From: Leptolyngbya sp. SIO1E4
GTDB taxonomy: Bacteria; Cyanobacteriota; Cyanobacteriia; Phormidesmidales; Phormidesmidaceae
Length of the DNA stretch: 64,000 bases
Assembly: GCA_010672825.2 (NCBI GenBank)
Contig: JAAHFU020000006.1
Coordinates: 187,549-251,548 of the forward strand
Direction: 5' to 3'
Position numbers and translations under genes: made by a program. Below, piece by piece: positions 1 through 64,000 of this stretch (the stretch's first letter is position 1; each line of letters opens with the position of its first letter). The notes below the pieces were generated by a model. It did no database searches. It was given only the letters and a program-made list of their open reading frames with translations, and was not told the origin of the DNA.

Positions 1-1
1 G

Positions 2-2707
2 ACCGCTGACCTACATCCGGTGTTGGCGGCGGTGCAGTGGATCGACTTTCGTCAAGGGGAGGGCGACTTCAACGCCAACTTTAAGGAACTGTTGCGGACG
101 TTGGAGACCGACCGCGCCCACCTGGAAGCCCACACCCGCCTAATGGTGAAGGCCCTGGAATGGGACAAAAAGCAGCGGCGCAGTGACCTGCTGCTGCGGG
201 GCGATGAGTTTGTGATCGCGGAAAACTGGCTGGTGGAAGCCTTTCAGCAGCAAAAGCAGCCGTTGCCCACACCGCTGCACAAGGATTACATTCAGGCGGG
301 ACGGGAAGCCCAGGAGCGGGAGGTCAAGCGGGAAAAGCGCCGGATTTTGGTGCTCAGGTCGCTCCTCGCGGTGATGAGTCTGGCCTTTGTGGGGGCTTCA
401 GGGGCAGGCATCTATGCCTACCGACTATGGCGTAGTGGCGAAATTGCCCAGATCGAGTCGCTAGCGAAACAGTCGAATGCGGAGTTTTTGGCGGGGCAAA
501 ACACTGATGCGTTGATTACGGCACTGGAGGCGGGACATCAGTGGGAGCAGTATCCCGAGAGCGATCGCCAATTCGTCCACCAAGTCTTGGCACAAGCCGT
601 CGATGGCATTCGCGAACTTAAAACCTTCTTAGGCGACAATTATGGAGTTGTTCGGGAGGTTGCGATTAGTCCCGATGGCAACATCATGGTTTCTGGCAGC
701 AACGACGGAGAACTCAATCTCTGGAATCGTGAAGGTAAACTGCTTCACGCTATCTCTGCCCACGAAGACGATATTCGTCAACTAGTTTTTAGCCCGGACG
801 GAGAGATACTAGCCTCAGCAAGTGATGACCAAACGGCTAAGCTTTGGACGCTTCAGGGTGAGCACCTACAAACTCTTTCAGGTCATGAGGACACTATTCG
901 AGGTTTGGGATTTAGCCCCGATGGTCAAACCCTTGTGACCTCTAGTAATGACGGTACGCTCAAACTCTGGAACCGAAGCGGTGAGCTGCTGCAGACCTTA
1001 AACGGTCATGACGGCCCCGCATGGGATCTAGCATTCAGTCCAGATGGCCAAATCATTGCCTCCCACAGCGATGAAGACAAAACCGTAAAGCTTTGGAATT
1101 GGCAAGGAGACCTCCTGCAAACCCTCTCTGGACATACTGATGAGCCCTGGAGTAAAGCCTTTAGCCCAGATGGAGAACTCATCGCGTCCAGTGGAGACGA
1201 TAAAACCGTTAGACTCTGGAGCCTTGATGGTGAGCTATTACACACGCTGACAGGCCATGAAGACACGGTGCGTCAGGTCGTTTTCAGCCCGGATGGGCAG
1301 GTACTTGCCTCGGCAAGCGAAGACAACACGGTCAAACTTTGGAGTCGAGAAGGACAGCTCATCAAAACCCTCACAGGCCATACTCAAACTGTAAATTGGA
1401 TAGGGTTTAGTCCAGATGGTCAAACACTGGTCTCCTATAGTGATGACGGCACAATCAAGCAGTGGGGACTAGATGGGACCTTATTGCAGACATTTACAGG
1501 ACACACGAGTTGGGTTGATGATGTGGCTTGGAGTCCAGATGGCCAAACGTTGGTATCGGGCGGCGGCGATCGAACTGTCAAGCTTTGGCAATTGGCAGGC
1601 AACACCTCAACTACGCTCAACGGCCACAATTCAGCTGTCAGAGTCTCCCAATATAGCCCTGATGGACAGATGGTCATTACAGGAGAACTGTATGGTTCAC
1701 TGAAATTTTGGACTGCTGATGGTGAATTGATTCATACAGTTAATGGCCACGTTGGTGATGGACTCGGCGACTTTACCGTTAGTCCAGATGGTCAACTCAT
1801 TGCCTCCATCAGCGATAGCGGGCCAGTTGCAATCCTCTGGAATGCTCAAGGGGAACTATTACACATTCTCGATGGCCACGACGGCCCCGTTGCCTATGTA
1901 GAGTTTAGCCCCGATGGAAAAACCCTCCTTACTGGCCGTGGTGGCGTCATCCGACTCTGGAATTTGGACGGAGAGCTTTTGCAGACGCTGACCAATGATG
2001 CAGAATATATTGAAGACATTGCCTTCAGTCCTGACAGTCAAACCGTGGTATCGGCTAGCAGCGATGGCCTCCTCAACATTTGGAGTATCGACGGTGAATT
2101 GCTGAGTAGTTTGAGCGATCGAGAAGAACCTTATTACGTAGTGACCTTTAGCCCTCATGGCCAGTATCTTGTTGCGGGCAATGAGGATAACACGGTGCAA
2201 CTTTGGACTGCCAACGGTGAATTGCTATACACGCTCGAAGGCCACACCGATGCAATATTAGACGTTCTCTTTAGTCCCGACGGCCAAACGATCATCTCTG
2301 CCAGCGAAGATGGCACAGTTAAATTTTGGAGTCTAGACGGTGAGCTGATGAATTCGGCTAAGGGTAAGGAGGAAGACATTTGGGAAGGAATTTGGGACAT
2401 AGCTTTGAGCCCTGACGGTGAGACGTTGGCAACCGCTGGAGAAGACCATACCGTTAAGCTCTGGTCAATGGAGGGGATACTTTTACAAACCTTAGTTGGC
2501 CACGATGGCTGGGTTTTGGATCTAGAATTCAGTCCCGACGGCAAAACCCTCGCCTCCAGTAGTTTTGATGCGACCACTATTTTATGGGACCTAGAAGCAC
2601 TAGAGTTTGACGCCCTGATGCAACGGGGCTGTGAGTGGTGGCGCGAGTATACCGAGTATCAAGACACCCCATCCGACCAACAACGCGAGATTTGCGAGGA
2701 TATTTGA
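2..2707 (+). CDS. TIR-type/WD40 repeat membrane protein, 5' truncated by window edge
   Basis: The reading frame is open to the left edge, so the N-terminus is missing. The first ~100 residues (motif WIDFRQGEGDF, then a helical stretch ending before YIQAGREAQERE) match the linker that follows the TIR domain in cyanobacterial TIR-WD40 proteins; the TIR domain itself would lie outside the window, so that part is inferred from family knowledge. A single membrane helix follows at about residues 110-134, after a basic KREKRR stretch. The rest is a run of about 16 WD40 repeats of ~41 residues, each carrying an SPDG-type turn and a KLW/FW end. The likely role is signalling or self/non-self sensing at the membrane. 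No operon partner is visible downstream; a 0.4-kb spacer follows the stop. Confidence 0.85.
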   Translation, partial: TADLHPVLAAVQWIDFRQGEGDFNANFKELLRTLETDRAHLEAHTRLMVKALEWDKKQRRSDLLLRGDEFVIAENWLVEAFQQQKQPLPTPLHKDYIQAGREAQEREVKREKRRILVLRSLLAVMSLAFVGASGAGIYAYRLWRSGEIAQIESLAKQSNAEFLAGQNTDALITALEAGHQWEQYPESDRQFVHQVLAQAVDGIRELKTFLGDNYGVVREVAISPDGNIMVSGSNDGELNLWNREGKLLHAISAHEDDIRQLVFSPDGEILASASDDQTAKLWTLQGEHLQTLSGHEDTIRGLGFSPDGQTLVTSSNDGTLKLWNRSGELLQTLNGHDGPAWDLAFSPDGQIIASHSDEDKTVKLWNWQGDLLQTLSGHTDEPWSKAFSPDGELIASSGDDKTVRLWSLDGELLHTLTGHEDTVRQVVFSPDGQVLASASEDNTVKLWSREGQLIKTLTGHTQTVNWIGFSPDGQTLVSYSDDGTIKQWGLDGTLLQTFTGHTSWVDDVAWSPDGQTLVSGGGDRTVKLWQLAGNTSTTLNGHNSAVRVSQYSPDGQMVITGELYGSLKFWTADGELIHTVNGHVGDGLGDFTVSPDGQLIASISDSGPVAILWNAQGELLHILDGHDGPVAYVEFSPDGKTLLTGRGGVIRLWNLDGELLQTLTNDAEYIEDIAFSPDSQTVVSASSDGLLNIWSIDGELLSSLSDREEPYYVVTFSPHGQYLVAGNEDNTVQLWTANGELLYTLEGHTDAILDVLFSPDGQTIISASEDGTVKFWSLDGELMNSAKGKEEDIWEGIWDIALSPDGETLATAGEDHTVKLWSMEGILLQTLVGHDGWVLDLEFSPDGKTLASSSFDATTILWDLEALEFDALMQRGCEWWREYTEYQDTPSDQQREICEDI

Positions 2708-3080
2708 GTTAGATGGCTAACCCAAGGCAATGTGCCTTATCGGCATCAAACGTTTCACCCGCACCTATCACCGCGATATCGTCACTAAGAGCTGGGCGAG
2801 GTTGAGGGCGATCGCTGTTACTTGCTGATTCCGTTGTTTTAGCAACTCGGCTCGACCTTAGAAGGGGTATCAAAAAACGGGTATGTCCAGCGGTGCTGTG
2901 AAAGCCTTGGCATCTGGCGATTGAGAGACATATGTCAAGGGTGTCAGAAAACGGTCCTTTCTGAGACACCTCCTTGGCGCAAAAGCGAAAACTTTGTTGA
3001 ATCTAAGGAAGAAAATAGGTCATTTTCATTATCTATCGCTACACTACGCCGAAAGGCACGGCGATGGGCAGGAAATACCG
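2708..3080. other. intergenic spacer with hairpin
   Basis: No convincing gene. At 2940-2970 an imperfect inverted repeat, GGTGTCAGAAA and TTTCTGAGACACC with a 2-nt bulge, can form a hairpin. No T-tract follows, so it is not a clear rho-independent terminator. The 12-mer TTTCTGAGACAC recurs, inverted, near 36945, which suggests a remnant of an insertion-sequence end. Confidence 0.4.
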
Positions 3081-3272
3081 ATGAGCGAGCAAACTACACT
3101 GGTGGCCTTTCTGTCAAAGGAGTTGGGAGTTCCGACAGAGGCGATCACCCTAGGTTTGAAGAAGTCAGCATCGATGCCCAACCTCTTACCGATGGTGCTT
3201 TGGCAGTATGGGTTTGTGACCATCCATCAGCTCAACCAGATTTTTGATTGGCTGGAGACGAGCGCTGGCTAG
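3081..3272 (+). CDS. DUF2949 small protein
   Basis: A 63-residue protein beginning MSEQTTLVAFLSKELGVP and ending with a QLDRIFDWLE-type tail (here QLNQIFDWLETSAG). The pattern of a short helix, then LPMVLWQYGFVT, then the FDWLE end, is that of the cyanobacterial DUF2949 family, whose function is unknown. An upstream in-frame ATG exists at 2994, but the start at 3081 has AGGA about 9 nt upstream and matches the usual family length. The stop overlaps the end of the convergent HNH pseudogene by 4 nt. Confidence 0.8.
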   Translation: MSEQTTLVAFLSKELGVPTEAITLGLKKSASMPNLLPMVLWQYGFVTIHQLNQIFDWLETSAG

Positions 3273-3808
3273 AACGACATCCATTTTTCACCTCTGTTTT
3301 CACTGACGATAGTTTGCCAATGCCTTGATGCCAGGTGCCTTGAGGCATTACTGGAAGGCACAGCCTTCTTTGGGCGCATCCCCTTGGTAAGGCAAGCTGA
3401 AGGGGGCGATTTGCCTGGGCAAGAGTGACAACTGTAAGCCATCATCGGCTTGCGGAGTTGTCCATAAAATTCGGCTTTAAGCCGCTTCTGAGTGGCGCGA
3501 AAACGAGCGTCAAACCGGAGATGACACACAGTACAGAGCGCTTTGAGGTTGCTGCGATCTTGATTGCTAGGCTGCTGATCGAGATGGGCGACGGTCAGCA
3601 GGTAGCGTCTGGGAGCCTCGGCAAAGTCGGCTGGGGGAGAGGGATGAGACTGTCGCCAAACTTGAATGCGCTTCAGGCAATCGGTCAGTGGCTCACGCGG
3701 CTGTCGGCAGGGTCGCTGTCAGCGCTCACAACACCAGTTAGCGTCCTGTTTGACCTGGGCCGCGATGGCTCCCCAATTTTCGGGATACCGTTCTCGAATG
3801 ATTGGCAT
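3269..3808 (-). pseudogene. HNH endonuclease pseudogene (in-frame TGA)
   Basis: On the minus strand from ATG 3808 the frame encodes MPIIRERYPENWGAIA, then NWCCER, then a TGA stop at 3719-3721, and continues in the same frame with RPCRQPREPL, a TVAHLDQQPSNQDRSNLKAL block and CTVCHLRFDARF. The last two are the HNH core (H-L-D, N, C-x-x-C-H). The TGA sits where the second Cys of a C-x-x-C pair is expected, so a single TGC-to-TGA change is the simplest explanation. Full length would be about 179 codons, normal for small cyanobacterial HNH proteins. It could be a homing-type nuclease or a host nuclease; it is inactive unless the stop is suppressed. Confidence 0.75.
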
Positions 3809-4268
3809 CGCATTAGCTCCATCACCGCAGGCGTTTTAAGATACCGACTCAGCTTGTAGCATCTCACAGGATATCGTATGGGAACCATGCTGAGCCGTGA
3901 GGCTGTCAAGGAGCACGTTCTCAATTCAACCGTATTCGCCCCAAGAACGTTTGACTTGATTCGAGTGTGGTGAGGCGGCCAACGGCCTCTGTGGCAATTT
4001 CATAGCAGCCTAATTTAATGAAATGACGGGGACAGCCTCCGTGACAAGGATCACATTTGACCCAAAGTTCATGGGACTGGAGGGTTAATCCACGATTTGA
4101 TGAACTTGCTGAAAACAGGGTTTCTTGAATCTTGTTTTCAGAGGAAGCTAGGGATGTCGAGCAACATCGGCAACTATACAGAATGTTTTATGCCAAACCG
4201 CCCCTGGTGCCCAGCGCATCGGGGGCTATTGATTGCGCTGGGCTTGCTGTCCCGTTTCTACCGAAAAG
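3809..4268. other. non-coding stretch with hairpin
   Basis: No supported gene. A perfect 9-bp stem (CTGAAAACA at 4109-4117, TGTTTTCAG at 4133-4141) with a 15-nt loop is present. It has no T-tract and may be a relic of a mobile element end. Confidence 0.35.
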
Positions 4269-4418
4269 ATGAACGATTTAGGCGAGCTCACCCAGCAACA
4301 AGCCAGTTATGCGGACCTGGTTGCTTGGATGCAAAAACGAGAGTCCTTCAGTTATCTACAAGCCTGTCTCAAAATCAATGAGGCGTTGCAACGCTATCGA
4401 TCGCAGCATTCAATCTAG
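4269..4418 (+). CDS. small hypothetical protein
   Basis: A 49-codon frame starting MNDLGELTQQQASYADL and ending ALQRYRSQHSI, with amphipathic helical character. There is no strong ribosome binding site and no family that I recognise. It may be a remnant of a larger gene, since it lies between a pseudogene and a transposon. Confidence 0.35.
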   Translation: MNDLGELTQQQASYADLVAWMQKRESFSYLQACLKINEALQRYRSQHSI

Positions 4419-4675
4419 TATGTGGGTTTAGTTATCAAATGAGCTGGAGTGGTTGCTGCGCCGGGCAAATTGTCAGAGGCCCTAGTGATCTGCTCAGAGC
4501 TTTTCAGACTGTCTGAGGTGGCTAGCGCTGTTCAGACAATAAGCCCCCGATCCAAGCGATCAGAGGCAGCGTGGCAGGAGAGAAAAGTGCATGGCTCAGC
4601 GTACCTGTTAAAGCAAAGTAAGACTGTTAGCAGCTAGCCAAATGTTCATTGACACAGTCGTTGGCGCAGCCACTT

Positions 4676-6032
4676 CTAAGAAACTTCTTTCGAAGCGGTC
4701 ATAGGGGTCAGCTGAAAGCCCAGTTGACTCGCCCGCTTCTCCAAGTTCTTCAGGACTCGCTGTTGATACTGCTGCTCATAGTAGTCCACTCCTGGGTCTT
4801 CATAGCGCTCCCCGGTGACCCATAAGCGGTAAAAGATCCGCGCTAGTTTGTGGGCCGTAGCAGTAATGGCCTTGGGCGGTCCAAGACGAGAACGGATACG
4901 TCGATAAAATGCTCCGAGGGCAGTATGGCTATTGGCCAGCGAATGGGCCGCGATGCGGAAGGCGGTCGCTGCTCGGTTGCTCACTTTACGGGTTTTCGAA
5001 CTCAGAATTTTACCGCCGCTAATGCGACTGCCAGGGCACAGCCCGAGCCAGGAGACAAAATGCTTCACCGAGGGAAATCGGGTCGGGTCAAGGCCAATTT
5101 CTGACAGGATCGTCTGCACGCTAAGGGCTTCAAGACCATCAATCTGAGTAAAGTCAACTCCACTGATGCGATAGAGATGTGCCCGTAAGTCGAAGGCAGG
5201 GGCATTGCGGCTCGGCTTACGTCCCTTGGGTCGAGGCGACAACGGTTCATCCGATTCAGGCTGACTTTCAAATTGAGACAGACACTGCTCAATCTGCTGG
5301 TCACATCGCTGAATCTGCTCTCGGTAAATGTCATACAGCTGCACTTCTTGCTGCAGGACAAACAGATGTTCAGCACGATAATCGCCCTGTAACGCCGCTG
5401 CAATCTCAGCGACACTGCGTTTGGCTCCGGGGGTCTTTTAAGGCCGCCAAACGTTCAGGGTCTCGTTCTCCCGACAAAATTGTACGGATAATCCGCATCC
5501 CGGTGACCCCGGTGATGTCACTCACCACGCGGTTCAGTTGCAGATTCATCTCGACCAATGCCTTCTGCATCCGCTGAATATGGACACTGGCACTTTGAGT
5601 CAGGCGTTCTCGCTGTCGCACATAGCTCCGGAGCACGCAGATTTGGTCCTCGGGTCGAAATGACCCAGACAGTAAGCCATAGCTATGCAGCTGTTGTAAC
5701 CACTGGCAATCCAAGACATCGCTTTTACGGCCTGGGACCGTTTTGACGTAGTGAGCGTTGACGAGACGAACCTCAAAGCCCTGTGTTTCGAGAATTTGGA
5801 ATACTGGAATCCAGTAGACCCCGGTCGATTCCATCGCCACTGTCGTGACCGCGCACTCTTTGAGCCAAGCCGCCATGGCATACAAATCAGCTGTAAAGCA
5901 ACTGAACTTACGCACTGATGGGGAAGCTGTCCCCGCTCCTACACTGACCCAATGGGCGTCACTGCCGATATCGATGCCTGCTGCATGAGGATGAATTTGG
6001 TGAATTGTCTGGCTATCAAGTGAATCGGCCAT
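4676..6032 (-). pseudogene. IS110-family transposase, frameshifted
   Basis: The N-terminal part (6032 to 5406) has the RuvC-like DEDD fold: AGIDIGSDAHWVSVG, the E in VAMESTGVYW, and PGRKSDVLDCQWLQQLHSYG. The C-terminal part (5344 to 4676) carries the Tnp_20 region with IDGLEALSVQTILSEIG, FVSWLGLCPGSRISGGK and the TRKVSNRAA block that holds the catalytic Ser of the family. The two parts join by a +1 shift at about 5430: the upstream frame reads LKDPRSQTQCR then stop, while the next frame gives AKRSVAEIAAALQGDY, which is the expected continuation. Ribosome site AGAGG precedes the ATG. Either one inserted base has killed the gene, or it is a sequencing error. Confidence 0.85.
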
Positions 6033-6088
6033 CAGAACCTCTCAACGCGATGAAGGTGCTCTGACCTGGGACGGTTACAAAAGACTCT

Positions 6089-6275
6089 TCTAAACGGGAT
6101 AAGACCAGAGGTCCTTCGCCACTGCTATCACCATGGCTCCCAGAACTATGCTCCGGATCAGGCACTCAGGCACCAGTGGGGCTGCAGTCTTAACTGTCAG
6201 AACACAGCAGCACCTTAGCAGGGCTGACCAGGTTTCTTCCGTCATTCACGCAGCACTTTGGGCTGAGTTAGTTGC
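6089..6275 (-). ncRNA. candidate IS110 bridge-RNA unit (first of three)
   Basis: IS110-group elements are known to encode a structured bridge RNA in the end upstream of the transposase. Each unit here can form at least two stems: CCACTG 6119-6124 with CAGTGG 6174-6179, enclosing ~49 nt, and GCTGC 6181-6185 with GCAGC 6207-6211, enclosing ~21 nt. Large loops on short stems fit the target- and donor-binding loops of a bridge RNA. The assignment is inferred from position, size and structure; no guide was matched to ends because the ends are unknown. Confidence 0.4.
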
Positions 6276-6651
6276 TCTAAACGGGATAAGACCAGAGGTC
6301 CTTCGCCACTGCTATCACCATGGCTCCCAGAACTATGCTCCGGATCAGGCACTCAGGCACCAGTGGGGCTGCAGTCTTAACTGTCAGAACACAGCAGCAC
6401 CTTAGCAGGGCTGACCAGGTTTCTTCCGTCATTCACGCAGCACTTTGGGCTGAGTTAGTTGCTCTAAACGGGATAAGACCAGAGGTCCTTCGCCACTGCT
6501 ATCACCATGGCTCCCAGAACTATGCTCCGGATCAGGCACTCAGGCACCAGTGGGGCTGCAGTCTTAACTGTCAGAACACAGCAGCACCTTAGCAGGGCTG
6601 ACCTAGGTTTCTTCCGTCATTCACGCAGCACTTTGGGCTGAGTTAGTTGCT
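6089..6651. repeat. three tandem 187-bp units upstream of IS110 transposase
   Basis: The same 187-bp unit occurs at 6089, 6276 and 6463. Units 1 and 2 are identical by eye; unit 3 has one inserted T (GACCTAGG against GACCAGG). The array starts 57 bp upstream of the transposase ATG. One unit plus the 57-bp leader is about 244 bp, a normal size for the non-coding left end of an IS110 element. A 90-codon open frame repeats with the same period, but it runs across unit borders and has no coding features, so the array is non-coding. Confidence 0.95.
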
Positions 6652-6656
6652 CCACT

Positions 6657-6710
6657 GGAGAATCGCGGGTGCTTCAAACGATGATCAATACACCAATCTG
6701 GGAGCCATAA
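6657..6710 (+). pseudogene. 3' remnant of small gene family (copy truncated at IS110)
   Basis: Codons for GESRVLQTMINTPIWEP then TAA. This matches the C-terminus of the intact gene at 37670-37981 (ERRSRAIQAMLDAPMWEP) and a second remnant at 8731. The 5' part is missing, cut off at the repeat array. Confidence 0.6.
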
Positions 6711-6722
6711 ATGCTGATAGTC

Positions 6723-8447
6723 CTAGGAATCGGTAAAATTTATCCGCCAAATCCCGGCTGCTACATCCGCCAGATGCTTCTGTCGTGCCTCAATTTTCGT
6801 CTCATCCCAGGTTTCATAGCGCTCGGCGATCGCTTTCGTAATTTGAAAATCACTCGTCTCATAAACCGCTCGTTTGGCGGCATAGCCCGCATTACCCAGG
6901 TCTCGATTGCGATGAGTTTCGAGGGGAATCATATTGCCTAGACGATAAATTAGACGGTTTTGCTTGGCCTCTTCAATGTAGGCCCAGTCTTCTGAGGGGT
7001 TTTCCGGCAAGATATGCTCCAGGCTGTAGGTCGCACTTTCCAAGTCGAAGTCTTGCCCCGACCGCTGCCGCTCGATTTCAAAGAGGATGTAGCGCACAAC
7101 CTTCTTGTTCCGACTACTGGTTGTGCGGAGCTCTTTTTCTGAGAAGGCCCCTTTAAACTGGCGATCGTCTGGATAGACCCGTTGCAGGGCGGCTTGGACG
7201 GCTTGGTAGCTGCCATAGGTACCATCAGAGACTTTCCAGGCGATTTCGTTGTAAAGCGTCTCCTGTTCATGGGTCGGCAAGTTGCAGATGACGTTATATC
7301 GCAGCGAGATCACCGCGATAGCCCGGAGAATGCGCGTAAATGAGGCGCGTTCAGCATCAAAGAAGCGTTGGTAACAGGCGAGCAGCATCGCTAGCGGCTG
7401 GCGCACGCCAAACATCACCAGTTGCTTCAGCGCTTGGCGCTCATCTAACGGCCACCGAGCGTCTTGGGGATCGCGCAAGGCCGAGTAAATATCGGCACAG
7501 TAGTCGAGATCCCGCACCAGGGTAAAAGCCCCTTCGCGGGTCGTAATGTGTCGGCGAATCGCCTTAAACAGGTCGGTCTTACGCACCAACCGATTGCGGC
7601 TGTTCCAAAAGACTCGCAGGAACTCTGGAAAGCTTTCACTGCCTAGCAAGCCCACAATGCGCTCCCACCGATCTTCCAGAGACTGGATTTCCGTTTCATG
7701 CGTTGCGCCAGTGCTAATCAGGGAAAACAAGTAGTTCTTCAATAGGTCGGTGGCGGAAAGGCGAACGCCTCGGGCATTGAGGGTTTCAAAGACCTTAAAG
7801 GCATTTAGCTCATCGGTAACGGTAATGACCGTGAAGAATAGTTTATCCACCAGGGAATCAATAAACGCCGCAAAATTCTGGCCACTGTCAGGGTGCATCC
7901 CCAAGCGGGCTTTGAGGCGATCTTTGAACCAAGCAAACGCTTTGCGGAGTTGGTGTTCTGAAGCATTCAGGCCTCGTTGGGGAATGCGTTCTAGGGGCAC
8001 AAGATAAGTTTGATAAAAGCGATTGTTATGACGGTTGAGCTCCAGCTTAGAACGGGGGACCAGGCTCACGGGATCCACATAGCCGATGTAGCTATTTTGG
8101 AGCTGCTCTTGACGGCGACGGTTATTATCAGCCTCCAGGTCGGCAGCAACGAGATCGTCAAGGTAAGACAAACCCGCCAAAACCATAATGCTGATAGTGG
8201 TCATTCGCTGCTGCCCATCAATGATGTCAAAGCGCTTGCTATCAGATGATTGCAACACCAGATAACCCATATAGTGAGCGGGTTCACCCTCTTCTTCGAA
8301 AAGGCCAAGAATGTCTTGCCAAAGATCATCCCATTCGTCTTCACCCCAGGAATAATCTCGCTGAAAAGGGGGAACGTGATAAGTGAGGCCGTTACCAAGG
8401 AGTTGCCGGAAGGTGGAGTTTGTCGTGTTGAAGTTCATGGTCGCCAT
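6723..8447 (-). CDS. GmrSD-like DUF262/DUF1524 restriction-type protein
   Basis: A 574-residue protein. The N-terminal DUF262 (ParB/sulfiredoxin-like nucleotide-binding) domain has [19 protein letters not shown] and the hallmark [12 protein letters not shown], about residues 15-95. The C-terminal DUF1524 region has the HNH-type nuclease signature [15 protein letters not shown] followed by [12 protein letters not shown]. This single-chain arrangement is that of type IV, modification-dependent restriction enzymes such as GmrSD, which cut DNA carrying glucosylated or otherwise modified bases. The ATG at 8447 was chosen over the in-frame ATG at 8468 because AGGAAG lies about 8 nt upstream. It stands alone between a transposon and a cassette-like region. 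Confidence 0.85.
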
Positions 8448-8916
8448 TGGCCATCTTCCTGGGCTCATTTAAGCCAGTTGCTGATAGATAAACATATCGG
8501 TAAGTCATCAGCGCTTGTAGCTTACGGTCGGCTAACTTCATGCTAGTGACTTCTCATCTGGGGCATGGATCGTACAGCAACTAGAGTAAGGCTACTATGC
8601 AGCCGCCGCTTAAAGACTTTAGACGGAAATAGAATTTTTGGACTGGAGTGGCGATCGCCCGTCAAAGCATTCACTGATATCAGCCTCTTAGAACCATTCT
8701 TTGTCGTTCGGTTTTTATCAGCCAAACGACGGGCGATCGCGGGCAATTCAGGCGATTCTCAATGCACCGATTTGGAAGCCATGAGAGATAGGGGAATTAT
8801 CACAAACTATTGCTTTTGAGCTACCTTTTGAAAATCTTGAATTTCCGTTTCTTCTGATTTGTCCAACCTCAGTCTGATGGAGGATCGTTTGCCGCTTCGG
8901 GTCAACCATTCGCCTA
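8448..8916. other. intergenic region with inverted repeat and gene remnant
   Basis: No intact gene. GTCGTTCGG (8703-8711) and CCAAACGAC (8722-8730) form an inverted repeat. It is followed directly by codons 8731-8784, which match the C-terminus of the gene at 37670. The rest shows nothing I can assign. Confidence 0.5.
8731..8784 (+). pseudogene. internally deleted copy of the 37670 gene family
   Basis: Codons give GRSRAIQAILNAPIWKP then TGA, which aligns with the last residues of the intact protein at 37670-37981. The sequence just before (CCAAACGAC) equals the bases that precede the ATG of the intact gene. This copy therefore looks like an internal deletion that joined the upstream inverted repeat to the 3' end. 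Confidence 0.5.
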
Positions 8917-9006
8917 GCTTTAACGTTGCCCGTCACCCGCCGCAAATAGCCTTCGTTGCATAACCGATTAATTCTCGGCGGTCGGCGTGCAAGGGCATTG
9001 TTATGG
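8917..9006 (-). other. attC-like recombination site A
   Basis: Read on the minus strand: CCATAACAATGCCC, a variable centre, then GGGCAACGTTAAAGC. The arms pair as GCCC, CAC, CCG, CC against GG, CGG, GTG, GGGC, leaving single unpaired bases between blocks on one arm only. Such extrahelical bases and the TAACAA/GTTA ends are the hallmark of integron attC sites. The site starts 17 bp after the stop of the ASCH-wHTH gene, where an attC is expected in a cassette. It aligns with site B at 11188 over its whole length. Confidence 0.6.
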
Positions 9007-9022
9007 AGCTTTGCTAATTATC

Positions 9023-9613
9023 CTACATAGACGATCCAATGTGCTTCAAGACCTCACAACCCCTTGGAGATAGCTGATAACCACCTCGTGTAAGGCTTTC
9101 TGTGAGTCCAAATTCTTTGAGCTTGCGGACTCTAACTTTGAGTACCTGTGGGTCTAAATTTGCTAAGGCTGAAAGCTCCTTGGCACGCATACCTGGATGT
9201 TTCTGAATCAATCGTAAAATCATCATTGTCCAGGAACCACTCTGGCTTTTTTGGTCAAGCTGCACGAGCTGCTTCTGCACTTCGGCTAGTTCGTCATCGC
9301 TGAGATTGACTTGCTCTCTCAGCACCTCACAAGGATCGGGGCCTGCAAAGCGTAAGTCAATGCGATATACCTCACCTTCCTCATTTTTATTTAGTACCTG
9401 CAATAAAGCTGACCGCGATGAATAACCAGCTCTTTGAGCATCTTCTTCAGTGATCTCATCAATATCAATTACGGTCACAGCAGAGATCGCCAAAACACCG
9501 ATTGCTGTTTTGAGTTGACCTCCGGTTTTAACGGTTGGGCGCTTCCAACGACGAAATGCTAGCGTAACGGCTCCCTCTGCTATGCGCTCCAAAACTCGAT
9601 GCTTGATCAACAT
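9023..9613 (-). CDS. ASCH-like domain plus winged-helix protein
   Basis: 196 residues. The N-terminal half resembles an ASCH/PUA-like RNA-binding fold (KHRVLERIAEGAVTLAFRRW, then AIGVLAISAVTVIDIDEIT, ending EVYRIDLRFAGPDP). The C-terminal half is a winged helix (MMILRLIQKHPGMRAKELSALANL, VRKLKEFGLTESLTRGGYQLSPRG), a DNA-binding fold used to sense template or transcript. The two halves are joined by an acidic helix. It is last in a three-gene block with the flavodoxin gene 18 bp upstream, and attC-like site A follows its stop. The exact function is unknown. Confidence 0.65.
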   Translation of the reverse strand: MLIKHRVLERIAEGAVTLAFRRWKRPTVKTGGQLKTAIGVLAISAVTVIDIDEITEEDAQRAGYSSRSALLQVLNKNEEGEVYRIDLRFAGPDPCEVLREQVNLSDDELAEVQKQLVQLDQKSQSGSWTMMILRLIQKHPGMRAKELSALANLDPQVLKVRVRKLKEFGLTESLTRGGYQLSPRGCEVLKHIGSSM

Positions 9614-9631
9614 AGTGGCTAAAGCACTGAG

Positions 9632-10219
9632 TTATTTGATTCGATTGACCCAATTAGCGATGTGTTGCCCAAAGTATTCACAGCTCAAGCGATCGCCGGG
9701 ATGAAGTTCTGGTTCTTTGCGCTCGAAGTCTAAGTAAGTTTGCCCCATTACCCCTAAGTACGATCCTAAGCGGTTGGTCTCGTCCGTTTGCCCCCTGACC
9801 GAACAGTCAATCTCTCCAGGGTTCACCCAGACCATGCCATGTTGAGCCGCTAAAATACTGAAATAAATAAGTGTGTTGAGCTTATCGCCACTGAGTGCCG
9901 CCCCGTGAGTAAATCCACCTGCAAGCTTGTCTTTCCAGGATTGCTGAAACCATAGTTCACTGCTGTAGTCAGCAAAGGCTTTGAACTGGGCAGCCGCTCC
10001 CCCCATGTACGTTGGCGACCCAAATATAATCGCCTTTGCGCTTTGCAAGCTCTCCATAAATCTTTCATCAAACCAGCGCCCTTCTTTGATTTGAGTGCCT
10101 TCAATCCGGAGTAAATTGGCACGAGTATCAGCGTAACGATGAACCCCGACGGCGATCGCCTTCGCCATCAAATGAGTATGTCCTGTACCCGAAAAATAGA
10201 CAATTGTAATGCTGCCCAT
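9632..10219 (-). CDS. flavodoxin family protein
   Basis: 195 residues from MGSITIVYFSGTGHTHLMAKAI. The YFSGTGHT loop is the FMN phosphate-binding loop of flavodoxins and WrbA-like NAD(P)H:quinone oxidoreductases. IIFGSPTYMGGAAAQFKAF is the second FMN-contact loop of the WrbA/FldA group. It probably acts as a cytoplasmic electron carrier or quinone reductase. A GTG 12 codons upstream is a possible alternative start, but the ATG places the beta-strand at the N-terminus as in the family. It lies 85 bp downstream of the AraC-type regulator on the same strand, so the regulator may control it. Confidence 0.8.
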   Translation of the reverse strand: MGSITIVYFSGTGHTHLMAKAIAVGVHRYADTRANLLRIEGTQIKEGRWFDERFMESLQSAKAIIFGSPTYMGGAAAQFKAFADYSSELWFQQSWKDKLAGGFTHGAALSGDKLNTLIYFSILAAQHGMVWVNPGEIDCSVRGQTDETNRLGSYLGVMGQTYLDFERKEPELHPGDRLSCEYFGQHIANWVNRIK

Positions 10220-10304
10220 GATTACACCAACGAATTGATCGGCATCAAAAAACACGGTTCATTATGGCGCAGTGCAGGCACTGAAAGATTGTAAAAAAAT
10301 GACC

Positions 10305-11120
10305 TTACTTTGACAACTCTAGATGAAAAGGTAGAAAGCCACGCTTTGCCACATACCCAGTAGGCGTACAATTCGCAAAAGTCCGAAAATCATGGATGAG
10401 GTGAGTCTGGTCGAAGTAGCCACAAGTAAAAGCGATATCTACCCAGTTGATCTGTTTTTTGCCTTCAATGAGACGAAGAACTTGCTGGAATCGCCGAACT
10501 CGGCAATAAAGCTTGGGTGTTAATCCGACGCGATCGCGAAATAACTTGTTGAAGTGGCGATTACTCAATCCAACTTGATTGATCACTGTACTCACTGGAG
10601 AAGCTGGAGACCGTTCAAATTCACGCAAAGCGAAATCAATCGCCTGATGACGATCAGGCGGCTGCATTACTCTGAACAGAAACTGCTCCAACGTCTGAAA
10701 ACGCTCTTCTATCTTTGGCTTAGACTGTAGGCGCTCGCGGAGTTCCTTAGCACTCTCCTTCCATAATTCTTCTAGTGAAATGATTTGGTTGTGCAATTCC
10801 CCCGCAGGAATTGAAAAGAAAGCGGTACTTCCTCCTGGTTTAAAATGCACACCGAGTACAGAACAGCTTTGATTTTTAGTAATGATAAAACCTTGAGAGT
10901 GAGCACCACAGATTCTTACACTCTTGGTACTACCACACTGAATCTGACTGTAAAGTTCAAAGAGGGGAATGTTGTCTTCGTTAAGGTCAATCACCAACTC
11001 CATTGAGCCAATTGGTAATATGCATGACTGCAACTTAGACAGGCTATCTTCTTTCCAAAACCATAGAAATTTAATGAATTGAGATAGAGGCGGTCGAGGT
11101 TGGTAAGTATGGTAAATCAT
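10305..11120 (-). CDS. AraC family transcriptional regulator
   Basis: 271 residues starting MIYHTYQPRPPLSQFIKFLW, the usual opening of the AraC subgroup with a DUF6597-like sensor. The C-terminus carries two helix-turn-helix motifs (VSTVINQVGLSNRHFNKLFRD; DIAFTCGYFDQTHLIHDFR) and the family closing PTGY. The frame is open 36 codons further up, but that part overlaps attC-like site B, so the ATG at 11120 is preferred; it lies ~68 nt after the end of the site. It probably senses a small ligand and controls the downstream flavodoxin gene. Confidence 0.85.
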   Translation of the reverse strand: MIYHTYQPRPPLSQFIKFLWFWKEDSLSKLQSCILPIGSMELVIDLNEDNIPLFELYSQIQCGSTKSVRICGAHSQGFIITKNQSCSVLGVHFKPGGSTAFFSIPAGELHNQIISLEELWKESAKELRERLQSKPKIEERFQTLEQFLFRVMQPPDRHQAIDFALREFERSPASPVSTVINQVGLSNRHFNKLFRDRVGLTPKLYCRVRRFQQVLRLIEGKKQINWVDIAFTCGYFDQTHLIHDFRTFANCTPTGYVAKRGFLPFHLELSK

Positions 11121-11187
11121 ATGGGTTTGTCGATTCGTCAATCTCGACAGATGATCTTCAGGCTGTTCACTACCTACAACTTGCGCT

Positions 11188-11276
11188 GCATAACGCTGCC
11201 CATCACCTGCCGTAGAGAGCTTATGCATTACAATCGATCAACTTTCGGTGGTCAGTGTGCATGGGCGTTGTTAGGG
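11188..11276 (-). other. attC-like recombination site B
   Basis: Read on the minus strand: CCCTAACAACGCCC, centre, GGGCAGCGTTATGC. The inner arms pair as GCCCAT, CAC, CTG, CC against GG, CAG, GTG, ATGGGC, with single unpaired G, A and A between blocks of one arm. This is the architecture of integron attC sites. Homology with site A extends along about 90 nt. The segment from this site to site A (about 2.27 kb) would be one cassette carrying the AraC, flavodoxin and ASCH-wHTH genes. Confidence 0.65.
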
Positions 11277-11441
11277 CGCGATCACAATGGGTTGCCTTAC
11301 GTCGGATCATTGTGCGCCAGAATCAGCTAAGAGCGGCTGTCAGATCTAATCGCTCAATTCCACACTGACAATGGCGACAAGCCAACTGAACGTGATAAAG
11401 ACTTCAAAGGTTGGATCTCTGCACTTCCATTATCCACAGGC

Positions 11442-12146
11442 TCAATCAGTTTTGAGTGCCCAATCGAAGGCTTTCTCAACGGTATGATGGGCATCTTCGG
11501 TAATGCACATGCCGTGTGCAATTACTACGCGATCGAAGTCCCAACGAAGGAGTGCCTCCACGCTGGCTCGGGCCGCATCGAGATCACCAAAGGTACTCCG
11601 CAGATCCTTCGCGGTTCCGCCCGACGAGCCGAGGACACCTACAGTGCGTTTAACGAAACGCCAGAACCACGATTCTTCTGCCGGATCATGGCGCTGAATG
11701 AGATCGGTGAGAATTAATGTTCCTGAACGTCTATGGTAGAAAATAACCTCGTCAAAAAAGCTGCTGCCACCAAAGCATAACGTATCGATCTCACTGCCCC
11801 ATGCCTGCGAAGCATCGTCTATTCCGATGACGTGGCCGATGGGAATACTCGGGTGCCGCTCCTGGAAGCGCGGAGAAACCCACACGTCGGCTGATGGGTA
11901 TTGTGCCTTCCACGGCCTAACTCCAAGGCTGTGAATTTTGTTTGGTGCAACGATGAACTTCACGTTGCCGAGCGCTTCGACTGCTTTCTGTACCTCCGAG
12001 GTAGGCTCGAGCGGTGAATGAACCCAGAGATTTCCGGGTTCGAGTTCGATGATGGTCATGCGCGTCGCAAATGGGATCGTCATCATCCGCACACGAGGCC
12101 CATTGCAAATCCAGATCCGGTCGCCGAACGGTTGTAGTAAGCTCAT
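11442..12146 (-). CDS. DUF4336 metallo-beta-lactamase-like protein
   Basis: 234 residues beginning MSLLQPFGDRIWICNGP. The pattern (MTIIELEPGNLWVHSPLEPT, FIVAPNKIHSLGVRPWKAQYP, TLILTDLIQRH, DFDRVVIAHGMCITEDA) is that of DUF4336, a family with a metallo-beta-lactamase-like fold, and the late HG motif is kept. The ATG overlaps the TGA of the preceding TetR fusion gene by 4 nt (ATGA), so the two are translationally coupled. Substrate unknown. GC content and codon use differ from the surrounding cyanobacterial genes, suggesting transfer. Confidence 0.8.
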   Translation of the reverse strand: MSLLQPFGDRIWICNGPRVRMMTIPFATRMTIIELEPGNLWVHSPLEPTSEVQKAVEALGNVKFIVAPNKIHSLGVRPWKAQYPSADVWVSPRFQERHPSIPIGHVIGIDDASQAWGSEIDTLCFGGSSFFDEVIFYHRRSGTLILTDLIQRHDPAEESWFWRFVKRTVGVLGSSGGTAKDLRSTFGDLDAARASVEALLRWDFDRVVIAHGMCITEDAHHTVEKAFDWALKTD

Positions 12147-13549
12147 GCTGCACCTCGTGAGTCGTGCTCGAACGCAAGCAAGATCCGGAACTCGATGCTT
12201 GTTCGTCGCCCTGCCAGTTCTTGGGGAGCGTTGGGAGCCGTGAAAGCGGCATGGGGGCACGACCAGTGATGTTCGCCCGGTAATGCGTCGAAGGTTTTGA
12301 ATAACAATGATTCGGAGGGGCGTAGGAACGGAAACCAGTACCAACGGTGGTCTTCGTTCGGTCGATAGTAGCCGATCTCACCGTCTCGGTCAGCATAGTG
12401 AACCGTAACGGGGATGAAGTCCTCGTTACGAACGGAGGTGATGTCTATGAAGCCAAGCGGCGTGGAATGCACAACTCCAGCCACCGATTGCCAGAGATTC
12501 GCCATGACGATGCGGGAGTCTGCCCATCGTTCAGCCTCGCCACGTGAGAGCAATTCCCAGAGCCTGCGAACCCCTGCCCCGCGCCCGTAATCCGCGTGGG
12601 TGATTCGAATTGGGGGACGTCGCCCCGGAGTGTGTTCCGTGTGCCGCACCGTATGATCGAATACCCAAGCGAAGGAGGCTCCGAGGCGTTCCTTGAGTGC
12701 TAATTCGATCGCGCCATAAGTCATTCTTGCTTCGCTGTCGCTAGGCGGTTGGGTGAAGACCGTTGGTGCGGCGATGATCTCGAAACCTTCGCGCTCGAAG
12801 CTGGGGGCAGGCTTCTGATGGCGACCATTGCGTAGGGTGACCCGGCGCATCACCGTCGCGGAAACGTCGAGGTAGGCATCGGTTTCGCGGGGAACGTCCT
12901 CGGCGGCGTAGGCGACCTCTGCCTCGCATTCCGAAGGCGTGCGTTGTTGAAGAGCGTCATGCGCAAGTGCAGCCAGCGACGTGCTGGATAGGAGTCCCTC
13001 GGTTGTACCATCGGCGTCAGTTTGCTCGGCCAGCCAGCGATCCACGTGAACGAGTGCTCCGACAACAGCTTCGGCAAGAATCGGTACGGGTAAGTCTGTC
13101 CTTACAGCCCCGAGCTGACGCCCATTCCGCAACCAGTTACCAATCGCAGCTCGCGCACGATCAAGCAGACGTAGCAGCGATGCCGAATCCCCGCCACGGC
13201 GATAGAGATCCCGTACGAGCGCAGCAGCTTGTGGGTCGCGACTGAACTCGAACGCGAAGTTCAGTCCCGCTTCGAGCGAGTTCCAAAACGCCTCTGCCGA
13301 ACTCGCCTGTGGGGCAGATTCGAGGGGGGCGAGGAGAGGCTGGAGGGTTCGATCCAGCACTCGAGCGTAGAGCTCCTCCTTGTTGTCGAAATAGTAGAAG
13401 ATTTTGGCTTTGCTGACGCCTGCTGCCGAGGCGATGCCCTGGGCCGATGTCGCCTCGAAGCCTTTCGCTGCGAACTCAGCGGTGGCGGCTGCCAGCAAAA
13501 CGTCCCGTTGTTGTTCGGACGAGGGCACCGCTTGCCTTCTCTGACTCAT
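12143..13549 (-). CDS. TetR regulator fused to CmcJ/AsaB-like oxygenase-type domain
   Basis: 468 residues. Residues ~10-60 are a TetR DNA-binding domain (DVLLAAATAEFAAKGFEAT, GVSKAKIFYYFDNKEELY); a TetR ligand-binding region continues to ~200. From ~220 the sequence matches the CmcJ/AsaB/NvfI family: ATVMRRVTLRNGRHQKP, EREGFEIIAAPT, VFDHTVRH, ITHADYGRGAG, HRWYWFPFLRPSESLLFKTFD, and the RTSIEFRILL end. Members of that family are usually separate proteins of ~270 residues related to Fe(II)/2-oxoglutarate-type oxidoreductases. The frame is uninterrupted, so this is a true fusion. The start codon follows an operator-like dyad at 13598. It heads an operon with the DUF4336 gene. Confidence 0.8.
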   Translation of the reverse strand: MSQRRQAVPSSEQQRDVLLAAATAEFAAKGFEATSAQGIASAAGVSKAKIFYYFDNKEELYARVLDRTLQPLLAPLESAPQASSAEAFWNSLEAGLNFAFEFSRDPQAAALVRDLYRRGGDSASLLRLLDRARAAIGNWLRNGRQLGAVRTDLPVPILAEAVVGALVHVDRWLAEQTDADGTTEGLLSSTSLAALAHDALQQRTPSECEAEVAYAAEDVPRETDAYLDVSATVMRRVTLRNGRHQKPAPSFEREGFEIIAAPTVFTQPPSDSEARMTYGAIELALKERLGASFAWVFDHTVRHTEHTPGRRPPIRITHADYGRGAGVRRLWELLSRGEAERWADSRIVMANLWQSVAGVVHSTPLGFIDITSVRNEDFIPVTVHYADRDGEIGYYRPNEDHRWYWFPFLRPSESLLFKTFDALPGEHHWSCPHAAFTAPNAPQELAGRRTSIEFRILLAFEHDSRGAA

Positions 13550-13597
13550 ATTTTGTTTTCCCTAGCTCATCTTTTCAACCCAATCTAACATCAATCT

Positions 13598-13632
13598 GAC
13601 CAACGGTTTGACCGATGGTCAGACTATTGGTC
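13598..13632 (-). promoter_or_regulatory. nested dyad operator upstream of tetR fusion
   Basis: A palindrome TGACC-GAT-GGTCA (13609-13621) is flanked symmetrically by GACCAA (13598-13603) and TTGGTC (13627-13632), all centred on 13615. The dyad is 49-83 bp upstream of the TetR fusion start, the usual place for an autoregulatory TetR-family operator. The double dyad would suit two dimers. No divergent gene starts nearby. Confidence 0.6.
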
Positions 13633-13649
13633 AATCTTTTGCTTAATAT

Positions 13650-14587
13650 TGCCAACGGCTTTAACCCTAAAGCCTTTCGGAGTCAGTCAGCTAAGGCGTC
13701 ATCGCGCTTGAGGGTATCTGCGACGATGGAATATCCAGCGCAAGCATCGGGGCATTGCCAAGCGACAGCAATAAGTTGACGAGTTGGTAGCTGACCTTGC
13801 TAATGTGGCGCTGGCCGATCTGGAGATGAATGATGGACAATGCTTGTCACGCTGCGCGTTGTTAGCTCACCTAGAAGGGGGCTGATGTGTGTTCAAGGTG
13901 GGCGAGACAAGAAGGAAGCAATTTGGATGTGTCGCCAGAAATGTCAATTTTGGGTCGAAAGTGGACAGTTGAAGTACTGCGTCTTAGTGCGGTCTAACTA
14001 TTGTTTAGCCTGCTTTGCTGTCCTCTACTCTGCATAACATCGCTTACCAGGGTGATTAGCCTAACTTGGAGTTGAATATCACCTCTGCTGAGGGTGTTAT
14101 ACGGATCCTGATCAGGCCAATTCACTAAATTGGAGTTGTTATGCAGATCCAAGTCTTGATAACACCCCCAAATAGGGTGATTCGCCTGATCTTGCTCTGC
14201 ATAATACGCCTGCTGCCGATTGTTATGCAGATAGCTTCAACAAATATTCAAGGCTTCCATTATCAGTGTGGATTGTGGTTAGTTACCCCGAACCGAAGCC
14301 ACTCCGATTCCTTCATACAGAGGATAACTTCACCCTAGGGAGTGGACAGATCGCACCTATGCCGAAGCCACTGTCATCTTAGGTTTGTTCATTTTGATAG
14401 AAGCGCACCATGGGTGTAGCGCTCAGCCATCCTTTGAAAACACCCTACAGGCATCCCTAAAGTTGTTGACGAGGAATTTATCCGAGTCCCACACTTCTTT
14501 CCAGACTGCTTTTGTTGGGTCGTTACAAGAGGTGTTATCACCTCAGTCTGCGTCACCGATTCCAGAAAACTGAGTTGCCGTCGCTGG
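13650..14587. other. 0.9-kb non-coding region with clustered inverted repeats
   Basis: No convincing gene on either strand. Several inverted repeats built on GTTATGC/GCATAAC words are packed at 14030-14240. One is TCTGCATAA (14196-14204) with TTATGCAGA (14223-14231); another is GGTGTTAT (14093-14100) with ATAACACC (14158-14165). These words resemble the ends of attC-like sites A and B, but no complete paired site was found. The sequence near 13840-13866 contains GCTAACAACGCG, like the left end of an attC site, without a matching right half. The region may be the decayed part of a cassette array. Confidence 0.4.
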
Positions 14588-16318
14588 CTAGACATGGGCA
14601 AGCCCCTCCACTTGCAGGTAATACAGGTAGGTCGTCAGTTCGTGGGCCTGTAGCTCCCAGATATGGCTTCGCCCCTGAAAGCGCTCCGCCAGAAATTGGC
14701 GCACCTGTTCCAGAGACCATTCCAAGGCGTAGACCTTCGCTTGAATCGCTGCCTGGACTTCGTGAACGGGAATGGGTGGCGGTAGCCATGGCTCAGAAAC
14801 TTGTGGAAAACGGAGCTCATCCCCCCGTACCCCCCTATTAAGAGAATTGCTTTTAGCAAGAGCCGCCTCAAAGAGCTCACACTTCATACTTTTTCCTGAG
14901 GTGTAAACTTCCTGGCTATGGGGTTGTTTCAGCGTTCGCGAAGCGTTCCCAGAGGGAAATCGCCCCTCGCCAGTCGCGCCACCCTCCTGAAGGCCTGAAA
15001 CTCCGGCAGATTCTACAGGTTTACACATTTCCTCAGGCCCACGGATTACCAAGCAATGTTCGGGATGCCAAAGTGCTAGGTTCTCCGAGCGATAGAGCGT
15101 CTTAGAACTGATGTGGGCTTCCCGCACGATCGCCTCTGCCCGTTGCTTGATGGCCGCTGGGAGTACCCCTCGTTCATGCAACGTCCGCATCGCCGCTCGA
15201 ATCCGCTGCCGGGCATCCTCCGCTCGCTGGTCGTTCAAATTCAGAGATGGGGGGACTTTAGTTCTTGGGTCACGCTTCGGGTCGCTACCCAGGGGCCAGT
15301 AATAGTGCTGCACTGCTTTGCACCAGGCGCGGACCCGGGCGCGAATGTCTGACTGGTGGCGGCAGTATTGTCGGTAGCCAGGGAGATGAATCGCGGTGGT
15401 TAGCGTGTGCGCCATGAGGTCATCCCCTTCCAGCTCCAGGAAAACATGGCCATGACAGGCAATCACCTTGAGCAAATGATTCGTCTGATGATGGCCAGTC
15501 CAGCCGGTCTGAATATCCGTTTCCAAATCCTGTCGCCAGACCTCAACTTTGCTCAAGGGTGCCCGCGATCGCCGGGGTCGCTGGCGATGGTTGTCGCGGC
15601 CAATTTTGAGGGCGTGACGCAAGGCGTCCATATCCTGATGGGCTGCCGCTCCCTCCCAAAGCCAGAAGAACTGCTCCAGGTTGTCACCCATGGGATTCAA
15701 GTTGTCGTCTAGGAGACACGACCCGGTTCCTGGCTGTAGCGGCAGGCGATGACCGTTGTAGAGGATGATGCGTTCGACACCATAGGTCTTGACGTTGGGA
15801 AAAATCTCCAGCTGCCCCTTCGCGATCGCAAACCCTTGAACCTTGAAACATTCGTGCAGCGCCACCGCTAGATCAAAGGTTTTGACGGGTTCAGCCAGCG
15901 GCATATAGAGATGCAGACCATTGCTGTGGCTGGAACGCAGCAGAAGGGTGCGGGTGATGCCGATGGTTTCTAAAGCGGCGCGCACCTGTGCGATCGCCTC
16001 GGCAGTGCAATAAGGACTCCCAGCATCGATATCCAGCAAGGAATACAGTGTTTCATGGGTGAAGCGCACCCCGATGAGCTGCTCGGGGTCTTGCCACCGC
16101 TGCCATAGTAAACGCGGGCCGAGCGGGTGCTCCTTCACCGTCATCCACTGGGCTTTCTCGCCAGGAGCAGACGTGGAAGCCTGCAGGAAATCCCACGGGT
16201 GACGTCCAAAGCAATCCCATAGCTGTTGACCGAGGAAACTGGTGGGGGAAGGCTTCAGCGGAAAAAACGGAATACCTTTCGGTTTCGATCGCGGCGGTTG
16301 GACGTGAACAGTCGTCAT
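14588..16318 (-). CDS. AEP/PrimPol-like primase, probable replication protein
   Basis: 576 residues from MTTVHVQPPRSKPKGIPFFP. The N-terminal half has the archaeo-eukaryotic primase signatures: the metal-binding SLLDIDAGSPY (Asp ~96 and ~98), the SSHSNGLHLYMPL loop (~129-141), EIFPN and LYNGHRLPLQPGTG. Such proteins serve as plasmid or island replication primases in cyanobacteria. The helicase partner is absent here. An in-frame, low-complexity stretch near 14930-14970 (SGNASRTLKQ) derives from an interspersed palindromic repeat and may be an insertion. GGAG lies 8 nt before the ATG at 16318, which favours it over an ATG 21 nt upstream. A possible antisense RNA lies in its leader. Confidence 0.75.
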   Translation of the reverse strand: MTTVHVQPPRSKPKGIPFFPLKPSPTSFLGQQLWDCFGRHPWDFLQASTSAPGEKAQWMTVKEHPLGPRLLWQRWQDPEQLIGVRFTHETLYSLLDIDAGSPYCTAEAIAQVRAALETIGITRTLLLRSSHSNGLHLYMPLAEPVKTFDLAVALHECFKVQGFAIAKGQLEIFPNVKTYGVERIILYNGHRLPLQPGTGSCLLDDNLNPMGDNLEQFFWLWEGAAAHQDMDALRHALKIGRDNHRQRPRRSRAPLSKVEVWRQDLETDIQTGWTGHHQTNHLLKVIACHGHVFLELEGDDLMAHTLTTAIHLPGYRQYCRHQSDIRARVRAWCKAVQHYYWPLGSDPKRDPRTKVPPSLNLNDQRAEDARQRIRAAMRTLHERGVLPAAIKQRAEAIVREAHISSKTLYRSENLALWHPEHCLVIRGPEEMCKPVESAGVSGLQEGGATGEGRFPSGNASRTLKQPHSQEVYTSGKSMKCELFEAALAKSNSLNRGVRGDELRFPQVSEPWLPPPIPVHEVQAAIQAKVYALEWSLEQVRQFLAERFQGRSHIWELQAHELTTYLYYLQVEGLAHV

Positions 16319-16435
16319 AGCTGTACTCCAGGGATTCAATTGTGAGAACGGTTAGGGAATTGGGTGTGGCGATCGCCATGCAACCGCTTAAAATCCAGGC
16401 ACACGAAGCTGTCAGGGAACACGGCGAGATTCCCC

Positions 16436-16580
16436 TTGCACGCATCGAATCGCGTGAGTAGTATTTGAGGCTGACATCTACAAAGCCTGAAGTCACATCA
16501 ACCCAGTGACAGTGGCTGAGTAAAGGCAGACAAGACGATGACAAAACCTGGGCGGGACTGTCATCGTTTTGTTTTTTTAG
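16436..16580 (+). ncRNA. candidate antisense RNA opposite the primase leader
   Basis: On the plus strand a weak sigma70-type promoter (TTGCAC 16436-16441, 17-bp spacer, TAGTAT 16459-16464) precedes a rho-independent terminator (stem ACGATGACA 16535-16543 / TGTCATCGT 16559-16567, then a T-rich run). A transcript of ~105 nt would run opposite to the leader of the primase gene. Counter-transcribed RNAs in replication-gene leaders control copy number in many plasmids. No protein-coding frame fits between promoter and terminator. The promoter matches only about half of consensus. Confidence 0.35.
16535..16580 (+). terminator. rho-independent terminator
   Basis: Perfect 9-bp stem ACGATGACA / TGTCATCGT with a 15-nt loop, followed on the plus strand by TTTGTTTTTTT. 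The T-tract lies only on the plus side, so it stops plus-strand transcription toward 16580. Confidence 0.7.
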
Positions 16581-16658
16581 AAAGCCGGATTGTTTTTACA
16601 TCGTGCTCACCTCCTTCAAGGTCACACCGAGACTTCCTGTGCCATATCAGCCCAATAC

Positions 16659-17159
16659 TCAAGCAGCCGTTTGTTCTGACTCAACGCTGATAGAAACACA
16701 CCAACAGACGAGGACGCGTTCACGAAGTGTTTCCGGAGGAAAATCGTAGGTGGCGTTAGCACTGTCCCCGACAAATTCTTGAATCCGCTCAACCTCCCAG
16801 CCTTCGAGCGGGGGGGCTTCCTCGCCAACCTCGGGTAGGCATTCATCAGGCTCCGGCTAGGTCAGCGCAAAGTCTTCACTGCTGATGCAGAGATACATCA
16901 ACCGCTGGTCGCCTACTTGACGTAAAGGCATTTGGGCGGCTGCACCATCTGGCGTCAACACCGCTACGCTGAAGCGGTTGTTCGTTTCCCGCGTAGAAGA
17001 ATAGGTTTCGATGTGAGCGACGTGCCACGACTGATTGTCCCAACGGCGGACATCGCCTTCCTGCAAGGGGATCAGGCCCATTTCGAGGGAGTGGCCCTCA
17101 TCTTTGTAGGCATGGGGTGTCTCGCGGGGTCGCAGAAAGATTAACTGCGTGATGTTCAT
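16659..17159 (-). pseudogene. hypothetical gene split by an in-frame TAG
   Basis: The ATG at 17159 follows AGGAGCG and opens MNITQLIFLRPRETPHAYKD; a TAG stop comes after 100 codons (16857-16859, EDFALT stop). The same frame then continues for 65 codons of protein-like, acidic sequence (PEPDECLPEVGEEAPPLEG, then WEVERIQEFVGDSANATYDF) to a TGA at 16659. Composition and codon use do not change across the TAG, which suggests one 166-residue protein interrupted by a nonsense mutation. The 100-residue product may still be made. No family recognised; the first part resembles small cyanobacterial plasmid proteins. Confidence 0.6.
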
Positions 17160-17209
17160 GGATAAGCACGCTCCTGTGTTTTGAGATGAGTGTGTTTGTG
17201 CTTGTCTCG

Positions 17210-17249
17210 CCTTCTCGTGCTGGGCGTATTTCTGCCCAGCACGAGAAGG
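17210..17249. other. strong 16-bp hairpin
   Basis: CCTTCTCGTGCTGGGC (17210-17225) and its perfect complement GCCCAGCACGAGAAGG (17234-17249) enclose an 8-nt loop. No T-tract on either side, so it is not a typical terminator. It lies ~50 bp upstream of the 17159 gene and may act on its mRNA or as a protein-binding dyad. Confidence 0.7.
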
Positions 17250-17336
17250 CCACCACCGGCTAGGTGAATGACAGTTTCAAAAGATGTCAAGCCAAAATCC
17301 AGTCGCTTAAGTCAATGCGGTACTTCGCTGACCGCA

Positions 17337-17492
17337 CTACCAAACCCAGTGGGCAGTGACAACTTCTAAAGGCAGGGCGTTGATGCGAGTCTGCACCCGT
17401 AACTGAACGCCAGATTCAAATTCAATAGTGTCGGGCGTATAACCTTTACCCAGAAAGATTTTGATGCCTCTTGAGTCTAAAAACGTCGGGCG
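17337..17492 (-). pseudogene. C-terminal gene fragment
   Basis: The minus-strand frame reads RPTFLDSRGIKIFLGKGYTP then a block ending ALPLEVVTAHWVW and TAG. It looks like real protein but has no start codon after the upstream TAA at 17493-17495. Probably the 3' end of a decayed gene; family not recognised. Confidence 0.4.
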
Positions 17493-17630
17493 TTAATTTC
17501 GTCTTTCCCTATGGCTTCAGCTGTCTGTGTTTGACTCATCCTGTAGCTGCCATTGGAAGATATTGTCAAGCGCTTAGCCATACTGCCATCGAAATTCAAC
17601 CTGTTACAGGTGCCACTATAGTCAGCACCT

Positions 17631-17819
17631 TTACTCTTCAGCCTCTTTCAACGTCTTGAATTCTTTATTGGTCTTAGCTTGCCTGATACCTAATTCGATA
17701 AGGAACGCAGCGAGATTCGCTGTAGGACGCCCTTGATACTCTGCCCAAGCTTCAAGATCGGCAGCGACAGTATCGGGCAATGTCACCAAGACTCGTTTAG
17801 ACACAGACTGTTGACTCAT
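17631..17819 (-). CDS. ribbon-helix-helix (CopG-like) protein
   Basis: 62 residues starting MSQQSVSKRVLVTLPDTVAADL. The short basic strand KRVLVTLPD followed by two helices (LEAWAEYQGRPTANLAAFLIELG) is the ribbon-helix-helix DNA-binding pattern of CopG/Arc-type repressors, common on cyanobacterial plasmids and in antitoxins. No toxin gene is adjacent. A longer start 9 codons upstream is possible; GAGGTG lies 10 nt before the ATG chosen. Confidence 0.75.
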   Translation of the reverse strand: MSQQSVSKRVLVTLPDTVAADLEAWAEYQGRPTANLAAFLIELGIRQAKTNKEFKTLKEAEE

Positions 17820-17971
17820 GTTTGTTATGCACCTCATATTACTCATGACTAGCGAGATCTAAGTAAACGATACCAATAACCTCCTTTTTTATTTCGATTT
17901 GATATCAATATATATCTAATTTATGCTATCACTATAACCACAAGCGTACGAACTGCACAGGAAATACCTGC

Positions 17972-17989
17972 GAACTGCCTACGCAGTTC
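17972..17989. promoter_or_regulatory. dyad and related half-sites upstream of 18030
   Basis: GAACTGC-CTAC-GCAGTTC is a perfect inverted repeat. Related half-sites surround it (GTACGAACTGC at 17946-17956, and GCAATGCCTACGCA near 18005). The cluster ends just before the ATG at 18030, so it may be the operator of the helix-turn-helix gene that begins there. Confidence 0.45.
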
Positions 17990-18029
17990 CCGCGCAAGAC
18001 CCACGCAATGCCTACGCAAGAGGTACGAA

Positions 18030-18644
18030 ATGCATACGTTCCAATCCATTGCTACGCAGGCAGGATGCTCCAAGCGCACGGTTCAGACCTGGTGGGAGAA
18101 AGCCAAAGCTGACCATGGCGAACTTGGCACGATCTCCGGGGAAGGACAGCCCCGAGTCTTTACCGACCACGAAGTGGCGCTGCTGGTCGCCTACCGCAGC
18201 AATCGCCCCAAAGCCCCTACTGAGACAGCTCAAAGAGTGGATGTGACCGTCGAGACTGGCAATCATGCCCAAGCACTCGCAATGCCTGAGATTACTGGCT
18301 CCACCTTTTCACTTGAGCGCTTCCGCACCGATGACATCACGGCACTGACCTTTGAGAATCCCGACGCGATCGCCGATGAGTTTCTGGCCGTGGCGGATGT
18401 CCTGATTCAGGGCATGGATGCCGACATCCAAACGCGCGAGAAACGGCTCCAGCAAACCCGTGCAGCCAAAGGCAAAGTCGCCGCCAAAGCCCAAGAACTA
18501 AAGGTCGAGCAGCGCTTGTATCAGTACCGCACTCGTGACTTAGATACCGCTCAGACTAGTGAGACTCGCATTCTGCAAGACTCCATCGTGGCTCTGCAAA
18601 ATCTGGCAAAGCCGCCAGTCTCAAAAGATGGCAGCGTGGCCTAA
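18030..18644 (+). CDS. HTH protein with coiled-coil tail
   Basis: 204 residues. The N-terminus MHTFQSIATQAGCSKRTVQTWW is a helix-turn-helix of the MerR/excisionase type. Residues ~125-190 are strongly helical and coiled-coil-like (EKRLQQTRAAKGKVAAKAQELK). GAGG sits 6 nt before the ATG. It heads a run of plus-strand genes reaching 26370 and is probably their regulator or a KfrA-like DNA organiser; the dyads just upstream suggest autoregulation. Confidence 0.6.
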   Translation: MHTFQSIATQAGCSKRTVQTWWEKAKADHGELGTISGEGQPRVFTDHEVALLVAYRSNRPKAPTETAQRVDVTVETGNHAQALAMPEITGSTFSLERFRTDDITALTFENPDAIADEFLAVADVLIQGMDADIQTREKRLQQTRAAKGKVAAKAQELKVEQRLYQYRTRDLDTAQTSETRILQDSIVALQNLAKPPVSKDGSVA

Positions 18645-18686
18645 CTCAATGCTTGGAATCCATCATTCACGAGGAATCGCAACCCG

Positions 18687-18917
18687 ATGAACCCAACTAC
18701 ACCCATCCAAACCACTGCTTTCTCTGACGATGAAACCCTGGATACGCTCCTGCAAGGTCTCTGTGATGTCCACGGCTTAGCGGCAGTGGGCAAGGCGCTT
18801 GCCCGTCAGCACGGGCGAACCAGAGTCATCGCAGCCGTGCTGGGCCAACTGCAGGATGCCACCTCCTCCACTTCCAGCAGCCCATCGCCCCTCGACATAC
18901 CGGCCAACACTCTCTAG
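18687..18917 (+). CDS. small hypothetical protein
   Basis: 76 residues: MNPTTPIQTTAFSDDETLDT, then GLCDVHGLAAVGKALARQHG and a Ser/Pro-rich tail. A GAGGAATCG sequence precedes the ATG. The middle is one predicted helix pair. No family recognised. It sits 42 bp after the HTH gene and is probably co-transcribed. Confidence 0.5.
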   Translation: MNPTTPIQTTAFSDDETLDTLLQGLCDVHGLAAVGKALARQHGRTRVIAAVLGQLQDATSSTSSSPSPLDIPANTL

Positions 18918-18967
18918 GTAGCCCCGCAATTTCGCTAGAAACACTCATCTCATTGGAGGCCATCCCT

Positions 18968-19168
18968 ATGACCACAACGACTGCACTCGCCCACACCCGG
19001 ACTGCCCACCAGCGACGCCTTCGGGCCGCCACCCAGCGACTGGTCATTGAACTGGGCTATCTGGAGCACTGCCTCACCGAAGGACTCCAGGACGCCAACC
19101 TCCGCGCCGCTGCCGCTGGCCTTGATACCGCGATCGATTGTCTGAATAGCCGACTCGCCGAAAGTTAG
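18968..19168 (+). CDS. 66-residue helical protein, paralogue of 35791 gene
   Basis: MTTTTALAHTRTAHQRRLRA opens a small helical protein with core RLVIELGYLEHCL, GLQDANLRAAAAGLD and AIDCLN. The gene at 35791-35985 encodes a near copy of the same core. GGAGG-like sequence precedes the ATG. Function unknown; its conservation within the window suggests a real gene linked to this mobile DNA. Confidence 0.7.
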   Translation: MTTTTALAHTRTAHQRRLRAATQRLVIELGYLEHCLTEGLQDANLRAAAAGLDTAIDCLNSRLAES

Positions 19169-19170
19169 CC

Positions 19171-19686
19171 ATGACTGAAACTCGAACCCAAAATGCCGCT
19201 ACCGCCGTACGTCAGGATGTTCTTAAAAGCTTGCAGGAATCTGACCTCGAAGGCATCATCGACGCCCTTACAAAACTGTACCGACCCGCCGCGATCGCCG
19301 ACATCATCCAAGCAAAAATCGGCACCATCAGACTGCACGACTTCGTCCGGCCCACCGCCGAAACCGGGACTTGGCGGGTCCAGGAAATCAAAGAGGATGC
19401 CTCAGGTATCCGCATCAAAGCGGCCCGACATCCAGGTTACGACCACATCGTTAGCGGTTCCCCTGATCGCTTTATTTCCCTAGAAGTGGGACCGACCGAG
19501 ACCGACAAATCGGAAAATGACAGCGCCAGCAACGACGAGGTCGGCTTGGATGAGTTGCAAAGTGACCTCGAAAACGCTCCCAAGGTCAAGGCTTATTTGC
19601 GGCAACTCTCACGCGAATTCTTACACACTGATTTACCCATGACTGTTGTCGTCGAAGCTATCTGCAGCCTTATAGGCAACATTTAG
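19171..19686 (+). CDS. hypothetical protein
   Basis: 171 residues beginning MTETRTQNAATAVRQDVLKS, with a basic/aromatic middle (GTIRLHDFVRPTAETGTWRV) and an acidic linker (VGPTETDKSENDSASNDEVG). It starts 2 bp after the preceding stop, so the two are co-translated. No family recognised. Confidence 0.6.
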   Translation: MTETRTQNAATAVRQDVLKSLQESDLEGIIDALTKLYRPAAIADIIQAKIGTIRLHDFVRPTAETGTWRVQEIKEDASGIRIKAARHPGYDHIVSGSPDRFISLEVGPTETDKSENDSASNDEVGLDELQSDLENAPKVKAYLRQLSREFLHTDLPMTVVVEAICSLIGNI

Positions 19687-19743
19687 GCCACACTTCATGT
19701 CCTGTAGGCGACATTTCCACACACTACATCAGGAGCCTCACCC

Positions 19744-19950
19744 ATGACGGACAGCCATCTAAAACCGCGCAACAACCGCGCCCTCACCTTCGAGGGGGCA
19801 AACCGCATCTTCGAAGTTGTCGGCATCGAGATTACGCAGCATCCCACCCTCGATATTTACGAAGCCACCTACCGAGAACAAACCCATCAAGCCAAAACGC
19901 TCATTGAGTTGTCTCAGCAACTCATTCTGGCCATTCAGTCTCACCCGTAA
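19744..19950 (+). CDS. small hypothetical protein
   Basis: 68 residues: MTDSHLKPRNNRALTFEGAN, then IFEVVGIEITQHPTLDIYEA. An AGGAG site precedes the ATG by a normal distance. The pattern of two strands and a C-terminal helix is unassigned. Part of the plus-strand operon. Confidence 0.55.
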   Translation: MTDSHLKPRNNRALTFEGANRIFEVVGIEITQHPTLDIYEATYREQTHQAKTLIELSQQLILAIQSHP

Positions 19951-19972
19951 TTAGCCCAAAGGACGCATTGAT

Positions 19973-20413
19973 ATGACGACCAAGCTCGAAATCAAGCAAC
20001 AACTATCCGACCAAGGGACCGCTGTCTCAACCGCTGCAATTAAGCGGGCCATCAAAACACTGGGACTAGGTGAACAGACCCGTGACGACTTCAGCCCTGG
20101 CGAAGTCGAACAGATCCTCAATCACTTTGCATCCTCTACCGCCCCCACTGACAGTGAAGGCGAACTGAGTGGCCTGGTGCGAGCGGCCAACGACGCCCAT
20201 AACTCGGGGGTCACCTACGGCAAGCAAGCCGCCGAACTGGTACAGCAAGAGTTTCAGGCAGGCGTCATTGAAGGGTTCACAGCGGAAATGGGAAAGGTGG
20301 CAGGGTCTCTGGGGGAATTAGAGTTTCCGTCGTTCGTGGCACCGCCCCTAGACGACCTAAGGGACGTGCTGACGGTGAACCGTCAACGACGTCTAGCGGC
20401 AGCAAACAACTAG
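19973..20413 (+). CDS. hypothetical protein with HTH-like N-terminus
   Basis: 146 residues. The N-terminus (MTTKLEIKQQLSDQGTAVST, AAIKRAIKTLGL) reads like a helix-turn-helix used in plasmid proteins; the rest is helical and Ala/Glu-rich. It follows the previous gene by 22 bp. No specific family recognised. Confidence 0.55.
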   Translation: MTTKLEIKQQLSDQGTAVSTAAIKRAIKTLGLGEQTRDDFSPGEVEQILNHFASSTAPTDSEGELSGLVRAANDAHNSGVTYGKQAAELVQQEFQAGVIEGFTAEMGKVAGSLGELEFPSFVAPPLDDLRDVLTVNRQRRLAAANN

Positions 20414-20506
20414 ACGACCCCAATTTGTTTCCGTTGCCGCTGGCACTCTTCCTGGAATTCGTGACGGCGGGTTTATTGCTCTTAATCTTCCTGTAGGTGC
20501 AGATCG

Positions 20507-21427
20507 ATGTCTAACAACACTAACTCACCCCTTCCCCATCCCACCCTCGATCGCGCACCTGTTTCCAAGAACTGGTTTATCAACCAGTGGATCAGAATCC
20601 GAGCCCAGCCAGCGCGGTCGCAGTTCCACTGGCTCGGTGTCGTCATCTTACTCATCATCGTTGCCGCCATAGGTAATCGGGTGCTGAATCCCGAGGTAAC
20701 GGAACCAGCGGAAACGCCGACCGAGGTAGAACGACGAGTCGCCTACGAATCCGTAGACGCTCCCCTCAATTTTTTAGATATCACGGGGGCTGAATATGAA
20801 GCCCTCGATCCACAGGCCCAAGTTGACTACCTGATCGATCACTTGAGCGCGGTCGAAAGCCGGGTGTTGATGAAAATGAACCAAAACTTCGTGGCGCTGG
20901 TGTCCTTTGAAGCCGCCCGCTTACGCGAAGAAGCCCGCAAAGAAGCCATCAACGCGAGTCCCGAAGCGGGCCAGCGCGAAATGGATCTCAACGATAAATC
21001 CGGCAAACTCCAAATGGAAGCGTGCTTGAGGCAGATGCAGCCGTATCAGTGCGTGTTGTTGCGCTTCGCAGGCGATGGTATCGCCATGATGCAGGCAGGC
21101 ATCCAAACCAACGACATCTATTTGTATTCCAACGGGGTGTCGCGCTATCACGCCGCCCTGTACGCCCTCAACGACTTACACCCCCAAGACCGGGATCCCA
21201 GCAGTGTGCTGATTTTGACCGAAAACTATCGGCTGCTGCTTAAGCAAATTGTGGCGCGATCGCCCGGATCGCAAATTCCGCCCGTGGCTCAGCAGGGCAG
21301 TGGCCTGAATGGACGGAGCCCGATCCGCTCCTACCTCGACCAGCAAGGCTATGAAACGCCCCAAGAATACAAATCCACCGATCCGGGCACCGACCTCCCT
21401 CAACCCACTGACAATGAGGCCCCCTAA
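20507..21427 (+). CDS. single-span membrane protein, partner of ATPase
   Basis: 306 residues with a cytoplasmic N-terminus, a membrane helix at about residues 43-59 (WLGVVILLIIVAAIGN), and a large predicted periplasmic helical domain (~75-260) with a CLRQMQPYQC pair of cysteines that could form a disulfide. Its TAA overlaps the ATG of the following ATPase gene (TAATG), implying translational coupling and a shared complex. The topology resembles a scaffold protein of a transfer or secretion apparatus; no homology to a named family was recognised. Confidence 0.6.
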   Translation: MSNNTNSPLPHPTLDRAPVSKNWFINQWIRIRAQPARSQFHWLGVVILLIIVAAIGNRVLNPEVTEPAETPTEVERRVAYESVDAPLNFLDITGAEYEALDPQAQVDYLIDHLSAVESRVLMKMNQNFVALVSFEAARLREEARKEAINASPEAGQREMDLNDKSGKLQMEACLRQMQPYQCVLLRFAGDGIAMMQAGIQTNDIYLYSNGVSRYHAALYALNDLHPQDRDPSSVLILTENYRLLLKQIVARSPGSQIPPVAQQGSGLNGRSPIRSYLDQQGYETPQEYKSTDPGTDLPQPTDNEAP

Positions 21428-22932
21428 TGCTGCTCACGACCAAACAACGCAATCGCTGCGCCACCCTCACGGCAACGGCGGCCTTACTGCTCTCAATCAA
21501 TACGCTTTGGCGTTCCTTCAATCCCCCGAGGGTGATGACACCGGAGCAAGCGGCGGCAATGGCCCAAGCTGATTTAGAAGATACGCGGTTCGTCATCAAC
21601 TGGGTCAGCGACAGCTACCTCAACATCCTGCTGCTCAAGCTCGGGGGCTGTATTGCCCTATTTGCCATCGCGCGGTGGCTCTATGCGCCTGAAAAAACGA
21701 TCACGTTTCAGCCAGATCCGGCAAGGCCATTGCCCTCGCCGGAAGTAGTCACCGATGACGACGAATACATTGACTATGCCGAAGCGATCGCCCATGAAGT
21801 CGCAATGTGGTGTCGTAACTTCCCATGGCTCACCAAACTACTCCGCGCCCCTATCCTCATCGTGGCAGGCCAACCCGGAACAGGGAAAAGTTCGATTATG
21901 CAAACGATTGCCTTCTTACGATTCCTGCTGTTTCAAACAGGCACCGAGATTTACGATCCGGATTGTGATTCCAATATTTCTAAAGGGGTTTGGGTTCATG
22001 GAACCCCGATTGGTCAATCAAAAGATGGCGCGTTTGCGGCCCAATTTCAAGCCAATTTTGAAGCACTCAAACAGAAGTCATTTCCCGACAATCAAGGCCA
22101 CACACCAATTTTTGATGAGGTGACTAAGTGGATTGTCGAAGGCTACATGGACATCAATCAGTTCAAGTCTTTCTTGACGAATATTCACCAGAAATTTCGA
22201 CGTCCCAACATTTGGTCAATTTTAGGACTTCATTCACTATCAGTCGAAGAAAACACTCAGGAAAAAAGTCTGCCAAAATTTACTTCCATCCGGGATTATG
22301 CCGCCATTATCTACCTCGAAAGTGATACCGATGAGTTCGGGAAGGCTAAATTTTCAGGCGTCGCCCGCATCAAAGAAGGGGGTAAAAAAGTTGCCAATGA
22401 CGACCTGACGTTGTCCCGCCATCCTTCCGTTCATATCACGGAAGAATTCTCAATGGCTCATCTCATCAAGATGCTGGGGCCACTCGTTGAATATGTTCAG
22501 CCTTGCCTGAGCGATGTCGCCGATGTTGAATCCTCTCGCAGCTACCGCCTGGCCCGAGATCTGTTTCAGCAAGCCCACGGGAAAGGGACAGCAGGCATGT
22601 TGACCCTAGCGGAAGGGCTGCGTGAACACGCCATCGGAGACGGCCTGTCGCCTCGCTCGATTGCCAAAGGGGGCGAACCCAAATGGCACAAAGTCGATAA
22701 AGAACTCGTGGCCAAGATGTGGCGCTATGTCATGGATCGAGCGACCTCTGTCAACCCTGACGATGAAGGCTTTGTCCGAGTCCGTGACCTGTGGCGACAT
22801 TGGGGCGATAAACAGAAGCTGTGGTCAGACACGCAAACCTTCAAATCGTTTCTCAAGCAACTGCACGACGCCCATATCGGTGAATTGGGTGACGGGGAGT
22901 GGCGGTTTAACAACACCCTGGATTTTTCCTGA
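21427..22932 (+). CDS. membrane-anchored P-loop ATPase
   Basis: 501 residues. Two hydrophobic stretches (about 14-26 and 65-84) precede the NTPase domain. Walker A is AGQPGTGKSS (~147-156) and Walker B is GHTPIFDE (~224-231). A C-terminal winged-helix-like region ends RFNNTLDFS. Two N-terminal membrane spans followed by a P-loop domain recall coupling-protein-type ATPases of DNA transfer systems (TraD/VirD4, FtsK/HerA), but the motifs are too short to place it in one class. It is coupled to the upstream membrane protein. Confidence 0.7.
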   Translation: MLLTTKQRNRCATLTATAALLLSINTLWRSFNPPRVMTPEQAAAMAQADLEDTRFVINWVSDSYLNILLLKLGGCIALFAIARWLYAPEKTITFQPDPARPLPSPEVVTDDDEYIDYAEAIAHEVAMWCRNFPWLTKLLRAPILIVAGQPGTGKSSIMQTIAFLRFLLFQTGTEIYDPDCDSNISKGVWVHGTPIGQSKDGAFAAQFQANFEALKQKSFPDNQGHTPIFDEVTKWIVEGYMDINQFKSFLTNIHQKFRRPNIWSILGLHSLSVEENTQEKSLPKFTSIRDYAAIIYLESDTDEFGKAKFSGVARIKEGGKKVANDDLTLSRHPSVHITEEFSMAHLIKMLGPLVEYVQPCLSDVADVESSRSYRLARDLFQQAHGKGTAGMLTLAEGLREHAIGDGLSPRSIAKGGEPKWHKVDKELVAKMWRYVMDRATSVNPDDEGFVRVRDLWRHWGDKQKLWSDTQTFKSFLKQLHDAHIGELGDGEWRFNNTLDFS

Positions 22933-23204
22933 ATTTGAGGGCGCTAGCTGTCGCCTGTCACCTCACTCATAGGCCGTCGCCTCGCCTGCCCCATAAGGGG
23001 TTCGCGGGGGTGACACCGCCAAACCTCTGTCACCTAGCGTTTGCTTCCAAATGACTCACTTTCTCCTAGACCTTCCCCACTGTCGCCCACCTTGACTCGA
23101 TGCGTCGCTTCTCTTGCACGACAGGAGTTTCAGCGCTTCGACGGTTAGCGGCGCATTCATCGACCCAATTGCACACAAAATCCTGGATAGGAAGAGGGAA
23201 AACC
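22933..23204. other. spacer between ATPase and next membrane gene
   Basis: 272 bp without a supported gene. It contains several short GTCGCC/GTCACC words but no clear hairpin or terminator. Confidence 0.3.
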
Positions 23205-23642
23205 ATGACTGATGCCAACTTCGATGGAACCTACGACAACAGCGCTCAAGAGCGTTCGACAAGAAGTGCCAAATCGCGCCAGCAAATTACCCGTGCCTGG
23301 CTGATGCGCTCCCGCCGCGATGCCACTGAACACGCCATTTTAGGCAGTACAGACTTAGGCTACGCCATCAAGCATCCGCTCAAATCGGCTGCCTGGCTTT
23401 CAGGGTTTGCGGTTTCAGGACTGTTAGCGGTGGCCCTGATTATCGGTGGCCTCCATCTCTTATTCGGCACGCCCGGTAGCGTTCGGTTCGCGTGGGACCG
23501 ACCCACAACCTGGTTCGCAGCAGGTGCGGATGTCGTTAGAGCGCCGCTAGTGCGGATGCTGGGGGGAACCGCCGAACGCCTCGATGGCGACGGTGAGGCT
23601 GAAAACACCTCTGGCTTTGACTCAGACGCATTTGAGGAATAA
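23205..23642 (+). CDS. small single-span membrane protein
   Basis: 145 residues from MTDANFDGTYDNSAQERSTR; GAGGGA lies 8 nt before the ATG. A basic segment (SRQQITRAWLMRSRRDATEH) precedes a membrane helix at ~67-86 (LSGFAVSGLLAVALIIGG), and the tail is acidic. It probably belongs to the same envelope complex as the neighbours. Confidence 0.55.
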   Translation: MTDANFDGTYDNSAQERSTRSAKSRQQITRAWLMRSRRDATEHAILGSTDLGYAIKHPLKSAAWLSGFAVSGLLAVALIIGGLHLLFGTPGSVRFAWDRPTTWFAAGADVVRAPLVRMLGGTAERLDGDGEAENTSGFDSDAFEE

Positions 23643-23669
23643 ATGCGTTCCTGCAGGAAATTCTGGCGA

Positions 23670-23770
23670 TGTTTCATCAATGTTCCATAACGAGATATCG
23701 CCGTTTTCTCTATTTGTTCCATGGTGTTTCATGAACGATCCGATGAAACCCCATGGGGTTCCATGAAACA
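23670..23770. repeat. cluster of TGTTYCAT half-sites
   Basis: TGTTTCAT or TGTTCCAT occurs at 23670, 23681, 23715 and 23725. A related GGTTCCAT lies at 23757, and the inverted form ATGAAAC(A) at 23743 and 23763. That gives seven half-sites in 101 bp just upstream of the HTH-like gene at 23791. The half-site resembles one arm of the Spo0J/ParB parS consensus (TGTTTCACGTGAAACA), but no full parS is present. It could be an operator cluster, iterons, or a centromere-like array. Confidence 0.55.
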
Positions 23771-23790
23771 TTCGACAACGGTCAATATCA

Positions 23791-24069
23791 ATGCCTCAGA
23801 CTGTCACATTCACCGGAACTTTTTACGGCATCAGCCGCAACGATGCGATCACGATCCTTTCTCAAATTCGTTATCCAGGATCACAACGGCAAATTGGTCG
23901 AACAACATTGTGGCGTTGGCGTGATTTGTTGGGATTAAAACCCCGAACTCAAGTTTTTTATGAAGATGAGATGGAGCAACTCAAAGAAGTTGCGAGACAT
24001 TACGCCTTTGGTGGTACTGAATCTCAACTAATTGAACGTCTGAAACAAAAGAAAGCCGAGGTCAACTAA
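23791..24069 (+). CDS. small HTH-like protein
   Basis: 92 residues: MPQTVTFTGTFYGISRNDAI, then GRTTLWRWRDLLGLKPRTQV, which reads like the recognition part of a MerR/excisionase-type helix-turn-helix (similar in style to the 18030 gene). It starts just after the half-site cluster, so it may bind it. Confidence 0.5.
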   Translation: MPQTVTFTGTFYGISRNDAITILSQIRYPGSQRQIGRTTLWRWRDLLGLKPRTQVFYEDEMEQLKEVARHYAFGGTESQLIERLKQKKAEVN

Positions 24070-24166
24070 TACACCCCGGCAGAAATATGCTTACCCTCCA
24101 ACATACTTGAAAGCTCCATCTGCTATAAGTTTGCATTTTGTAGAGCTTTGCGCTTCTCGCAGAGTA

Positions 24167-24187
24167 TTTTGAATTTTGAATTTTGAA
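24167..24187. repeat. three TTTTGAA heptamers
   Basis: TTTTGAA is repeated three times without interruption (24167, 24174, 24181). Short tandem heptamer repeats of this sort are common between genes in filamentous cyanobacteria. It supports a cyanobacterial host. Confidence 0.8.
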
Positions 24188-24208
24188 TTCCGCGTAGCGG
24201 TACTAACC

Positions 24209-24571
24209 ATGTTCAAAGATATTTTCTCGAAGGCACTGTGGTTTGGACTTCAAGAAATAGGCGCTATCTGGGTAGCAAAACATCTTGTGATGGCGATTGT
24301 CTTACTCCTTGCCATTCGGTTCCTCCTCAAACAAAAAGCATGGGGGCTATTGGTCATCGTTACCTGGGCCTTGGCGGCTTCAGATTTTGTGAGTCCAGGC
24401 ATGGGAACGTTTGGGGTTCCACTCTCGATAAATCAGTTTCTCAATCCCCACCAAACAGAACTGACTGTAAAAGCGTCTGACTACGACGACATCCCAGCTT
24501 GGGCACGGAACTGGCAAGAACGACTTGATTTCCGTCAACCCAAAGGTGTGGCCGAAGTCGAAGAAAACTGA
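24209..24571 (+). CDS. small membrane protein
   Basis: 120 residues from MFKDIFSKALWFGLQEIGAI. An upstream in-frame ATG at 24176 lies within the heptamer repeat, so 24209 is preferred. Two membrane helices are likely (VAKHLVMAIVLLLAIRFLL and GLLVIVTWALAASDFV), followed by a soluble tail. The end overlaps the upstream part of the next frame. Unassigned family; likely part of the envelope module. Confidence 0.55.
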   Translation: MFKDIFSKALWFGLQEIGAIWVAKHLVMAIVLLLAIRFLLKQKAWGLLVIVTWALAASDFVSPGMGTFGVPLSINQFLNPHQTELTVKASDYDDIPAWARNWQERLDFRQPKGVAEVEEN

Positions 24572-24605
24572 GCAAAGAGACCCGCTTCGTCTTTACTCCA
24601 TTGTG

Positions 24606-25784
24606 ATGTATCCACCTAATTTTGCTGAGCTTTCGCCTGATATGCAGTGGCGCGTCTGGTCATCCCAGCGCCGCATGAAGGTACTGCGCGAATTCGCTTG
24701 GGGATTACTGTCACTCCCAGCGATCGCGTATCTGACAATTCCGGTTGTTCACAACTGGGTTGACGTTCGCTTTGGGGCCACGCGAACCGTTGAAGTCGCC
24801 ACGCAATCAGGAACGGTTGCTGAACTCGATGGGCCTGAGGCCGAAACACCTGTAGACAAGGAAACCATCGGTGAATTCGGGGTTACCTCGCCTTACGACC
24901 TGGAACGAACCCATCCGGTCTATGGAGAAGTACAGCCACACTACGGCGTGGATGTCGGAACCCCTATCGGAACGCCCGTGTATGTGCCTGTAATCGCTGA
25001 CGACACGGCTGAAGTCACCTGCGACTACCAAGCTGGGGGCGCTGGCAACTTTGCCCGCATTAAATCACAATCGATACCAGACTATGAACTACAGGTGCTG
25101 CACCTCGATAGTTGCACACCTGGCATCTATAGCCCTGGCGATATCTTTGGCAAGACGGGCCAAACAGGCATCGGCAACGGTCCCCACGTAGACATCCGCC
25201 AAAAAGACATTCTGACCGGCAACTATATCCCCCCACAGCGGGGTTACGTGTCCTGGATAGTGACGAGTAAGCCACCCGCGACAAAAGCAGTCCCCAAGGA
25301 TCTCAAAACCCGCGTAATGGAATCAGAAGGTTTCAGCCTGGCGGCTTACCTCGATCCGGTTGGGGTACCGACTATTGGCTATGGAGCAACGAGCTACCCC
25401 AACGGTAAAGCCGTCCAAATGGGCGATGTCATTACCGAGAAAGAAGCCGAAGAACTCTTGAATTGGCATATCGGGCAAGCCAGCGGCGCGGTGGATGAAT
25501 TCGTCCAAGTGCCCTTAAACGAGAATGAACGCGAAGCGTTGATCGATTTCACCTACAACGTAGGACGTGAGCAACTGCGTCATTCAGATTTACTCGACAA
25601 ACTTAACGATGGTGACAAGCAAGGTGCCGCAGCCCAGTTTGACCGTTGGGTACACGCTGACGGGGTAAAGCTCCCCGGTTTAGTCACTCGTCGTGCTGAG
25701 AATAAACAGCAGTTTCTAACACCGCCTGATAGCAAGTCAGGCACCGATTTCGATCAGCTCCGCAGACAGAATCTAGACAAGTAG
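24606..25784 (+). CDS. M23-like peptidase fused to GH24 lysozyme
   Basis: 392 residues from MYPPNFAELSPDMQWRVW. After an N-terminal membrane helix (LLSLPAIAYLTIPVV) comes an M23/LytM-like domain: PHYGVDVGTPIGTPVY (His and Asp zinc ligands), VLHLDSC and NGPHVDIRQ, with Asp in place of the second His of the usual HxH. The C-terminal domain is a T4-type lysozyme with E-x8-D-x5-T (EGFSLAAYLDPVGVPTIGYG). A membrane-tethered double peptidoglycan hydrolase fits opening the cell wall for a transfer or injection machine. It follows three membrane genes and an ATPase on the same strand. Confidence 0.8.
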   Translation: MYPPNFAELSPDMQWRVWSSQRRMKVLREFAWGLLSLPAIAYLTIPVVHNWVDVRFGATRTVEVATQSGTVAELDGPEAETPVDKETIGEFGVTSPYDLERTHPVYGEVQPHYGVDVGTPIGTPVYVPVIADDTAEVTCDYQAGGAGNFARIKSQSIPDYELQVLHLDSCTPGIYSPGDIFGKTGQTGIGNGPHVDIRQKDILTGNYIPPQRGYVSWIVTSKPPATKAVPKDLKTRVMESEGFSLAAYLDPVGVPTIGYGATSYPNGKAVQMGDVITEKEAEELLNWHIGQASGAVDEFVQVPLNENEREALIDFTYNVGREQLRHSDLLDKLNDGDKQGAAAQFDRWVHADGVKLPGLVTRRAENKQQFLTPPDSKSGTDFDQLRRQNLDK

Positions 25785-25881
25785 AGGTGACATTAACTAT
25801 CAGCAGGTCGATATCGATATCGCGAAACCCAAAGGCGGCTATCAGAAACCGGGGACGGTTCCCCGGTTTAAGCAAGCCCGT

Positions 25882-26370
25882 GTGATAAAAGCAAAGGAAG
25901 TCATCACGCGTTACAACGACAGCTATGAGGAGATTTATAACAATCCTGTCATTGCCAAAGATGTCGTGAATCAAGGATATTTCAAGGATTGTGAATATTG
26001 GATTGGGATTTTGTTAACCATTGGTTCCAATCCTTCGGATGTTACTTATTTTATTTTCGATACGAGATTGTGGCGCAATGGAGGAGGTGAGGGCGATCGC
26101 TTACTTCGCACGATAGCTGAGAAAACAATCGAGACTCAGCTTCAGCTTCGCATTGAAGAGGCAGAGCGACTGTTACCGCTTCCCCCTGATGGGGAAGAAG
26201 AGAATGCTGGGGGCATGGCTGCAGCAACATTAGCCGCTAACCCAAACCCGATCCAGCAGCAACAGGACGATTCATTGAAGACCTGTAATAGGAGCACAGT
26301 AACCATGCTGAAGTTAGTGATCATCGGGTTTCTTTTCTATGCCCTCTGGGCTATCAACCGGGGCCAATGA
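25882..26370 (+). CDS. hypothetical protein with C-terminal membrane helix
   Basis: 162 residues from GTG 25882. The frame is open and protein-like back to about 25792 (DINYQQVDIDIAKPKGGYQK), so the true start may be a rare ATT there. The C-terminus has a membrane helix (MLKLVIIGFLFYALWAINRG). An internal ATG at 26305 preceded by GGAG could also make this helix alone as a 21-residue membrane peptide. No family recognised; last gene of the plus-strand block. Confidence 0.5.
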   Translation: MIKAKEVITRYNDSYEEIYNNPVIAKDVVNQGYFKDCEYWIGILLTIGSNPSDVTYFIFDTRLWRNGGGEGDRLLRTIAEKTIETQLQLRIEEAERLLPLPPDGEEENAGGMAAATLAANPNPIQQQQDDSLKTCNRSTVTMLKLVIIGFLFYALWAINRGQ

Positions 26371-26484
26371 CGCCAAGCGAAATGAACCTGCATTGGTTCA
26401 CCAAGGAATGCAGACCACAAGCATCATCAGCCTTCCCGATGGCCAAGAGTTCTAATCATCCCACTGTTCTATGGGTCACTACGG

Positions 26485-27567
26485 CTAATCTTGAATTGCG
26501 GCTATCAGTTCATTCGTCAGAGACTGTAAGCGTTGAAACTTCTTCTTCAATTTGGAATCAGCCTGGATACGCTTCCATGCTTTCTTGTTATAAAGCTTCT
26601 GAGCCGACTGACGAAACTGCTGAGGGGGATCGACTTCGGCATCGCTATCGTTACTAGAGCCAGTCTGCTTGAGTTCTTTGACTCGCTCTAGCAGCGTGCT
26701 TTTGGCTAGCCCCTCTTCAGCCTCTCGCAGCAAGTCTTCCTGAACTTCAGATGGTAGATTAGAGCGGCGAATGACATCAGCCTTAGAAAAAGCTACTCGC
26801 CCTTCTCGAACCGCTTCCAGCAGCTTCTCAGGCATCTTTTGTAAGGCAATTAGCCGATTTGTCACAAAGCTTTCAAGCGTCAGGCCAAACTGAGCAAAGA
26901 TCCGATCGATTTGCGAGAGGACATCCAGGGTTATTATTCCGGAATAATAGTCCCCCATCTCCTCAACAACCTGCTCATCATCCAGACCACGAGCACGACG
27001 TAGATTCTTGATTCTGATCAGTGCTTGAGAGAGACTTTCAGAATCCAAATCAAACTTCAAACCGATGAGCGCAATGATGCTATCGGTCTCCTCGACCAAG
27101 TTCAGATTCTCTCGAATCAGGTTAGAGATCAGTGCGATTTCTAGAGCCTGCTCGTCATTGAGATCGCTTTCGATCGCAGGCAGCGTCTCTAAGTTCAGGT
27201 CTTCACTACACCGCCAGCGGCTCTCACCAGAGACGATTTCAAGTTTGTCGTCAGCCCCTCGACGAACTAATAGAGGCTCTCTGACACCCACTTTCGCAAT
27301 GGATTGTTTCAGCTTCTCCATTGCTGCTGGATCGAAATATTTACGGGGTTGAGTTAAGCCTTCACGAAGGCGGAGGGGCACAAATTCCTGAATCGGGTAT
27401 TGCGTTATACCTCCGCTAGAGGCAGGGGCTTTCTGCAATTCTTCTAGCTGTTGCCTGAGCTGGGCAATCTCTTCATCCCGCTGCTGAATCTGTCCAGCCT
27501 GGGTCGCTCCCACCTGTTGAAACTTTTGAAAAATAGGCTGTTGAGTCGCCTGACGTTTCTGTGCCAT
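26485..27567 (-). CDS. parB: ParB-like partition protein
   Basis: 360 residues. A helical N-terminus (QQRDEEIAQLRQQLEELQK) leads to the ParB nuclease-like domain: QPRKYFDPAAMEKLKQSIAK, then LEIVSGESRWRCSEDLNL and ALEIALISNLIRENLN. These are the C-motif and GERRxRA-like box (here GESRWRC) that bind CTP in ParB. A central HTH follows (SLSQALIRIKNLRRARGLDD). It lies 18 bp after parA on the same strand. It acts with ParA to segregate the replicon. A palindrome inside the gene at 26932 matches one upstream of parA. Confidence 0.85.
   Translation of the reverse strand: MAQKRQATQQPIFQKFQQVGATQAGQIQQRDEEIAQLRQQLEELQKAPASSGGITQYPIQEFVPLRLREGLTQPRKYFDPAAMEKLKQSIAKVGVREPLLVRRGADDKLEIVSGESRWRCSEDLNLETLPAIESDLNDEQALEIALISNLIRENLNLVEETDSIIALIGLKFDLDSESLSQALIRIKNLRRARGLDDEQVVEEMGDYYSGIITLDVLSQIDRIFAQFGLTLESFVTNRLIALQKMPEKLLEAVREGRVAFSKADVIRRSNLPSEVQEDLLREAEEGLAKSTLLERVKELKQTGSSNDSDAEVDPPQQFRQSAQKLYNKKAWKRIQADSKLKKKFQRLQSLTNELIAAIQD
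26932..26949. promoter_or_regulatory. parS-like palindrome inside parB
   Basis: TATTATTCCGGAATAATA is a perfect 18-bp palindrome. The same palindrome with one central mismatch is at 28428-28447 upstream of parA. A repeated palindrome around a parAB pair is the expected arrangement for ParB binding sites. Confidence 0.5.
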
Positions 27568-27585
27568 TGTCTTACCTGTAATTCT

Positions 27586-28407
27586 CTACCGCACGTCTAT
27601 GAGAGCTTGAGCAATCTCTTTGAAATTCTGATTCGCTTTATGGCCCGGTCGATAGGCCCGCAACGGCATCCCTGCAGCAGCAGCGTTACTAATTTCAGCG
27701 GAGTCTTTAATGTAGTTAAAGCAGTGGACGCCTATCTGATTCAGCAAGGCTGGCAGGGTTGGGAAAGCATCGTCGGCAGGCTTGTCTGTCAAGCCTAGAT
27801 TGTCTCTATGAAGGGCGCGATCTTGTACCCGGTTGGGAACAACGCCCAGGATCCTCGGAGCAGGGCGGAGCCTGAGTTTGTCAGACTTTTCCATCACCCA
27901 GCCCAGCAGGGTTGCAGCACTCATCATGTCTTTGGAGTCAGGCTGAATGGGAATGATAACGAAGTTAGCCGCTGTAAGCGCCATCTTATGGGCAAGATCA
28001 ATGGTGCCAGGGCAGTCAAAAATCAGGTAATCGTGGAGAAGTGGATAATCTTCCAAGCGATCCCGGAGAATCTCGGTTTTGCGATCAGCTGTTGAAAGTT
28101 TTTCAATGAGTTCACTTAAGGACTCATCTCCCAGCAGTGCTTGAATACCTGCTTTTTCCCAGCAGTTATACAGAGGCCACGCTCCCTCAAAGTCATCCTC
28201 AAGAATGCAGTCAATCTTCTCGTCCGGCCCTGGGTTTTCACCACCCAGACCGACGAAGGTTTTCAATGAAGCATTGGGATCGAGGCCAAACAGGCAAACT
28301 GAGAAGCCTGCCGAGAAAAGCTCATAGCCGACATTGACCGCGAGGGTAGTCTTTCCCGACCCTCCTGCATTACTCATCAAGGCGACTCTGATTTGGTTTT
28401 CAGTCAT
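27586..28407 (-). CDS. parA: ParA-family partition ATPase
   Basis: 273 residues from MTENQIRVALMSNAGGSGKT. The deviant Walker A is SNAGGSGKTTLAVN; the A' box is YLIFDCPGTIDLAHKMALTA, and IPIQPDSKDMMSA follows. The start at 28407 was chosen over an upstream in-frame start (28455) because the latter overlaps the palindrome and the family begins just before the P-loop strand. ParA coats nucleoid DNA and moves ParB-bound plasmid copies. It forms an operon with parB. Confidence 0.9.
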   Translation of the reverse strand: MTENQIRVALMSNAGGSGKTTLAVNVGYELFSAGFSVCLFGLDPNASLKTFVGLGGENPGPDEKIDCILEDDFEGAWPLYNCWEKAGIQALLGDESLSELIEKLSTADRKTEILRDRLEDYPLLHDYLIFDCPGTIDLAHKMALTAANFVIIPIQPDSKDMMSAATLLGWVMEKSDKLRLRPAPRILGVVPNRVQDRALHRDNLGLTDKPADDAFPTLPALLNQIGVHCFNYIKDSAEISNAAAAGMPLRAYRPGHKANQNFKEIAQALIDVR

Positions 28408-28427
28408 TTTATTGCTGTTGAGACTGG

Positions 28428-28447
28428 CTATTATTCTGGAATAATAG
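28428..28447. promoter_or_regulatory. parS-like palindrome upstream of parA
   Basis: CTATTATTCTGGAATAATAG is a 20-bp inverted repeat with only the central pair unmatched. It is 21 bp upstream of the parA start and matches the palindrome inside parB. It may be the centromere, the operator of parAB, or both. Confidence 0.55.
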
Positions 28448-28580
28448 ATGCGCACATTACGCTAATGCCCCAATACTACGGCAAAAGATCTAAAAGGCAA
28501 CAGCAAATTTTGCGCCGTGTTTAGCTGCCAGGACACTTCGGACTGAAATTTTCCTCGGCATAACATGGTAGTTAGCTTCA

Positions 28581-31500
28581 TCATTTCCTTAGCCACCAGA
28601 CAAGCAAAGCAGTCGCTAATCCAATGACAAACCAAAATATTGGGGGCTGGAGTTGTATTCGTTTCCGAATCCAGGTGAGAGGAAAGAGGATAATACGGAA
28701 CATGAAAGTAAGGTAGCTGAAAGGGAGTAGGAGCCAAGCAAGAGATTGCTCGCTAGCAATCATCTGTTCAGCCCAATCACCACCAAGATTTTCAATCATA
28801 CGTTTTTGCCCATCGTTGAGGGGAGCAGCAGTAAGAGGCAAATTCATTTCTTGCCAAATTTTGTAGGCATCCTGGCGGTGCCTCATAGCAAGCTTGAAAC
28901 GTCCACGTCGTTGATAGAGGAGATTAAGGTTCCAGTGAGAGTTTGCTTGGTTAAGACGATCTCCAATTTCACAAGTAATATCATTTTGCTGTTTATAAAA
29001 CTCAATCGCCTGCTGATATTTACCTAGAGAGGAGTAAGCTGCACCAGAGTTGCCAAGGACATTTGCTTCCCCTCGGCGATCCCCGGTCGCACGTCTAATA
29101 TCTAATGCTTTTTTATAAAACTCAATGGCCCGCTGATATTCTTTTAATGAGTAGTAGACACTACCTAAGTTTTGCAGAGAGTTTGCTTCCCCGTGCTGAT
29201 CGCCGATTTCTTGGGCAATGTTATTCTGCTGTTGATGAAACTCAATCGCTTTCTGATACTTCTTCAGAGCGTGGTACGCATTACCCAAGTTTCCTAGCGA
29301 GTTAGCTGCACCCTGCCGATCACTAACTTTGCGGCAGACAACACACTGCCGTTCTAGGAATTCTATTTCCTGCGGATATTCTTCAAGTGTTTTACAAGTA
29401 ATTCTGAGAGCTTCCAACAGTTTGATTTCCGTGTAAAGATCATTGCTCTCATGCCTAATTCTTAGGGCTTGTTTATGGAAATCCATCGCTAGCTGGTATT
29501 CTTTAGCAGCGTTAAAAGCATCACCAATATTTGCGAGAGAGTTTGCTTCACCATCACGATCGCCAATTTCACGCTTGATTTTTAAGGACTGCTGATGCAG
29601 CTCAATTGCTCGTTGATATTGTTTTAGAGCGTAGTAGACATTGCCCGAGTTCCCCAAGGAGTTGGCTTCACCTCGACGATCACCAATTTCACAGGCAAGC
29701 TCATACTGCTGCTGGTAAAGTTCCAATGCTCGCTGGTATTCTCCTTTGACTTTATAGGCAATGCCTAAATCCCCGATTGCATTGGCTTCGCCTTGGCGAT
29801 CATTGATTTCTCGTCTGATCACAAGCTCCTGCTGGTAAAAATCAATCGCGCGTTCAGCTTGACCTAACTCTACATGAGACCATCCCAAACCCATTAGAGA
29901 GTTTGCTTCAAATCGGCGATTGCCCGCGTCACGCTGCACAGGGAGTGCTTGCAAGTAGAGATCGATCGCTGTTTGGTACTGCTTCAGAGATTTATAGACA
30001 TTACCTAAATTGCATAAGCTACCACCTTCAGTGTTGCGATCGTTGATGCTCCTAGAAAGTGCTAGTGCCTTTTCGTGACACTGAATTGCCTGCTCGTATT
30101 GTTTCAGGGCATGATAGGTAAGACCTAGACCCACAAGCGAATTCACTTCACCCTGAAGGTCGTTAATATCACGCTGAATAATAATAGCTTCCTGTAGATA
30201 TTCGATGGCTTGTTCATTTTGTCCCGTCTCATGATACGCCCATCCTATGTTGTAGATGGCAACGCCTTCATCTTTACGATCTCCAAGTTCGAGAGAAATA
30301 ATATGAAGTTGCTGATAGCAATCGATCGCCTCTTTATACTTCTTAGAAGAGGTATAAGTGTTTCCTAGATCGCACAGCGAGCCTCCCTCTCGCCAGCGAT
30401 CTCCCAGTTCCCGCCGAATTTCTAAAGAGCGTTGATGCAGTTCAATGGCTTCCTGGTATTGCCCCATTTGGGAATAAGTATCTCCCAGACAGCTCAGATT
30501 TTTCGCTTCCTCTTGATGTGTCTCTATTTTCTGTGTAATCTCCAATGCTTTGCGATAAGAGTGAATCGCTTTTGCATATTGCCTGAACTTGTAATAAACA
30601 TTGCCCAGATTTCTTAGAGAAAAAGCTTCACCCCAGAGATCGCTAATCTCTCGTCGAATGGCTACAGCTTGTTGATGAGATTCAGTTGCCTGCTGAGGTT
30701 GGCCTATTAATTTGTAGATATCGCCTAAACCACCTAGAGAATCTGCCTCACCCTTTCGATTGTGAATTTCCCGATTGATATCCAGAGCTTGCTGGTAGAA
30801 CTCTATGGCTTCCGAATATTGGCTCAGGTCAACATTGGCATCACCTAGGCTAAGGAAAACAGCAGCTTCTCCCTGCCGATCATCAACTGCTTGCCGGATA
30901 GCCAAGCATTGCTCATAAAGCTCGATAGCTTTTGGGTATTGTTTGAGAGACTTATGAGTGCTAGCCAAGTTTGCTAGTGTGTTTGCTTCACCTTGGCGAT
31001 CACTCTCTGATTGAAATATTTTTAGAGACTTTTCATATAGTGCAATAGCTTGGTGATATTTTCCCTGGGAATTATAGACAGAACCTAGACTTATTTGAGC
31101 ATTAGCCTCACCTCGGCGGTCACTCAATTCTTCTCTAATCTCTAATACCTGCTGATATAGCTCAATTGACCGTTGGTATTGTCCCAGGGAATAGTTGACG
31201 TCAGCTATATTACTCAAAGTCCCACATTCACCATGGTGGTAACCAATCTTACGCTCAATATCTAAAGACTCTTGAAAAAATTCAAGTGATCGCTGATATT
31301 GTCCAGTCGCTTTATAAACATGGCCTAGTCCGTTTAATGCAACTGCGATACGGGCACGAGCATCAATTTCATGTGCTATGGATAGAGACTTTTGGTAAAA
31401 GTCAATTGCGAGTTGGTATTGATGTAGGAAGCGGTAAGTATTGCCAAGATTCGCCAAGTTAAGTGCCTCGCTTGCCCGATCTCCCACTGATCGTCTAATG

Positions 31501-33389
31501 GCCAAGGCTTGCTGACGATATTCAATCGCCTCCTCATATTGAAATAGTTTTCCGTAGACATTACCTAGATTGTCAAGCGCATGTCCTTCTATTTCAGGAC
31601 TCTTAATTTCTCTGCCGATTATCAGCGCCTGTTGGTGAAACTGCGCTGCCTTTTCATATTGCCCCAAGGAGAAATATGTATTTCCCAGACCTCCTAAAGT
31701 ATTAGCTTCAAAGGCACGATTTTTTACTTTTTTTTGAACAGGAAGAGCTCGGGTGTAATAATCTATTGCTTGCTGATATTGCCCTAAGTTTTGGTGTACG
31801 TGGCCTATATTACAAAGACTCCCTCCCTCTCCTTCATGATTGCCATTTGCCTGATGAAGCTTCAAGGCTTTTTTGAAGGCTGCAAGTGCCTGAGAGTAAT
31901 ACCCTAGCTCTCTGTATAAAGCCCCTAAGGTATTCCAAATCCAAGCTAAACTCCTAGCTTCCGTTTTACTAGTCCACTGCCACTCTTGGGTCAGCCTTTC
32001 ATAGATGGGTAGTAGAATTCTCCGCTGCCCCGCCAGCTCCAGTGATTTTCTACGTCGTCTGAGAATTCTATCGGCCCGCTTGTAGTCACCTAGCTCACAG
32101 GCATGATAGGAGGCTTCCAAGATCTCCTGGCAACTCTCGACTGTTCCGTCCCATTCCTGAATGTGGGCCTCGAAATAGGCAATCGCCCGCTCATGACTTT
32201 CTACCTCTAACGAAGAAGCCTTTAACTTTGCCCGCACCAGAGTCGCCACCAATGGATGCAAGGTAAAGCGATTTCCTTCAGTTAACAACAGCCCTCGATC
32301 AAATAAGCCTTGGAGAGACTGCCTCATGACTGTAGCTGCAAGATCTCCTAACTCAAGTCCAAATTCCGTATCCAAATCCCGTTGCAGCGTCAGCAAAGTG
32401 TCCTGCATTGCCTGAGCCATTTCTAAGTCAAAGGGCACCCGATATATCGACACCCGCAACAGTAAGTCTTGCCAACCCTCCGGCAACGCTGCAAATAACG
32501 TTTCAAAAACGTCCTCTACCTGCGCCGTTGGATCGCCTTGATATTGTCCAAATAAACGACGGAAAAAATCGAGCGCTTGTTCATCCACCGCCGCCCCATG
32601 GGTCTGCTGTACCCACGCTGCCGCTAAATTCAGAAGTAGTGGATGCCCTTCTGTTAAATTCACTAGCGTTGCAAATCCCTCTCCCTCTTGGACTAATCTC
32701 TTCCGCTCTCCTAAAAACGCCGTTCCTTCAGCAATCGAAAATCCACCCAATTCAATTGGCGGTACTTCTAAAATTGGCGCTCGCGTCGTCACCAAAACCC
32801 GACTTAGCTTCCCCTCTTCCGACCAGCGTTGTAGAAAACGCTCAAACCATTGCCAGTCATCAGACTGGGCAAGCACTTCAAGCTGATCCAACACCACCAA
32901 CGTCTTCACTGAGTCATTCGGATCTTGCAGTCGATACAACAACTCATTCAGCAACTTTTCTTCGACTGCCCGAGGATCTAAATGAAAGCCAATTTCCTGC
33001 AACACCCAACGTGCCACCTGCTCAAAAGGTTTAGGTTGGGCAAAACTAATCCACAGCCGCTTATTAAACTCGCCTCGCAAATGCTTATAGGCCCAAGCTG
33101 CTAGCGAAGATTTGCCAAACCCGCTCAGTGCCACCACCTCCGTTACTGGAGCCTCACTTAGCCGCTGAGTCAATTGAGCCTGGTAGTCTGCTCGATCGAC
33201 CCAGTCAGACTCAATATTCGGCGGAGTTCCGCCCACGCCCAAAACTCTAACTTCGATAGGAGCACGGATCGTGTTGTAATCGCCGAAGTAAGCATCACCA
33301 TAAACCTCCCCTGCCGCCCGCATTTGCGACTGGTCGTTGGACTCAAAGCGTTTTTCTGGCCTATCTAGACTGCTTGGCTGGCCTTCCAT
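28581..33389 (-). CDS. STAND (NB-ARC-type) NTPase with long TPR array
   Basis: 1602 residues. After a short N-terminal tag (QMRAAGEVYGDAYFGDY) comes the NTPase: Walker A VVALSGFGKSSLA (~87-99), Walker B LVVLDQLEVL, RVLVTTRAP, and GHPLLLNLAAA. About 20 TPR repeats of 40 residues follow (pattern LGDxYxxLGQYQxAIxxYQQALxI), and a membrane helix ends the protein (FWFVIGLATALLVWW). STAND proteins are switch ATPases of signalling and anti-phage immunity; the TPR array would sense a ligand. The start ATG at 33389 has GGGTGG just upstream. The preceding gene shares the N-terminal tag. No separate effector domain is visible besides the membrane end. Confidence 0.85.
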   Translation of the reverse strand: MEGQPSSLDRPEKRFESNDQSQMRAAGEVYGDAYFGDYNTIRAPIEVRVLGVGGTPPNIESDWVDRADYQAQLTQRLSEAPVTEVVALSGFGKSSLAAWAYKHLRGEFNKRLWISFAQPKPFEQVARWVLQEIGFHLDPRAVEEKLLNELLYRLQDPNDSVKTLVVLDQLEVLAQSDDWQWFERFLQRWSEEGKLSRVLVTTRAPILEVPPIELGGFSIAEGTAFLGERKRLVQEGEGFATLVNLTEGHPLLLNLAAAWVQQTHGAAVDEQALDFFRRLFGQYQGDPTAQVEDVFETLFAALPEGWQDLLLRVSIYRVPFDLEMAQAMQDTLLTLQRDLDTEFGLELGDLAATVMRQSLQGLFDRGLLLTEGNRFTLHPLVATLVRAKLKASSLEVESHERAIAYFEAHIQEWDGTVESCQEILEASYHACELGDYKRADRILRRRRKSLELAGQRRILLPIYERLTQEWQWTSKTEARSLAWIWNTLGALYRELGYYSQALAAFKKALKLHQANGNHEGEGGSLCNIGHVHQNLGQYQQAIDYYTRALPVQKKVKNRAFEANTLGGLGNTYFSLGQYEKAAQFHQQALIIGREIKSPEIEGHALDNLGNVYGKLFQYEEAIEYRQQALAIRRSVGDRASEALNLANLGNTYRFLHQYQLAIDFYQKSLSIAHEIDARARIAVALNGLGHVYKATGQYQRSLEFFQESLDIERKIGYHHGECGTLSNIADVNYSLGQYQRSIELYQQVLEIREELSDRRGEANAQISLGSVYNSQGKYHQAIALYEKSLKIFQSESDRQGEANTLANLASTHKSLKQYPKAIELYEQCLAIRQAVDDRQGEAAVFLSLGDANVDLSQYSEAIEFYQQALDINREIHNRKGEADSLGGLGDIYKLIGQPQQATESHQQAVAIRREISDLWGEAFSLRNLGNVYYKFRQYAKAIHSYRKALEITQKIETHQEEAKNLSCLGDTYSQMGQYQEAIELHQRSLEIRRELGDRWREGGSLCDLGNTYTSSKKYKEAIDCYQQLHIISLELGDRKDEGVAIYNIGWAYHETGQNEQAIEYLQEAIIIQRDINDLQGEVNSLVGLGLTYHALKQYEQAIQCHEKALALSRSINDRNTEGGSLCNLGNVYKSLKQYQTAIDLYLQALPVQRDAGNRRFEANSLMGLGWSHVELGQAERAIDFYQQELVIRREINDRQGEANAIGDLGIAYKVKGEYQRALELYQQQYELACEIGDRRGEANSLGNSGNVYYALKQYQRAIELHQQSLKIKREIGDRDGEANSLANIGDAFNAAKEYQLAMDFHKQALRIRHESNDLYTEIKLLEALRITCKTLEEYPQEIEFLERQCVVCRKVSDRQGAANSLGNLGNAYHALKKYQKAIEFHQQQNNIAQEIGDQHGEANSLQNLGSVYYSLKEYQRAIEFYKKALDIRRATGDRRGEANVLGNSGAAYSSLGKYQQAIEFYKQQNDITCEIGDRLNQANSHWNLNLLYQRRGRFKLAMRHRQDAYKIWQEMNLPLTAAPLNDGQKRMIENLGGDWAEQMIASEQSLAWLLLPFSYLTFMFRIILFPLTWIRKRIQLQPPIFWFVIGLATALLVWWLRK

Positions 33390-33454
33390 TGACTCCACCC
33401 TACAAAATCAGTTGCGATGTAAAACAGGAGCAGACAATCGCTTTTCTTTATTTT

Positions 33455-33856
33455 TTACTTCTGATCTCCCAAGTTTGCCGTACCGTAAACCTGCCCGACT
33501 GCCCTCATTTCAGAATTATCATTTGAGGTAAATGTATTCATTGCTTGTGTTTGGTTCTGATTTTGAATATGGATAATCTGCTGAGCCATCTGCTGAAGCT
33601 GCTCGGCGAAGGCATCATCCTCAAACATTTCTCCATCCAAGACCCGTACCAAATTTGCTTTCGCTTCTAAATCTTTGCCTTTACTAACTTGCAATTGGGT
33701 AAGGGCTTCTTCTGCCTTCTTACGTCCCTTGAACCGAGCGGCGATTTTATCCCATAGCTGCTCGATCAACTTCTCGGCTGACTTTCCCGCCGCACTTTCC
33801 GCAAATTTCTGCGCTGCCAACCCTAAGATCAAAGCCGCTGTAATAGGTTCTGTCAT
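33455..33856 (-). CDS. small protein partner of STAND NTPase
   Basis: 133 residues from MTEPITAALILGLAAQKFAE. The N-terminus is hydrophobic and helical, the middle is basic (KIAARFKGRKKAEEAL) and the C-terminus ends with EMRAVGQVYGTANLGDQK, which matches the N-terminal tag of the STAND NTPase (QMRAAGEVYGDAYFGDY). The gene ends 65 bp before the STAND start, so they form an operon. The shared tag suggests pairing of the two proteins; the hydrophobic helix could be a membrane effector. Confidence 0.6.
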   Translation of the reverse strand: MTEPITAALILGLAAQKFAESAAGKSAEKLIEQLWDKIAARFKGRKKAEEALTQLQVSKGKDLEAKANLVRVLDGEMFEDDAFAEQLQQMAQQIIHIQNQNQTQAMNTFTSNDNSEMRAVGQVYGTANLGDQK

Positions 33857-34068
33857 GGCTTTCAATGTAGAAAATAATTTATCTGATTATCGCCAAGCCT
33901 ACCTAGAACTGCCACCTTCCGACCAAAGATTCCAGATCTCCTAGGACTTCTGGGGTGATTGCCTAAGCTGAACTCTACTGTACGGGATAAAACTCTCTCC
34001 TATCCCACAGCCAAAGCTTGTCTAATCAGAGATCGCAGCCTTGAACGTTCAGGTCAGGCATTGCCACT

Positions 34069-34103
34069 TTTGTCGTTTGATTGGCCGTGAATCATACGAC
34101 AAA
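34069..34103. repeat. inverted repeat (copy of 37589 type)
   Basis: TTGTCGTTTGATT (34070-34082) pairs with AATCATACGACAA (34090-34102) with one mismatch. The same arm sequence occurs at 37589-37635 and, weaker, at 8703-8730. Confidence 0.6.
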
Positions 34104-34202
34104 GCCATCTGTGCCTTACAAGCAGAACGTCCGTAGCCTTGAGGCTTCTCCGAATAGCTACAATACACTTGTCTTGCAGCAGCCCCGACGCGGTGACCCG
34201 CA

Positions 34203-34838
34203 ATGGTCCAAACGCCTGTAGACAGCACAACGCTCTATCCTGATTCAGACGGTAAGCCAATAGCCGACAACACCCTCCAGTATCGGTGGATTGTTCGCCT
34301 GGTCACCAATCTGAAGCAGCTTCTTCAGGGGCAAACGGCTTTTGTTGCCGGGGATCTGCTTTGGTATCCCGTTCAGGTTGACGAGCCCCCCGTCCCAGCT
34401 CAGGTACCCGATGCGATGGTGGTTTTGGGGCGACCCGATGGAGAACGCGGTAGCTACAAACAATGGGAGGAGGACGACATCGCGCCTCAAGTCGTCTTTG
34501 AAATTCTCTCGCCCAGCAACAGTGCTCGGGAAATGCTGGCTAAGCAAGCGTTCTACGGCAAGTATGGGGTCTTGGAGATGTTTTTCTATGATCCAGATTC
34601 CTACGACTTTTGGGGTCTAGTCAGACCCGCTGCCAACGAAGACTTGACCCCCATCATGCCGATGAATTTTCCGTGGACATCCCCAACGCTAGGCATTCGT
34701 TTCGAGATGTTTGAGGACGGTCTTGCGATCTTTCACCCCAACGGTGAACGCTTCAAGGACCCCAGCGAGTTCATCAACGATCGCGATCGCGCCTTCGCCA
34801 AACTCCGCGAACTTGGCTTTGACCCGACAGATTTGTAA
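34203..34838 (+). CDS. Uma2 family (DUF820) endonuclease
   Basis: 211 residues. The restriction-endonuclease-like core is visible: VPDAMVVLGRPDG (catalytic Asp) and VVFEILSPSNSAREM (the E-x-L element), followed by KQAFYGKYGVLEMFFYDPD. Uma2 proteins are abundant in cyanobacteria and other bacteria with large genomes; most have no known target. It starts 346 bp from the small gene on the other strand and stands alone. Confidence 0.9.
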   Translation: MVQTPVDSTTLYPDSDGKPIADNTLQYRWIVRLVTNLKQLLQGQTAFVAGDLLWYPVQVDEPPVPAQVPDAMVVLGRPDGERGSYKQWEEDDIAPQVVFEILSPSNSAREMLAKQAFYGKYGVLEMFFYDPDSYDFWGLVRPAANEDLTPIMPMNFPWTSPTLGIRFEMFEDGLAIFHPNGERFKDPSEFINDRDRAFAKLRELGFDPTDL

Positions 34839-35790
34839 CTGGATCATCAATGCTAACCGAAAGAGTCTTCGTCTCTGAGTATCAAGAGCGCAATACTTAG
34901 ATACGGGAACCGTAGAAGTCAGCATCTTTTCACTCAGGTCTAAATCCTCCGAGCAAAAGGCTCAGCCATAGCTGTACTAGGGGCCACTGCAACTGTTGTT
35001 GAAACTGCAGGAGTTCAGTGGGTTCGGAATGCCTCGAACTACTGATGGATTTCTGTCACCCATTCCTGAACCCGCTCCTCATGGGCGATTCTCGTCTCGA
35101 GAGGCTTCGCCAACGCCAGGGCAGCAGCTTTTAGCGTAATCGGGCTCGAAAGCTCTTTAGGGACAACCTCTGCCAGCTTTTGCTCTGCTCCCTGGCAATA
35201 GGCGCTACGACGTGCAGCGTTAATATCTCACCGCTTTCGATAGTGCGATCGCCGTCGGTGGCAGAGGCTTTCGTCCCAACAGCCATTGCCCTCGGCCCTG
35301 TGTAGCTGACGAGCTTCTGTGACAGAGAGCTGAACGCAGTCAAGGTATTTAGGGTTAAGGCGTCTAGGCACAGCACTCTTGATGGCTTCTATGGTTTATG
35401 CGTGTTAAGAAACCCAACCTTCATCAGCACGAGAATATAGCGTAATTTTTTGTGTAAGATCCATCTCTGTTTGTCATTTCCAAGCAAATCCACAAATAAC
35501 CTTGTTAGCACTTACACAAAGACTTACTCTAAGTTATTCACTTACGTCATCTTGTCAGTCCAAGCGCAGCTTATCTAGCCTGAATTTTGACCGCCTCTGA
35601 TATTTTCTGCTGGTATTGTTGCCTACTAGACGCGGTGCCTACTGATCTGGAGATATGCGTTTGCTGCAACATTGGGTGTTGCTCCTTTGGCAAATTGCAA
35701 CTGCTATCTTGCTGCAAATACTGCATATTGTTGCAACAAGGTAGGTCGTGATACCACTGCTATATCACCCTGAATCGAGGAAAACCAGCC
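34839..35790. other. 0.95-kb spacer with a decayed gene
   Basis: Apart from the pseudogene at 35039-35385 no coding signal is seen. The part from 35386 to 35790 is AT-richer and shows nothing that I can assign. Confidence 0.4.
35039..35385 (-). pseudogene. decayed hypothetical gene
   Basis: One frame reads EAIKSAVPRRLNPKYLDCVQ; after a frame change a second reads CQGAEQKLAEVVPKELSSPI and ends WVTEIHQ. Both look like protein. Frameshifts and stops separate them. Family not recognised. Confidence 0.4.
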
Positions 35791-35985
35791 ATGACTACTG
35801 CCTCCGTCGCTATCTACAGTACTGATCACCAACGTCGGGTACGCGCTGCCGTTAAGCGCCTTGTTATCGAGCTCGGATATCTGGAACACTGCCTTAGCAG
35901 AGGTCTTCAAGACGCTAACATTCGAGCTGCAGCCAGTGGCCTTGATAGTGCGATTGATTGCCTGAATGAGCATCTGGCAAGATAG
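35791..35985 (+). CDS. 64-residue helical protein, paralogue of 18968 gene
   Basis: MTTASVAIYSTDHQRRVRAA, then RLVIELGYLEHCL and GLQDANIRAAASGLD. It matches the 18968-19168 product through its whole core. GAGGAAA is present ~10 nt before the ATG. It stands alone here, without the operon neighbours of the first copy, so one copy probably arose by duplication or came with a second element. Function unknown. Confidence 0.7.
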   Translation: MTTASVAIYSTDHQRRVRAAVKRLVIELGYLEHCLSRGLQDANIRAAASGLDSAIDCLNEHLAR

Positions 35986-36104
35986 CAACTTTTTCCAAAA
36001 GAAAAAGCCAGCTTGACGATGTGACCACAGGGACTCTCCCTTTAACTTTTGATCTAGATCGCCCCTTAGCTCCCTAGCTTGGGGGCTTTCCCGCTGATTC
36101 CTTC

Positions 36105-36440
36105 TTAAGACCTATGCTTCAGAAGGTCTCGCTCTTGTGGTGATAAGGCTTGCCACAGTTGCTGCTTCTGTATCTGGCTGAGTACAGCTAGCCATTCCAA
36201 TAAGTCATTCACCTCTTTCGCGGAGATCGCGGCTCGCACAACCCTCACCAAGTCGGCAAGTTCCTCAGCATTAAGGGAGAGATCGTAGTCCTGGGTTGGA
36301 GCTTGACAGTCATCGAACCAGTGTATCTGCCCTCTACTATCCAGTAGGCAAAGGCGCCCATAATGCTCATGCACATGTTTGACACAGAAGGTTTGCCCTT
36401 TGCGCCAATCAGTCAGGCAATCTCCCGGCTTGGGTTTCAT
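36105..36440 (-). CDS. hypothetical protein
   Basis: 111 residues: MKPKPGDCLTDWRKGQTFCV, then DSRGQIHWFDDCQAP and a helical end (QKQQLWQALSPQERDLL). The first half looks like a small beta domain. No family recognised. It seems intact and has normal codon use. Confidence 0.5.
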   Translation of the reverse strand: MKPKPGDCLTDWRKGQTFCVKHVHEHYGRLCLLDSRGQIHWFDDCQAPTQDYDLSLNAEELADLVRVVRAAISAKEVNDLLEWLAVLSQIQKQQLWQALSPQERDLLKHRS

Positions 36441-36961
36441 GACTCACTGTGTTCTCAGCCGTTGCGTTCAGATAGTGACTCCAGGTAAGGAATCGCGTCT
36501 TTCTCCAAGATATCCGTCCCCTCTCTGTCCTGTAAGGGCTCAAGTACCCTTGCTCACCCAGAACATAGAGAAACGACATCAGGCCAGACAATCTTGGCAG
36601 TGTGAGACTTCATAAAGATTCAAAGTTGTCGCCTGCAATCCACACGTATTCCACAGGGGTACTCAGGCGATGACTTGCTTCCAAGCTCTTTTGTGGAAAA
36701 CAATCAGCAGGCTCAGGTGATTTGAGCCACGTAGTTGTGTAAAGCAATGTCACAAATATGGCTTCTATCCCGCTTGACTTCGTCAAACCTCAGACTTCGT
36801 GAACGCTTTTGCCCCGTCATCTCACGTTGCAAATTCCCAAAACATGGCCCACAATATCACCCACTGCCAAAACTGCTTTAGCCAAACAGGGCTGTAATCC
36901 TGCCCATACATTGGCTATGAGCTGCTTTGTGGTGTCTTAGGAGTGTCTCAGAAATAACGTC
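36441..36961. other. non-coding stretch
   Basis: No supported gene. TTTCTGAGACAC, which recurs in the hairpin at 2940-2970, is found inverted (GTGTCTCAGAAA) just before 36960. A single TATTCCACA (one mismatch to a DnaA box) near 36648 is not enough to call an origin. Confidence 0.35.
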
Positions 36962-37177
36962 ATGGAAAGCAGAACAACCACTCGGACCGTTAGCTTGATG
37001 GTGGAACTTCCCGAAGAATTGTTGGACCCGCTGCAGGGGTTCCTGGAAGCTCGAAACGGATGGGAGCAAGACCGAGTCTTTGGAGCTGCGATCGCGCTCT
37101 TTCTCATGCAGAATGGTGTCAATCAGCGGCAGGTCAATCGTGTGTATCTCGATAACGTCTTTGGTTGTGCTCTCTAG
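36962..37177 (+). CDS. DUF2811 protein
   Basis: 71 residues: MESRTTTRTVSLMVELPEEL, then WEQDRVFGAAIALFLMQNGV and a VYLDNVF end. This is the pattern of the cyanobacterial DUF2811 family (E-[IL]-PE near the start, WDQDRVFxAAxxLFLMQNG). Function unknown; a ribbon-helix-helix-like fold is possible. The gene seems intact. Confidence 0.8.
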   Translation: MESRTTTRTVSLMVELPEELLDPLQGFLEARNGWEQDRVFGAAIALFLMQNGVNQRQVNRVYLDNVFGCAL

Positions 37178-37324
37178 CCGCATGACCTCCAAGCTTTCTG
37201 TTGAACCGTTCATTCCGGCATTAGCTCGGCAGATTCAAGATAGCAATGCCATTGCCTTCCTGAATCGCCTCCAGCGCCAGCCCATTACCGTCCCTGGTCT
37301 AGTAGCTGGCTGTCCGTCCGGTAA

Positions 37325-37513
37325 CGGTACCCACTGCAGTCCACGCTGATCCTTTGGGGCAATCGCGACACTACGCTGGGTATTGAAGACGCCTGGAAGT
37401 TCAAAAGAGCGATTCCTCACAGTCGTTTAATGTGGATCCGTGGGGCGGATCACGCGCCTCAAATCGATGCGCCTGAGGCAGTTGCTGAGGCCATCCTGCA
37501 AACACTCGACTGA
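37325..37513 (+). pseudogene. alpha/beta hydrolase C-terminal fragment
   Basis: The frame reads RYPLQSTLILWGNRDTTLGI, then HSRLMWIRGADHAPQIDAPE and EAILQTLD. This is the late part of an alpha/beta hydrolase, with the acidic residue strand (LILWGNRD) and the catalytic His (GADHAP). The 5' two thirds, including the nucleophile, are absent. No start codon fits. Confidence 0.65.
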
Positions 37514-37588
37514 TCGCAAAAAGCCGTGGCTGATGGAGCTCTGTTTGTATCTGAGAGACTGAGCTTACGGTCGCCTAGCTAAATTTGC

Positions 37589-37635
37589 TAACTGTTTGTC
37601 GTTTGATTGAAAATAAATCAAACGACAAACAGTTA
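37589..37635. promoter_or_regulatory. 20-bp perfect inverted repeat before 37670 gene
   Basis: TAACTGTTTGTCGTTTGATT (37589-37608) and its exact complement (37616-37635) enclose a 7-nt loop. The arm word AAACGAC appears again just before the ATG at 37670. The repeat could be a terminator-like hairpin, an operator, or the end of a small mobile unit; similar repeats lie at 8703 and 34069. Confidence 0.65.
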
Positions 37636-37669
37636 AAATCGTCGTGTTGGAGTAATTTAACCAAACGAC

Positions 37670-37981
37670 ATGAAAGCTTTGCAACAAGCCCTTGAAGAGC
37701 TGCGCGCTCACCGCCAGCGGATCGAAGCAAGCGGCCCCATCGCTCCAGCTGGGGTTTGGATTGAGGTCTATCGTCCAGGGGGTCGGGATGTAGACTACGC
37801 ACGACTGAAGGCTGAGACAGCAAGGTGGGGCAAGTCGCGCATGAGGGGATTAAAGCGGGTAGGCTCAGCTGACCATCGGGATTGGCAAACCCGCATTAAG
37901 CGGCGGGATGCTTTGCTCGAAATTGAGCGGCGATCGCGGGCAATTCAGGCTATGCTCGATGCCCCCATGTGGGAGCCATAG
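37670..37981 (+). CDS. hypothetical protein, intact member of a three-copy family
   Basis: 103 residues: MKALQQALEELRAHRQRIEA, then GVWIEVYRPGGRDVDYARLK, DHRDWQTRIKRRDAL and the end AIQAMLDAPMWEP. The start is helical; the middle is basic and probably binds nucleic acid. Two broken copies of its 3' end lie at 6657-6710 and 8731-8784, both at sites of rearrangement. Function unknown. It follows a strong inverted repeat and precedes the TnpB element. Confidence 0.55.
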   Translation: MKALQQALEELRAHRQRIEASGPIAPAGVWIEVYRPGGRDVDYARLKAETARWGKSRMRGLKRVGSADHRDWQTRIKRRDALLEIERRSRAIQAMLDAPMWEP

Positions 37982-38042
37982 GGGGAATGGCATTCACGTT
38001 GGCGAAGTCGCTCCTTCAGAGCCAGTGTTGCCGGAGGACATA

Positions 38043-38085
38043 CGTTTTCCTCCCCGACCTAAAGGCAAGGACAGGGAGGAAAACG
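38043..38085. repeat. 12-bp hairpin at TnpB element left side
   Basis: CGTTTTCCTCCC (38043-38054) pairs perfectly with GGGAGGAAAACG (38074-38085). IS200/IS605 elements end in subterminal hairpins; this one is 48 bp before the tnpB start, a plausible left-end structure. Confidence 0.5.
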
Positions 38086-38132
38086 AACGGCAGTTTTAAT
38101 TGGCACAAGTACAGGTAAACTATAATGAGTCT

Positions 38133-39238
38133 ATGGCCCAGACGATTTCCGTATCCTGCAAGCTTGAAGTTATGCCTGAATTGCGTGAGCGAATTGACGC
38201 CACCCTTCAGGCATTTGCCGATGGCTGCAATCACATCCTGCAAGTGTCGAAAGCGCACAAGCAGCGCAATGTGACCAAGCTGCATCACCTGGCGTATCAC
38301 GATGTCAGGGCCGCTACCGGGCTGAAAGCGAACCACACCTGTCAGGCCATCAGAAGGGTTGTTTACGCGCTCAAGACCCGAAACAAAGTACGGAAATTCA
38401 ATCCCACCAGCCTGTCTCTGGATGCCCACACCTTCAACTTCTGGGAAGACCAGCAGCTGGTCCGTGTCACTTTGTTGGATGATGCCGTCCGACTGTTGTT
38501 GTCCATTGGCAACTACCAACGAGCCTTGCTCAAGGGCCAGAAGCCGACGAGCGCGGTACTCGTTAAACGTCAGAACGGCGATTACTACATCTAGATACAG
38601 GTCAATGTGCCGACCCAACCACCGGGCAAAACACCCAAAGTGATTGGAGTTGACCTGGGTCTCAGAGACATTGCTCACACGAGTACAGGACTGTCTTGGC
38701 ATGGGAGCCAGTTCTCTCAAACCCAGGACAGGTTTAACCGTGTGCGGGCATCGATTCAGCGCCAACGCATCCGAGGGTCTAGGCGACTCCTCAAGAGGCT
38801 TTCTGACTCTGAACGACGCTTCAATAAGTGGGTGATACACAATATCAGCAAAACACTGGTAATCCATGCACGAGACAACCAAGCAGCGATCGCTTTTGAA
38901 GACCTGACAAGCATTTGCAGAACAACTAAGCAGCACGGCAAAAAGAAAAGAATCGTCGCCGGATGCATTCGTGGCCTAACTACATGCTCAAGCAATTCAC
39001 GCGCTACAAGGCCGCAATTGCTGGGGTGCCCGTAGTTGATGTCCCTGCGCCCTATACTAGCCAGACCCATCACATTTGCTTGCATATGGGCAAACGAAAC
39101 GGGAAAGACTTTTACTGTGCTCACTGCGATGTCCATGAAGATGCTGACCATAACGCTGCAAATGTGATTTCCCTCTTAGGGGGCTCCGTAATCAGTCCCG
39201 AACGTCCGTGGTTGAGCTGTCTTATCCAGGCGGCTTAA
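38133..39238 (+). pseudogene. tnpB: TnpB (OrfB) nuclease pseudogene
   Basis: MAQTISVSCKLEVMPELRER opens the gene. A TAG interrupts it at 38592-38594 after GDYYI; the same frame goes on with the RuvC part VIGVDLGLRDIAHTS (catalytic Asp) and AIAFEDLTSI (catalytic Glu). A frameshift near 38965 moves the end to another frame: MLKQFTRYKAAIAGVPVVDV, the zinc finger and DADHNAANVISLLGG (catalytic Asp). In the zinc finger the first Cys pair is changed (SQTHHIC for SQTCHxC). TnpB is the RNA-guided nuclease ancestor of Cas12; this copy is dead by at least two lesions. Confidence 0.8.
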
Positions 39239-39239
39239 C

Positions 39240-39285
39240 TGCAGGGCGAAAGCCCCGTCTCTTTGGAGCGGGGTAAGCTTACCTC
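39240..39285 (+). ncRNA. candidate omega-RNA 3' end / right end of element
   Basis: Just after the tnpB stop, CCCCG (39253-39257) pairs with CGGGG (39269-39273), followed by the palindrome TAAGCTTA. Omega RNAs of TnpB overlap the 3' end of the gene and finish at the element end with such hairpins. Inferred from position and form only. Confidence 0.4.
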
Positions 39286-39334
39286 AGATTTCCCTACATC
39301 CGAGCCTTGCGCCAATAACGGATTTAGCAAATGC

Positions 39335-39814
39335 TTACTCAAATGTTGATTGGCACTGATGTAGAGCTGTGACAATCACCCCGATCGTATTTCCGCCTAG
39401 CCGGATCGCTTCCTTATGAGCCGCTGTATCGATTCCCTTGGCCAGCCCAGACATCACTGTAAATCCATCAGTGACGAGTAACTTAGCAATTTTCTTAGCT
39501 CTGGCGATACCCGCCTCACTGGCTTCTCTGGCTCCGACGACAGTGACTGATCGCGACAACAACAAATCTAGATTGCCACGGTAGTACAAGACTTCGACAA
39601 GATATTTCGCGTCTCTCAGACGATTGGGATACTCGAAGTCCCGATAAAAAAGAGCCGCATATTCTATAAAAGGCATCAGGCTCTCAGCCTCAGCCTGAAC
39701 CACTTCCACCTCATCTACTGCAATGCCTTCTGAGGTAATCACACTAGACGGCAGAGTGTTGTCAAAACGGGAAATAGCTTGGTAACCTGCACGAGCGTTG
39801 TGGAGTGGGTTCAC
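39335..39814 (-). pseudogene. DprA/Smf-like protein, C-terminally truncated
   Basis: A 159-codon frame from GTG 39814. The Rossmann-like part typical of DprA is clear: LSRSVTVVGAREASEAGIAR, VMSGLAKGIDTAAHKEAIRL and GGNTIGVI. After GVI the family sequence stops and 12 unrelated codons lead to a stop. About half of the domain is missing; the break is near the right end of the TnpB element. Orphan DprA-like proteins occur in mobile and defence DNA. Confidence 0.65.
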
Positions 39815-39978
39815 AACGTCTCGTAGGAGGCAATCTCATGGACGGGACTGATGAGGCCAGGGAAACCCTCTAGCGCGTTGACTAATATTTCTCATCTCCA
39901 CATTCAGTAAAATTATACTTGTTATACTTGCATGGAGTCGAACGTACTACTGGAGCACCTTTTGAGCAGGGACAAAAT

Positions 39979-40110
39979 TTAAGCTTCGTACTTTACAGAA
40001 TGTCCCCCTAAATAGACAAACGCTTCCGCAGCGATATAGGTGTTTCCCTCGTAGACGTAAAAATCCTTAAATACCACCAGCTCGTATCGGGCGCTGCGTC
40101 GTTCAGAGAC
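39979..40110 (-). pseudogene. C-terminal fragment of hypothetical protein
   Basis: The frame reads SERRSARYELVVFKDFYVYE, then GNTYIAAEAFVYLGGHSVKY and EA stop. It has no start codon. Protein-like, family not recognised. Confidence 0.4.
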
Positions 40111-40252
40111 TCATACAAACCACTCGAAAACCGATTTGGTTGCTTCGATCATCTAGCCCGTTGAGATCGCGCACAGCCGAGCAGCAGTAGCTGGGGTGAT
40201 TATTCCAAGAACCGGCTCGCAGCCGTCGCAAGCGATCATCGCCATCAGCTAT
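40103..40252 (-). pseudogene. FGE-sulfatase (SUMF1-like) C-terminal fragment
   Basis: The frame reads LRAGSWNNHPSYCCSAVRD then LDDRSNQIGFRVVCMSL and a TGA. This is the strongly conserved end of formylglycine-generating-enzyme-like domains (RGGSWNNxPxxCRSAxR, NNxIGFRVV). Everything upstream is missing. Confidence 0.7.
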
Positions 40253-40310
40253 CCATACACTCCCAGCCTAGGTGAGAAAGCCTTGCTGTTTAGACTGATG
40301 AGGATCTGAC

Positions 40311-41150
40311 TTATGTTTTCTGCGTCTGCGATCGCATAAACTCAATGACCCGTTCAAAAACGGTGTGTGCTGGGTGTCCGGCTTCTCGATAGGCCAGCGT
40401 TAGCACCGCATGGGAGGTCTTAGAGATATTAAAGGGATTCCCTGGGCCAGATTTAATCTCGATAGTCTCGATGGCTTTGCCCCGTTTCCAGCATAGCTGC
40501 TCATCCTCTTGAACAACCTCTGGCGTCCCGCCAAACGTTTCTCTCAGGCTTTCCATCCTTTCTGCAGGACTGGTGGTGTCTTCAGAGAATCTTAGGGCAA
40601 GCAGGGGGACTCCAGCACTCGCTCGAGCCTGGGCCTGCTTAAGGTCCGTCTCTGAGATTCCTAGTGCTCGCTTGTGATCCGGGGTAAGACTGATGGGTAA
40701 GGACGGCTGACTAGCCACCGAAGCAATCACCGACGGGTCCGCCATCAGCGAGAGCACAAAACCCCCCGTTAAACACATACCAATCACACCAACGCCGGAA
40801 CCCCCACAATCGTCATGGGCTTTGCGGCAGAGCGCCCTCAGCCACTGGGTGATCGGGCTAGACTGTCGTTTGGCAAAGCAGTAGAACTCTTGGCTAAGAC
40901 AAACCTGACCGACAAAGCCTAGCGTTCCAAGAACCGAAAACGGGGTATCAGGTTCGCCAAACAGCAGAGGCATGTAGACGGTGAAACCAGCTGCTGCAAT
41001 GCGTCGAGCGAGGTCAACGCAGCTAGGAATCATGCCTGGCAGTTCATGCATGAGAACCACAGCAGGCCCGTTTCCCTTTCTGAAGACTTGTCTGGATGGA
41101 AAGCCATCACTCTTAAATTCGAATGCGTGAAAATCTCTCATGGGCCTCAT
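40311..41150 (-). CDS. dienelactone hydrolase family protein
   Basis: 279 residues. After the oxyanion strand (AVVLMHELPGMIPSCVDLAR) comes GVIGMCLTGGFVLSLM, the nucleophile elbow with Cys (G-x-C-x-G-G) typical of dienelactone hydrolases; ALRFSEDTTSPAERM and ISKTSHAVLTL give the late Asp and His. It probably hydrolyses a lactone or small ester in the cytoplasm. The starts at 41150 and 41141 are both possible. It is single, with pseudogenes on each side. Confidence 0.85.
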   Translation of the reverse strand: MRPMRDFHAFEFKSDGFPSRQVFRKGNGPAVVLMHELPGMIPSCVDLARRIAAAGFTVYMPLLFGEPDTPFSVLGTLGFVGQVCLSQEFYCFAKRQSSPITQWLRALCRKAHDDCGGSGVGVIGMCLTGGFVLSLMADPSVIASVASQPSLPISLTPDHKRALGISETDLKQAQARASAGVPLLALRFSEDTTSPAERMESLRETFGGTPEVVQEDEQLCWKRGKAIETIEIKSGPGNPFNISKTSHAVLTLAYREAGHPAHTVFERVIEFMRSQTQKT

Positions 41151-41426
41151 CGAAGGGTCGCTGCGACTCAGTGCAATAAGGATGAAAAGCTCTATATTGT
41201 AAAGCTTACAAGCGTTATGACGGATTTAGCCAATGGCCTTATTGCACTCCCAAACGTGGCTGATATTCAAAATCACCTTATGTGCATTTCCGAGGGGCTA
41301 TCTCCACTTCCCCTTTAGCATCGTACTGGCCTGCAATCCAGACTTGATTGAGCATCGGCACAAAAGCGTTGTTCTGGAGGCTAGAAGATCTAATGTGGAA
41401 GGGGTGGTTCTACCACAATCACGATC

Positions 41427-42124
41427 ATGGAAATCCAAACCATTCAGGGTAAGTCTGCTAGTATCCTCGGTTTAGCTGAGCCAGGCTCCCTGGAGTCGAG
41501 CTGTGTCGATTTGGCTTGGCAGGCTGGCATCAACTACTTCTTCGCTTATGGCATGAGCAGTGATAGTCCCTTACTCAGAGATTTACGACCACTCCTTCAG
41601 CAGCAGCGCGAATCGGTGATCGTGGCAACCGGTGGCGAGCAACGGGAAATTCCTCAGTGACAAGCTTACCTTGAGAAGGTTCGCCAGACCTTAGATATTG
41701 AGACAGTTAATATTCTCTTTGCTGAGTATGTCTCCCCAACCGATGACTGGCCTCAGGTGCAAGGGTTGCTGAATCAGCTTTATGATTGCAAGGCAGAGGG
41801 GCGCATTCGCTATGTCGGGGTGACAACCCATAACCGCTCGCGCCAACTCGTGCAAGACGCCCCCTACGATATCCTGATGCACTGCTGAAGACACATTCAA
41901 ACTGGCCAGGAGAGTCTCCGACAGCAGCGGATTACTATCGTTTCGGCCTCTACCAACCCACTATTCGACTAGCCCTGAGCTCTCCTCAGGCCCAGAGGGA
42001 GCTGGAGGCAAATTCAGCTGTTCTTAAAGCTCCCCGCATGTCTGGTCAAGAAATCACTCACTGGCAGACGTCTGGCGATCGGGATGGCATCGGGCAGGGT
42101 GCCTTTGAAACTCGCTGGCCCTGA
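41427..42124 (+). pseudogene. aldo/keto reductase pseudogene
   Basis: MEIQTIQGKSASILGLAEPG starts a frame with WQAGINYFFAYGMSSDSPLL; a TGA at 41658 interrupts it. The frame continues with KVRQTLDIETVNILFAEYVS and EGRIRYVGVTTHNRSRQLVQ, the typical aldo/keto reductase middle. After another stop near 41885 the end is found in a different frame (YYRFGLYQPTIRLALSSPQA to FETRWP). At least one nonsense and one frameshift lesion. Confidence 0.75.
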
Positions 42125-42173
42125 TGCAGCTTGCCAGGGGCCTATTAATTAACTATAACTTTTCACGCTTTGG

Positions 42174-42977
42174 CTATCTAGGTAACGGTACCAAAATCTG
42201 GTCAAGAACCAAGTTGTCTAGCTGGTTAGTGAGTTGTCCTGCTATTTGTGTATTTTTTATGAGAACCCCTAACTCCATATTGAGAGAAAGTGCATACTCC
42301 GTCAGATTAGCACTGGTTACAAACAGTTTTTCCTGATCGACGATCGCGCCTTTAACATGCAAAGAGCCGTACCTTCCTGCTCCATCAACGGGACGATTTT
42401 CCTTAGGCCAGACTAGAACTTCAGCACGCTTAAGAATTGGGGCATCGAAAGTAGACCGCAAACCAAAAGCAATTTTGCCCTCTCCGGAATCTGGCGTCTC
42501 TGCCAAAATACGAAGTTTGATGCCACGGTCTAAAGCGACAGCTAATGCTTGAACGATTTCTGGAATCTTGTAGATTGCGAAGCTGATTAGAGTTATTTCA
42601 TGTTGACACTCTCGGATTAGCTGCAACAGAACTTGGTCCGTTCTTCTAATGGCAAGGTTTGAGCAACTTGGCCCTGTCCAAACTAGATCGACAGCTAATT
42701 CTCGTTGAGCAGCTTGAGCAGTGTAAGCGGAACCAGTTAGAGCAGCAGCCAACTCGGAGCTTCCCCAGAATAAGGTATGGTCATCCCGCCAAGCACTCAG
42801 CAAATCCTGAAGAATCCGTCGAAACCGAGGATTGTTGACGGATTGGAGGAGTTGACTGGTTAAAGCCTCACTGCATGGAGCATGAGCCGATGCCAATTGC
42901 ACTGTGAGATCCTTTAGAACCTTAGATGGCAGCAAGCTGACGGTACGGTGAATTTCGGCAAGCAAGGAGAGAGACAC
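42174..42977 (-). CDS. drmC: DISARM protein DrmC (phospholipase D-like)
   Basis: 267 residues. A PLD/HKD motif is clear near residues 204-222: LHVKGAIVDQEKLFVTSANL, with His, Lys, Asp and Asn in the right spacing. An earlier weaker half lies around ECQHEITLISFAIYKIPEIV. DrmC is the PLD-domain core protein of DISARM, a restriction-modification-type anti-phage system. It starts 3 bp after the drmB stop and ends the operon. Confidence 0.85.
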   Translation of the reverse strand: MSLSLLAEIHRTVSLLPSKVLKDLTVQLASAHAPCSEALTSQLLQSVNNPRFRRILQDLLSAWRDDHTLFWGSSELAAALTGSAYTAQAAQRELAVDLVWTGPSCSNLAIRRTDQVLLQLIRECQHEITLISFAIYKIPEIVQALAVALDRGIKLRILAETPDSGEGKIAFGLRSTFDAPILKRAEVLVWPKENRPVDGAGRYGSLHVKGAIVDQEKLFVTSANLTEYALSLNMELGVLIKNTQIAGQLTNQLDNLVLDQILVPLPR

Positions 42978-42980
42978 GGC

Positions 42981-44846
42981 TTACTCCTGAAAAAAGGCCA
43001 GGTCTTTATCGGCAAACGTCGGCACTAATAAGGAACGGTCTAAATACTTGTTGCCTCTCTCACAAGAGGTTTCAGGACTAAAGAGACAGGCGTGGCAGGC
43101 TGCCCAGTGTAGAGAAGGAGTACCCTGATTCGGCTTGTGGTCGGCGCATAGAGGATCTGAGGCACACAGATGCATTCCGATCAGGGCCTGGGCAATGTGA
43201 TAGCCGAGAGTTTTCGGTTCTCCTAGGTTAACCAAGCCACCCAGTGTCCCCTCACTATCGGGAGCAGCAGTGTAGATTAATATGCCAGATTGAGGACCAT
43301 TTTCTTCTTCGGACCGTTTCGAGTAAATACGTTCTCTGAGGCTAGCGGCGTTATAGCCGCATTCAATAGCGAGCTGCCGCATGAGAGCATGGGCAAAGGA
43401 ATGCATCAGCAGGTAGCGCATTCCGGGAAAGGGAACCTTATTGGGGTCGAGGTTACGAGCGCGTAGCCATTGCTTTTGAGCCTCTCGGGTGCGCTGACCC
43501 CGTTGGTAGACCTGAACCTGATTTTCCCAGTTACGAAGCACGGATTCTTCAAACTGGAGAAAGATACCTTCACCTTTGACTTCAGTCGCGGGTGCCCAAA
43601 GAGGTGCATTGCGGCTAATCGGGGCACGGTACTCAGCTGGGATAGCCCCCGCATCATCAAAGTCACCAGGGGACTGAATTCGGGTGAACCCCACCAGAGC
43701 ACGAACCTCTCGCAGTCGCTCGACCAACACGACTTTATCGAAATAGGATTCGTAGCCAACTGGTGAAGCAACAGGACGTAACTGAAACTCGGTTGTGTTT
43801 TGAGTAGACACCGAGAGGGAGAAAACTTCCCATTCTGGAGTTTTCAAATCTCGAGCATCCGTCTCTTCCTGACCTTGCTGAATGAATTCGATTGTGGTCC
43901 AAATATCCTCAACAGGATATTTAGAAAACTCCTGGAGCTGCCCTGTAGCCTGCATCGCTGAAAGAAGGACTTGGAGAACGTCCTGACTAGTCGCTTTGCC
44001 CAAGGTGACCCAATTGTCCTGCACTAACTGGGTTAACTGATTGGAAGCGATGGGAATCGAGAGGGCAGATAAGGTAATGCCAAACCAGCTATTAGAGGCT
44101 CCCAGTAACATCCCCCGCATTTGTTGGGAGCATTCTTCGTCAAAATTGCGAATGTGAGGATGACGACCGCGACAGCGAGGCATGTTCTGTTTGCCCGATT
44201 CACCAAAGGCTTCGGAGAGCCGACGAGCTTTGGCATCACAGCCATCACAGCGCACCATGATATCGGTAGCGGCTCCCGTGACTCCGTATTCTTCAAATCG
44301 CAGTGACCCTTGGCAGTCAGAGGGACCCCGATGGACGAAGTAATGCCAAGGAAAATCGTCTAAATGTCCGTGCTCACAAGCGACTAGAAAACGCGAGGGA
44401 ATAACGGTAGGAGGCTTTTTAGCTTTAGCGCAATTCTTATGGATATACCGAGCTTCGTTAGGACGATAAGGGTTAATCTTCAGCTCAAATAGCCCCGATT
44501 GCAGGGGAGCCAACAGTCGGCACCGGGGACAGACCATCCAAGTGGGGAAAGGAGCAACGGGTATCCCAATACGAGCAGCTTCATCGAAAGGGTCAAAGGC
44601 TCCATCAGTGTCGGGCGGAATTGGAGGCGATCTCAAATCTTTAACCTGATTGCCCAGCTCATGGCGGACGGCGGCCAGCAGGCGTTCTTCATTTAGTTCA
44701 ATGGTGCGGGTCTTGTCCCAGCCTTCGAGGCCCATCACCATCGCGGAGAGATTGGGCAGATCGGCGATCGCACCAATGCCATAGGTAAATAAAATCTGGC
44801 TGGGGCGGAGTTCGCCCACACGATATTTGTAGGGGGATGCAGTCAT
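42981..44846 (-). CDS. drmB: DISARM protein DrmB (DUF1998)
   Basis: 621 residues starting MTASPYKYRVGELRPSQILF, with TYGIGAIADLPNLSAMVMGL, the standard opening of DrmB. Zinc-binding Cys clusters follow (WMVCPRCRLLAP, FLVACEHGHLDDFPW, VRCDGCDAK). The DUF1998 part has HSFAHALMRQLAIECGYNAA and GILIYTAAPDSEGTLGGLV, and a last CHACLFSPETSCERGN cluster. Its ATG overlaps the drmA stop by 4 nt. Known DrmA-DrmB pairs bind and load on phage DNA ends. Confidence 0.92.
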   Translation of the reverse strand: MTASPYKYRVGELRPSQILFTYGIGAIADLPNLSAMVMGLEGWDKTRTIELNEERLLAAVRHELGNQVKDLRSPPIPPDTDGAFDPFDEAARIGIPVAPFPTWMVCPRCRLLAPLQSGLFELKINPYRPNEARYIHKNCAKAKKPPTVIPSRFLVACEHGHLDDFPWHYFVHRGPSDCQGSLRFEEYGVTGAATDIMVRCDGCDAKARRLSEAFGESGKQNMPRCRGRHPHIRNFDEECSQQMRGMLLGASNSWFGITLSALSIPIASNQLTQLVQDNWVTLGKATSQDVLQVLLSAMQATGQLQEFSKYPVEDIWTTIEFIQQGQEETDARDLKTPEWEVFSLSVSTQNTTEFQLRPVASPVGYESYFDKVVLVERLREVRALVGFTRIQSPGDFDDAGAIPAEYRAPISRNAPLWAPATEVKGEGIFLQFEESVLRNWENQVQVYQRGQRTREAQKQWLRARNLDPNKVPFPGMRYLLMHSFAHALMRQLAIECGYNAASLRERIYSKRSEEENGPQSGILIYTAAPDSEGTLGGLVNLGEPKTLGYHIAQALIGMHLCASDPLCADHKPNQGTPSLHWAACHACLFSPETSCERGNKYLDRSLLVPTFADKDLAFFQE

Positions 44847-47800
44847 AGGTTTTCAATATAGGGCTGGGGGGAACGAAAATCGTCATCAGGAGCATGGTCA
44901 GTCAAGATAAGGTTGATGGTAGGTTCCACATTCCGCAGGGAATTCAAGCAGGTGGAAAGGTCCCATGGTCCTCGACCAGCGGGAACCAGCAGGTTAACTG
45001 TCGTGCCATCCTTGGACTTAACCTGATATTTAAGCTGGGCACCCCCAACGGTTTGAGCTTTAGCGAGCCAGTGATCCAGCTTGGCTTCTAGCTCACTGCG
45101 AATATTATGAGCCGTTTGAGCATCACTGACGAGACTAGCTCGATGCACGATCGCCTCGATCGCCTCGCGGACAAAAGCGTGGTTTCGCTCTACCTTGTCA
45201 GCTTTATCGTTAGCATTAAATTCTTCTCCTTTCAGGCGTACCAATGCCGCTAAGAGGGCAAATAAGCCGCGATAGGTAGCACCGGGAGCAAAGGGCGTAA
45301 CGGAGAGCGCTTCCACGTTCTTGTAGAAAGTCGCGTGGTAATGCTCAAAGCGCTCGTAGTGGGAAAGATCCCGAGGTCGCGCCCAATTGTAGACGGTAAC
45401 CACTAAACCAGGAAATGTTCGACCTACCCGAGAGGTAGCCTGAATGTACTCAGCCGTGTTCTTGGGCTGTCCACAGGCTACCATCACCCCTAACCGTCGG
45501 ACATCAACTCCGACAGAAATCATATTGGTGGCCAGAATGACATCCAGGGGATCGGGAAGGTCTACTTTTTCTCCCGCCTTCCGTTTGGATTGGTTTTCAG
45601 CCTCAATGTCTGGGTCAAAGGGGGTTTCCAGTCGGTCCAGAATAACTGGAATTTCAGTGGAGTCTTTGCGGGAAGTTAGCTCATCAATGGCTCTCAAATA
45701 TCGTTTTGAGAGGCCCCGTTCATCCATTCGGGCCAGTCGGGTACGGATATCATCATCTACTAGTCGTCGGGTGCCTCCTAATTCCCTAAGGGAGTTGAAG
45801 TAACCGACCAAGGTCATCCAGGGATCGGCATCTTTGCCGTAGAGTGCATAAAGACTCTGGGCTGAGGATAGTACGGCTAGATAGACCCGAATCATCGTGG
45901 CTTTCAGACGCCGCCCAGGGGCACAGACGCCGAGATAACGCCGCCCAGGGGTAGTCGTTGTATCGCGCTGGCGGGAGAAGAAATTATCTTGGATGTCCAA
46001 CCCCTGGGGTGGAAAGATACTGAGGTCACGCAGGAACAGGCTATTGACCTGGGTTTGAGCCTGTCGAATCGTGGCAGTGGAGGCAATCACCTTGGGGCGC
46101 ACGGGCTGGCCCTTTACCTCCCAGGTACAGAGCTGATCTACCGCCGTTTCGTAAAGCCCCACCAGGGTTCCTAAAGGGCCACTAATCAGGTGCAATTCGT
46201 CCTGAATAATCAGGTCGGGGGGTCTGAGTTTACGGTGGGGAAGGGTTTTAGCCGCTGGATGGATGCCTACCTTCTTGTGATTATCTTTATCCTCCAGATC
46301 GGGTGATCGGAATCCGTGGCGTTCGCAGTAGCCATTCACCTGCCCGAACAGCATTTGGACTTCCCCTTTCCAGGGCATTTGGGCGAACTTATCCACGGTG
46401 GCAATTAACAGCGTGGGGAGACGTCGGTAGATTTCTTCATCTACTACTACTACCGGCAGTCCCTCTCCTTTGGAGAAATCGCAGCGGCCCAGCATATCAC
46501 CACACTTAATAAAAGTCCGACCCCGTCCTTTCTCGTACCGCTCTACATGGATGTTACGACCAGGTTCAATTTTGGAGCCGCACCAGGGACAGTTGGTGAG
46601 TTGGTGGGGGGTGCCACTGCCCCGCATTCTCGATTCTCGATGCTGTTTGATGGCTTCTTCGCTATCTGCAGTTTTATTAGGGGTGTTGCGCATCCCCACC
46701 CACAGCCCAATGCGGAAGGGATCGCTGCCCCAGGTCGCTTCATCGGTTCGGCGAATGGTTTCACAGGCACAAATTAGAGCTGTGGCTCGCTGGAATTGCT
46801 GCAGGGTCAGCAGTCTGAGGGTATAGCGCATGAGTACGGCTACGCCATGCATTCCATCGCGGCCTTCCACAACTCCTTGGAGGCGACGCAACCCGATAGT
46901 GTAAGCGGTAAGGCCCAAGTAAGCCTCGGTCTTCCCCCCACCCGTAGGGAACCAGAGCAGGTCAGCGATCGCATCGGTAGGATGGGAGCGATCCGGGTGG
47001 TTGAGGTCAGTAGTGCTGGGCAGATTCAGCAGAATAAAGGCAAGTTGGAAGGGGTACCAACTCCGCCCCTTTGGGACATCGACTGTCTCTAGAGTGAGGG
47101 TTTCCCCTCGCCGTCGTCGTTCTGAATAGACGGAGTGAATCCGTTGCTGCCACATGGCCTGGTTCATGAACCGGAAGGCTTTAGCAGCTTGGGGATTATC
47201 TTTCAGAGTGGCTAGTCCCGCTTCAATGCGAGCTAAGACGCGGCGGCAGTTGGCAATCGCACCTTCCGCCACCTCTCGGTACTCAGCCAATCCCTCGTTC
47301 GGAGCACCAATCTTTGCTGCCTGCTCCTCAATCCAGAACTGATAGGCCATGGTTAAGGGCTGAAGCATGGCCTGTAGCTCAGTATCGGAAGCCTCGCAAA
47401 GCTGTTTCATGTCCAGTACTAATCCCTTGAGAGCAGGAATTTCCTCCTCTGTAGGGGGTTTGGTGGCGGGAACCTCGTAGTTGGGAATGACGCTGGTGGA
47501 CAGACAAATAGCCCGAGTGAGTGTGTCGGGGGCGAGTTCAGCATGAACTCCGACCCCATGACCGACTGCAAATTCAACCTGGTTGCGATACAGCATCGCC
47601 ATGGCCTGGTTCTCAGCATGAATGACCGGGTCTAAGGCAGCCGTATGTTGCTCCAGAGGCTTGCGAATAAAGATGTCAGGAGCATCGGGATTAGTAGAGC
47701 GAACCGATAGTTCGGGTTGAAACAACCAGGCAGTGTCTTTACTTTGATCGGGCTCATGCTGGCCATTGACCAGAAAGACGCTGACTATCCAATCGTTGTC

Positions 47801-48772
47801 AGGCAGCTGTCGGATTTGACCTCGCAGACAGACTGAGGGAGCCTGATTGGGCACAGGGAACTCATCAATTTCTTGGTTTGCCTCCAAGTCCAGGACGATG
47901 CTGCCTTTGAGAGGATACCGTTTCCAAATTTGTTTGGGATTCCCTTTGTCGGTGAAGCTAATCTCGCTAGCTTGGCGGATGTAGCAGCCCCATTCAGCCT
48001 GAATTTCCAGCGCTTGGGCTTGGGAGCTAACGCAGAAGGTCATGCCCATAGACGAGGGAAACATGCTGTCGGTCGTGGGTACATTCGTTTCGGCGTTTCC
48101 CTCTTCGGCGTTGTCTTTATCGGTTAGGGCAATGCTGTCTTGCAGTTCGGGTTGATCATCGATCGCCGGTTCCGCTTCGGTTTCAACATTGGGATTGCGC
48201 TTAATCGGGGCGAGTACCCCGACAAGGTAGCGATCAGTGACGTGGGCTTCGTTAACTTCCTCATCTTCACCATGAGCAGGCCCATGTAGCTCTTTGATAA
48301 TGGATTCTTCGAGTTGGTGGCGGATTTCTGCAGGCGTTGCTTTTTGGAAGACTTGATACTTTTCAGGCTTGGCATTGGCTTGAGGCGTTTCGTCAGCAGT
48401 TAAGTCGTAGCTAGAAACTTCATTGATGGGGTCTTCTGAGGCGGGCTCTGGAGTGGTCGGCACCCAGACTTCTGGCTGCGGGATGGACTTAGCGGTAGGC
48501 TTCGATTTTTTAGCTGGAGCGGTCTGCTGAGATTGATGTTGGGAAAAGGCCAGAAGTTGATCCACTAGGGTATCGGCAAGCGTGCCATCGATTCCTAACA
48601 CGTCAGCATCGTCAGAAATATCTAGGCCATTTAGCAGAGTGGCTAAGACCGATTCTGGCAAAGAGGCAACGGCACTCCAATCCAGTTGGGCGGTGCGATC
48701 GCGCAACTGTTGATTGATGACTTTGATGTCCAATTTGCCGGGAAGGACAGAGGGGAGCTTAATAACCTTCAT
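44843..48772 (-). CDS. drmA: DISARM helicase DrmA
   Basis: 1309 residues, a length usual for DrmA. Walker A: LLWFPTGGGKTEAYLGL (~605-621). A Cys-rich insert (CPWC ~728-731, C757, C764) may bind zinc. DExH box: LIIQDELHLISGPLG (~854-868). Motif VI region: IQATSRVGRTFPGLVVTVYN. It is a superfamily 2 helicase that with DrmB recognises incoming DNA. It overlaps drmB (ATGA at 44843-44846) and the upstream UvrD-type gene (ATGA at 48769-48772), so all three are co-translated. Confidence 0.92.
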   Translation of the reverse strand: MKVIKLPSVLPGKLDIKVINQQLRDRTAQLDWSAVASLPESVLATLLNGLDISDDADVLGIDGTLADTLVDQLLAFSQHQSQQTAPAKKSKPTAKSIPQPEVWVPTTPEPASEDPINEVSSYDLTADETPQANAKPEKYQVFQKATPAEIRHQLEESIIKELHGPAHGEDEEVNEAHVTDRYLVGVLAPIKRNPNVETEAEPAIDDQPELQDSIALTDKDNAEEGNAETNVPTTDSMFPSSMGMTFCVSSQAQALEIQAEWGCYIRQASEISFTDKGNPKQIWKRYPLKGSIVLDLEANQEIDEFPVPNQAPSVCLRGQIRQLPDNDWIVSVFLVNGQHEPDQSKDTAWLFQPELSVRSTNPDAPDIFIRKPLEQHTAALDPVIHAENQAMAMLYRNQVEFAVGHGVGVHAELAPDTLTRAICLSTSVIPNYEVPATKPPTEEEIPALKGLVLDMKQLCEASDTELQAMLQPLTMAYQFWIEEQAAKIGAPNEGLAEYREVAEGAIANCRRVLARIEAGLATLKDNPQAAKAFRFMNQAMWQQRIHSVYSERRRRGETLTLETVDVPKGRSWYPFQLAFILLNLPSTTDLNHPDRSHPTDAIADLLWFPTGGGKTEAYLGLTAYTIGLRRLQGVVEGRDGMHGVAVLMRYTLRLLTLQQFQRATALICACETIRRTDEATWGSDPFRIGLWVGMRNTPNKTADSEEAIKQHRESRMRGSGTPHQLTNCPWCGSKIEPGRNIHVERYEKGRGRTFIKCGDMLGRCDFSKGEGLPVVVVDEEIYRRLPTLLIATVDKFAQMPWKGEVQMLFGQVNGYCERHGFRSPDLEDKDNHKKVGIHPAAKTLPHRKLRPPDLIIQDELHLISGPLGTLVGLYETAVDQLCTWEVKGQPVRPKVIASTATIRQAQTQVNSLFLRDLSIFPPQGLDIQDNFFSRQRDTTTTPGRRYLGVCAPGRRLKATMIRVYLAVLSSAQSLYALYGKDADPWMTLVGYFNSLRELGGTRRLVDDDIRTRLARMDERGLSKRYLRAIDELTSRKDSTEIPVILDRLETPFDPDIEAENQSKRKAGEKVDLPDPLDVILATNMISVGVDVRRLGVMVACGQPKNTAEYIQATSRVGRTFPGLVVTVYNWARPRDLSHYERFEHYHATFYKNVEALSVTPFAPGATYRGLFALLAALVRLKGEEFNANDKADKVERNHAFVREAIEAIVHRASLVSDAQTAHNIRSELEAKLDHWLAKAQTVGGAQLKYQVKSKDGTTVNLLVPAGRGPWDLSTCLNSLRNVEPTINLILTDHAPDDDFRSPQPYIENL

Positions 48773-50871
48773 GCTGGTGTCTTGCCTAAGTTCCAGAGCG
48801 TCTTATCAAAGCCTTGTAAGAGGATAGAGGGTTTCTTTTCAGGCACAACAATCAGTAAAGCCCTCATAGCCCGAGTCATGCCTACAAAGAGGGTGCGGCG
48901 TTCACGGTTGAGGATTTCTTGAGCCGCTTCTTCAGAGGTACCTTTAGGCATATAGGGGAAGCGACTGCCAATGAAACCCGCGATCGCCACAATGGGAAAC
49001 TCCAATCCTTTGGCAGCTTTTAGCGTCAGGACTTTGACGCCCGTCTTACCTAAGTCCAGATCTTTGCTGCTCATATAGGTGGCTTCTAGTCCCAGATAGT
49101 TAAGCTGTCCGGCCAAGTCTTTGCCAGATCGTTCACTCGGCGTAAGGATAGCGCAGGCATCAATACCTAAGCGAAATTCCCGTGCAGCCATGCGGCAAAA
49201 CTGGGCTAAGAGTTGGCTTTCCGCTGCTTTGTCGGCAACCGCTCGAACCGCTGGTGGTGGACCAAAGTTAATGTATTGCCGCTCAATCGCTTCGTCATCT
49301 AGCAAGCTGATTTGAAGGTAGTCATGGGCTGCTTCATTAATTTCACGAGTCGTTCGATGGTTGACTCGGAGAATGCCAGTGCGGCCAACAAACTTGAGGT
49401 CAGAATGTACATTACCCCAGCGGAAGCTGCTGCCGTAGATCGACTGGTTAGCATCGGCGGTAATGAAAAGGCGATTGGGCGCTTTGCACAGTTGCACCAG
49501 GAAGCGCAGCGTGTTGGGCGGTAAGTCTTGAGCCTCGTCCACGATAACGGCATCGTAAACGGGCGGATTTTCCATCGACCTCAGCAACACTACTCCTCGA
49601 CTGCGGAGCTGTTCCCAAGTTTCGAGTCCCTGTTCCACCAGGTGTTGGTTGAGGTGTTCTCGCAGATGCCAGATGGCCTGACGCTGAATCCGGTTGAGTG
49701 GGACGATGCGCCCTGCTCGTGAAGTGGTCTGGTAGTCTTCTAGGCTTTGCAGTTCACGACTTTCGATAACAGTGCTGATTTCTTCGATTAGATACTCAGG
49801 CGTCAACCGTTCCAAGATGAGCCTTTGGGCCTGCTGCTGGAGACGATTACCGGGTAAGGACTGGAGGACATCATCCATCACCTTACTCAGGATTGTCTTA
49901 AGTTCGCGGTCATTAGCAATCTCGGGCTTACCAGTCTCGTGACAAATCAGCGAGTAGATGCGGCTATCAGCGGTCTTGACTTCTACATGGCGGATATCAT
50001 CGCCTAGAAGCTGCTCCAGCAGTTGCTCACTAAAGGTGACGAGGGCATTGGTATAGGTGGTAAAGAGGATTTTCGGAGACTCAACTCCCTTTACTTTAAG
50101 CCGATTCAGAATTTCGCGTGTGCGGTAGAGGGCAACGGTACTCTTGCCGGTACCAGGGCCACCCTTGAGCAGGGTTGGGCCTTTGGCATTGACAGCCCAG
50201 GTGACAAACTTTTCCTGTTCGGGATTGAGTTTGAGCAGGAAGCCGAGCAGGTCACCTTCTTTGAAACGCAGCAAGTCAGAAGTATCCTGAGCGATGAAAT
50301 CAGGCTGTTGGAGCACTTCGACCAGGGGACGCTCAAACAGGTATTCGTCGAGTTTGAGAATAATTTCGTCGGGGATACCGGGGCAGTCGAATAGAGCCTC
50401 GCGATCCCCAATTTGCAACAGACGAGGATGACACACCTCTGGAATCCGCAACCGCTTCAGTAGGTCTACCGTAATGGGTTCGGGCAACGGCGTTTTAGGG
50501 TCTTCTTTGGGAGCAAAAATCTTTTCCCAGTCCGGCTGTTGGAGCTGAGAAACTTCGGTTAGATCAGGATTGAGCCCTCCCAGAAATTCAGGGTCAATCT
50601 CTTCGTCGTAGGTGTCGTCATCGCGCTTGCGTAGCGCCAAGAGACTAACGTAGGGATATTCAAAGGTATAGAAAATGCGGTAGCGTCCGGCTCTCAAACG
50701 GTGGAGCTTACCGCCCATGTACTTGAGTTGCTTTTTGACTTTGGCATCGGGGGTGGGGTCTTGAAGCAAGAGATTGATTTTTTCTAAGACCTGATGACTT
50801 TCTTTAGGGGGCAAACCTAGCCATTCATTCAAGAATGAGGGCTTTTGAGTCGGTAGCCAGGTATTAGACAT
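48769..50871 (-). CDS. UvrD/PcrA-like helicase with RelE-like N-terminus
   Basis: 700 residues. Residues ~20-95 look like a RelE/ParE fold (VLEKINLLLQDPTPDAKVKK, then KLHRLRAGRYRIFYTFEY and VSLLALRKRDDDTY). The rest is an SF1A helicase: TLLKGGPGTGKSTVALYRTR (~234-253), AVIVDEAQDLPPNTLRF (~444-460), RLFITADANQSIYG, VLTLKAAKGLEFPIVAIAGF and RRTLFVGMTRAMRALLIVV. Its stop overlaps the drmA start, placing it in the DISARM core operon. Such an enzyme is not part of textbook DISARM; the RelE part could bind RNA or a ribosome, or simply serve as an interaction domain. Confidence 0.85.
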   Translation of the reverse strand: MSNTWLPTQKPSFLNEWLGLPPKESHQVLEKINLLLQDPTPDAKVKKQLKYMGGKLHRLRAGRYRIFYTFEYPYVSLLALRKRDDDTYDEEIDPEFLGGLNPDLTEVSQLQQPDWEKIFAPKEDPKTPLPEPITVDLLKRLRIPEVCHPRLLQIGDREALFDCPGIPDEIILKLDEYLFERPLVEVLQQPDFIAQDTSDLLRFKEGDLLGFLLKLNPEQEKFVTWAVNAKGPTLLKGGPGTGKSTVALYRTREILNRLKVKGVESPKILFTTYTNALVTFSEQLLEQLLGDDIRHVEVKTADSRIYSLICHETGKPEIANDRELKTILSKVMDDVLQSLPGNRLQQQAQRLILERLTPEYLIEEISTVIESRELQSLEDYQTTSRAGRIVPLNRIQRQAIWHLREHLNQHLVEQGLETWEQLRSRGVVLLRSMENPPVYDAVIVDEAQDLPPNTLRFLVQLCKAPNRLFITADANQSIYGSSFRWGNVHSDLKFVGRTGILRVNHRTTREINEAAHDYLQISLLDDEAIERQYINFGPPPAVRAVADKAAESQLLAQFCRMAAREFRLGIDACAILTPSERSGKDLAGQLNYLGLEATYMSSKDLDLGKTGVKVLTLKAAKGLEFPIVAIAGFIGSRFPYMPKGTSEEAAQEILNRERRTLFVGMTRAMRALLIVVPEKKPSILLQGFDKTLWNLGKTPA

Positions 50872-51011
50872 AGGCTAGAGTCGCATCACGGATCTGCTAG
50901 ATAGGGGAATGTTCAAAATACATCTACGGTCCTCATCTAGCGTTCCCAGGGAAATTACTGAGTGATCGCACGATTGCCTTTTGTCTTTGAGGGGTGTTAG
51001 TTATCTCAGTT

Positions 51012-51779
51012 TCATGCTGTAGGCAAGGTGGCTTTGGTGAAATCTGAAGCAATTTCTTGGTAAATCGGGCTTGAGAAAGGCTCAAAGTCGTCTGTCCAAG
51101 TAGTGGTCAGGCTACAGAGCAGACGAAACTGTAGTGGCGTTGGTGGAGGATTAACTCGTTCCACGGTGACCTTGACTCGCTCAGGGAATTTGCACACGAG
51201 CTCGAAGAAGTCCTGGATCAAGTAGCGGGGACAGTAGCCTGCTTGATGATGATCTTCCGTTCTTAAGATGAGGGCGCGGGAGTCAACCGGGTTCTGGATG
51301 TCATGGACTAGCAAGAGCGGAGTACCAGGCTGCAAGGCTTGAACAACCTGTTGATCTTCTGAAGGAAAATGTCGGAGCCCGTGCGTAAAGAAGTGGATGT
51401 GATAATTGCCATCAGCATCGCGTTCAGGGCATGGAAAGACCTCAAAGTTGTCAGTTTTCCGTTTGCCGCCGCTACGAGCCAATAGAGCGATGGGGTCGTC
51501 TTCTTGCTCGGGAATGTTCAGCCACTGGACAAAGTCTTTGAATTCAGGCCTTGAGGAACGGAGTAGACGGTTGGCAAATAACGGGAACAGATCACGGGAA
51601 TGATAACCTTGGTCAAACTGAGGAAATGACACAATCGGTTCAAATCCCGCCTTGTCTCTGGCTTCTAGTGCGCCCTGCAAGTAGCTAAACTGATAGACCT
51701 CATGCTCCTGGGTCAGTTTGCCAATAGGGAACCAAGTGCGGGAGTGGGGATCTTGCCAAGCTAAAAATAGAGTTTTCAA
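51012..51779 (-). CDS. HIRAN-like protein, partner of HipA-like kinase
   Basis: 255 residues. The start MKTLFLAWQDPHSRTWFPIG then LTQEHEVYQFSYLQGALEA reads like the N-terminal part of HipA. The end has a HIRAN-like domain: LQPGTPLLLVHDIQNPVDSR, then HHQAGYCPRYLIQDFFELV. HIRAN domains bind single-stranded DNA ends. The start overlaps the stop of the kinase gene by 4 nt. The pair may be a split HipA-type module or a regulator of the DISARM island. Confidence 0.7.
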   Translation of the reverse strand: MKTLFLAWQDPHSRTWFPIGKLTQEHEVYQFSYLQGALEARDKAGFEPIVSFPQFDQGYHSRDLFPLFANRLLRSSRPEFKDFVQWLNIPEQEDDPIALLARSGGKRKTDNFEVFPCPERDADGNYHIHFFTHGLRHFPSEDQQVVQALQPGTPLLLVHDIQNPVDSRALILRTEDHHQAGYCPRYLIQDFFELVCKFPERVKVTVERVNPPPTPLQFRLLCSLTTTWTDDFEPFSSPIYQEIASDFTKATLPTA

Positions 51780-52687
51780 GTCAAGTCCTCTCTCAGGGCC
51801 AGTAGTCTGCTTTGATTAAATTCAAGCATTTGGTAGGCAAATTCTATGGCAACAGGTGAGATTCGGTGCGGTGGAATCTGACTTAAAAGGGCTCTCAATT
51901 GTTCTGGAGAAATTTTGGCTAGCTGATCTAACCATAGGGCTGCTGATCGCGAGTAGTCACGTGCTACAGCCGCAAACACATCAAACGTTAACATCGGCTT
52001 GCGATCGCCTTCCTGCCGATAAAAGGCTGACCGCGATCTTGCTGCGTAGTCTGAAACCGTATTCTGGTCGAGCCGTTGCTGTCGTTTGGGATCTTGCAGT
52101 TCTCGTCCTAAGCAAGCAGCGTGATCATAGGTCGGGGCGAGTCTGGGAATACCGCCGGGGAGTTGCACCACAAAGCCCCAGTTCTCGTGGTGGCGATCGC
52201 CATTCCCAATCCAGGCATCAAGCAGCAAATAGCCGATAAACGTGGCAACGGGGCTATCAATGCCAGGCGGTGCATCCCAATTCGGCGGAAGTTGTAGACC
52301 TGACTGACTCAGGGCATTCAGCACTAACGGCAAAGTATGCTGCGAGACGTTGTAGCCCTCATATTTGGGATAGCTGGACACCATACCTGCCAGAATATCG
52401 TTGCCGTGAATGAGGTCTGTATTTTTGGGTAGTAGATTTGGAGAAATAGTCCCAAATTGATCATTCCAGGTCGCCAATTCATAGCGAGCGTAGGGTAAAC
52501 CGAGCAATTGGCAGAGCTCAGCCGCTATTTTCTCTGACCAATCCTCGCCGGTATTGGGACGGGCACGTTTAAAGAGGCAGTCACCAAGTTCTGGATGGCG
52601 GTACCAAAATTTAAATTTACTGCCCATCGCTTCTTCGGCCTGGGCTGCATCGGTGGGGACTTCAATGATTTGGAAGTGATTGCTCAT
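51776..52687 (-). CDS. HipA-like kinase
   Basis: 303 residues. The kinase core: CLFKRARPNTGEDWSEKIAA (ATP-binding Lys and helix), then LLLDAWIGNGDRHHENWGFV (catalytic loop with D-R-H and Asn) and LAPTYDHAACLGREL (metal-binding DHA, equal to DFG). HipA-type Ser/Thr kinases modify tRNA synthetases or other targets and are toxins of persistence modules. The N-terminal extension of HipA is missing and may be supplied by the overlapping HIRAN gene. No HipB-type antitoxin is near. Confidence 0.8.
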   Translation of the reverse strand: MSNHFQIIEVPTDAAQAEEAMGSKFKFWYRHPELGDCLFKRARPNTGEDWSEKIAAELCQLLGLPYARYELATWNDQFGTISPNLLPKNTDLIHGNDILAGMVSSYPKYEGYNVSQHTLPLVLNALSQSGLQLPPNWDAPPGIDSPVATFIGYLLLDAWIGNGDRHHENWGFVVQLPGGIPRLAPTYDHAACLGRELQDPKRQQRLDQNTVSDYAARSRSAFYRQEGDRKPMLTFDVFAAVARDYSRSAALWLDQLAKISPEQLRALLSQIPPHRISPVAIEFAYQMLEFNQSRLLALREDLT

Positions 52688-52745
52688 CAGAGCAGATTAT
52701 CTCTACTTTTGGGACTAATTCAACCAGCAGGTTGGGACAACTTTT

Positions 52746-53261
52746 TTAAGTGTTTGTGCTCTCATAGGCTGCGATCGCATCCCACAAAAAGCGATCGCAC
52801 AGCCATTGGGCAACTTTGTCAAAATCCCGATCAGCATCCAAAAAGAGTACACCTACAACGGCTTCGAACATTTCCCCCCAAACCCCTTCTTCCTCTTCGG
52901 GCGGTTTCCGGTTCTTACGATTCCAGGAGGAACTAAAGTCAGGCAAGCCGAGTTCGATGGCAAAATCTCTTAGGGACGGTCTATCGGCGATTCTCTGCCG
53001 GTATTTGTCTAGTTCTTCCTTTTCGTACTCTCGACCTGTGCTGTATAGGTAATCGGCAAGAATGGTGTCGATTAAGGCATCTCCCATGAAAGCCAGAGTT
53101 CGATACTTGCGTTTGATGTGATCTTGCTCCGATCTGGAAAGGTCTGTCTCGTTGAGGGTACAGGGATCCGTGAGGGCGATCGCAAGCAACTCGTCGCTGT
53201 GGAAGTCGGGGAAAGCGATCGCTTTCTTGGCTTCTTCAAGTTTGATGGATGGTTTAGACAT
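52746..53261 (-). CDS. RNase III-like domain protein
   Basis: 171 residues with no double-stranded-RNA-binding domain. RTLAFMGDALIDTILADYLY matches the RNase III signature LEFLGDAVLxLxxxxYLY; GEMFEAVVGVLFLD matches ADxxEAxxGAxYLD. Two catalytic positions are changed: the Glu of LEF is Ala (LAF) and the Asp of AD is Glu (GE). Activity may be altered or lost. It lies between the HipA-like and PD-(D/E)XK genes on the same strand, so it belongs to the defence operon by position. Confidence 0.75.
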   Translation of the reverse strand: MSKPSIKLEEAKKAIAFPDFHSDELLAIALTDPCTLNETDLSRSEQDHIKRKYRTLAFMGDALIDTILADYLYSTGREYEKEELDKYRQRIADRPSLRDFAIELGLPDFSSSWNRKNRKPPEEEEGVWGEMFEAVVGVLFLDADRDFDKVAQWLCDRFLWDAIAAYESTNT

Positions 53262-53301
53262 ATTGAATCAGGAGGACAACGCTGTCTGCAAAGGACTTTA
53301 G

Positions 53302-53517
53302 CTAATCAATTTTGTCCGCGAATGCGCCCGAGATTGCCTCTCGAAGTCTTGGCAGATCGCCATTGAGATAACGGCTCCAGAACTGCCGGATTTTGTCTTG
53401 GAGATCTTCTAAATCACCTTCCCCATAGACCGTCGGGGTAAGGATTGGCACTCCGTAGGCTTGGGTATAGCTGGAATCTTTGTTTTGGCAGCGTTTCAGT
53501 CCCTGGAGACCGATCGC
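53302..53517 (-). pseudogene. gene fragment between RNase III-like and nuclease genes
   Basis: The frame reads AIGLQGLKRCQNKDSSYTQ then AYGVPILTPTVYGEGDLEDL, DKIRQFWSRYLNGDLPRLRE and ends GAFADKID. No ATG; a GTG inside (V of GVPIL) could start a 49-residue peptide. It looks like the end of a real protein of unknown family. Confidence 0.4.
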
Positions 53518-53548
53518 TTACAGTTTCTGATAAATGGGCTGCTTGAAT

Positions 53549-54505
53549 TTAGGCATCACCAGGGCCAATGACTAAGTGCAACTCAAGGCTTTGAGGGTCG
53601 TTCCAAAACTCGAACATGAGCAAACGTTTGCTCGGTGACCAGCGATCGCACGTCTTTTGAAAGGCTAAGTCATCCCATTCTTTGGGCACGAAGCGAAGCC
53701 ATCTTCCGTGGATGGAATCCAGTTCGAGGTTGGAAGATTCGGAAAATTCTTGAATGAGCTGGCTTAAGTACGCCTCAATGTCCGATCTCATATCAGGACG
53801 ATGTTCGTAAATGAGGGCGATCGCTTGGCGATGCTGTTTGTAGATTTTGTGGCACAGTTCGGCGATGTCTGACTCGCTCATGAGGTGCCTCTGGATTAGA
53901 TCGACGTAGTGGCGCAGCGAGATTGCGACGTCGGGGCTGAGGCTGCCTTGGCGCTCTTGGCAGATTTGGTCGAGAATGTCGGCGATAGTGCCGTGGCTGA
54001 GGGAGAGCCAGTTATTGAGGGAGGCGGGGTCGCCTACTTTGGTGAGGTAGATGAATAGCTTTTGGCAGTGGGGAAACTCGCGGTCAATAACGGCTTGATA
54101 GGTTTGGAGCTGGTTGTAGCCTTCGGTGGAATCGACTTTGTTTTCAATCACGCAGACGAAGTTGTTGCTCGGGGAGTGAATCAGCAGGTCAATGTAACGC
54201 CACTCGCGGCGGACATCGGCGTCGGTGAAGCTGGCCACGGCGATGTCGAGACCGTCAAGGGGGGTGTCTTCGGCATCGCGCAGGACTTCGATGAGGAGCT
54301 TTTTGAGAAACAGGTCGCCGAGTTGGTGTTTTTCGGCAGGATTGAGGAGGAATTGCAAGAAGTTAGAGTGCTTGATTTCTTGGCGCACCATGCCGATGGC
54401 TTCAAAGATATTGAAGCGGGAGATTTGGGCTTTTAGTGCTTCCAGATCTGGGTTATCAACGATGAATTTTTCGAGTGAGTCTCTCTGTTCCTGTCTGGAT
54501 TGCAT
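53549..54505 (-). CDS. PD-(D/E)XK nuclease family protein
   Basis: 318 residues from MQSRQEQRDSLEKFIVDNPD. The nuclease core is REWRYIDLLIHSPSNNFVCV then IENKVDSTEGYNQLQTYQAV: Asp (~103), Glu and Lys (ENK ~117-119), the PD-(D/E)XK_4 pattern. NIFEAIGMVRQEIKHSNFLQ FLLNP at the start is typical of this family. ATG 54505 is preferred to an upstream TTG. It probably cuts DNA; such proteins are frequent in defence islands. Confidence 0.85.
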   Translation of the reverse strand: MQSRQEQRDSLEKFIVDNPDLEALKAQISRFNIFEAIGMVRQEIKHSNFLQFLLNPAEKHQLGDLFLKKLLIEVLRDAEDTPLDGLDIAVASFTDADVRREWRYIDLLIHSPSNNFVCVIENKVDSTEGYNQLQTYQAVIDREFPHCQKLFIYLTKVGDPASLNNWLSLSHGTIADILDQICQERQGSLSPDVAISLRHYVDLIQRHLMSESDIAELCHKIYKQHRQAIALIYEHRPDMRSDIEAYLSQLIQEFSESSNLELDSIHGRWLRFVPKEWDDLAFQKTCDRWSPSKRLLMFEFWNDPQSLELHLVIGPGDA

Positions 54506-54639
54506 ATTATTTAGCAGCAATATAATTTTGCATAGGCTTTTGAATTTATCAGCATAAAATGATTAAAACTATGTTTCTAAACCTCCTTAATTTCCGAATG
54601 TAAGCTTCAAAGCATAAAAATCGATTGCCTTAGACAAAA

Positions 54640-56016
54640 TTAGTAGAAAAGCTCTCTAAACTTCTGTAATGCTTGAGGTTCATCTAAGTCTGGATATTCA
54701 GTCTTCAAAGCTAATTGAGCCGCTTTCTCTGCAACGTCATTAGAAATAAAGCCTTTACTTAACAGCGACAGTATTGAGCATTCTGTTTTATTAAAAAATA
54801 TTTTTTGAATCCCTTTTATCAACACTTTTTCAAGCTTCCTTTCTATGAAGCCTCTAACAAATAACTCACTCAAATCATCAACATAGAGTTCCAAGCAGTC
54901 TTCATGCAAATTCTTGAAAATTCTTTTGTCTTTATTCTTCTGCTTTTTCCGTTTATCTTCTTGACGATATATAGTAGCTATAGCTTTAGAATTCTTTCTG
55001 TGAACTGACATAATACCAGAACTGGGTTTTGGCTTGTCGTTTCTTTTTTCAATATTTTGTTCCTGCACAAAATGCGTTTCATCTTTCACTGAGTAAAAAC
55101 AAAATTGATTTTCAAGATCTTTCTTGAAGCATATATAGTAACTAATTCCTTGAGCTTTTCTTGTCCCTACTAAAATTGGAAAATTGGAGAAGTCTATGGA
55201 GCGAATCAGACTAGACAGGCCTTGTCTCTTGAAACGTATAGCCTTTTTGTTTTCAGGAATTTTAACATCAATATAATCTCGGATTGAAGGGATTACGACA
55301 ATGTCCAGCTCACCTTCCTCACTCATTAATTTACTGAGGCGATGAATTACGAGATCTACCATTTTTGATGAAATGAGTATTTCCTCTGAGATGCTGGTTT
55401 CAGGCAACCCAAACTTTAATTCTAAGTCATTTAATTTGCTTTCAGATTCCTTCCTTAAAATGGAGATAGAGTAAAGAATGATTTCCTTGAATATGCTTTT
55501 TCTCTCAGATAAAATATGAAGACAATCAACTATATAATTCGCTTCTTTATGGGGATTCTTCCAATCAAGAAATCCATGCTCTCTACAAAAGTGTTGCACC
55601 CATTTCCTCACGACAGATTCAGTATGAGCTGAAAACCACGCACTATTTCGACTTAATAAGTCGAAATTTTCTGTTAATTCTTCTGGTTTAAGGGATTGAA
55701 AGTAGGATGGATTAATCCCGTAAAATATTTGTTCAATAAAGGTCTCAATCTCTTCAAGATCTTGATCGCGGGATTCTAAAGAAAATGCTGCCCCAGACTT
55801 GTAAGAGTCTGGGGCTCTTTCGGGGCAACTTTTATTTTCAAAATCATAATGAGCAAAATAGCTTTTGATCTTTTTTGACTTTCTGAGATGAACTGGTTGA
55901 TAGCATGTCGGACAGTATAGCTTCCATGCTTTGCAAACTTCATAAGTCAGTCTTGGTTGTGTAGCCTTAACCCATTCGCCCGCTTTTTCTCCAGCTAATG
56001 CTTTTGCTCTATCCAT
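54640..56016 (-). CDS. CoiA-like N-terminus, hypothetical defence protein
   Basis: 458 residues. The start has YCPTCYQPVHLRKSKKIKSY then FAHYD, like the zinc-finger start of competence protein CoiA, whose nuclease domain normally follows. The remainder is helical, Lys/Glu/Ile-rich and not recognised. The gene is distinctly AT-rich compared with both neighbours, suggesting recent insertion into the island. It starts 57 bp after drmMI. Confidence 0.55.
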   Translation of the reverse strand: MDRAKALAGEKAGEWVKATQPRLTYEVCKAWKLYCPTCYQPVHLRKSKKIKSYFAHYDFENKSCPERAPDSYKSGAAFSLESRDQDLEEIETFIEQIFYGINPSYFQSLKPEELTENFDLLSRNSAWFSAHTESVVRKWVQHFCREHGFLDWKNPHKEANYIVDCLHILSERKSIFKEIILYSISILRKESESKLNDLELKFGLPETSISEEILISSKMVDLVIHRLSKLMSEEGELDIVVIPSIRDYIDVKIPENKKAIRFKRQGLSSLIRSIDFSNFPILVGTRKAQGISYYICFKKDLENQFCFYSVKDETHFVQEQNIEKRNDKPKPSSGIMSVHRKNSKAIATIYRQEDKRKKQKNKDKRIFKNLHEDCLELYVDDLSELFVRGFIERKLEKVLIKGIQKIFFNKTECSILSLLSKGFISNDVAEKAAQLALKTEYPDLDEPQALQKFRELFY

Positions 56017-56073
56017 GCTGTTGATCCTTTCCTCATAGTCGAAGTAGAGCCCTGATTTTAGAAATTGTCAACT

Positions 56074-59000
56074 CTATAAATCTGGAAACAAAGATCCCTG
56101 GATTATCTTCTCTTCAGCAACCACAGATTTCTTGGGTACCTGCGTTTTCTTCTTGCTTTTGCCTTTTTTCTTCTTCTTGTCGTGTAACCCTTGGGCGACT
56201 TCTTCGGCGTAGCGCTGGTGGTTGAGGGCGAGCAGGCGATCAAGGACTTCGCGGCGGGCGGCTTCGCTGATGGTGAAGCGGAGGCCCTGTTTGGTTTCGT
56301 GGAAGTCGTGGTTGAGGCCACCCTCACCCCCGGCCCCTCTCCCGGAGGTAGAGGGGAGCAAGTCGTGCCAGCCGTAGGCGGCGGCGACGGCGTTGTCCAT
56401 TTGCATGTGGAGGTCGCGGAGGGTTTGGATGTCGGGGTCGGTTTGGGTGGGGTCGTGGAAGCGGTTGTAGGTTTTGGTGAGCCCTTCCTGGCGGGTTTGC
56501 ATAATGGTTTGGCGGTGGGTGTAGTAGCGTTCGCCAATGGTTTCTAGGGTGTCTGTGTTTTCGGGGAAGGGAAAAGTTTCAAAGCCATCTGTTGGAGAAT
56601 ATCGAATTCCCGCATCCCGGATTGTTGAGCAATTCTGCCATGCCCAAGCATCATGTATTGATGATTGCAAAAGAGCTAAATCTGAAAACTTTTCTAAAGA
56701 AAAAACTACGAGGGCTTCACTGAAAACGATATCAGGCCCTACAAACTCAAAAAGCAACATTTTGTTGTGTCTTGAAGCAGCCAAAACTCTTTCACAGTCC
56801 GCTATTGCTTCATAAAGATCCATTGTTGGACGCTTAAATTGCCACCATCGCTTTGCTGTATCTCTATCCGTTGCATTTCCATCTATCTTTGCAATTCGCT
56901 CTGGCTTAACTCGTTCTTCGAGAACTGCTAAACAGTCAGAATAATCCCTTGCATAGGGCGCTCCTTTTGGCTTTTTAGGATTGTCGTTTTGGGCATCTAG
57001 AGGATAATCCTGAAAGTTGATTACCCAACGGCTTGGAGCTTGATCAAAATGCGAATTCAAGTCTTGACCATTCAAATAGGGGAAAAGAACATCGCGATTC
57101 TCTGCATCCTTTTTAATCAACTCTTGAGCTTCCCCTATTTCAAGTACGAAACCCATTCCATTAACTTCTGTTCCTTTGAAGGAGCTACCCTGACTGGCCC
57201 TCAATCTGTATGGCTTACCAATAGCTTTACCAGGAACAGTCAAAAAGGAAGTTATACCCTCAACGCTTTTCCCATCTAAGTGATACTCTCGCTGCCATTC
57301 ACCTTTTCTCAACCATACATAAGCAACTTCAACTGCTGCCATTCCAGGCCATTTACGACTAGATGCTGCACGAGGAATTACAAAACCGCTAGCAGTTAGT
57401 TTGTCTAATCCAATCTCTCGAGTATCACCCTGTGAGATCGTGTTTGTTGCAACAAGTCCAAAGTTTCCGCCTACTCGAACTAATTTTCCCGAATTCAAGA
57501 AAAAGTAGGAGCAGAGATCCGCACTACCTCTCCTGCCGTTAGCTACTTGCTCAACCAAAAAATCACGATAATCAGTACCAACAGCCCCAGTAATTTTGTT
57601 CCCCCCCTGGAACGGTGGATTTCCCACGATCGCCGAAAACCCCTGCGGTGCATCTTCCTCCAAAAACACCTCTGGGAACTCCAACGCCCAATGAAACGGC
57701 TCCCGCGTTGGCTGGCCTTCCGGCTTGCCCGCATTCAGCATCCGCTGGGCCTTTTCCCAAATCTGCCGCAGCTTGTTTTCCCGCTCCCGCCCATCCGATT
57801 CCTCCAGAGCATTCGTCACCAGTCCCGACAGCACCCCCAGGTCTTCCACCTTCAGGTTCCCGGTCTTTCCAGCCTGGGCCAGGGCTTCGCCAATCAGATA
57901 ATCTGCCGCAATTTTGATGTTGCGGGTCAGTTCTTCCGCTTCGGTTTGCAGGGCTTCCTTGCGGGCTAAATCTTGAATATCGTTGACCGTAAAGCTTTCC
58001 AGTTCCTTCCGTTTAGCAATGGCTCGATTCAACAATGGTCGCCAAATGTCAGACACCGTGCGGAGCTGCACCGCCTCGTTGTCAGGATTCAGGTGCAGAA
58101 ATTCGATTTGCTCTCGACTCGTCACCCCCAGCAGCGAATCGCCACAGCGCAGGGCATGGTCTAAAAACGTAAACGGTCGATTCTTTTGCAGGGTAATCAG
58201 CCACAGCGACAGCTTCGCCATCTCCACCGCCATCGGGTTCTTATCCACCCCATAGAGGCAGCGATCCGCGACAATGCGTCGAGCCACAGCAAGGCGTTCA
58301 TCCGCATCTTTCGGAATGGGGCATTCCTCCGGTTGTGAGGTCGATAGCGTTCCCTCCGGAGCCACCACCACCTGTCCCAGATGCAGCCGTTCCGCTTCCT
58401 CCCAAGCTTCCACCAGCCGCTCCGATAGAAAGCGACACACCTGCACCAAAAACGCGCCGCTGCCCATCGCCATGTCGCACACCTTCAGCGCCAGCAGCTC
58501 CGCTGCCGACTTCAGCCGCCACTCTTCCTTGGGTTTGCCTGCGGCCACGCCGTCATAAATCAGTGGCTCCAGGGTGTATTTGACGATTTCCTCCGTCAGG
58601 CTCTTGGGGGTGTAGTGGGTGCCCGTCTCCCGGCGATCCGTCCCCTGGGTAACAAACACACTGCCCGCCGGAATCACAATGGGCTGCCCAAAGGTATCGC
58701 ACCGCATCAAAGCCGCCCAGGGCAACACCCGTTTGAAGAGGTCAGGGTCGTTGTTGCAGGCAATGAGGAACTGATTGAGATCGTGGGGATCCAGATCTTT
58801 ACCGATCGCCGCCTCATCCAAATCAGCAGGGGGAATTCGCTTCTTCAAGGCCGATACCGACCGTCCCGTTTCCGACTTCAAAAAGGCCAGCAGGTCATCC
58901 TCACCCTTCGCGTGGAGCTGCTCCAATTCCTCCAGGGCCACCTCCGGCTCCTTATTCTTTGTGCCCTCCAAACCCAGAATCGTCGCCTCCGCCCGCACCG

Positions 59001-60306
59001 CCGTATGATCCAGCAGGCCCTCATACACATGGCCGATTTGCTCAATATCCAGCGCCCGGAACGAGAGCTTGCGGGGCTCCACCGTGCCGCCCACCTTGAT
59101 TTGCAAGAGCTGTAGCGCCTCTAGCAGGTGCAGCACCGTGCGGTTATTGATAGGGATGGGGGCTGCTGGGGTGTCGCGCCAGTGGGTACCGGGGGCGCGG
59201 CCCTCTAAAAACGGGAAGCGATCGGGGTCAAACAGTTGCCCGCCATAGGCCGGAAGCTGCAAGGCATCGTGATGGATGCCCCCATGCACCGCCCGAAACG
59301 TCGCCAGCAGCCGCACCCAGGCATCGTAGCGGCGTTCCAGCAGTTCTTCCCCCGCCTGGTCGGCCAGTTCTCGCAGTTGTGAACGCAGGGTCGAAACCGC
59401 ATAAAACTGGTCATAGAGCGGATCCCCCAGCAGCAGCAGTCCCCGCTCCTCCGCTGAAAACAAAAACACCAGCCGCATCATCACGGTCAGTGCCGCTTGA
59501 TACAGGTCAGTTTCCGCAAGTCCTTGCAGGAGGGTACGCTGGCGATCCTGGTCGATGCGATCGAGGGACTGCACCAGCACCTCCACCGCTTTCCGCACCT
59601 GGAAGCCGAGCTGGTCGGTGACCTCCTGCTGGGCATCCTTGCTGCGGGCCAGCAAATCCGCCAGGGTTTCCCCAGCATCCACCGCAAAGAACCGCCGCAC
59701 CCCTAGCAAACTGCGAAACGCCCGCAGGGTCAGCTTTTCTTCCAGCCACAAGTTGGCATACCAGGAAATAAACCCGGCAGACTCGCCTCGGGGAGCATTC
59801 ACCAGCATCCACTGCTCCCCATTAGTGAGCAGCCCCAGACGCACATCAGTAGCGTGCAGCAGCTCCATCATCCCCGTCGCCGGAGACGCCTTCCAGCGAG
59901 AATTGCGATAGGTTTTCTCTAAGCCCTGCTCCGGCGGCACCACCTGCACCAGCAGGTGCGGCTGGCGGCTCTCAGGATCGACCACTACCCAGTCGGGACG
60001 CAGAGTCAGCTGATGCTCGCTAAAGGTCACTTTCAACGCCGGGGATACCGCCTGACCGCTGAGCAACACCTCGTCGGGAAATTCCAGCTGATCCGTCAGC
60101 ACCCAGTTCACCCAGGCGCGATGAATAACCAGATCGCTGCGGTAGTCCAGCCATTCTTCATAGGCCGATCGCAGCGATCGAAACAGGTCGGCATCGTGGG
60201 CGTCTAGCCCAGTGGGAAAGACCTCCAGCAACACCTGCAGGCTGATAAACGGCCCAGAGGCTTCAACGAGGGATAACCATTCAGTGTGATGACGAGCGAT
60301 CGACAT
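56074..60306 (-). CDS. drmMI: DISARM class 1 adenine methyltransferase DrmMI
   Basis: 1410 residues. The N-terminal ~550 residues are an Eco57I/PglX-like helical region. Motif I of the N6-adenine methyltransferase is VCDMAMGSGAFLVQVCRFL (~608-626) and motif IV is AIVGNPPFQGGNK (~890-902). A target-recognition domain follows (WVINFQDYPLDA, ASRHNKMLLFEFVGPDIVFS). The end is Lys-rich and then KKSVVAEEKIIQGSLFPDL. It marks host DNA so that DISARM spares it. An in-frame stretch STSGRGAGGEGG derives from an interspersed repeat at 56318-56362. It starts 12 bp after the helicase gene. Confidence 0.88.
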   Translation of the reverse strand: MSIARHHTEWLSLVEASGPFISLQVLLEVFPTGLDAHDADLFRSLRSAYEEWLDYRSDLVIHRAWVNWVLTDQLEFPDEVLLSGQAVSPALKVTFSEHQLTLRPDWVVVDPESRQPHLLVQVVPPEQGLEKTYRNSRWKASPATGMMELLHATDVRLGLLTNGEQWMLVNAPRGESAGFISWYANLWLEEKLTLRAFRSLLGVRRFFAVDAGETLADLLARSKDAQQEVTDQLGFQVRKAVEVLVQSLDRIDQDRQRTLLQGLAETDLYQAALTVMMRLVFLFSAEERGLLLLGDPLYDQFYAVSTLRSQLRELADQAGEELLERRYDAWVRLLATFRAVHGGIHHDALQLPAYGGQLFDPDRFPFLEGRAPGTHWRDTPAAPIPINNRTVLHLLEALQLLQIKVGGTVEPRKLSFRALDIEQIGHVYEGLLDHTAVRAEATILGLEGTKNKEPEVALEELEQLHAKGEDDLLAFLKSETGRSVSALKKRIPPADLDEAAIGKDLDPHDLNQFLIACNNDPDLFKRVLPWAALMRCDTFGQPIVIPAGSVFVTQGTDRRETGTHYTPKSLTEEIVKYTLEPLIYDGVAAGKPKEEWRLKSAAELLALKVCDMAMGSGAFLVQVCRFLSERLVEAWEEAERLHLGQVVVAPEGTLSTSQPEECPIPKDADERLAVARRIVADRCLYGVDKNPMAVEMAKLSLWLITLQKNRPFTFLDHALRCGDSLLGVTSREQIEFLHLNPDNEAVQLRTVSDIWRPLLNRAIAKRKELESFTVNDIQDLARKEALQTEAEELTRNIKIAADYLIGEALAQAGKTGNLKVEDLGVLSGLVTNALEESDGRERENKLRQIWEKAQRMLNAGKPEGQPTREPFHWALEFPEVFLEEDAPQGFSAIVGNPPFQGGNKITGAVGTDYRDFLVEQVANGRRGSADLCSYFFLNSGKLVRVGGNFGLVATNTISQGDTREIGLDKLTASGFVIPRAASSRKWPGMAAVEVAYVWLRKGEWQREYHLDGKSVEGITSFLTVPGKAIGKPYRLRASQGSSFKGTEVNGMGFVLEIGEAQELIKKDAENRDVLFPYLNGQDLNSHFDQAPSRWVINFQDYPLDAQNDNPKKPKGAPYARDYSDCLAVLEERVKPERIAKIDGNATDRDTAKRWWQFKRPTMDLYEAIADCERVLAASRHNKMLLFEFVGPDIVFSEALVVFSLEKFSDLALLQSSIHDAWAWQNCSTIRDAGIRYSPTDGFETFPFPENTDTLETIGERYYTHRQTIMQTRQEGLTKTYNRFHDPTQTDPDIQTLRDLHMQMDNAVAAAYGWHDLLPSTSGRGAGGEGGLNHDFHETKQGLRFTISEAARREVLDRLLALNHQRYAEEVAQGLHDKKKKKGKSKKKTQVPKKSVVAEEKIIQGSLFPDL
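56318..56362. repeat. GC-rich palindromic interspersed repeat inside drmMI
   Basis: The plus strand reads CCACCCTCACCCCCGGCCCC then TCTCCCGGAGGTAGAGGGGA. This CCCTCACCCCC/GAGAGGGG type of palindrome is a known dispersed repeat in cyanobacterial genomes. Here it lies in frame within the coding sequence and adds about 15 Gly/Arg/Ser-rich residues. Confidence 0.6.
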
Positions 60307-60318
60307 AGGTTTAGGCCG

Positions 60319-63048
60319 TTAAACTAAATGACTCAGGGGCATCATCCAGTCACACTCTTGGCTAGAGCAGACCAATATCATTTGATCTTTTCCGGGGGCT
60401 CTCCGCCCTTGGAGCTTCGAGCCACACTTGCCACAGAGCCGTTTTGTTAGCTCGGCCAAGATGGTCGCATCATCCGGTTTGATTCTGCGGCGATCGTGAT
60501 CTGGATGTCGGGGATATTTCAAACAAGCCACCAAATGTGCATTGCCAATTGAGGTAATCCACAGGGGTTGTTTGCAATTGCACTGTCCGAATGGATTTGG
60601 ATCTGGCGGCAGCGTCTTGCGGTGAGGAATTAGCCTTAAAAAGCCGTAGAGCAAGTTAACGGTCTTCTTGAGTTCTAGCTTCAACACTCCTGCCTCTTGG
60701 TTAGTCGGATCTGGAAAGATCCACAGGCATTGCTCGCTGACACCGACAAATCCAGAGGTTGTAGTCAGTTCGTTATTCCAAACCTGAGTATTCTCAAGGG
60801 CGAGACCCGCTTCAGCTCCCTGCGAGCCAGCAATGTAAAACCCGACACCCTGTTGATTAATTATTTTGAGAATGTTCGGATCGAAGTGGTCGCTAAACAT
60901 CGAGCAGGGCCAATAAATGGCGACATGATCTTGAGCAGCTAGCAAGCTTGCTTCCAAAGCTTCTCTAGCCGCTGCGGCATTGGCAAAGCAGGTAACTCCC
61001 GGCAAATTAACCGATTCGGTGAAAGCTGCCCAGTCGAGGGGGTAAATTGATTCATCCTTTTGGGCGCTGTTGTACAAATACTCTATGAATTTCCGGAATG
61101 CTTGAAATTGGGCAGACGTGAGCCGACGGCGAATGTATCTCACATTCATGACTCCGATAAACTTGCCCTGGGCTCGGCTAATGGCCACGTTAGCCAATCG
61201 CATTGCACCACTGTATTCACCCCCTTGCAAGGGCAACCCAATCGTGGCGTTGGGGTCGCTATCAACCGCATCAAAAATGATGACACTGCGCTCAGACCCT
61301 TGAAATCTATGAACGGTAGACGCCTTAACCTGTTCGTCTTTTTCCAGGTCGCGCAGCATTCGATGAATCAACCGCGACTGGGCATTGTACGGAGCAATCA
61401 CTCCTACCTGCACTCGCAGATTATCCACTGTCGCTTGATAAGCAACATTTACCGCAATGAGAGCCGAGAAGATATTGAAACGACTGTGAGACTCCGTTTC
61501 TTTGATGCAGTGAGCCCTCAACCGCGAGATGTCTTGCAGTACTAAAGCATCTCCAGAGAAAGGCGTTTGCTGAACCGTTGGCTGGTTATCGATTTCGATA
61601 TTAGGGCCATTCAACAACCGCCCGTCATAACACAGCCGATTCGGAATATCCGCGATCACTGGATACATCCTGTATTGGGTTTGCAGCATCACCATTCGCG
61701 GATCGTCTTCTTGGCGATTCACTCGGGTCATGACGCCTGACTGATCAAAGATGTCGCGCTTAAGCCATTTGTCTGCAGCTGGGGTATCAGCCTTGGCGAT
61801 AGAGCCTAGTTGGCGAAAGTCTCCGTAAATCGCAATCCTCCGTTTGGCTAGCAGGGCCGCAAACACACACTGGGGAATAGACACCATGCTGGCTTCATCG
61901 ACAATCACCGTGTCGTATTTATTAGGCAGTATTTCTTCAGCGATCGCCGCTTTGGAAAGCGTACACCCGACCACCTCAGCTCTCATCACGAGCTGCCGCT
62001 CTTTAGCTTTCCGGCTTTCTTCAAGAGGTTTAAGCTGCTCCTCAACAAATTTGATTTGTTTCGTAATAGCTGTAATCTGTTCCTTGATTTGCTTCTTATG
62101 GTATTCGGGCGTGTTTTTAGTAATGAGCTTTTTCTGATGACGAAGCCGTTTGTAGTGATCTCGTTTTTGCTGCTTTAATGAATTGATTTCTTCAATAAAC
62201 TCCGGTTCAACGCGTTCGAGAACCTTCTTGGCCCGCAGCATAGGATAATCGTCCAGCATTTTGGGGATCGGGACACCATGCCGCAAAATGAATCCTTCGT
62301 TATAAGAGGGAGACTTAGATAAATATTTGGCGACACTGAGCATAGCCGAATCTACCGCCATATTGCTATGAGACAGAACAAGGACAGATTCCCCTGCCAT
62401 CGTCAAAGCAGCAACTGTCATGCCCAGAGTTGTGGTCTTACCTGTACCGGGTGGTCCCCAAATAAAGCTCACTTTATGGGACAAAACTTGTTCGACGGCG
62501 GCTTCTTGAGATGAGTTACGCAAAATCTGAATGTCAAACCGTCTTTCCAAATCAGGCAATAACTCAGAAGCACTACCAGTCACGTCTTGTTCAGGCAGTG
62601 AGTTGGGAGTAACTAAAAGCTCGGCCAAGTCTTGATTAACGGATACATCTGCTTCAAAGACCGTTTTAAAGTGTGCTTGTAAAGCCTCTAACAAAAATAT
62701 TGGGGAGGTGTTTAATGTCGCAGCAGGAACTTTTTCACCTATTTTCTCCTTCAGAGCCAAAGTGACATCAAAGCTCTCAACTGAAACCAGGGTTCCCTTG
62801 ATAACTTCCTGCCTACTTTTAACTTCCAACTCGATTGGAGTTTCATCTTGAAAGCGGATTTCACTATCGGCTGTAAATGCATACAGATAATGTCCATTGC
62901 TCCGCCTACTCAAATACTGACCATCTGTCAAATAAGTCCTCTGTCCTCCAGACTTGCGGAGTACAGTTATTTCATCATCTAGGGCTACCTGAAACTTTTT
63001 CAGATAGCTTTTTAAGTTCTCAGAAGATGAGTGATTGACGGAAGACAT
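60319..63048 (-). CDS. SF1 (Upf1/DNA2-like) helicase with zinc ribbon
   Basis: 909 residues from MSSVNHSSSENLKSYLKK; longer frames upstream run into drmD and are shadows. Walker A FIWGPPGTGKTTTLG (~196-210), Walker B DTVIVDEASMVSIPQ (~378-392), then QTQYRMYPVIADIP, GVIAPYNAQSRLIH, STVHRFQGSERSVIIFD and RLANVAISRAQGK: all motifs of the AAA_11/AAA_12 helicases. The following part (DHVAIYWPCSMFSDHFDP) resembles a PLD-like fold without a clear HKD, and the C-terminus is a topoisomerase-type zinc ribbon (LCGKCGSKLQG, MILVCSSQECDWMM). It lies between drmD and drmMI, an unusual position. Confidence 0.85.
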   Translation of the reverse strand: MSSVNHSSSENLKSYLKKFQVALDDEITVLRKSGGQRTYLTDGQYLSRRSNGHYLYAFTADSEIRFQDETPIELEVKSRQEVIKGTLVSVESFDVTLALKEKIGEKVPAATLNTSPIFLLEALQAHFKTVFEADVSVNQDLAELLVTPNSLPEQDVTGSASELLPDLERRFDIQILRNSSQEAAVEQVLSHKVSFIWGPPGTGKTTTLGMTVAALTMAGESVLVLSHSNMAVDSAMLSVAKYLSKSPSYNEGFILRHGVPIPKMLDDYPMLRAKKVLERVEPEFIEEINSLKQQKRDHYKRLRHQKKLITKNTPEYHKKQIKEQITAITKQIKFVEEQLKPLEESRKAKERQLVMRAEVVGCTLSKAAIAEEILPNKYDTVIVDEASMVSIPQCVFAALLAKRRIAIYGDFRQLGSIAKADTPAADKWLKRDIFDQSGVMTRVNRQEDDPRMVMLQTQYRMYPVIADIPNRLCYDGRLLNGPNIEIDNQPTVQQTPFSGDALVLQDISRLRAHCIKETESHSRFNIFSALIAVNVAYQATVDNLRVQVGVIAPYNAQSRLIHRMLRDLEKDEQVKASTVHRFQGSERSVIIFDAVDSDPNATIGLPLQGGEYSGAMRLANVAISRAQGKFIGVMNVRYIRRRLTSAQFQAFRKFIEYLYNSAQKDESIYPLDWAAFTESVNLPGVTCFANAAAAREALEASLLAAQDHVAIYWPCSMFSDHFDPNILKIINQQGVGFYIAGSQGAEAGLALENTQVWNNELTTTSGFVGVSEQCLWIFPDPTNQEAGVLKLELKKTVNLLYGFLRLIPHRKTLPPDPNPFGQCNCKQPLWITSIGNAHLVACLKYPRHPDHDRRRIKPDDATILAELTKRLCGKCGSKLQGRRAPGKDQMILVCSSQECDWMMPLSHLV

Positions 63049-63112
63049 TTGACATAACTGAATGATGGTTTTGAGTCGGCTGAAGGGAACAGTGGGATAA
63101 TTTTTCTCTTCT

Positions 63113-64000
63113 TCAAGTAATAAACTTCTTTGGCACCAGGTAGGTGATAGATAATGGAAACAAGCGAGCCTTCGGATTGGCAAATCGCGCCCGAATGGCG
63201 GCGGTTTCCTGTTCAATTTCGTAAGGAATCTGGTCTAAACGGGCTTTCAGGCTGGAACGGTTGCGATCGTACTGATCTCGCTCGGTATCGCTAAAAATGC
63301 TGAGCTGCTGGGGCTGTTCTGATTCCGTCAACTCCGCCAAAATACTCTGCCGCAGCTCATTCATAATCGCGGTGATATCGGCCACCTCCTTCTGGCAGCG
63401 CTCCTGCAATGCCTTTTCGAGCGAAGTCGTTCGCTCCGCCTGCCGCACCTCTAGGCTTTGCATCAAAGAGCCTGCATAGGTATCCCAGATATCAACTAAC
63501 TGCTGCTGGATGCGATCGGGCACTGGGTCAGGCAGCACCGCATCCATGGCCTGCCGCATCGCCAACAAACTCTTAAATCGGCTAAAGCGCCCCTCGCGCA
63601 AAACTCCACCCGCTGTAATCACCTCCTCATGGAGGCGCTGCTGGTCACCGCCCAGCACCACCAACCGTCCATAGGCCACCACCGCCGGAGTCTCCAATGC
63701 CAAGTTTTCCACGACCCGTGCCGTCACCCGATACAGAGATTTGCTCACCCCACTGGCCCAGACCTCCGCCCGCAGCAGCCGCAAACACATCTGCACCAGC
63801 CGATGATTCAGGTGAACCAGCACCACATCATCTCGTCCTCGCGCCAGATCTGGGTCAAATACCAGAGGCCGAATTTCACCTGTATGGGGATGAGCCAGCC
63901 CTTCACCACAGGCAGCCCAACTCCCTTTCATCGGGGGTAAATGGTAAACGCCCGGCTGATTCACTATGGGTTGCAAGGGAGGTTGCTGAGCCACATCTAA
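63113..64000 (-). CDS. drmD: DISARM SNF2-type helicase DrmD, C-terminal part
   Basis: Only the last ~296 residues are inside the window; the frame is open at the right edge. The region matches the end of DrmD: IRPLVFDPDLARGRDDVVLV, HLNHRLVQMCLRLLRAEVW, VVLGGDQQRLHEEVITAGG, a coiled coil, then LRQSILAELTESEQPQQLSI and the end PLSITYLVPKKF. The helicase motifs would lie beyond 64000. DrmD defines class 1 DISARM. The next gene starts 64 bp downstream. Confidence 0.7.
   Translation of the reverse strand, partial: LDVAQQPPLQPIVNQPGVYHLPPMKGSWAACGEGLAHPHTGEIRPLVFDPDLARGRDDVVLVHLNHRLVQMCLRLLRAEVWASGVSKSLYRVTARVVENLALETPAVVAYGRLVVLGGDQQRLHEEVITAGGVLREGRFSRFKSLLAMRQAMDAVLPDPVPDRIQQQLVDIWDTYAGSLMQSLEVRQAERTTSLEKALQERCQKEVADITAIMNELRQSILAELTESEQPQQLSIFSDTERDQYDRNRSSLKARLDQIPYEIEQETAAIRARFANPKARLFPLSITYLVPKKFIT

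Follow-up and report, generated by a model that had tools for sequence, protein, structure and literature searches.

We identified a complete class 1 DISARM operon on the minus strand of Leptolyngbya sp. SIO1E4, in which drmD, drmMI, drmA, drmB and drmC are all found together with seven additional genes. The reading that we prefer, and consider probable, is that the operon is complete and its cargo slot filled, that a RelE–UvrD fusion protein has become an added subunit and that the other extra genes are visiting or broken.

A class 1 DISARM operon with seven additional genes

The features of the operon within the window (the whole stretch of 64,000 nt that was analysed) are as follows.

63113..64000, minus strand: drmD, 3′ part, SNF2-type helicase (PADLOC DrmD, 1446 bits; Pfam SNF2 and Helicase_C)
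60319..63048, minus strand: UPF1/IGHMBP2-type SF1 helicase with a Cys-rich C-terminus (Pfam AAA_11/AAA_12; TIGR00376; PADLOC MkoA)
56074..60306, minus strand: drmMI, type IIG-like adenine methyltransferase (PADLOC DrmMI, 1829 bits; Pfam Eco57I and MmeI_TRD)
54640..56016, minus strand: CoiA-like protein, A+T-rich (CoiA_N region only; GC 0.39)
53549..54520, minus strand: PD-(D/E)XK nuclease (PDDEXK_4, PADLOC PDC-S26), truncated by a stop (PADLOC 440 bits, positions 3–318 of 400)
53323..53550, minus strand: remnant of the PD-(D/E)XK C-terminus in another frame, with a further stop (tblastn with a Leptolyngbya homologue, 44% over 77 residues, E 4e-17)
52746..53261, minus strand: RNase III-like protein (Pfam Ribonuclease_3)
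51776..52687, minus strand: HipA-like kinase, PADLOC PDC-M03A (377 bits; motifs NGDRHHEN and YDH)
51012..51779, minus strand: HIRAN-domain protein, PADLOC PDC-M03B (324 bits; Pfam HIRAN)
48769..50871, minus strand: RelE–UvrD fusion, relative of ArmD of ARMADA (Pfam UvrD-helicase, UvrD_C and weak Gp49/RelE; 1wmi profile match; tree)
44843..48772, minus strand: drmA, YprA-family helicase with an extra N-terminal domain of ~85 residues (NCBIfam DrmA; PADLOC)
42981..44846, minus strand: drmB, DUF1998/MZB protein (NCBIfam DrmB, 728 bits; PADLOC)
42174..42977, minus strand: drmC, phospholipase D-like nuclease (NCBIfam DrmC_I, 213 bits; PADLOC 331 bits)

PADLOC defines class 1 DISARM by the joint presence of drmA, drmB, drmC, drmD and drmMI (PMC9252829), and all five are present here, drmD extending past the window edge from 63113 to about 66298 (L002:5662-8847). 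NCBIfam scores exceed their cut-offs for DrmA (1428 bits versus 950, covering residues 150–1290), DrmB (728 versus 240) and DrmC_I (213 versus 133). Among the PADLOC families listed (the best 25 per protein), DrmE was matched by no protein of the operon. Both gene calls and family models bear out the canonical drmD-drmMI-drmA-drmB-drmC order proposed in the first-pass annotation, as well as its placement of all genes on one strand and of an SF1 helicase between drmD and drmMI. The 4-nt overlaps that it reported are seen at RelE–UvrD/drmA, drmA/drmB and HipA/HIRAN. It had also counted eight extra genes, with six genes and a fragment between drmMI and drmA; the six genes stand, but the fragment belongs to the PD-(D/E)XK gene, and the number of extra genes is therefore seven. 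The insertions add 2.8 kb at drmD/drmMI and 7.3 kb at drmMI/drmA. Scans of the locus for promoters and terminators performed no better than on shuffled sequence.

The fragment matches the last ~77 residues of the PD-(D/E)XK protein. An intact homologue of 432 aa is encoded in Leptolyngbya pLBX, with 64% identity to the main part and then 44% over the tail. The N-terminal 80% of the PADLOC candidate family PDC-S26 is shared, but the family length is about 400 aa, whereas the protein here has 323 aa with its tail out of frame. Judging from its reading frames, the gene is frameshifted and broken and should no longer work.

Together with the changed catalytic residues of the RNase III-like protein (described below), the insertions private to this locus and the remnants of a decayed relative in another genome (G334, locus L156), the broken nuclease gene could be taken to mean that insertions have disrupted the system and left the locus non-functional. 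We find this hardly credible: all five core genes have open frames and full-length family matches, and comparisons with three related loci (L073, L075 and L077) show a strong excess of synonymous over non-synonymous differences.

The drmMI–drmA junction and its occupants

How typical are insertions at this position? Across 70 class 1 loci, which were picked by similarity to this DrmA and are not phylogenetically independent, the drmMI–drmA gap has a median of 2248 nt and reaches at least 1 kb in 49, whereas the drmD–drmMI, drmA–drmB and drmB–drmC gaps each have a median of -4 nt. Other loci carry AspBHI-type and GmrSD restriction enzymes, PDC-S39, PDC-S58/ApeA, KAP NTPases, a reverse transcriptase, or a DarG-like macrodomain beside sacsin-like and DarT-like proteins in this gap. 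An ATPase and methyltransferase pair, absent from defence listings, occurs there in 11 loci. Apart from RelE–UvrD, most occupants have a scattered distribution. By gap length and gene content, the drmMI–drmA junction is a position-specific, recurrent cargo slot that holds many known defence genes. BREX loci with cargo likewise carry extra defence genes inside a multi-gene, methylation-based system; here the host is DISARM and the slot is drmMI–drmA.

The HipA-like kinase and HIRAN genes are adjacent, with the gene content of PDC-M03, a PADLOC candidate from guilt-by-embedding. They are paired in all 13 other cyanobacterial loci, most copies standing alone, and they also occupy the DISARM slot of L073 (76/72%). 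No HipB antitoxin gene lies beside the kinase, whose neighbors are the RNase III-like and HIRAN genes.

Three genes, encoding the CoiA-like protein, the RNase III-like protein and the SF1 helicase, appear to be private to this locus: none of the other loci examined has them together with drm genes. For the CoiA-like protein, no full-length relatives were found in 386 cyanobacterial genomes, plasmids or viral contigs. The RNase III-like protein is without a dsRNA-binding domain, and alignment to a solved RNase III shows AFMGD in place of the catalytic EFLGD. Relatives of the SF1 helicase were confined to three plasmids, two from cyanobacteria and one from Cytobacillus. Its start is probably ATG 63048 rather than TTG 63216, because the alignment with the better of its cyanobacterial relatives, two in number, begins at residue 56. 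The helicase scores 163 bits with TIGR00376 (IGHMBP2), below the cut-off, and 191 bits with PADLOC MkoA. Mokosh consists of MkoA with a kinase part plus MkoB, or of MkoC with an active PLD domain; the SF1 helicase matches MkoA/MkoC in the helicase part only, and Pfam shows neither a kinase nor a PLD domain. Gabija, which would need GajA alongside a GajB-like helicase, was rejected, as the PADLOC scans gave no match to GajA.

The first-pass annotation had left two possibilities, nested defence modules or an extended DISARM, and had named as refuting evidence extra genes that never accompany drm genes elsewhere and can be lost without effect on DISARM activity. The three private genes show the first of these two traits, but RelE–UvrD (13 further loci) and HipA–HIRAN (L073) do not. 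It turned out that both possibilities apply, gene by gene: HipA–HIRAN and the broken PD-(D/E)XK gene fit nesting and RelE–UvrD fits extension, whereas the three private genes do not support extension. The single strand, short gaps and occasional overlaps would also suit one integrated system with all extras, HipA–HIRAN and the private genes included, as its effectors. Such full integration is very unlikely, given that the private genes do not recur with drm genes, HipA–HIRAN mostly stands alone and the PD-(D/E)XK gene is broken.

RelE–UvrD, DrmA and the relation to ARMADA

In 14 loci, including this one, from Cyanobacteriota, Chloroflexota and one delta-proteobacterium, a RelE–UvrD gene precedes drmA, and in all of these except L090 no other gene separates the two. 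In the tree, the RelE–UvrD copies from DISARM form a single clade (SH-aLRT 100, one change). Their divergence parallels that of DrmA (Mantel r 0.90, equalled by 0 of 2000 permutations). At the sequence level, the RelE–UvrD lineage is seen to have been inherited together with DrmA. As to its domains, an eight-sequence profile of the RelE part matches archaeal RelE 1wmi, and the basic residues of this part are invariant; the RelE part of the protein at this locus, searched by itself against PDB sequences, retrieved nothing. An AlphaFold model of moderate quality (pLDDT 68) confirms the UvrD fold only. Searches of viral contigs returned just three weak matches, all to the helicase part.

Relatives of RelE–UvrD also stand immediately before YprA-type helicases in three ARMADA-like loci (L153, L154 and L173). 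Homology with ArmD is judged from the shared architecture and from cyanobacterial intermediates at 36–40% identity. ArmD is indispensable to ARMADA type II, in which its loss abolishes defence (Bell et al. 2025, PMC12458937). That system shares with our locus an SNF2 helicase, a PglX-like methyltransferase, a YprA helicase and RelE–UvrD (PMC12458937), and in the ARMADA-like cyanobacterial locus L154 the genes follow one another as they do here: SNF2, methyltransferase, two intervening genes, RelE–UvrD and YprA. However, an ArmD-like gene in the operon is the only one of two type II hallmarks found here. The other is a fusion of the YprA helicase with OB-CON-DUF1998 and, at the C-terminus, a Vsr-type nuclease, whereas in our locus the helicase and the DUF1998 part are encoded individually (drmA and drmB), DrmA is without MZB and without the nuclease, and drmC is present. 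By contrast, the L153 helicase has both MZB and a C-terminal nuclease domain. DrmA of this locus belongs to the DISARM family, and the locus differs from canonical class 1 DISARM, with which it shares the five core genes and their order, in its seven added genes and the N-terminal domain of DrmA.

We read RelE–UvrD as a lineage-specific DISARM subunit, in that it adjoins drmA, is monophyletic, co-diverges with DrmA and is related to ArmD. It is missing from two close relatives (G085 and L073), whose operons otherwise look intact, and is therefore not indispensable to all DISARM of the clade. Its relatives also occur in BREX, as in Deinococcus NW-56, and next to protein kinases, so they are not exclusive to YprA systems. 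These exceptions, the unrelated modules that fill the slot in other genomes and the generality of defence embedding (PMC12988326, PMC12629846) would fit a view in which all seven extras, RelE–UvrD included, are independent modules riding a tolerated insertion site and leave the DISARM mechanism untouched. We regard this view as unlikely, though less so than full integration, since RelE–UvrD directly precedes drmA in all loci but one, with a 4-nt overlap here, and is monophyletic and co-divergent with DrmA while most other occupants are scattered.

The extra N-terminal domain of DrmA is present in all 13 tree DrmA proteins accompanied by RelE–UvrD versus 7 of 80 without it. In a phylogenetically paired test about 3.5 of 4 pairs agree, too few independent pairs for significance. 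Fold searching with the domain produced nothing significant; stressosome STAS proteins were among the top hits, with E above 1. A tentative idea, less probable than not, is that of a distinct DISARM subtype bridging DISARM and ARMADA, in which an obligatory RelE–UvrD would dock on this possibly STAS-like domain and supplement DNA targeting with RNA cleavage or with a second motor.

Proposed mechanism and significance

In the preferred reading, that of a complete DISARM with RelE–UvrD as an added subunit, DrmMI would methylate host DNA. In Serratia DISARM, the substrate on which DrmA–DrmB load and translocate is unmethylated phage DNA carrying 5′ overhangs, and the proteins here would act likewise. 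On the single strands that this generates, RelE–UvrD would serve as a further motor, much as ARMADA type II needs ArmD next to its YprA helicase, and RNA close to the site may be cut by the RelE domain. The HipA-like kinase and HIRAN would form an independent back-up module, in which HIRAN probably recognises DNA ends and the kinase would have a host target. The three private genes would be locus-specific arrivals, probably sharing the operon's transcription.

The embedding of defence genes inside other defences is general and has already been described (PMC12988326, PMC12629846); our analysis suggests that the new element here is an ArmD-like subunit in DISARM, of which we found no description in the literature. 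For class 1 DISARM loci we suggest a rule that drmMI–drmA is the junction taking cargo, and genes found there, such as the ATPase and methyltransferase pair, can therefore be mined as defence candidates. RelE–UvrD links the two systems, DISARM and ARMADA, as a component common to both and without which ARMADA defence is lost, and this makes it possible to test directly what executes killing in DISARM when DrmC is dispensable.

Operon layout and core genes

In the window (G000:C6:187549-251548 of a cyanobacterial host genome of 8.2 Mb), the first-pass annotation had claimed the class 1 DISARM core in its canonical order, with extra genes, on a single strand. This arrangement was indeed seen: the 5'→3' order on the minus strand is drmD, SF1 helicase, drmMI, CoiA-like, PD-(D/E)XK, RNase III-like, HipA-like kinase, HIRAN, RelE-UvrD, drmA, drmB and drmC. 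Both NCBIfam and PADLOC models confirmed the core families, and PADLOC scans gave no DrmE match among the best 25 families listed for each operon protein.

Core genes of the operon (minus strand)
63113 to about 66298, partly beyond the window: drmD, PADLOC DrmD 1446 bits
After the SF1 helicase: drmMI, PADLOC DrmMI 1829 bits
After RelE-UvrD: drmA, NCBIfam DrmA 1428 bits (cut-off 950)
After drmA: drmB, NCBIfam DrmB 728 bits (cut-off 240)
Last gene, after drmB: drmC, NCBIfam DrmC_I 213 bits (cut-off 133)

The 4-nt overlaps also claimed were measured at three junctions (RelE-UvrD/drmA, drmA/drmB and HipA/HIRAN). Gaps before the middle genes are 12 nt (SF1-drmMI), 57 nt (drmMI-CoiA) and 119 nt (CoiA-PD-(D/E)XK); those toward drmA are 287 nt (PD-(D/E)XK-RNase III), 58 nt (RNase III-HipA) and 140 nt (HIRAN-RelE-UvrD). 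The observation was real, and its interpretation, either nested defence modules or an extended DISARM with new effectors, was correct in part.

Upstream of drmD, beyond the window, the host locus contains a cluster of trypsin-VMAP protein, MoxR-type ATPase and TIR/FGE-sulfatase proteins (L002:10480-18464) that looks like another conflict system. The window also encodes a GmrSD-type type IV restriction enzyme (6723-8468) and a 1605-aa NB-ARC/nSTAND-type NTPase with a long TPR array (28581-33398), a possible further defence sensor. ParA and ParB genes are present at 26485-28455, and the 344-kb contig C6 may therefore be a plasmid.

The cargo slot between drmMI and drmA

The drmA loci compared came from two sources: 386 genomes of the phylum, of which 32 gave a match, and a species-level genome collection, from which the best 80 of more than 578 were taken. 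The island proteins were mapped onto these loci. The drmMI-drmA gap has a median of 2248 nt (n = 70 loci) and reaches at least 1 kb in 49; loci with a slot longer than the fetched flank are undercounted. The medians for drmD-drmMI (n = 54), drmA-drmB (n = 99) and drmB-drmC (n = 63) are all -4 nt, so the open junction is one specific place. The loci are mutually related and were picked by similarity to this DrmA, so these counts describe the sample rather than all DISARM. Embedding of defence genes as such is already known, but we found no earlier description of the single-slot pattern in class 1 DISARM.

Elsewhere the slot holds AspBHI-type and GmrSD restriction enzymes, PDC-S39, an ApeA-type HEPN protein (PDC-S58), sacsin-like proteins with DarT-like and DarG-like parts, KAP NTPases, a reverse transcriptase and a HicB-like protein. 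A GHKL ATPase (HATPase_c_3, ~470 aa) paired with a Methyltransf_35 protein (331 aa) recurs in 11 loci of proteobacteria, planctomycetes and myxobacteria (L120, L121, L126, L128, L135, L138, L140, L142, L148, L149 and L152; e.g. L121:7143-9554). PADLOC gave no match for the L121 pair, and this recurring combination is possibly an unlisted DISARM-linked module.

In the window, the HipA-like kinase and HIRAN protein correspond to PADLOC PDC-M03A and PDC-M03B; PDCs were found by guilt-by-embedding and are mostly unvalidated (PMC12988326). The two were paired in 13/13 other cyanobacterial loci examined, none with drmA or drmMI matches nearby. In locus L073 they fill the DISARM slot, at 76 and 72% identity to the window proteins. 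Since these values are close to that of DrmA (71%), the ancestor shared by both operons probably already carried the pair.

Of the 400 positions in the PADLOC model PDC-S26, the PD-(D/E)XK gene matches 3-318 only. Its 432-residue Leptolyngbya boryana homologue matches one window frame with residues 29-351, running into and past a stop; its residues 343-419 match a second frame, which itself contains a further stop. The gene is therefore broken, and what had been taken for a separate gene fragment is its tail. Another PDC-S26-like remnant lies between drmA and drmB in locus L082. No dsRNA-binding domain is present in the RNase III-like protein, and its catalytic positions are altered (E to A, and probably also D to E). 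The SF1 helicase resembles UPF1/IGHMBP2; its most likely start is ATG 63048, because two cyanobacterial relatives align from residues 56 (the better one) and 71. Relatives of this helicase occur on plasmids of Nostoc and Aulosira, where no drm genes are annotated in the vicinity. For the A+T-rich CoiA-like gene, no relatives were found among 386 cyanobacterial genomes, plasmids and viral contigs.

Association of RelE-UvrD with DrmA

RelE-UvrD lies upstream of drmA in 14 loci from Cyanobacteriota, Chloroflexota and one delta-proteobacterium (the window, genomes G185 and G005, and loci L074-L077, L079-L082, L084, L090 and L097), and directly before it in all except L090. Among the 386 genomes, every full-length RelE-UvrD at ≥50% identity falls in such a locus or in genome G153, where it lies at the end of a contig, possibly facing the contig edge with drmA. 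Genome G334 has a decayed DISARM (L156:2827-10243) that retains drmD, drmMI in shortened form and an internal RelE-UvrD piece; no drmA match was found nearby. RelE-UvrD is not universal in these DISARM loci, being absent from genome G085 and L073, the nearest DrmA relatives.

The copies from DISARM loci group in a single clade (SH-aLRT 100, one change), and their divergence tracks that of DrmA (Mantel r 0.90; 0/2000 permutations as high). Differences are strongly synonymous; the RelE basic residues K46, K47, R58, R60, R65 and R83 are invariant in eight sequences, and the RelE profile matches the archaeal RelE structure 1wmi (1e-5). An N-terminal extension of ~85 residues occurs in 13/13 RelE-UvrD-bearing DrmA proteins of the tree versus 7/80 others. 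Its predicted model starts beta-alpha-beta-alpha, and matches to stressosome STAS proteins are weak and insignificant, giving only a hint of STAS likeness.

Going by shared architecture and cyanobacterial intermediates, RelE-UvrD is related to ArmD, an essential subunit of ARMADA type II. In ARMADA-like loci (L153, L154 and L173), relatives at 36-40% identity directly precede YprA-type helicases. We found no mention of an ArmD-like gene in DISARM in the ARMADA paper (PMC12458937) or, by literature search, in any other paper, and no earlier description of an ArmD-like lineage tied to DrmA. Distant relatives occur in one BREX locus and two protein-kinase loci. In the former, on a Deinococcus sp. 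NW-56 plasmid (L174:14974-16995), RelE-UvrD lies between brxC and the methyltransferase, with DarT-like and HNH genes also present. The latter (L157:10559-14970 and L158:9576-13870) show a different pairing, in which the relative stands immediately ahead of a protein kinase that carries a fused phosphonate-binding-type domain.

Proposed mechanism

The HIRAN domain of HLTF binds 3' DNA ends. More tentatively than for RelE-UvrD, we suggest that the HIRAN protein might sense DNA ends and then switch the HipA-like kinase. DrmAB of DISARM is known to bind 5'-overhang DNA and has an ATPase activity that methylated DNA lowers, whereas DrmC is not required (PMC9142583). Judging from homology, and because ArmD is needed beside ArmC, RelE-UvrD would by analogy act as a second motor at DNA opened by DrmAB, perhaps adding RNA cleavage there.
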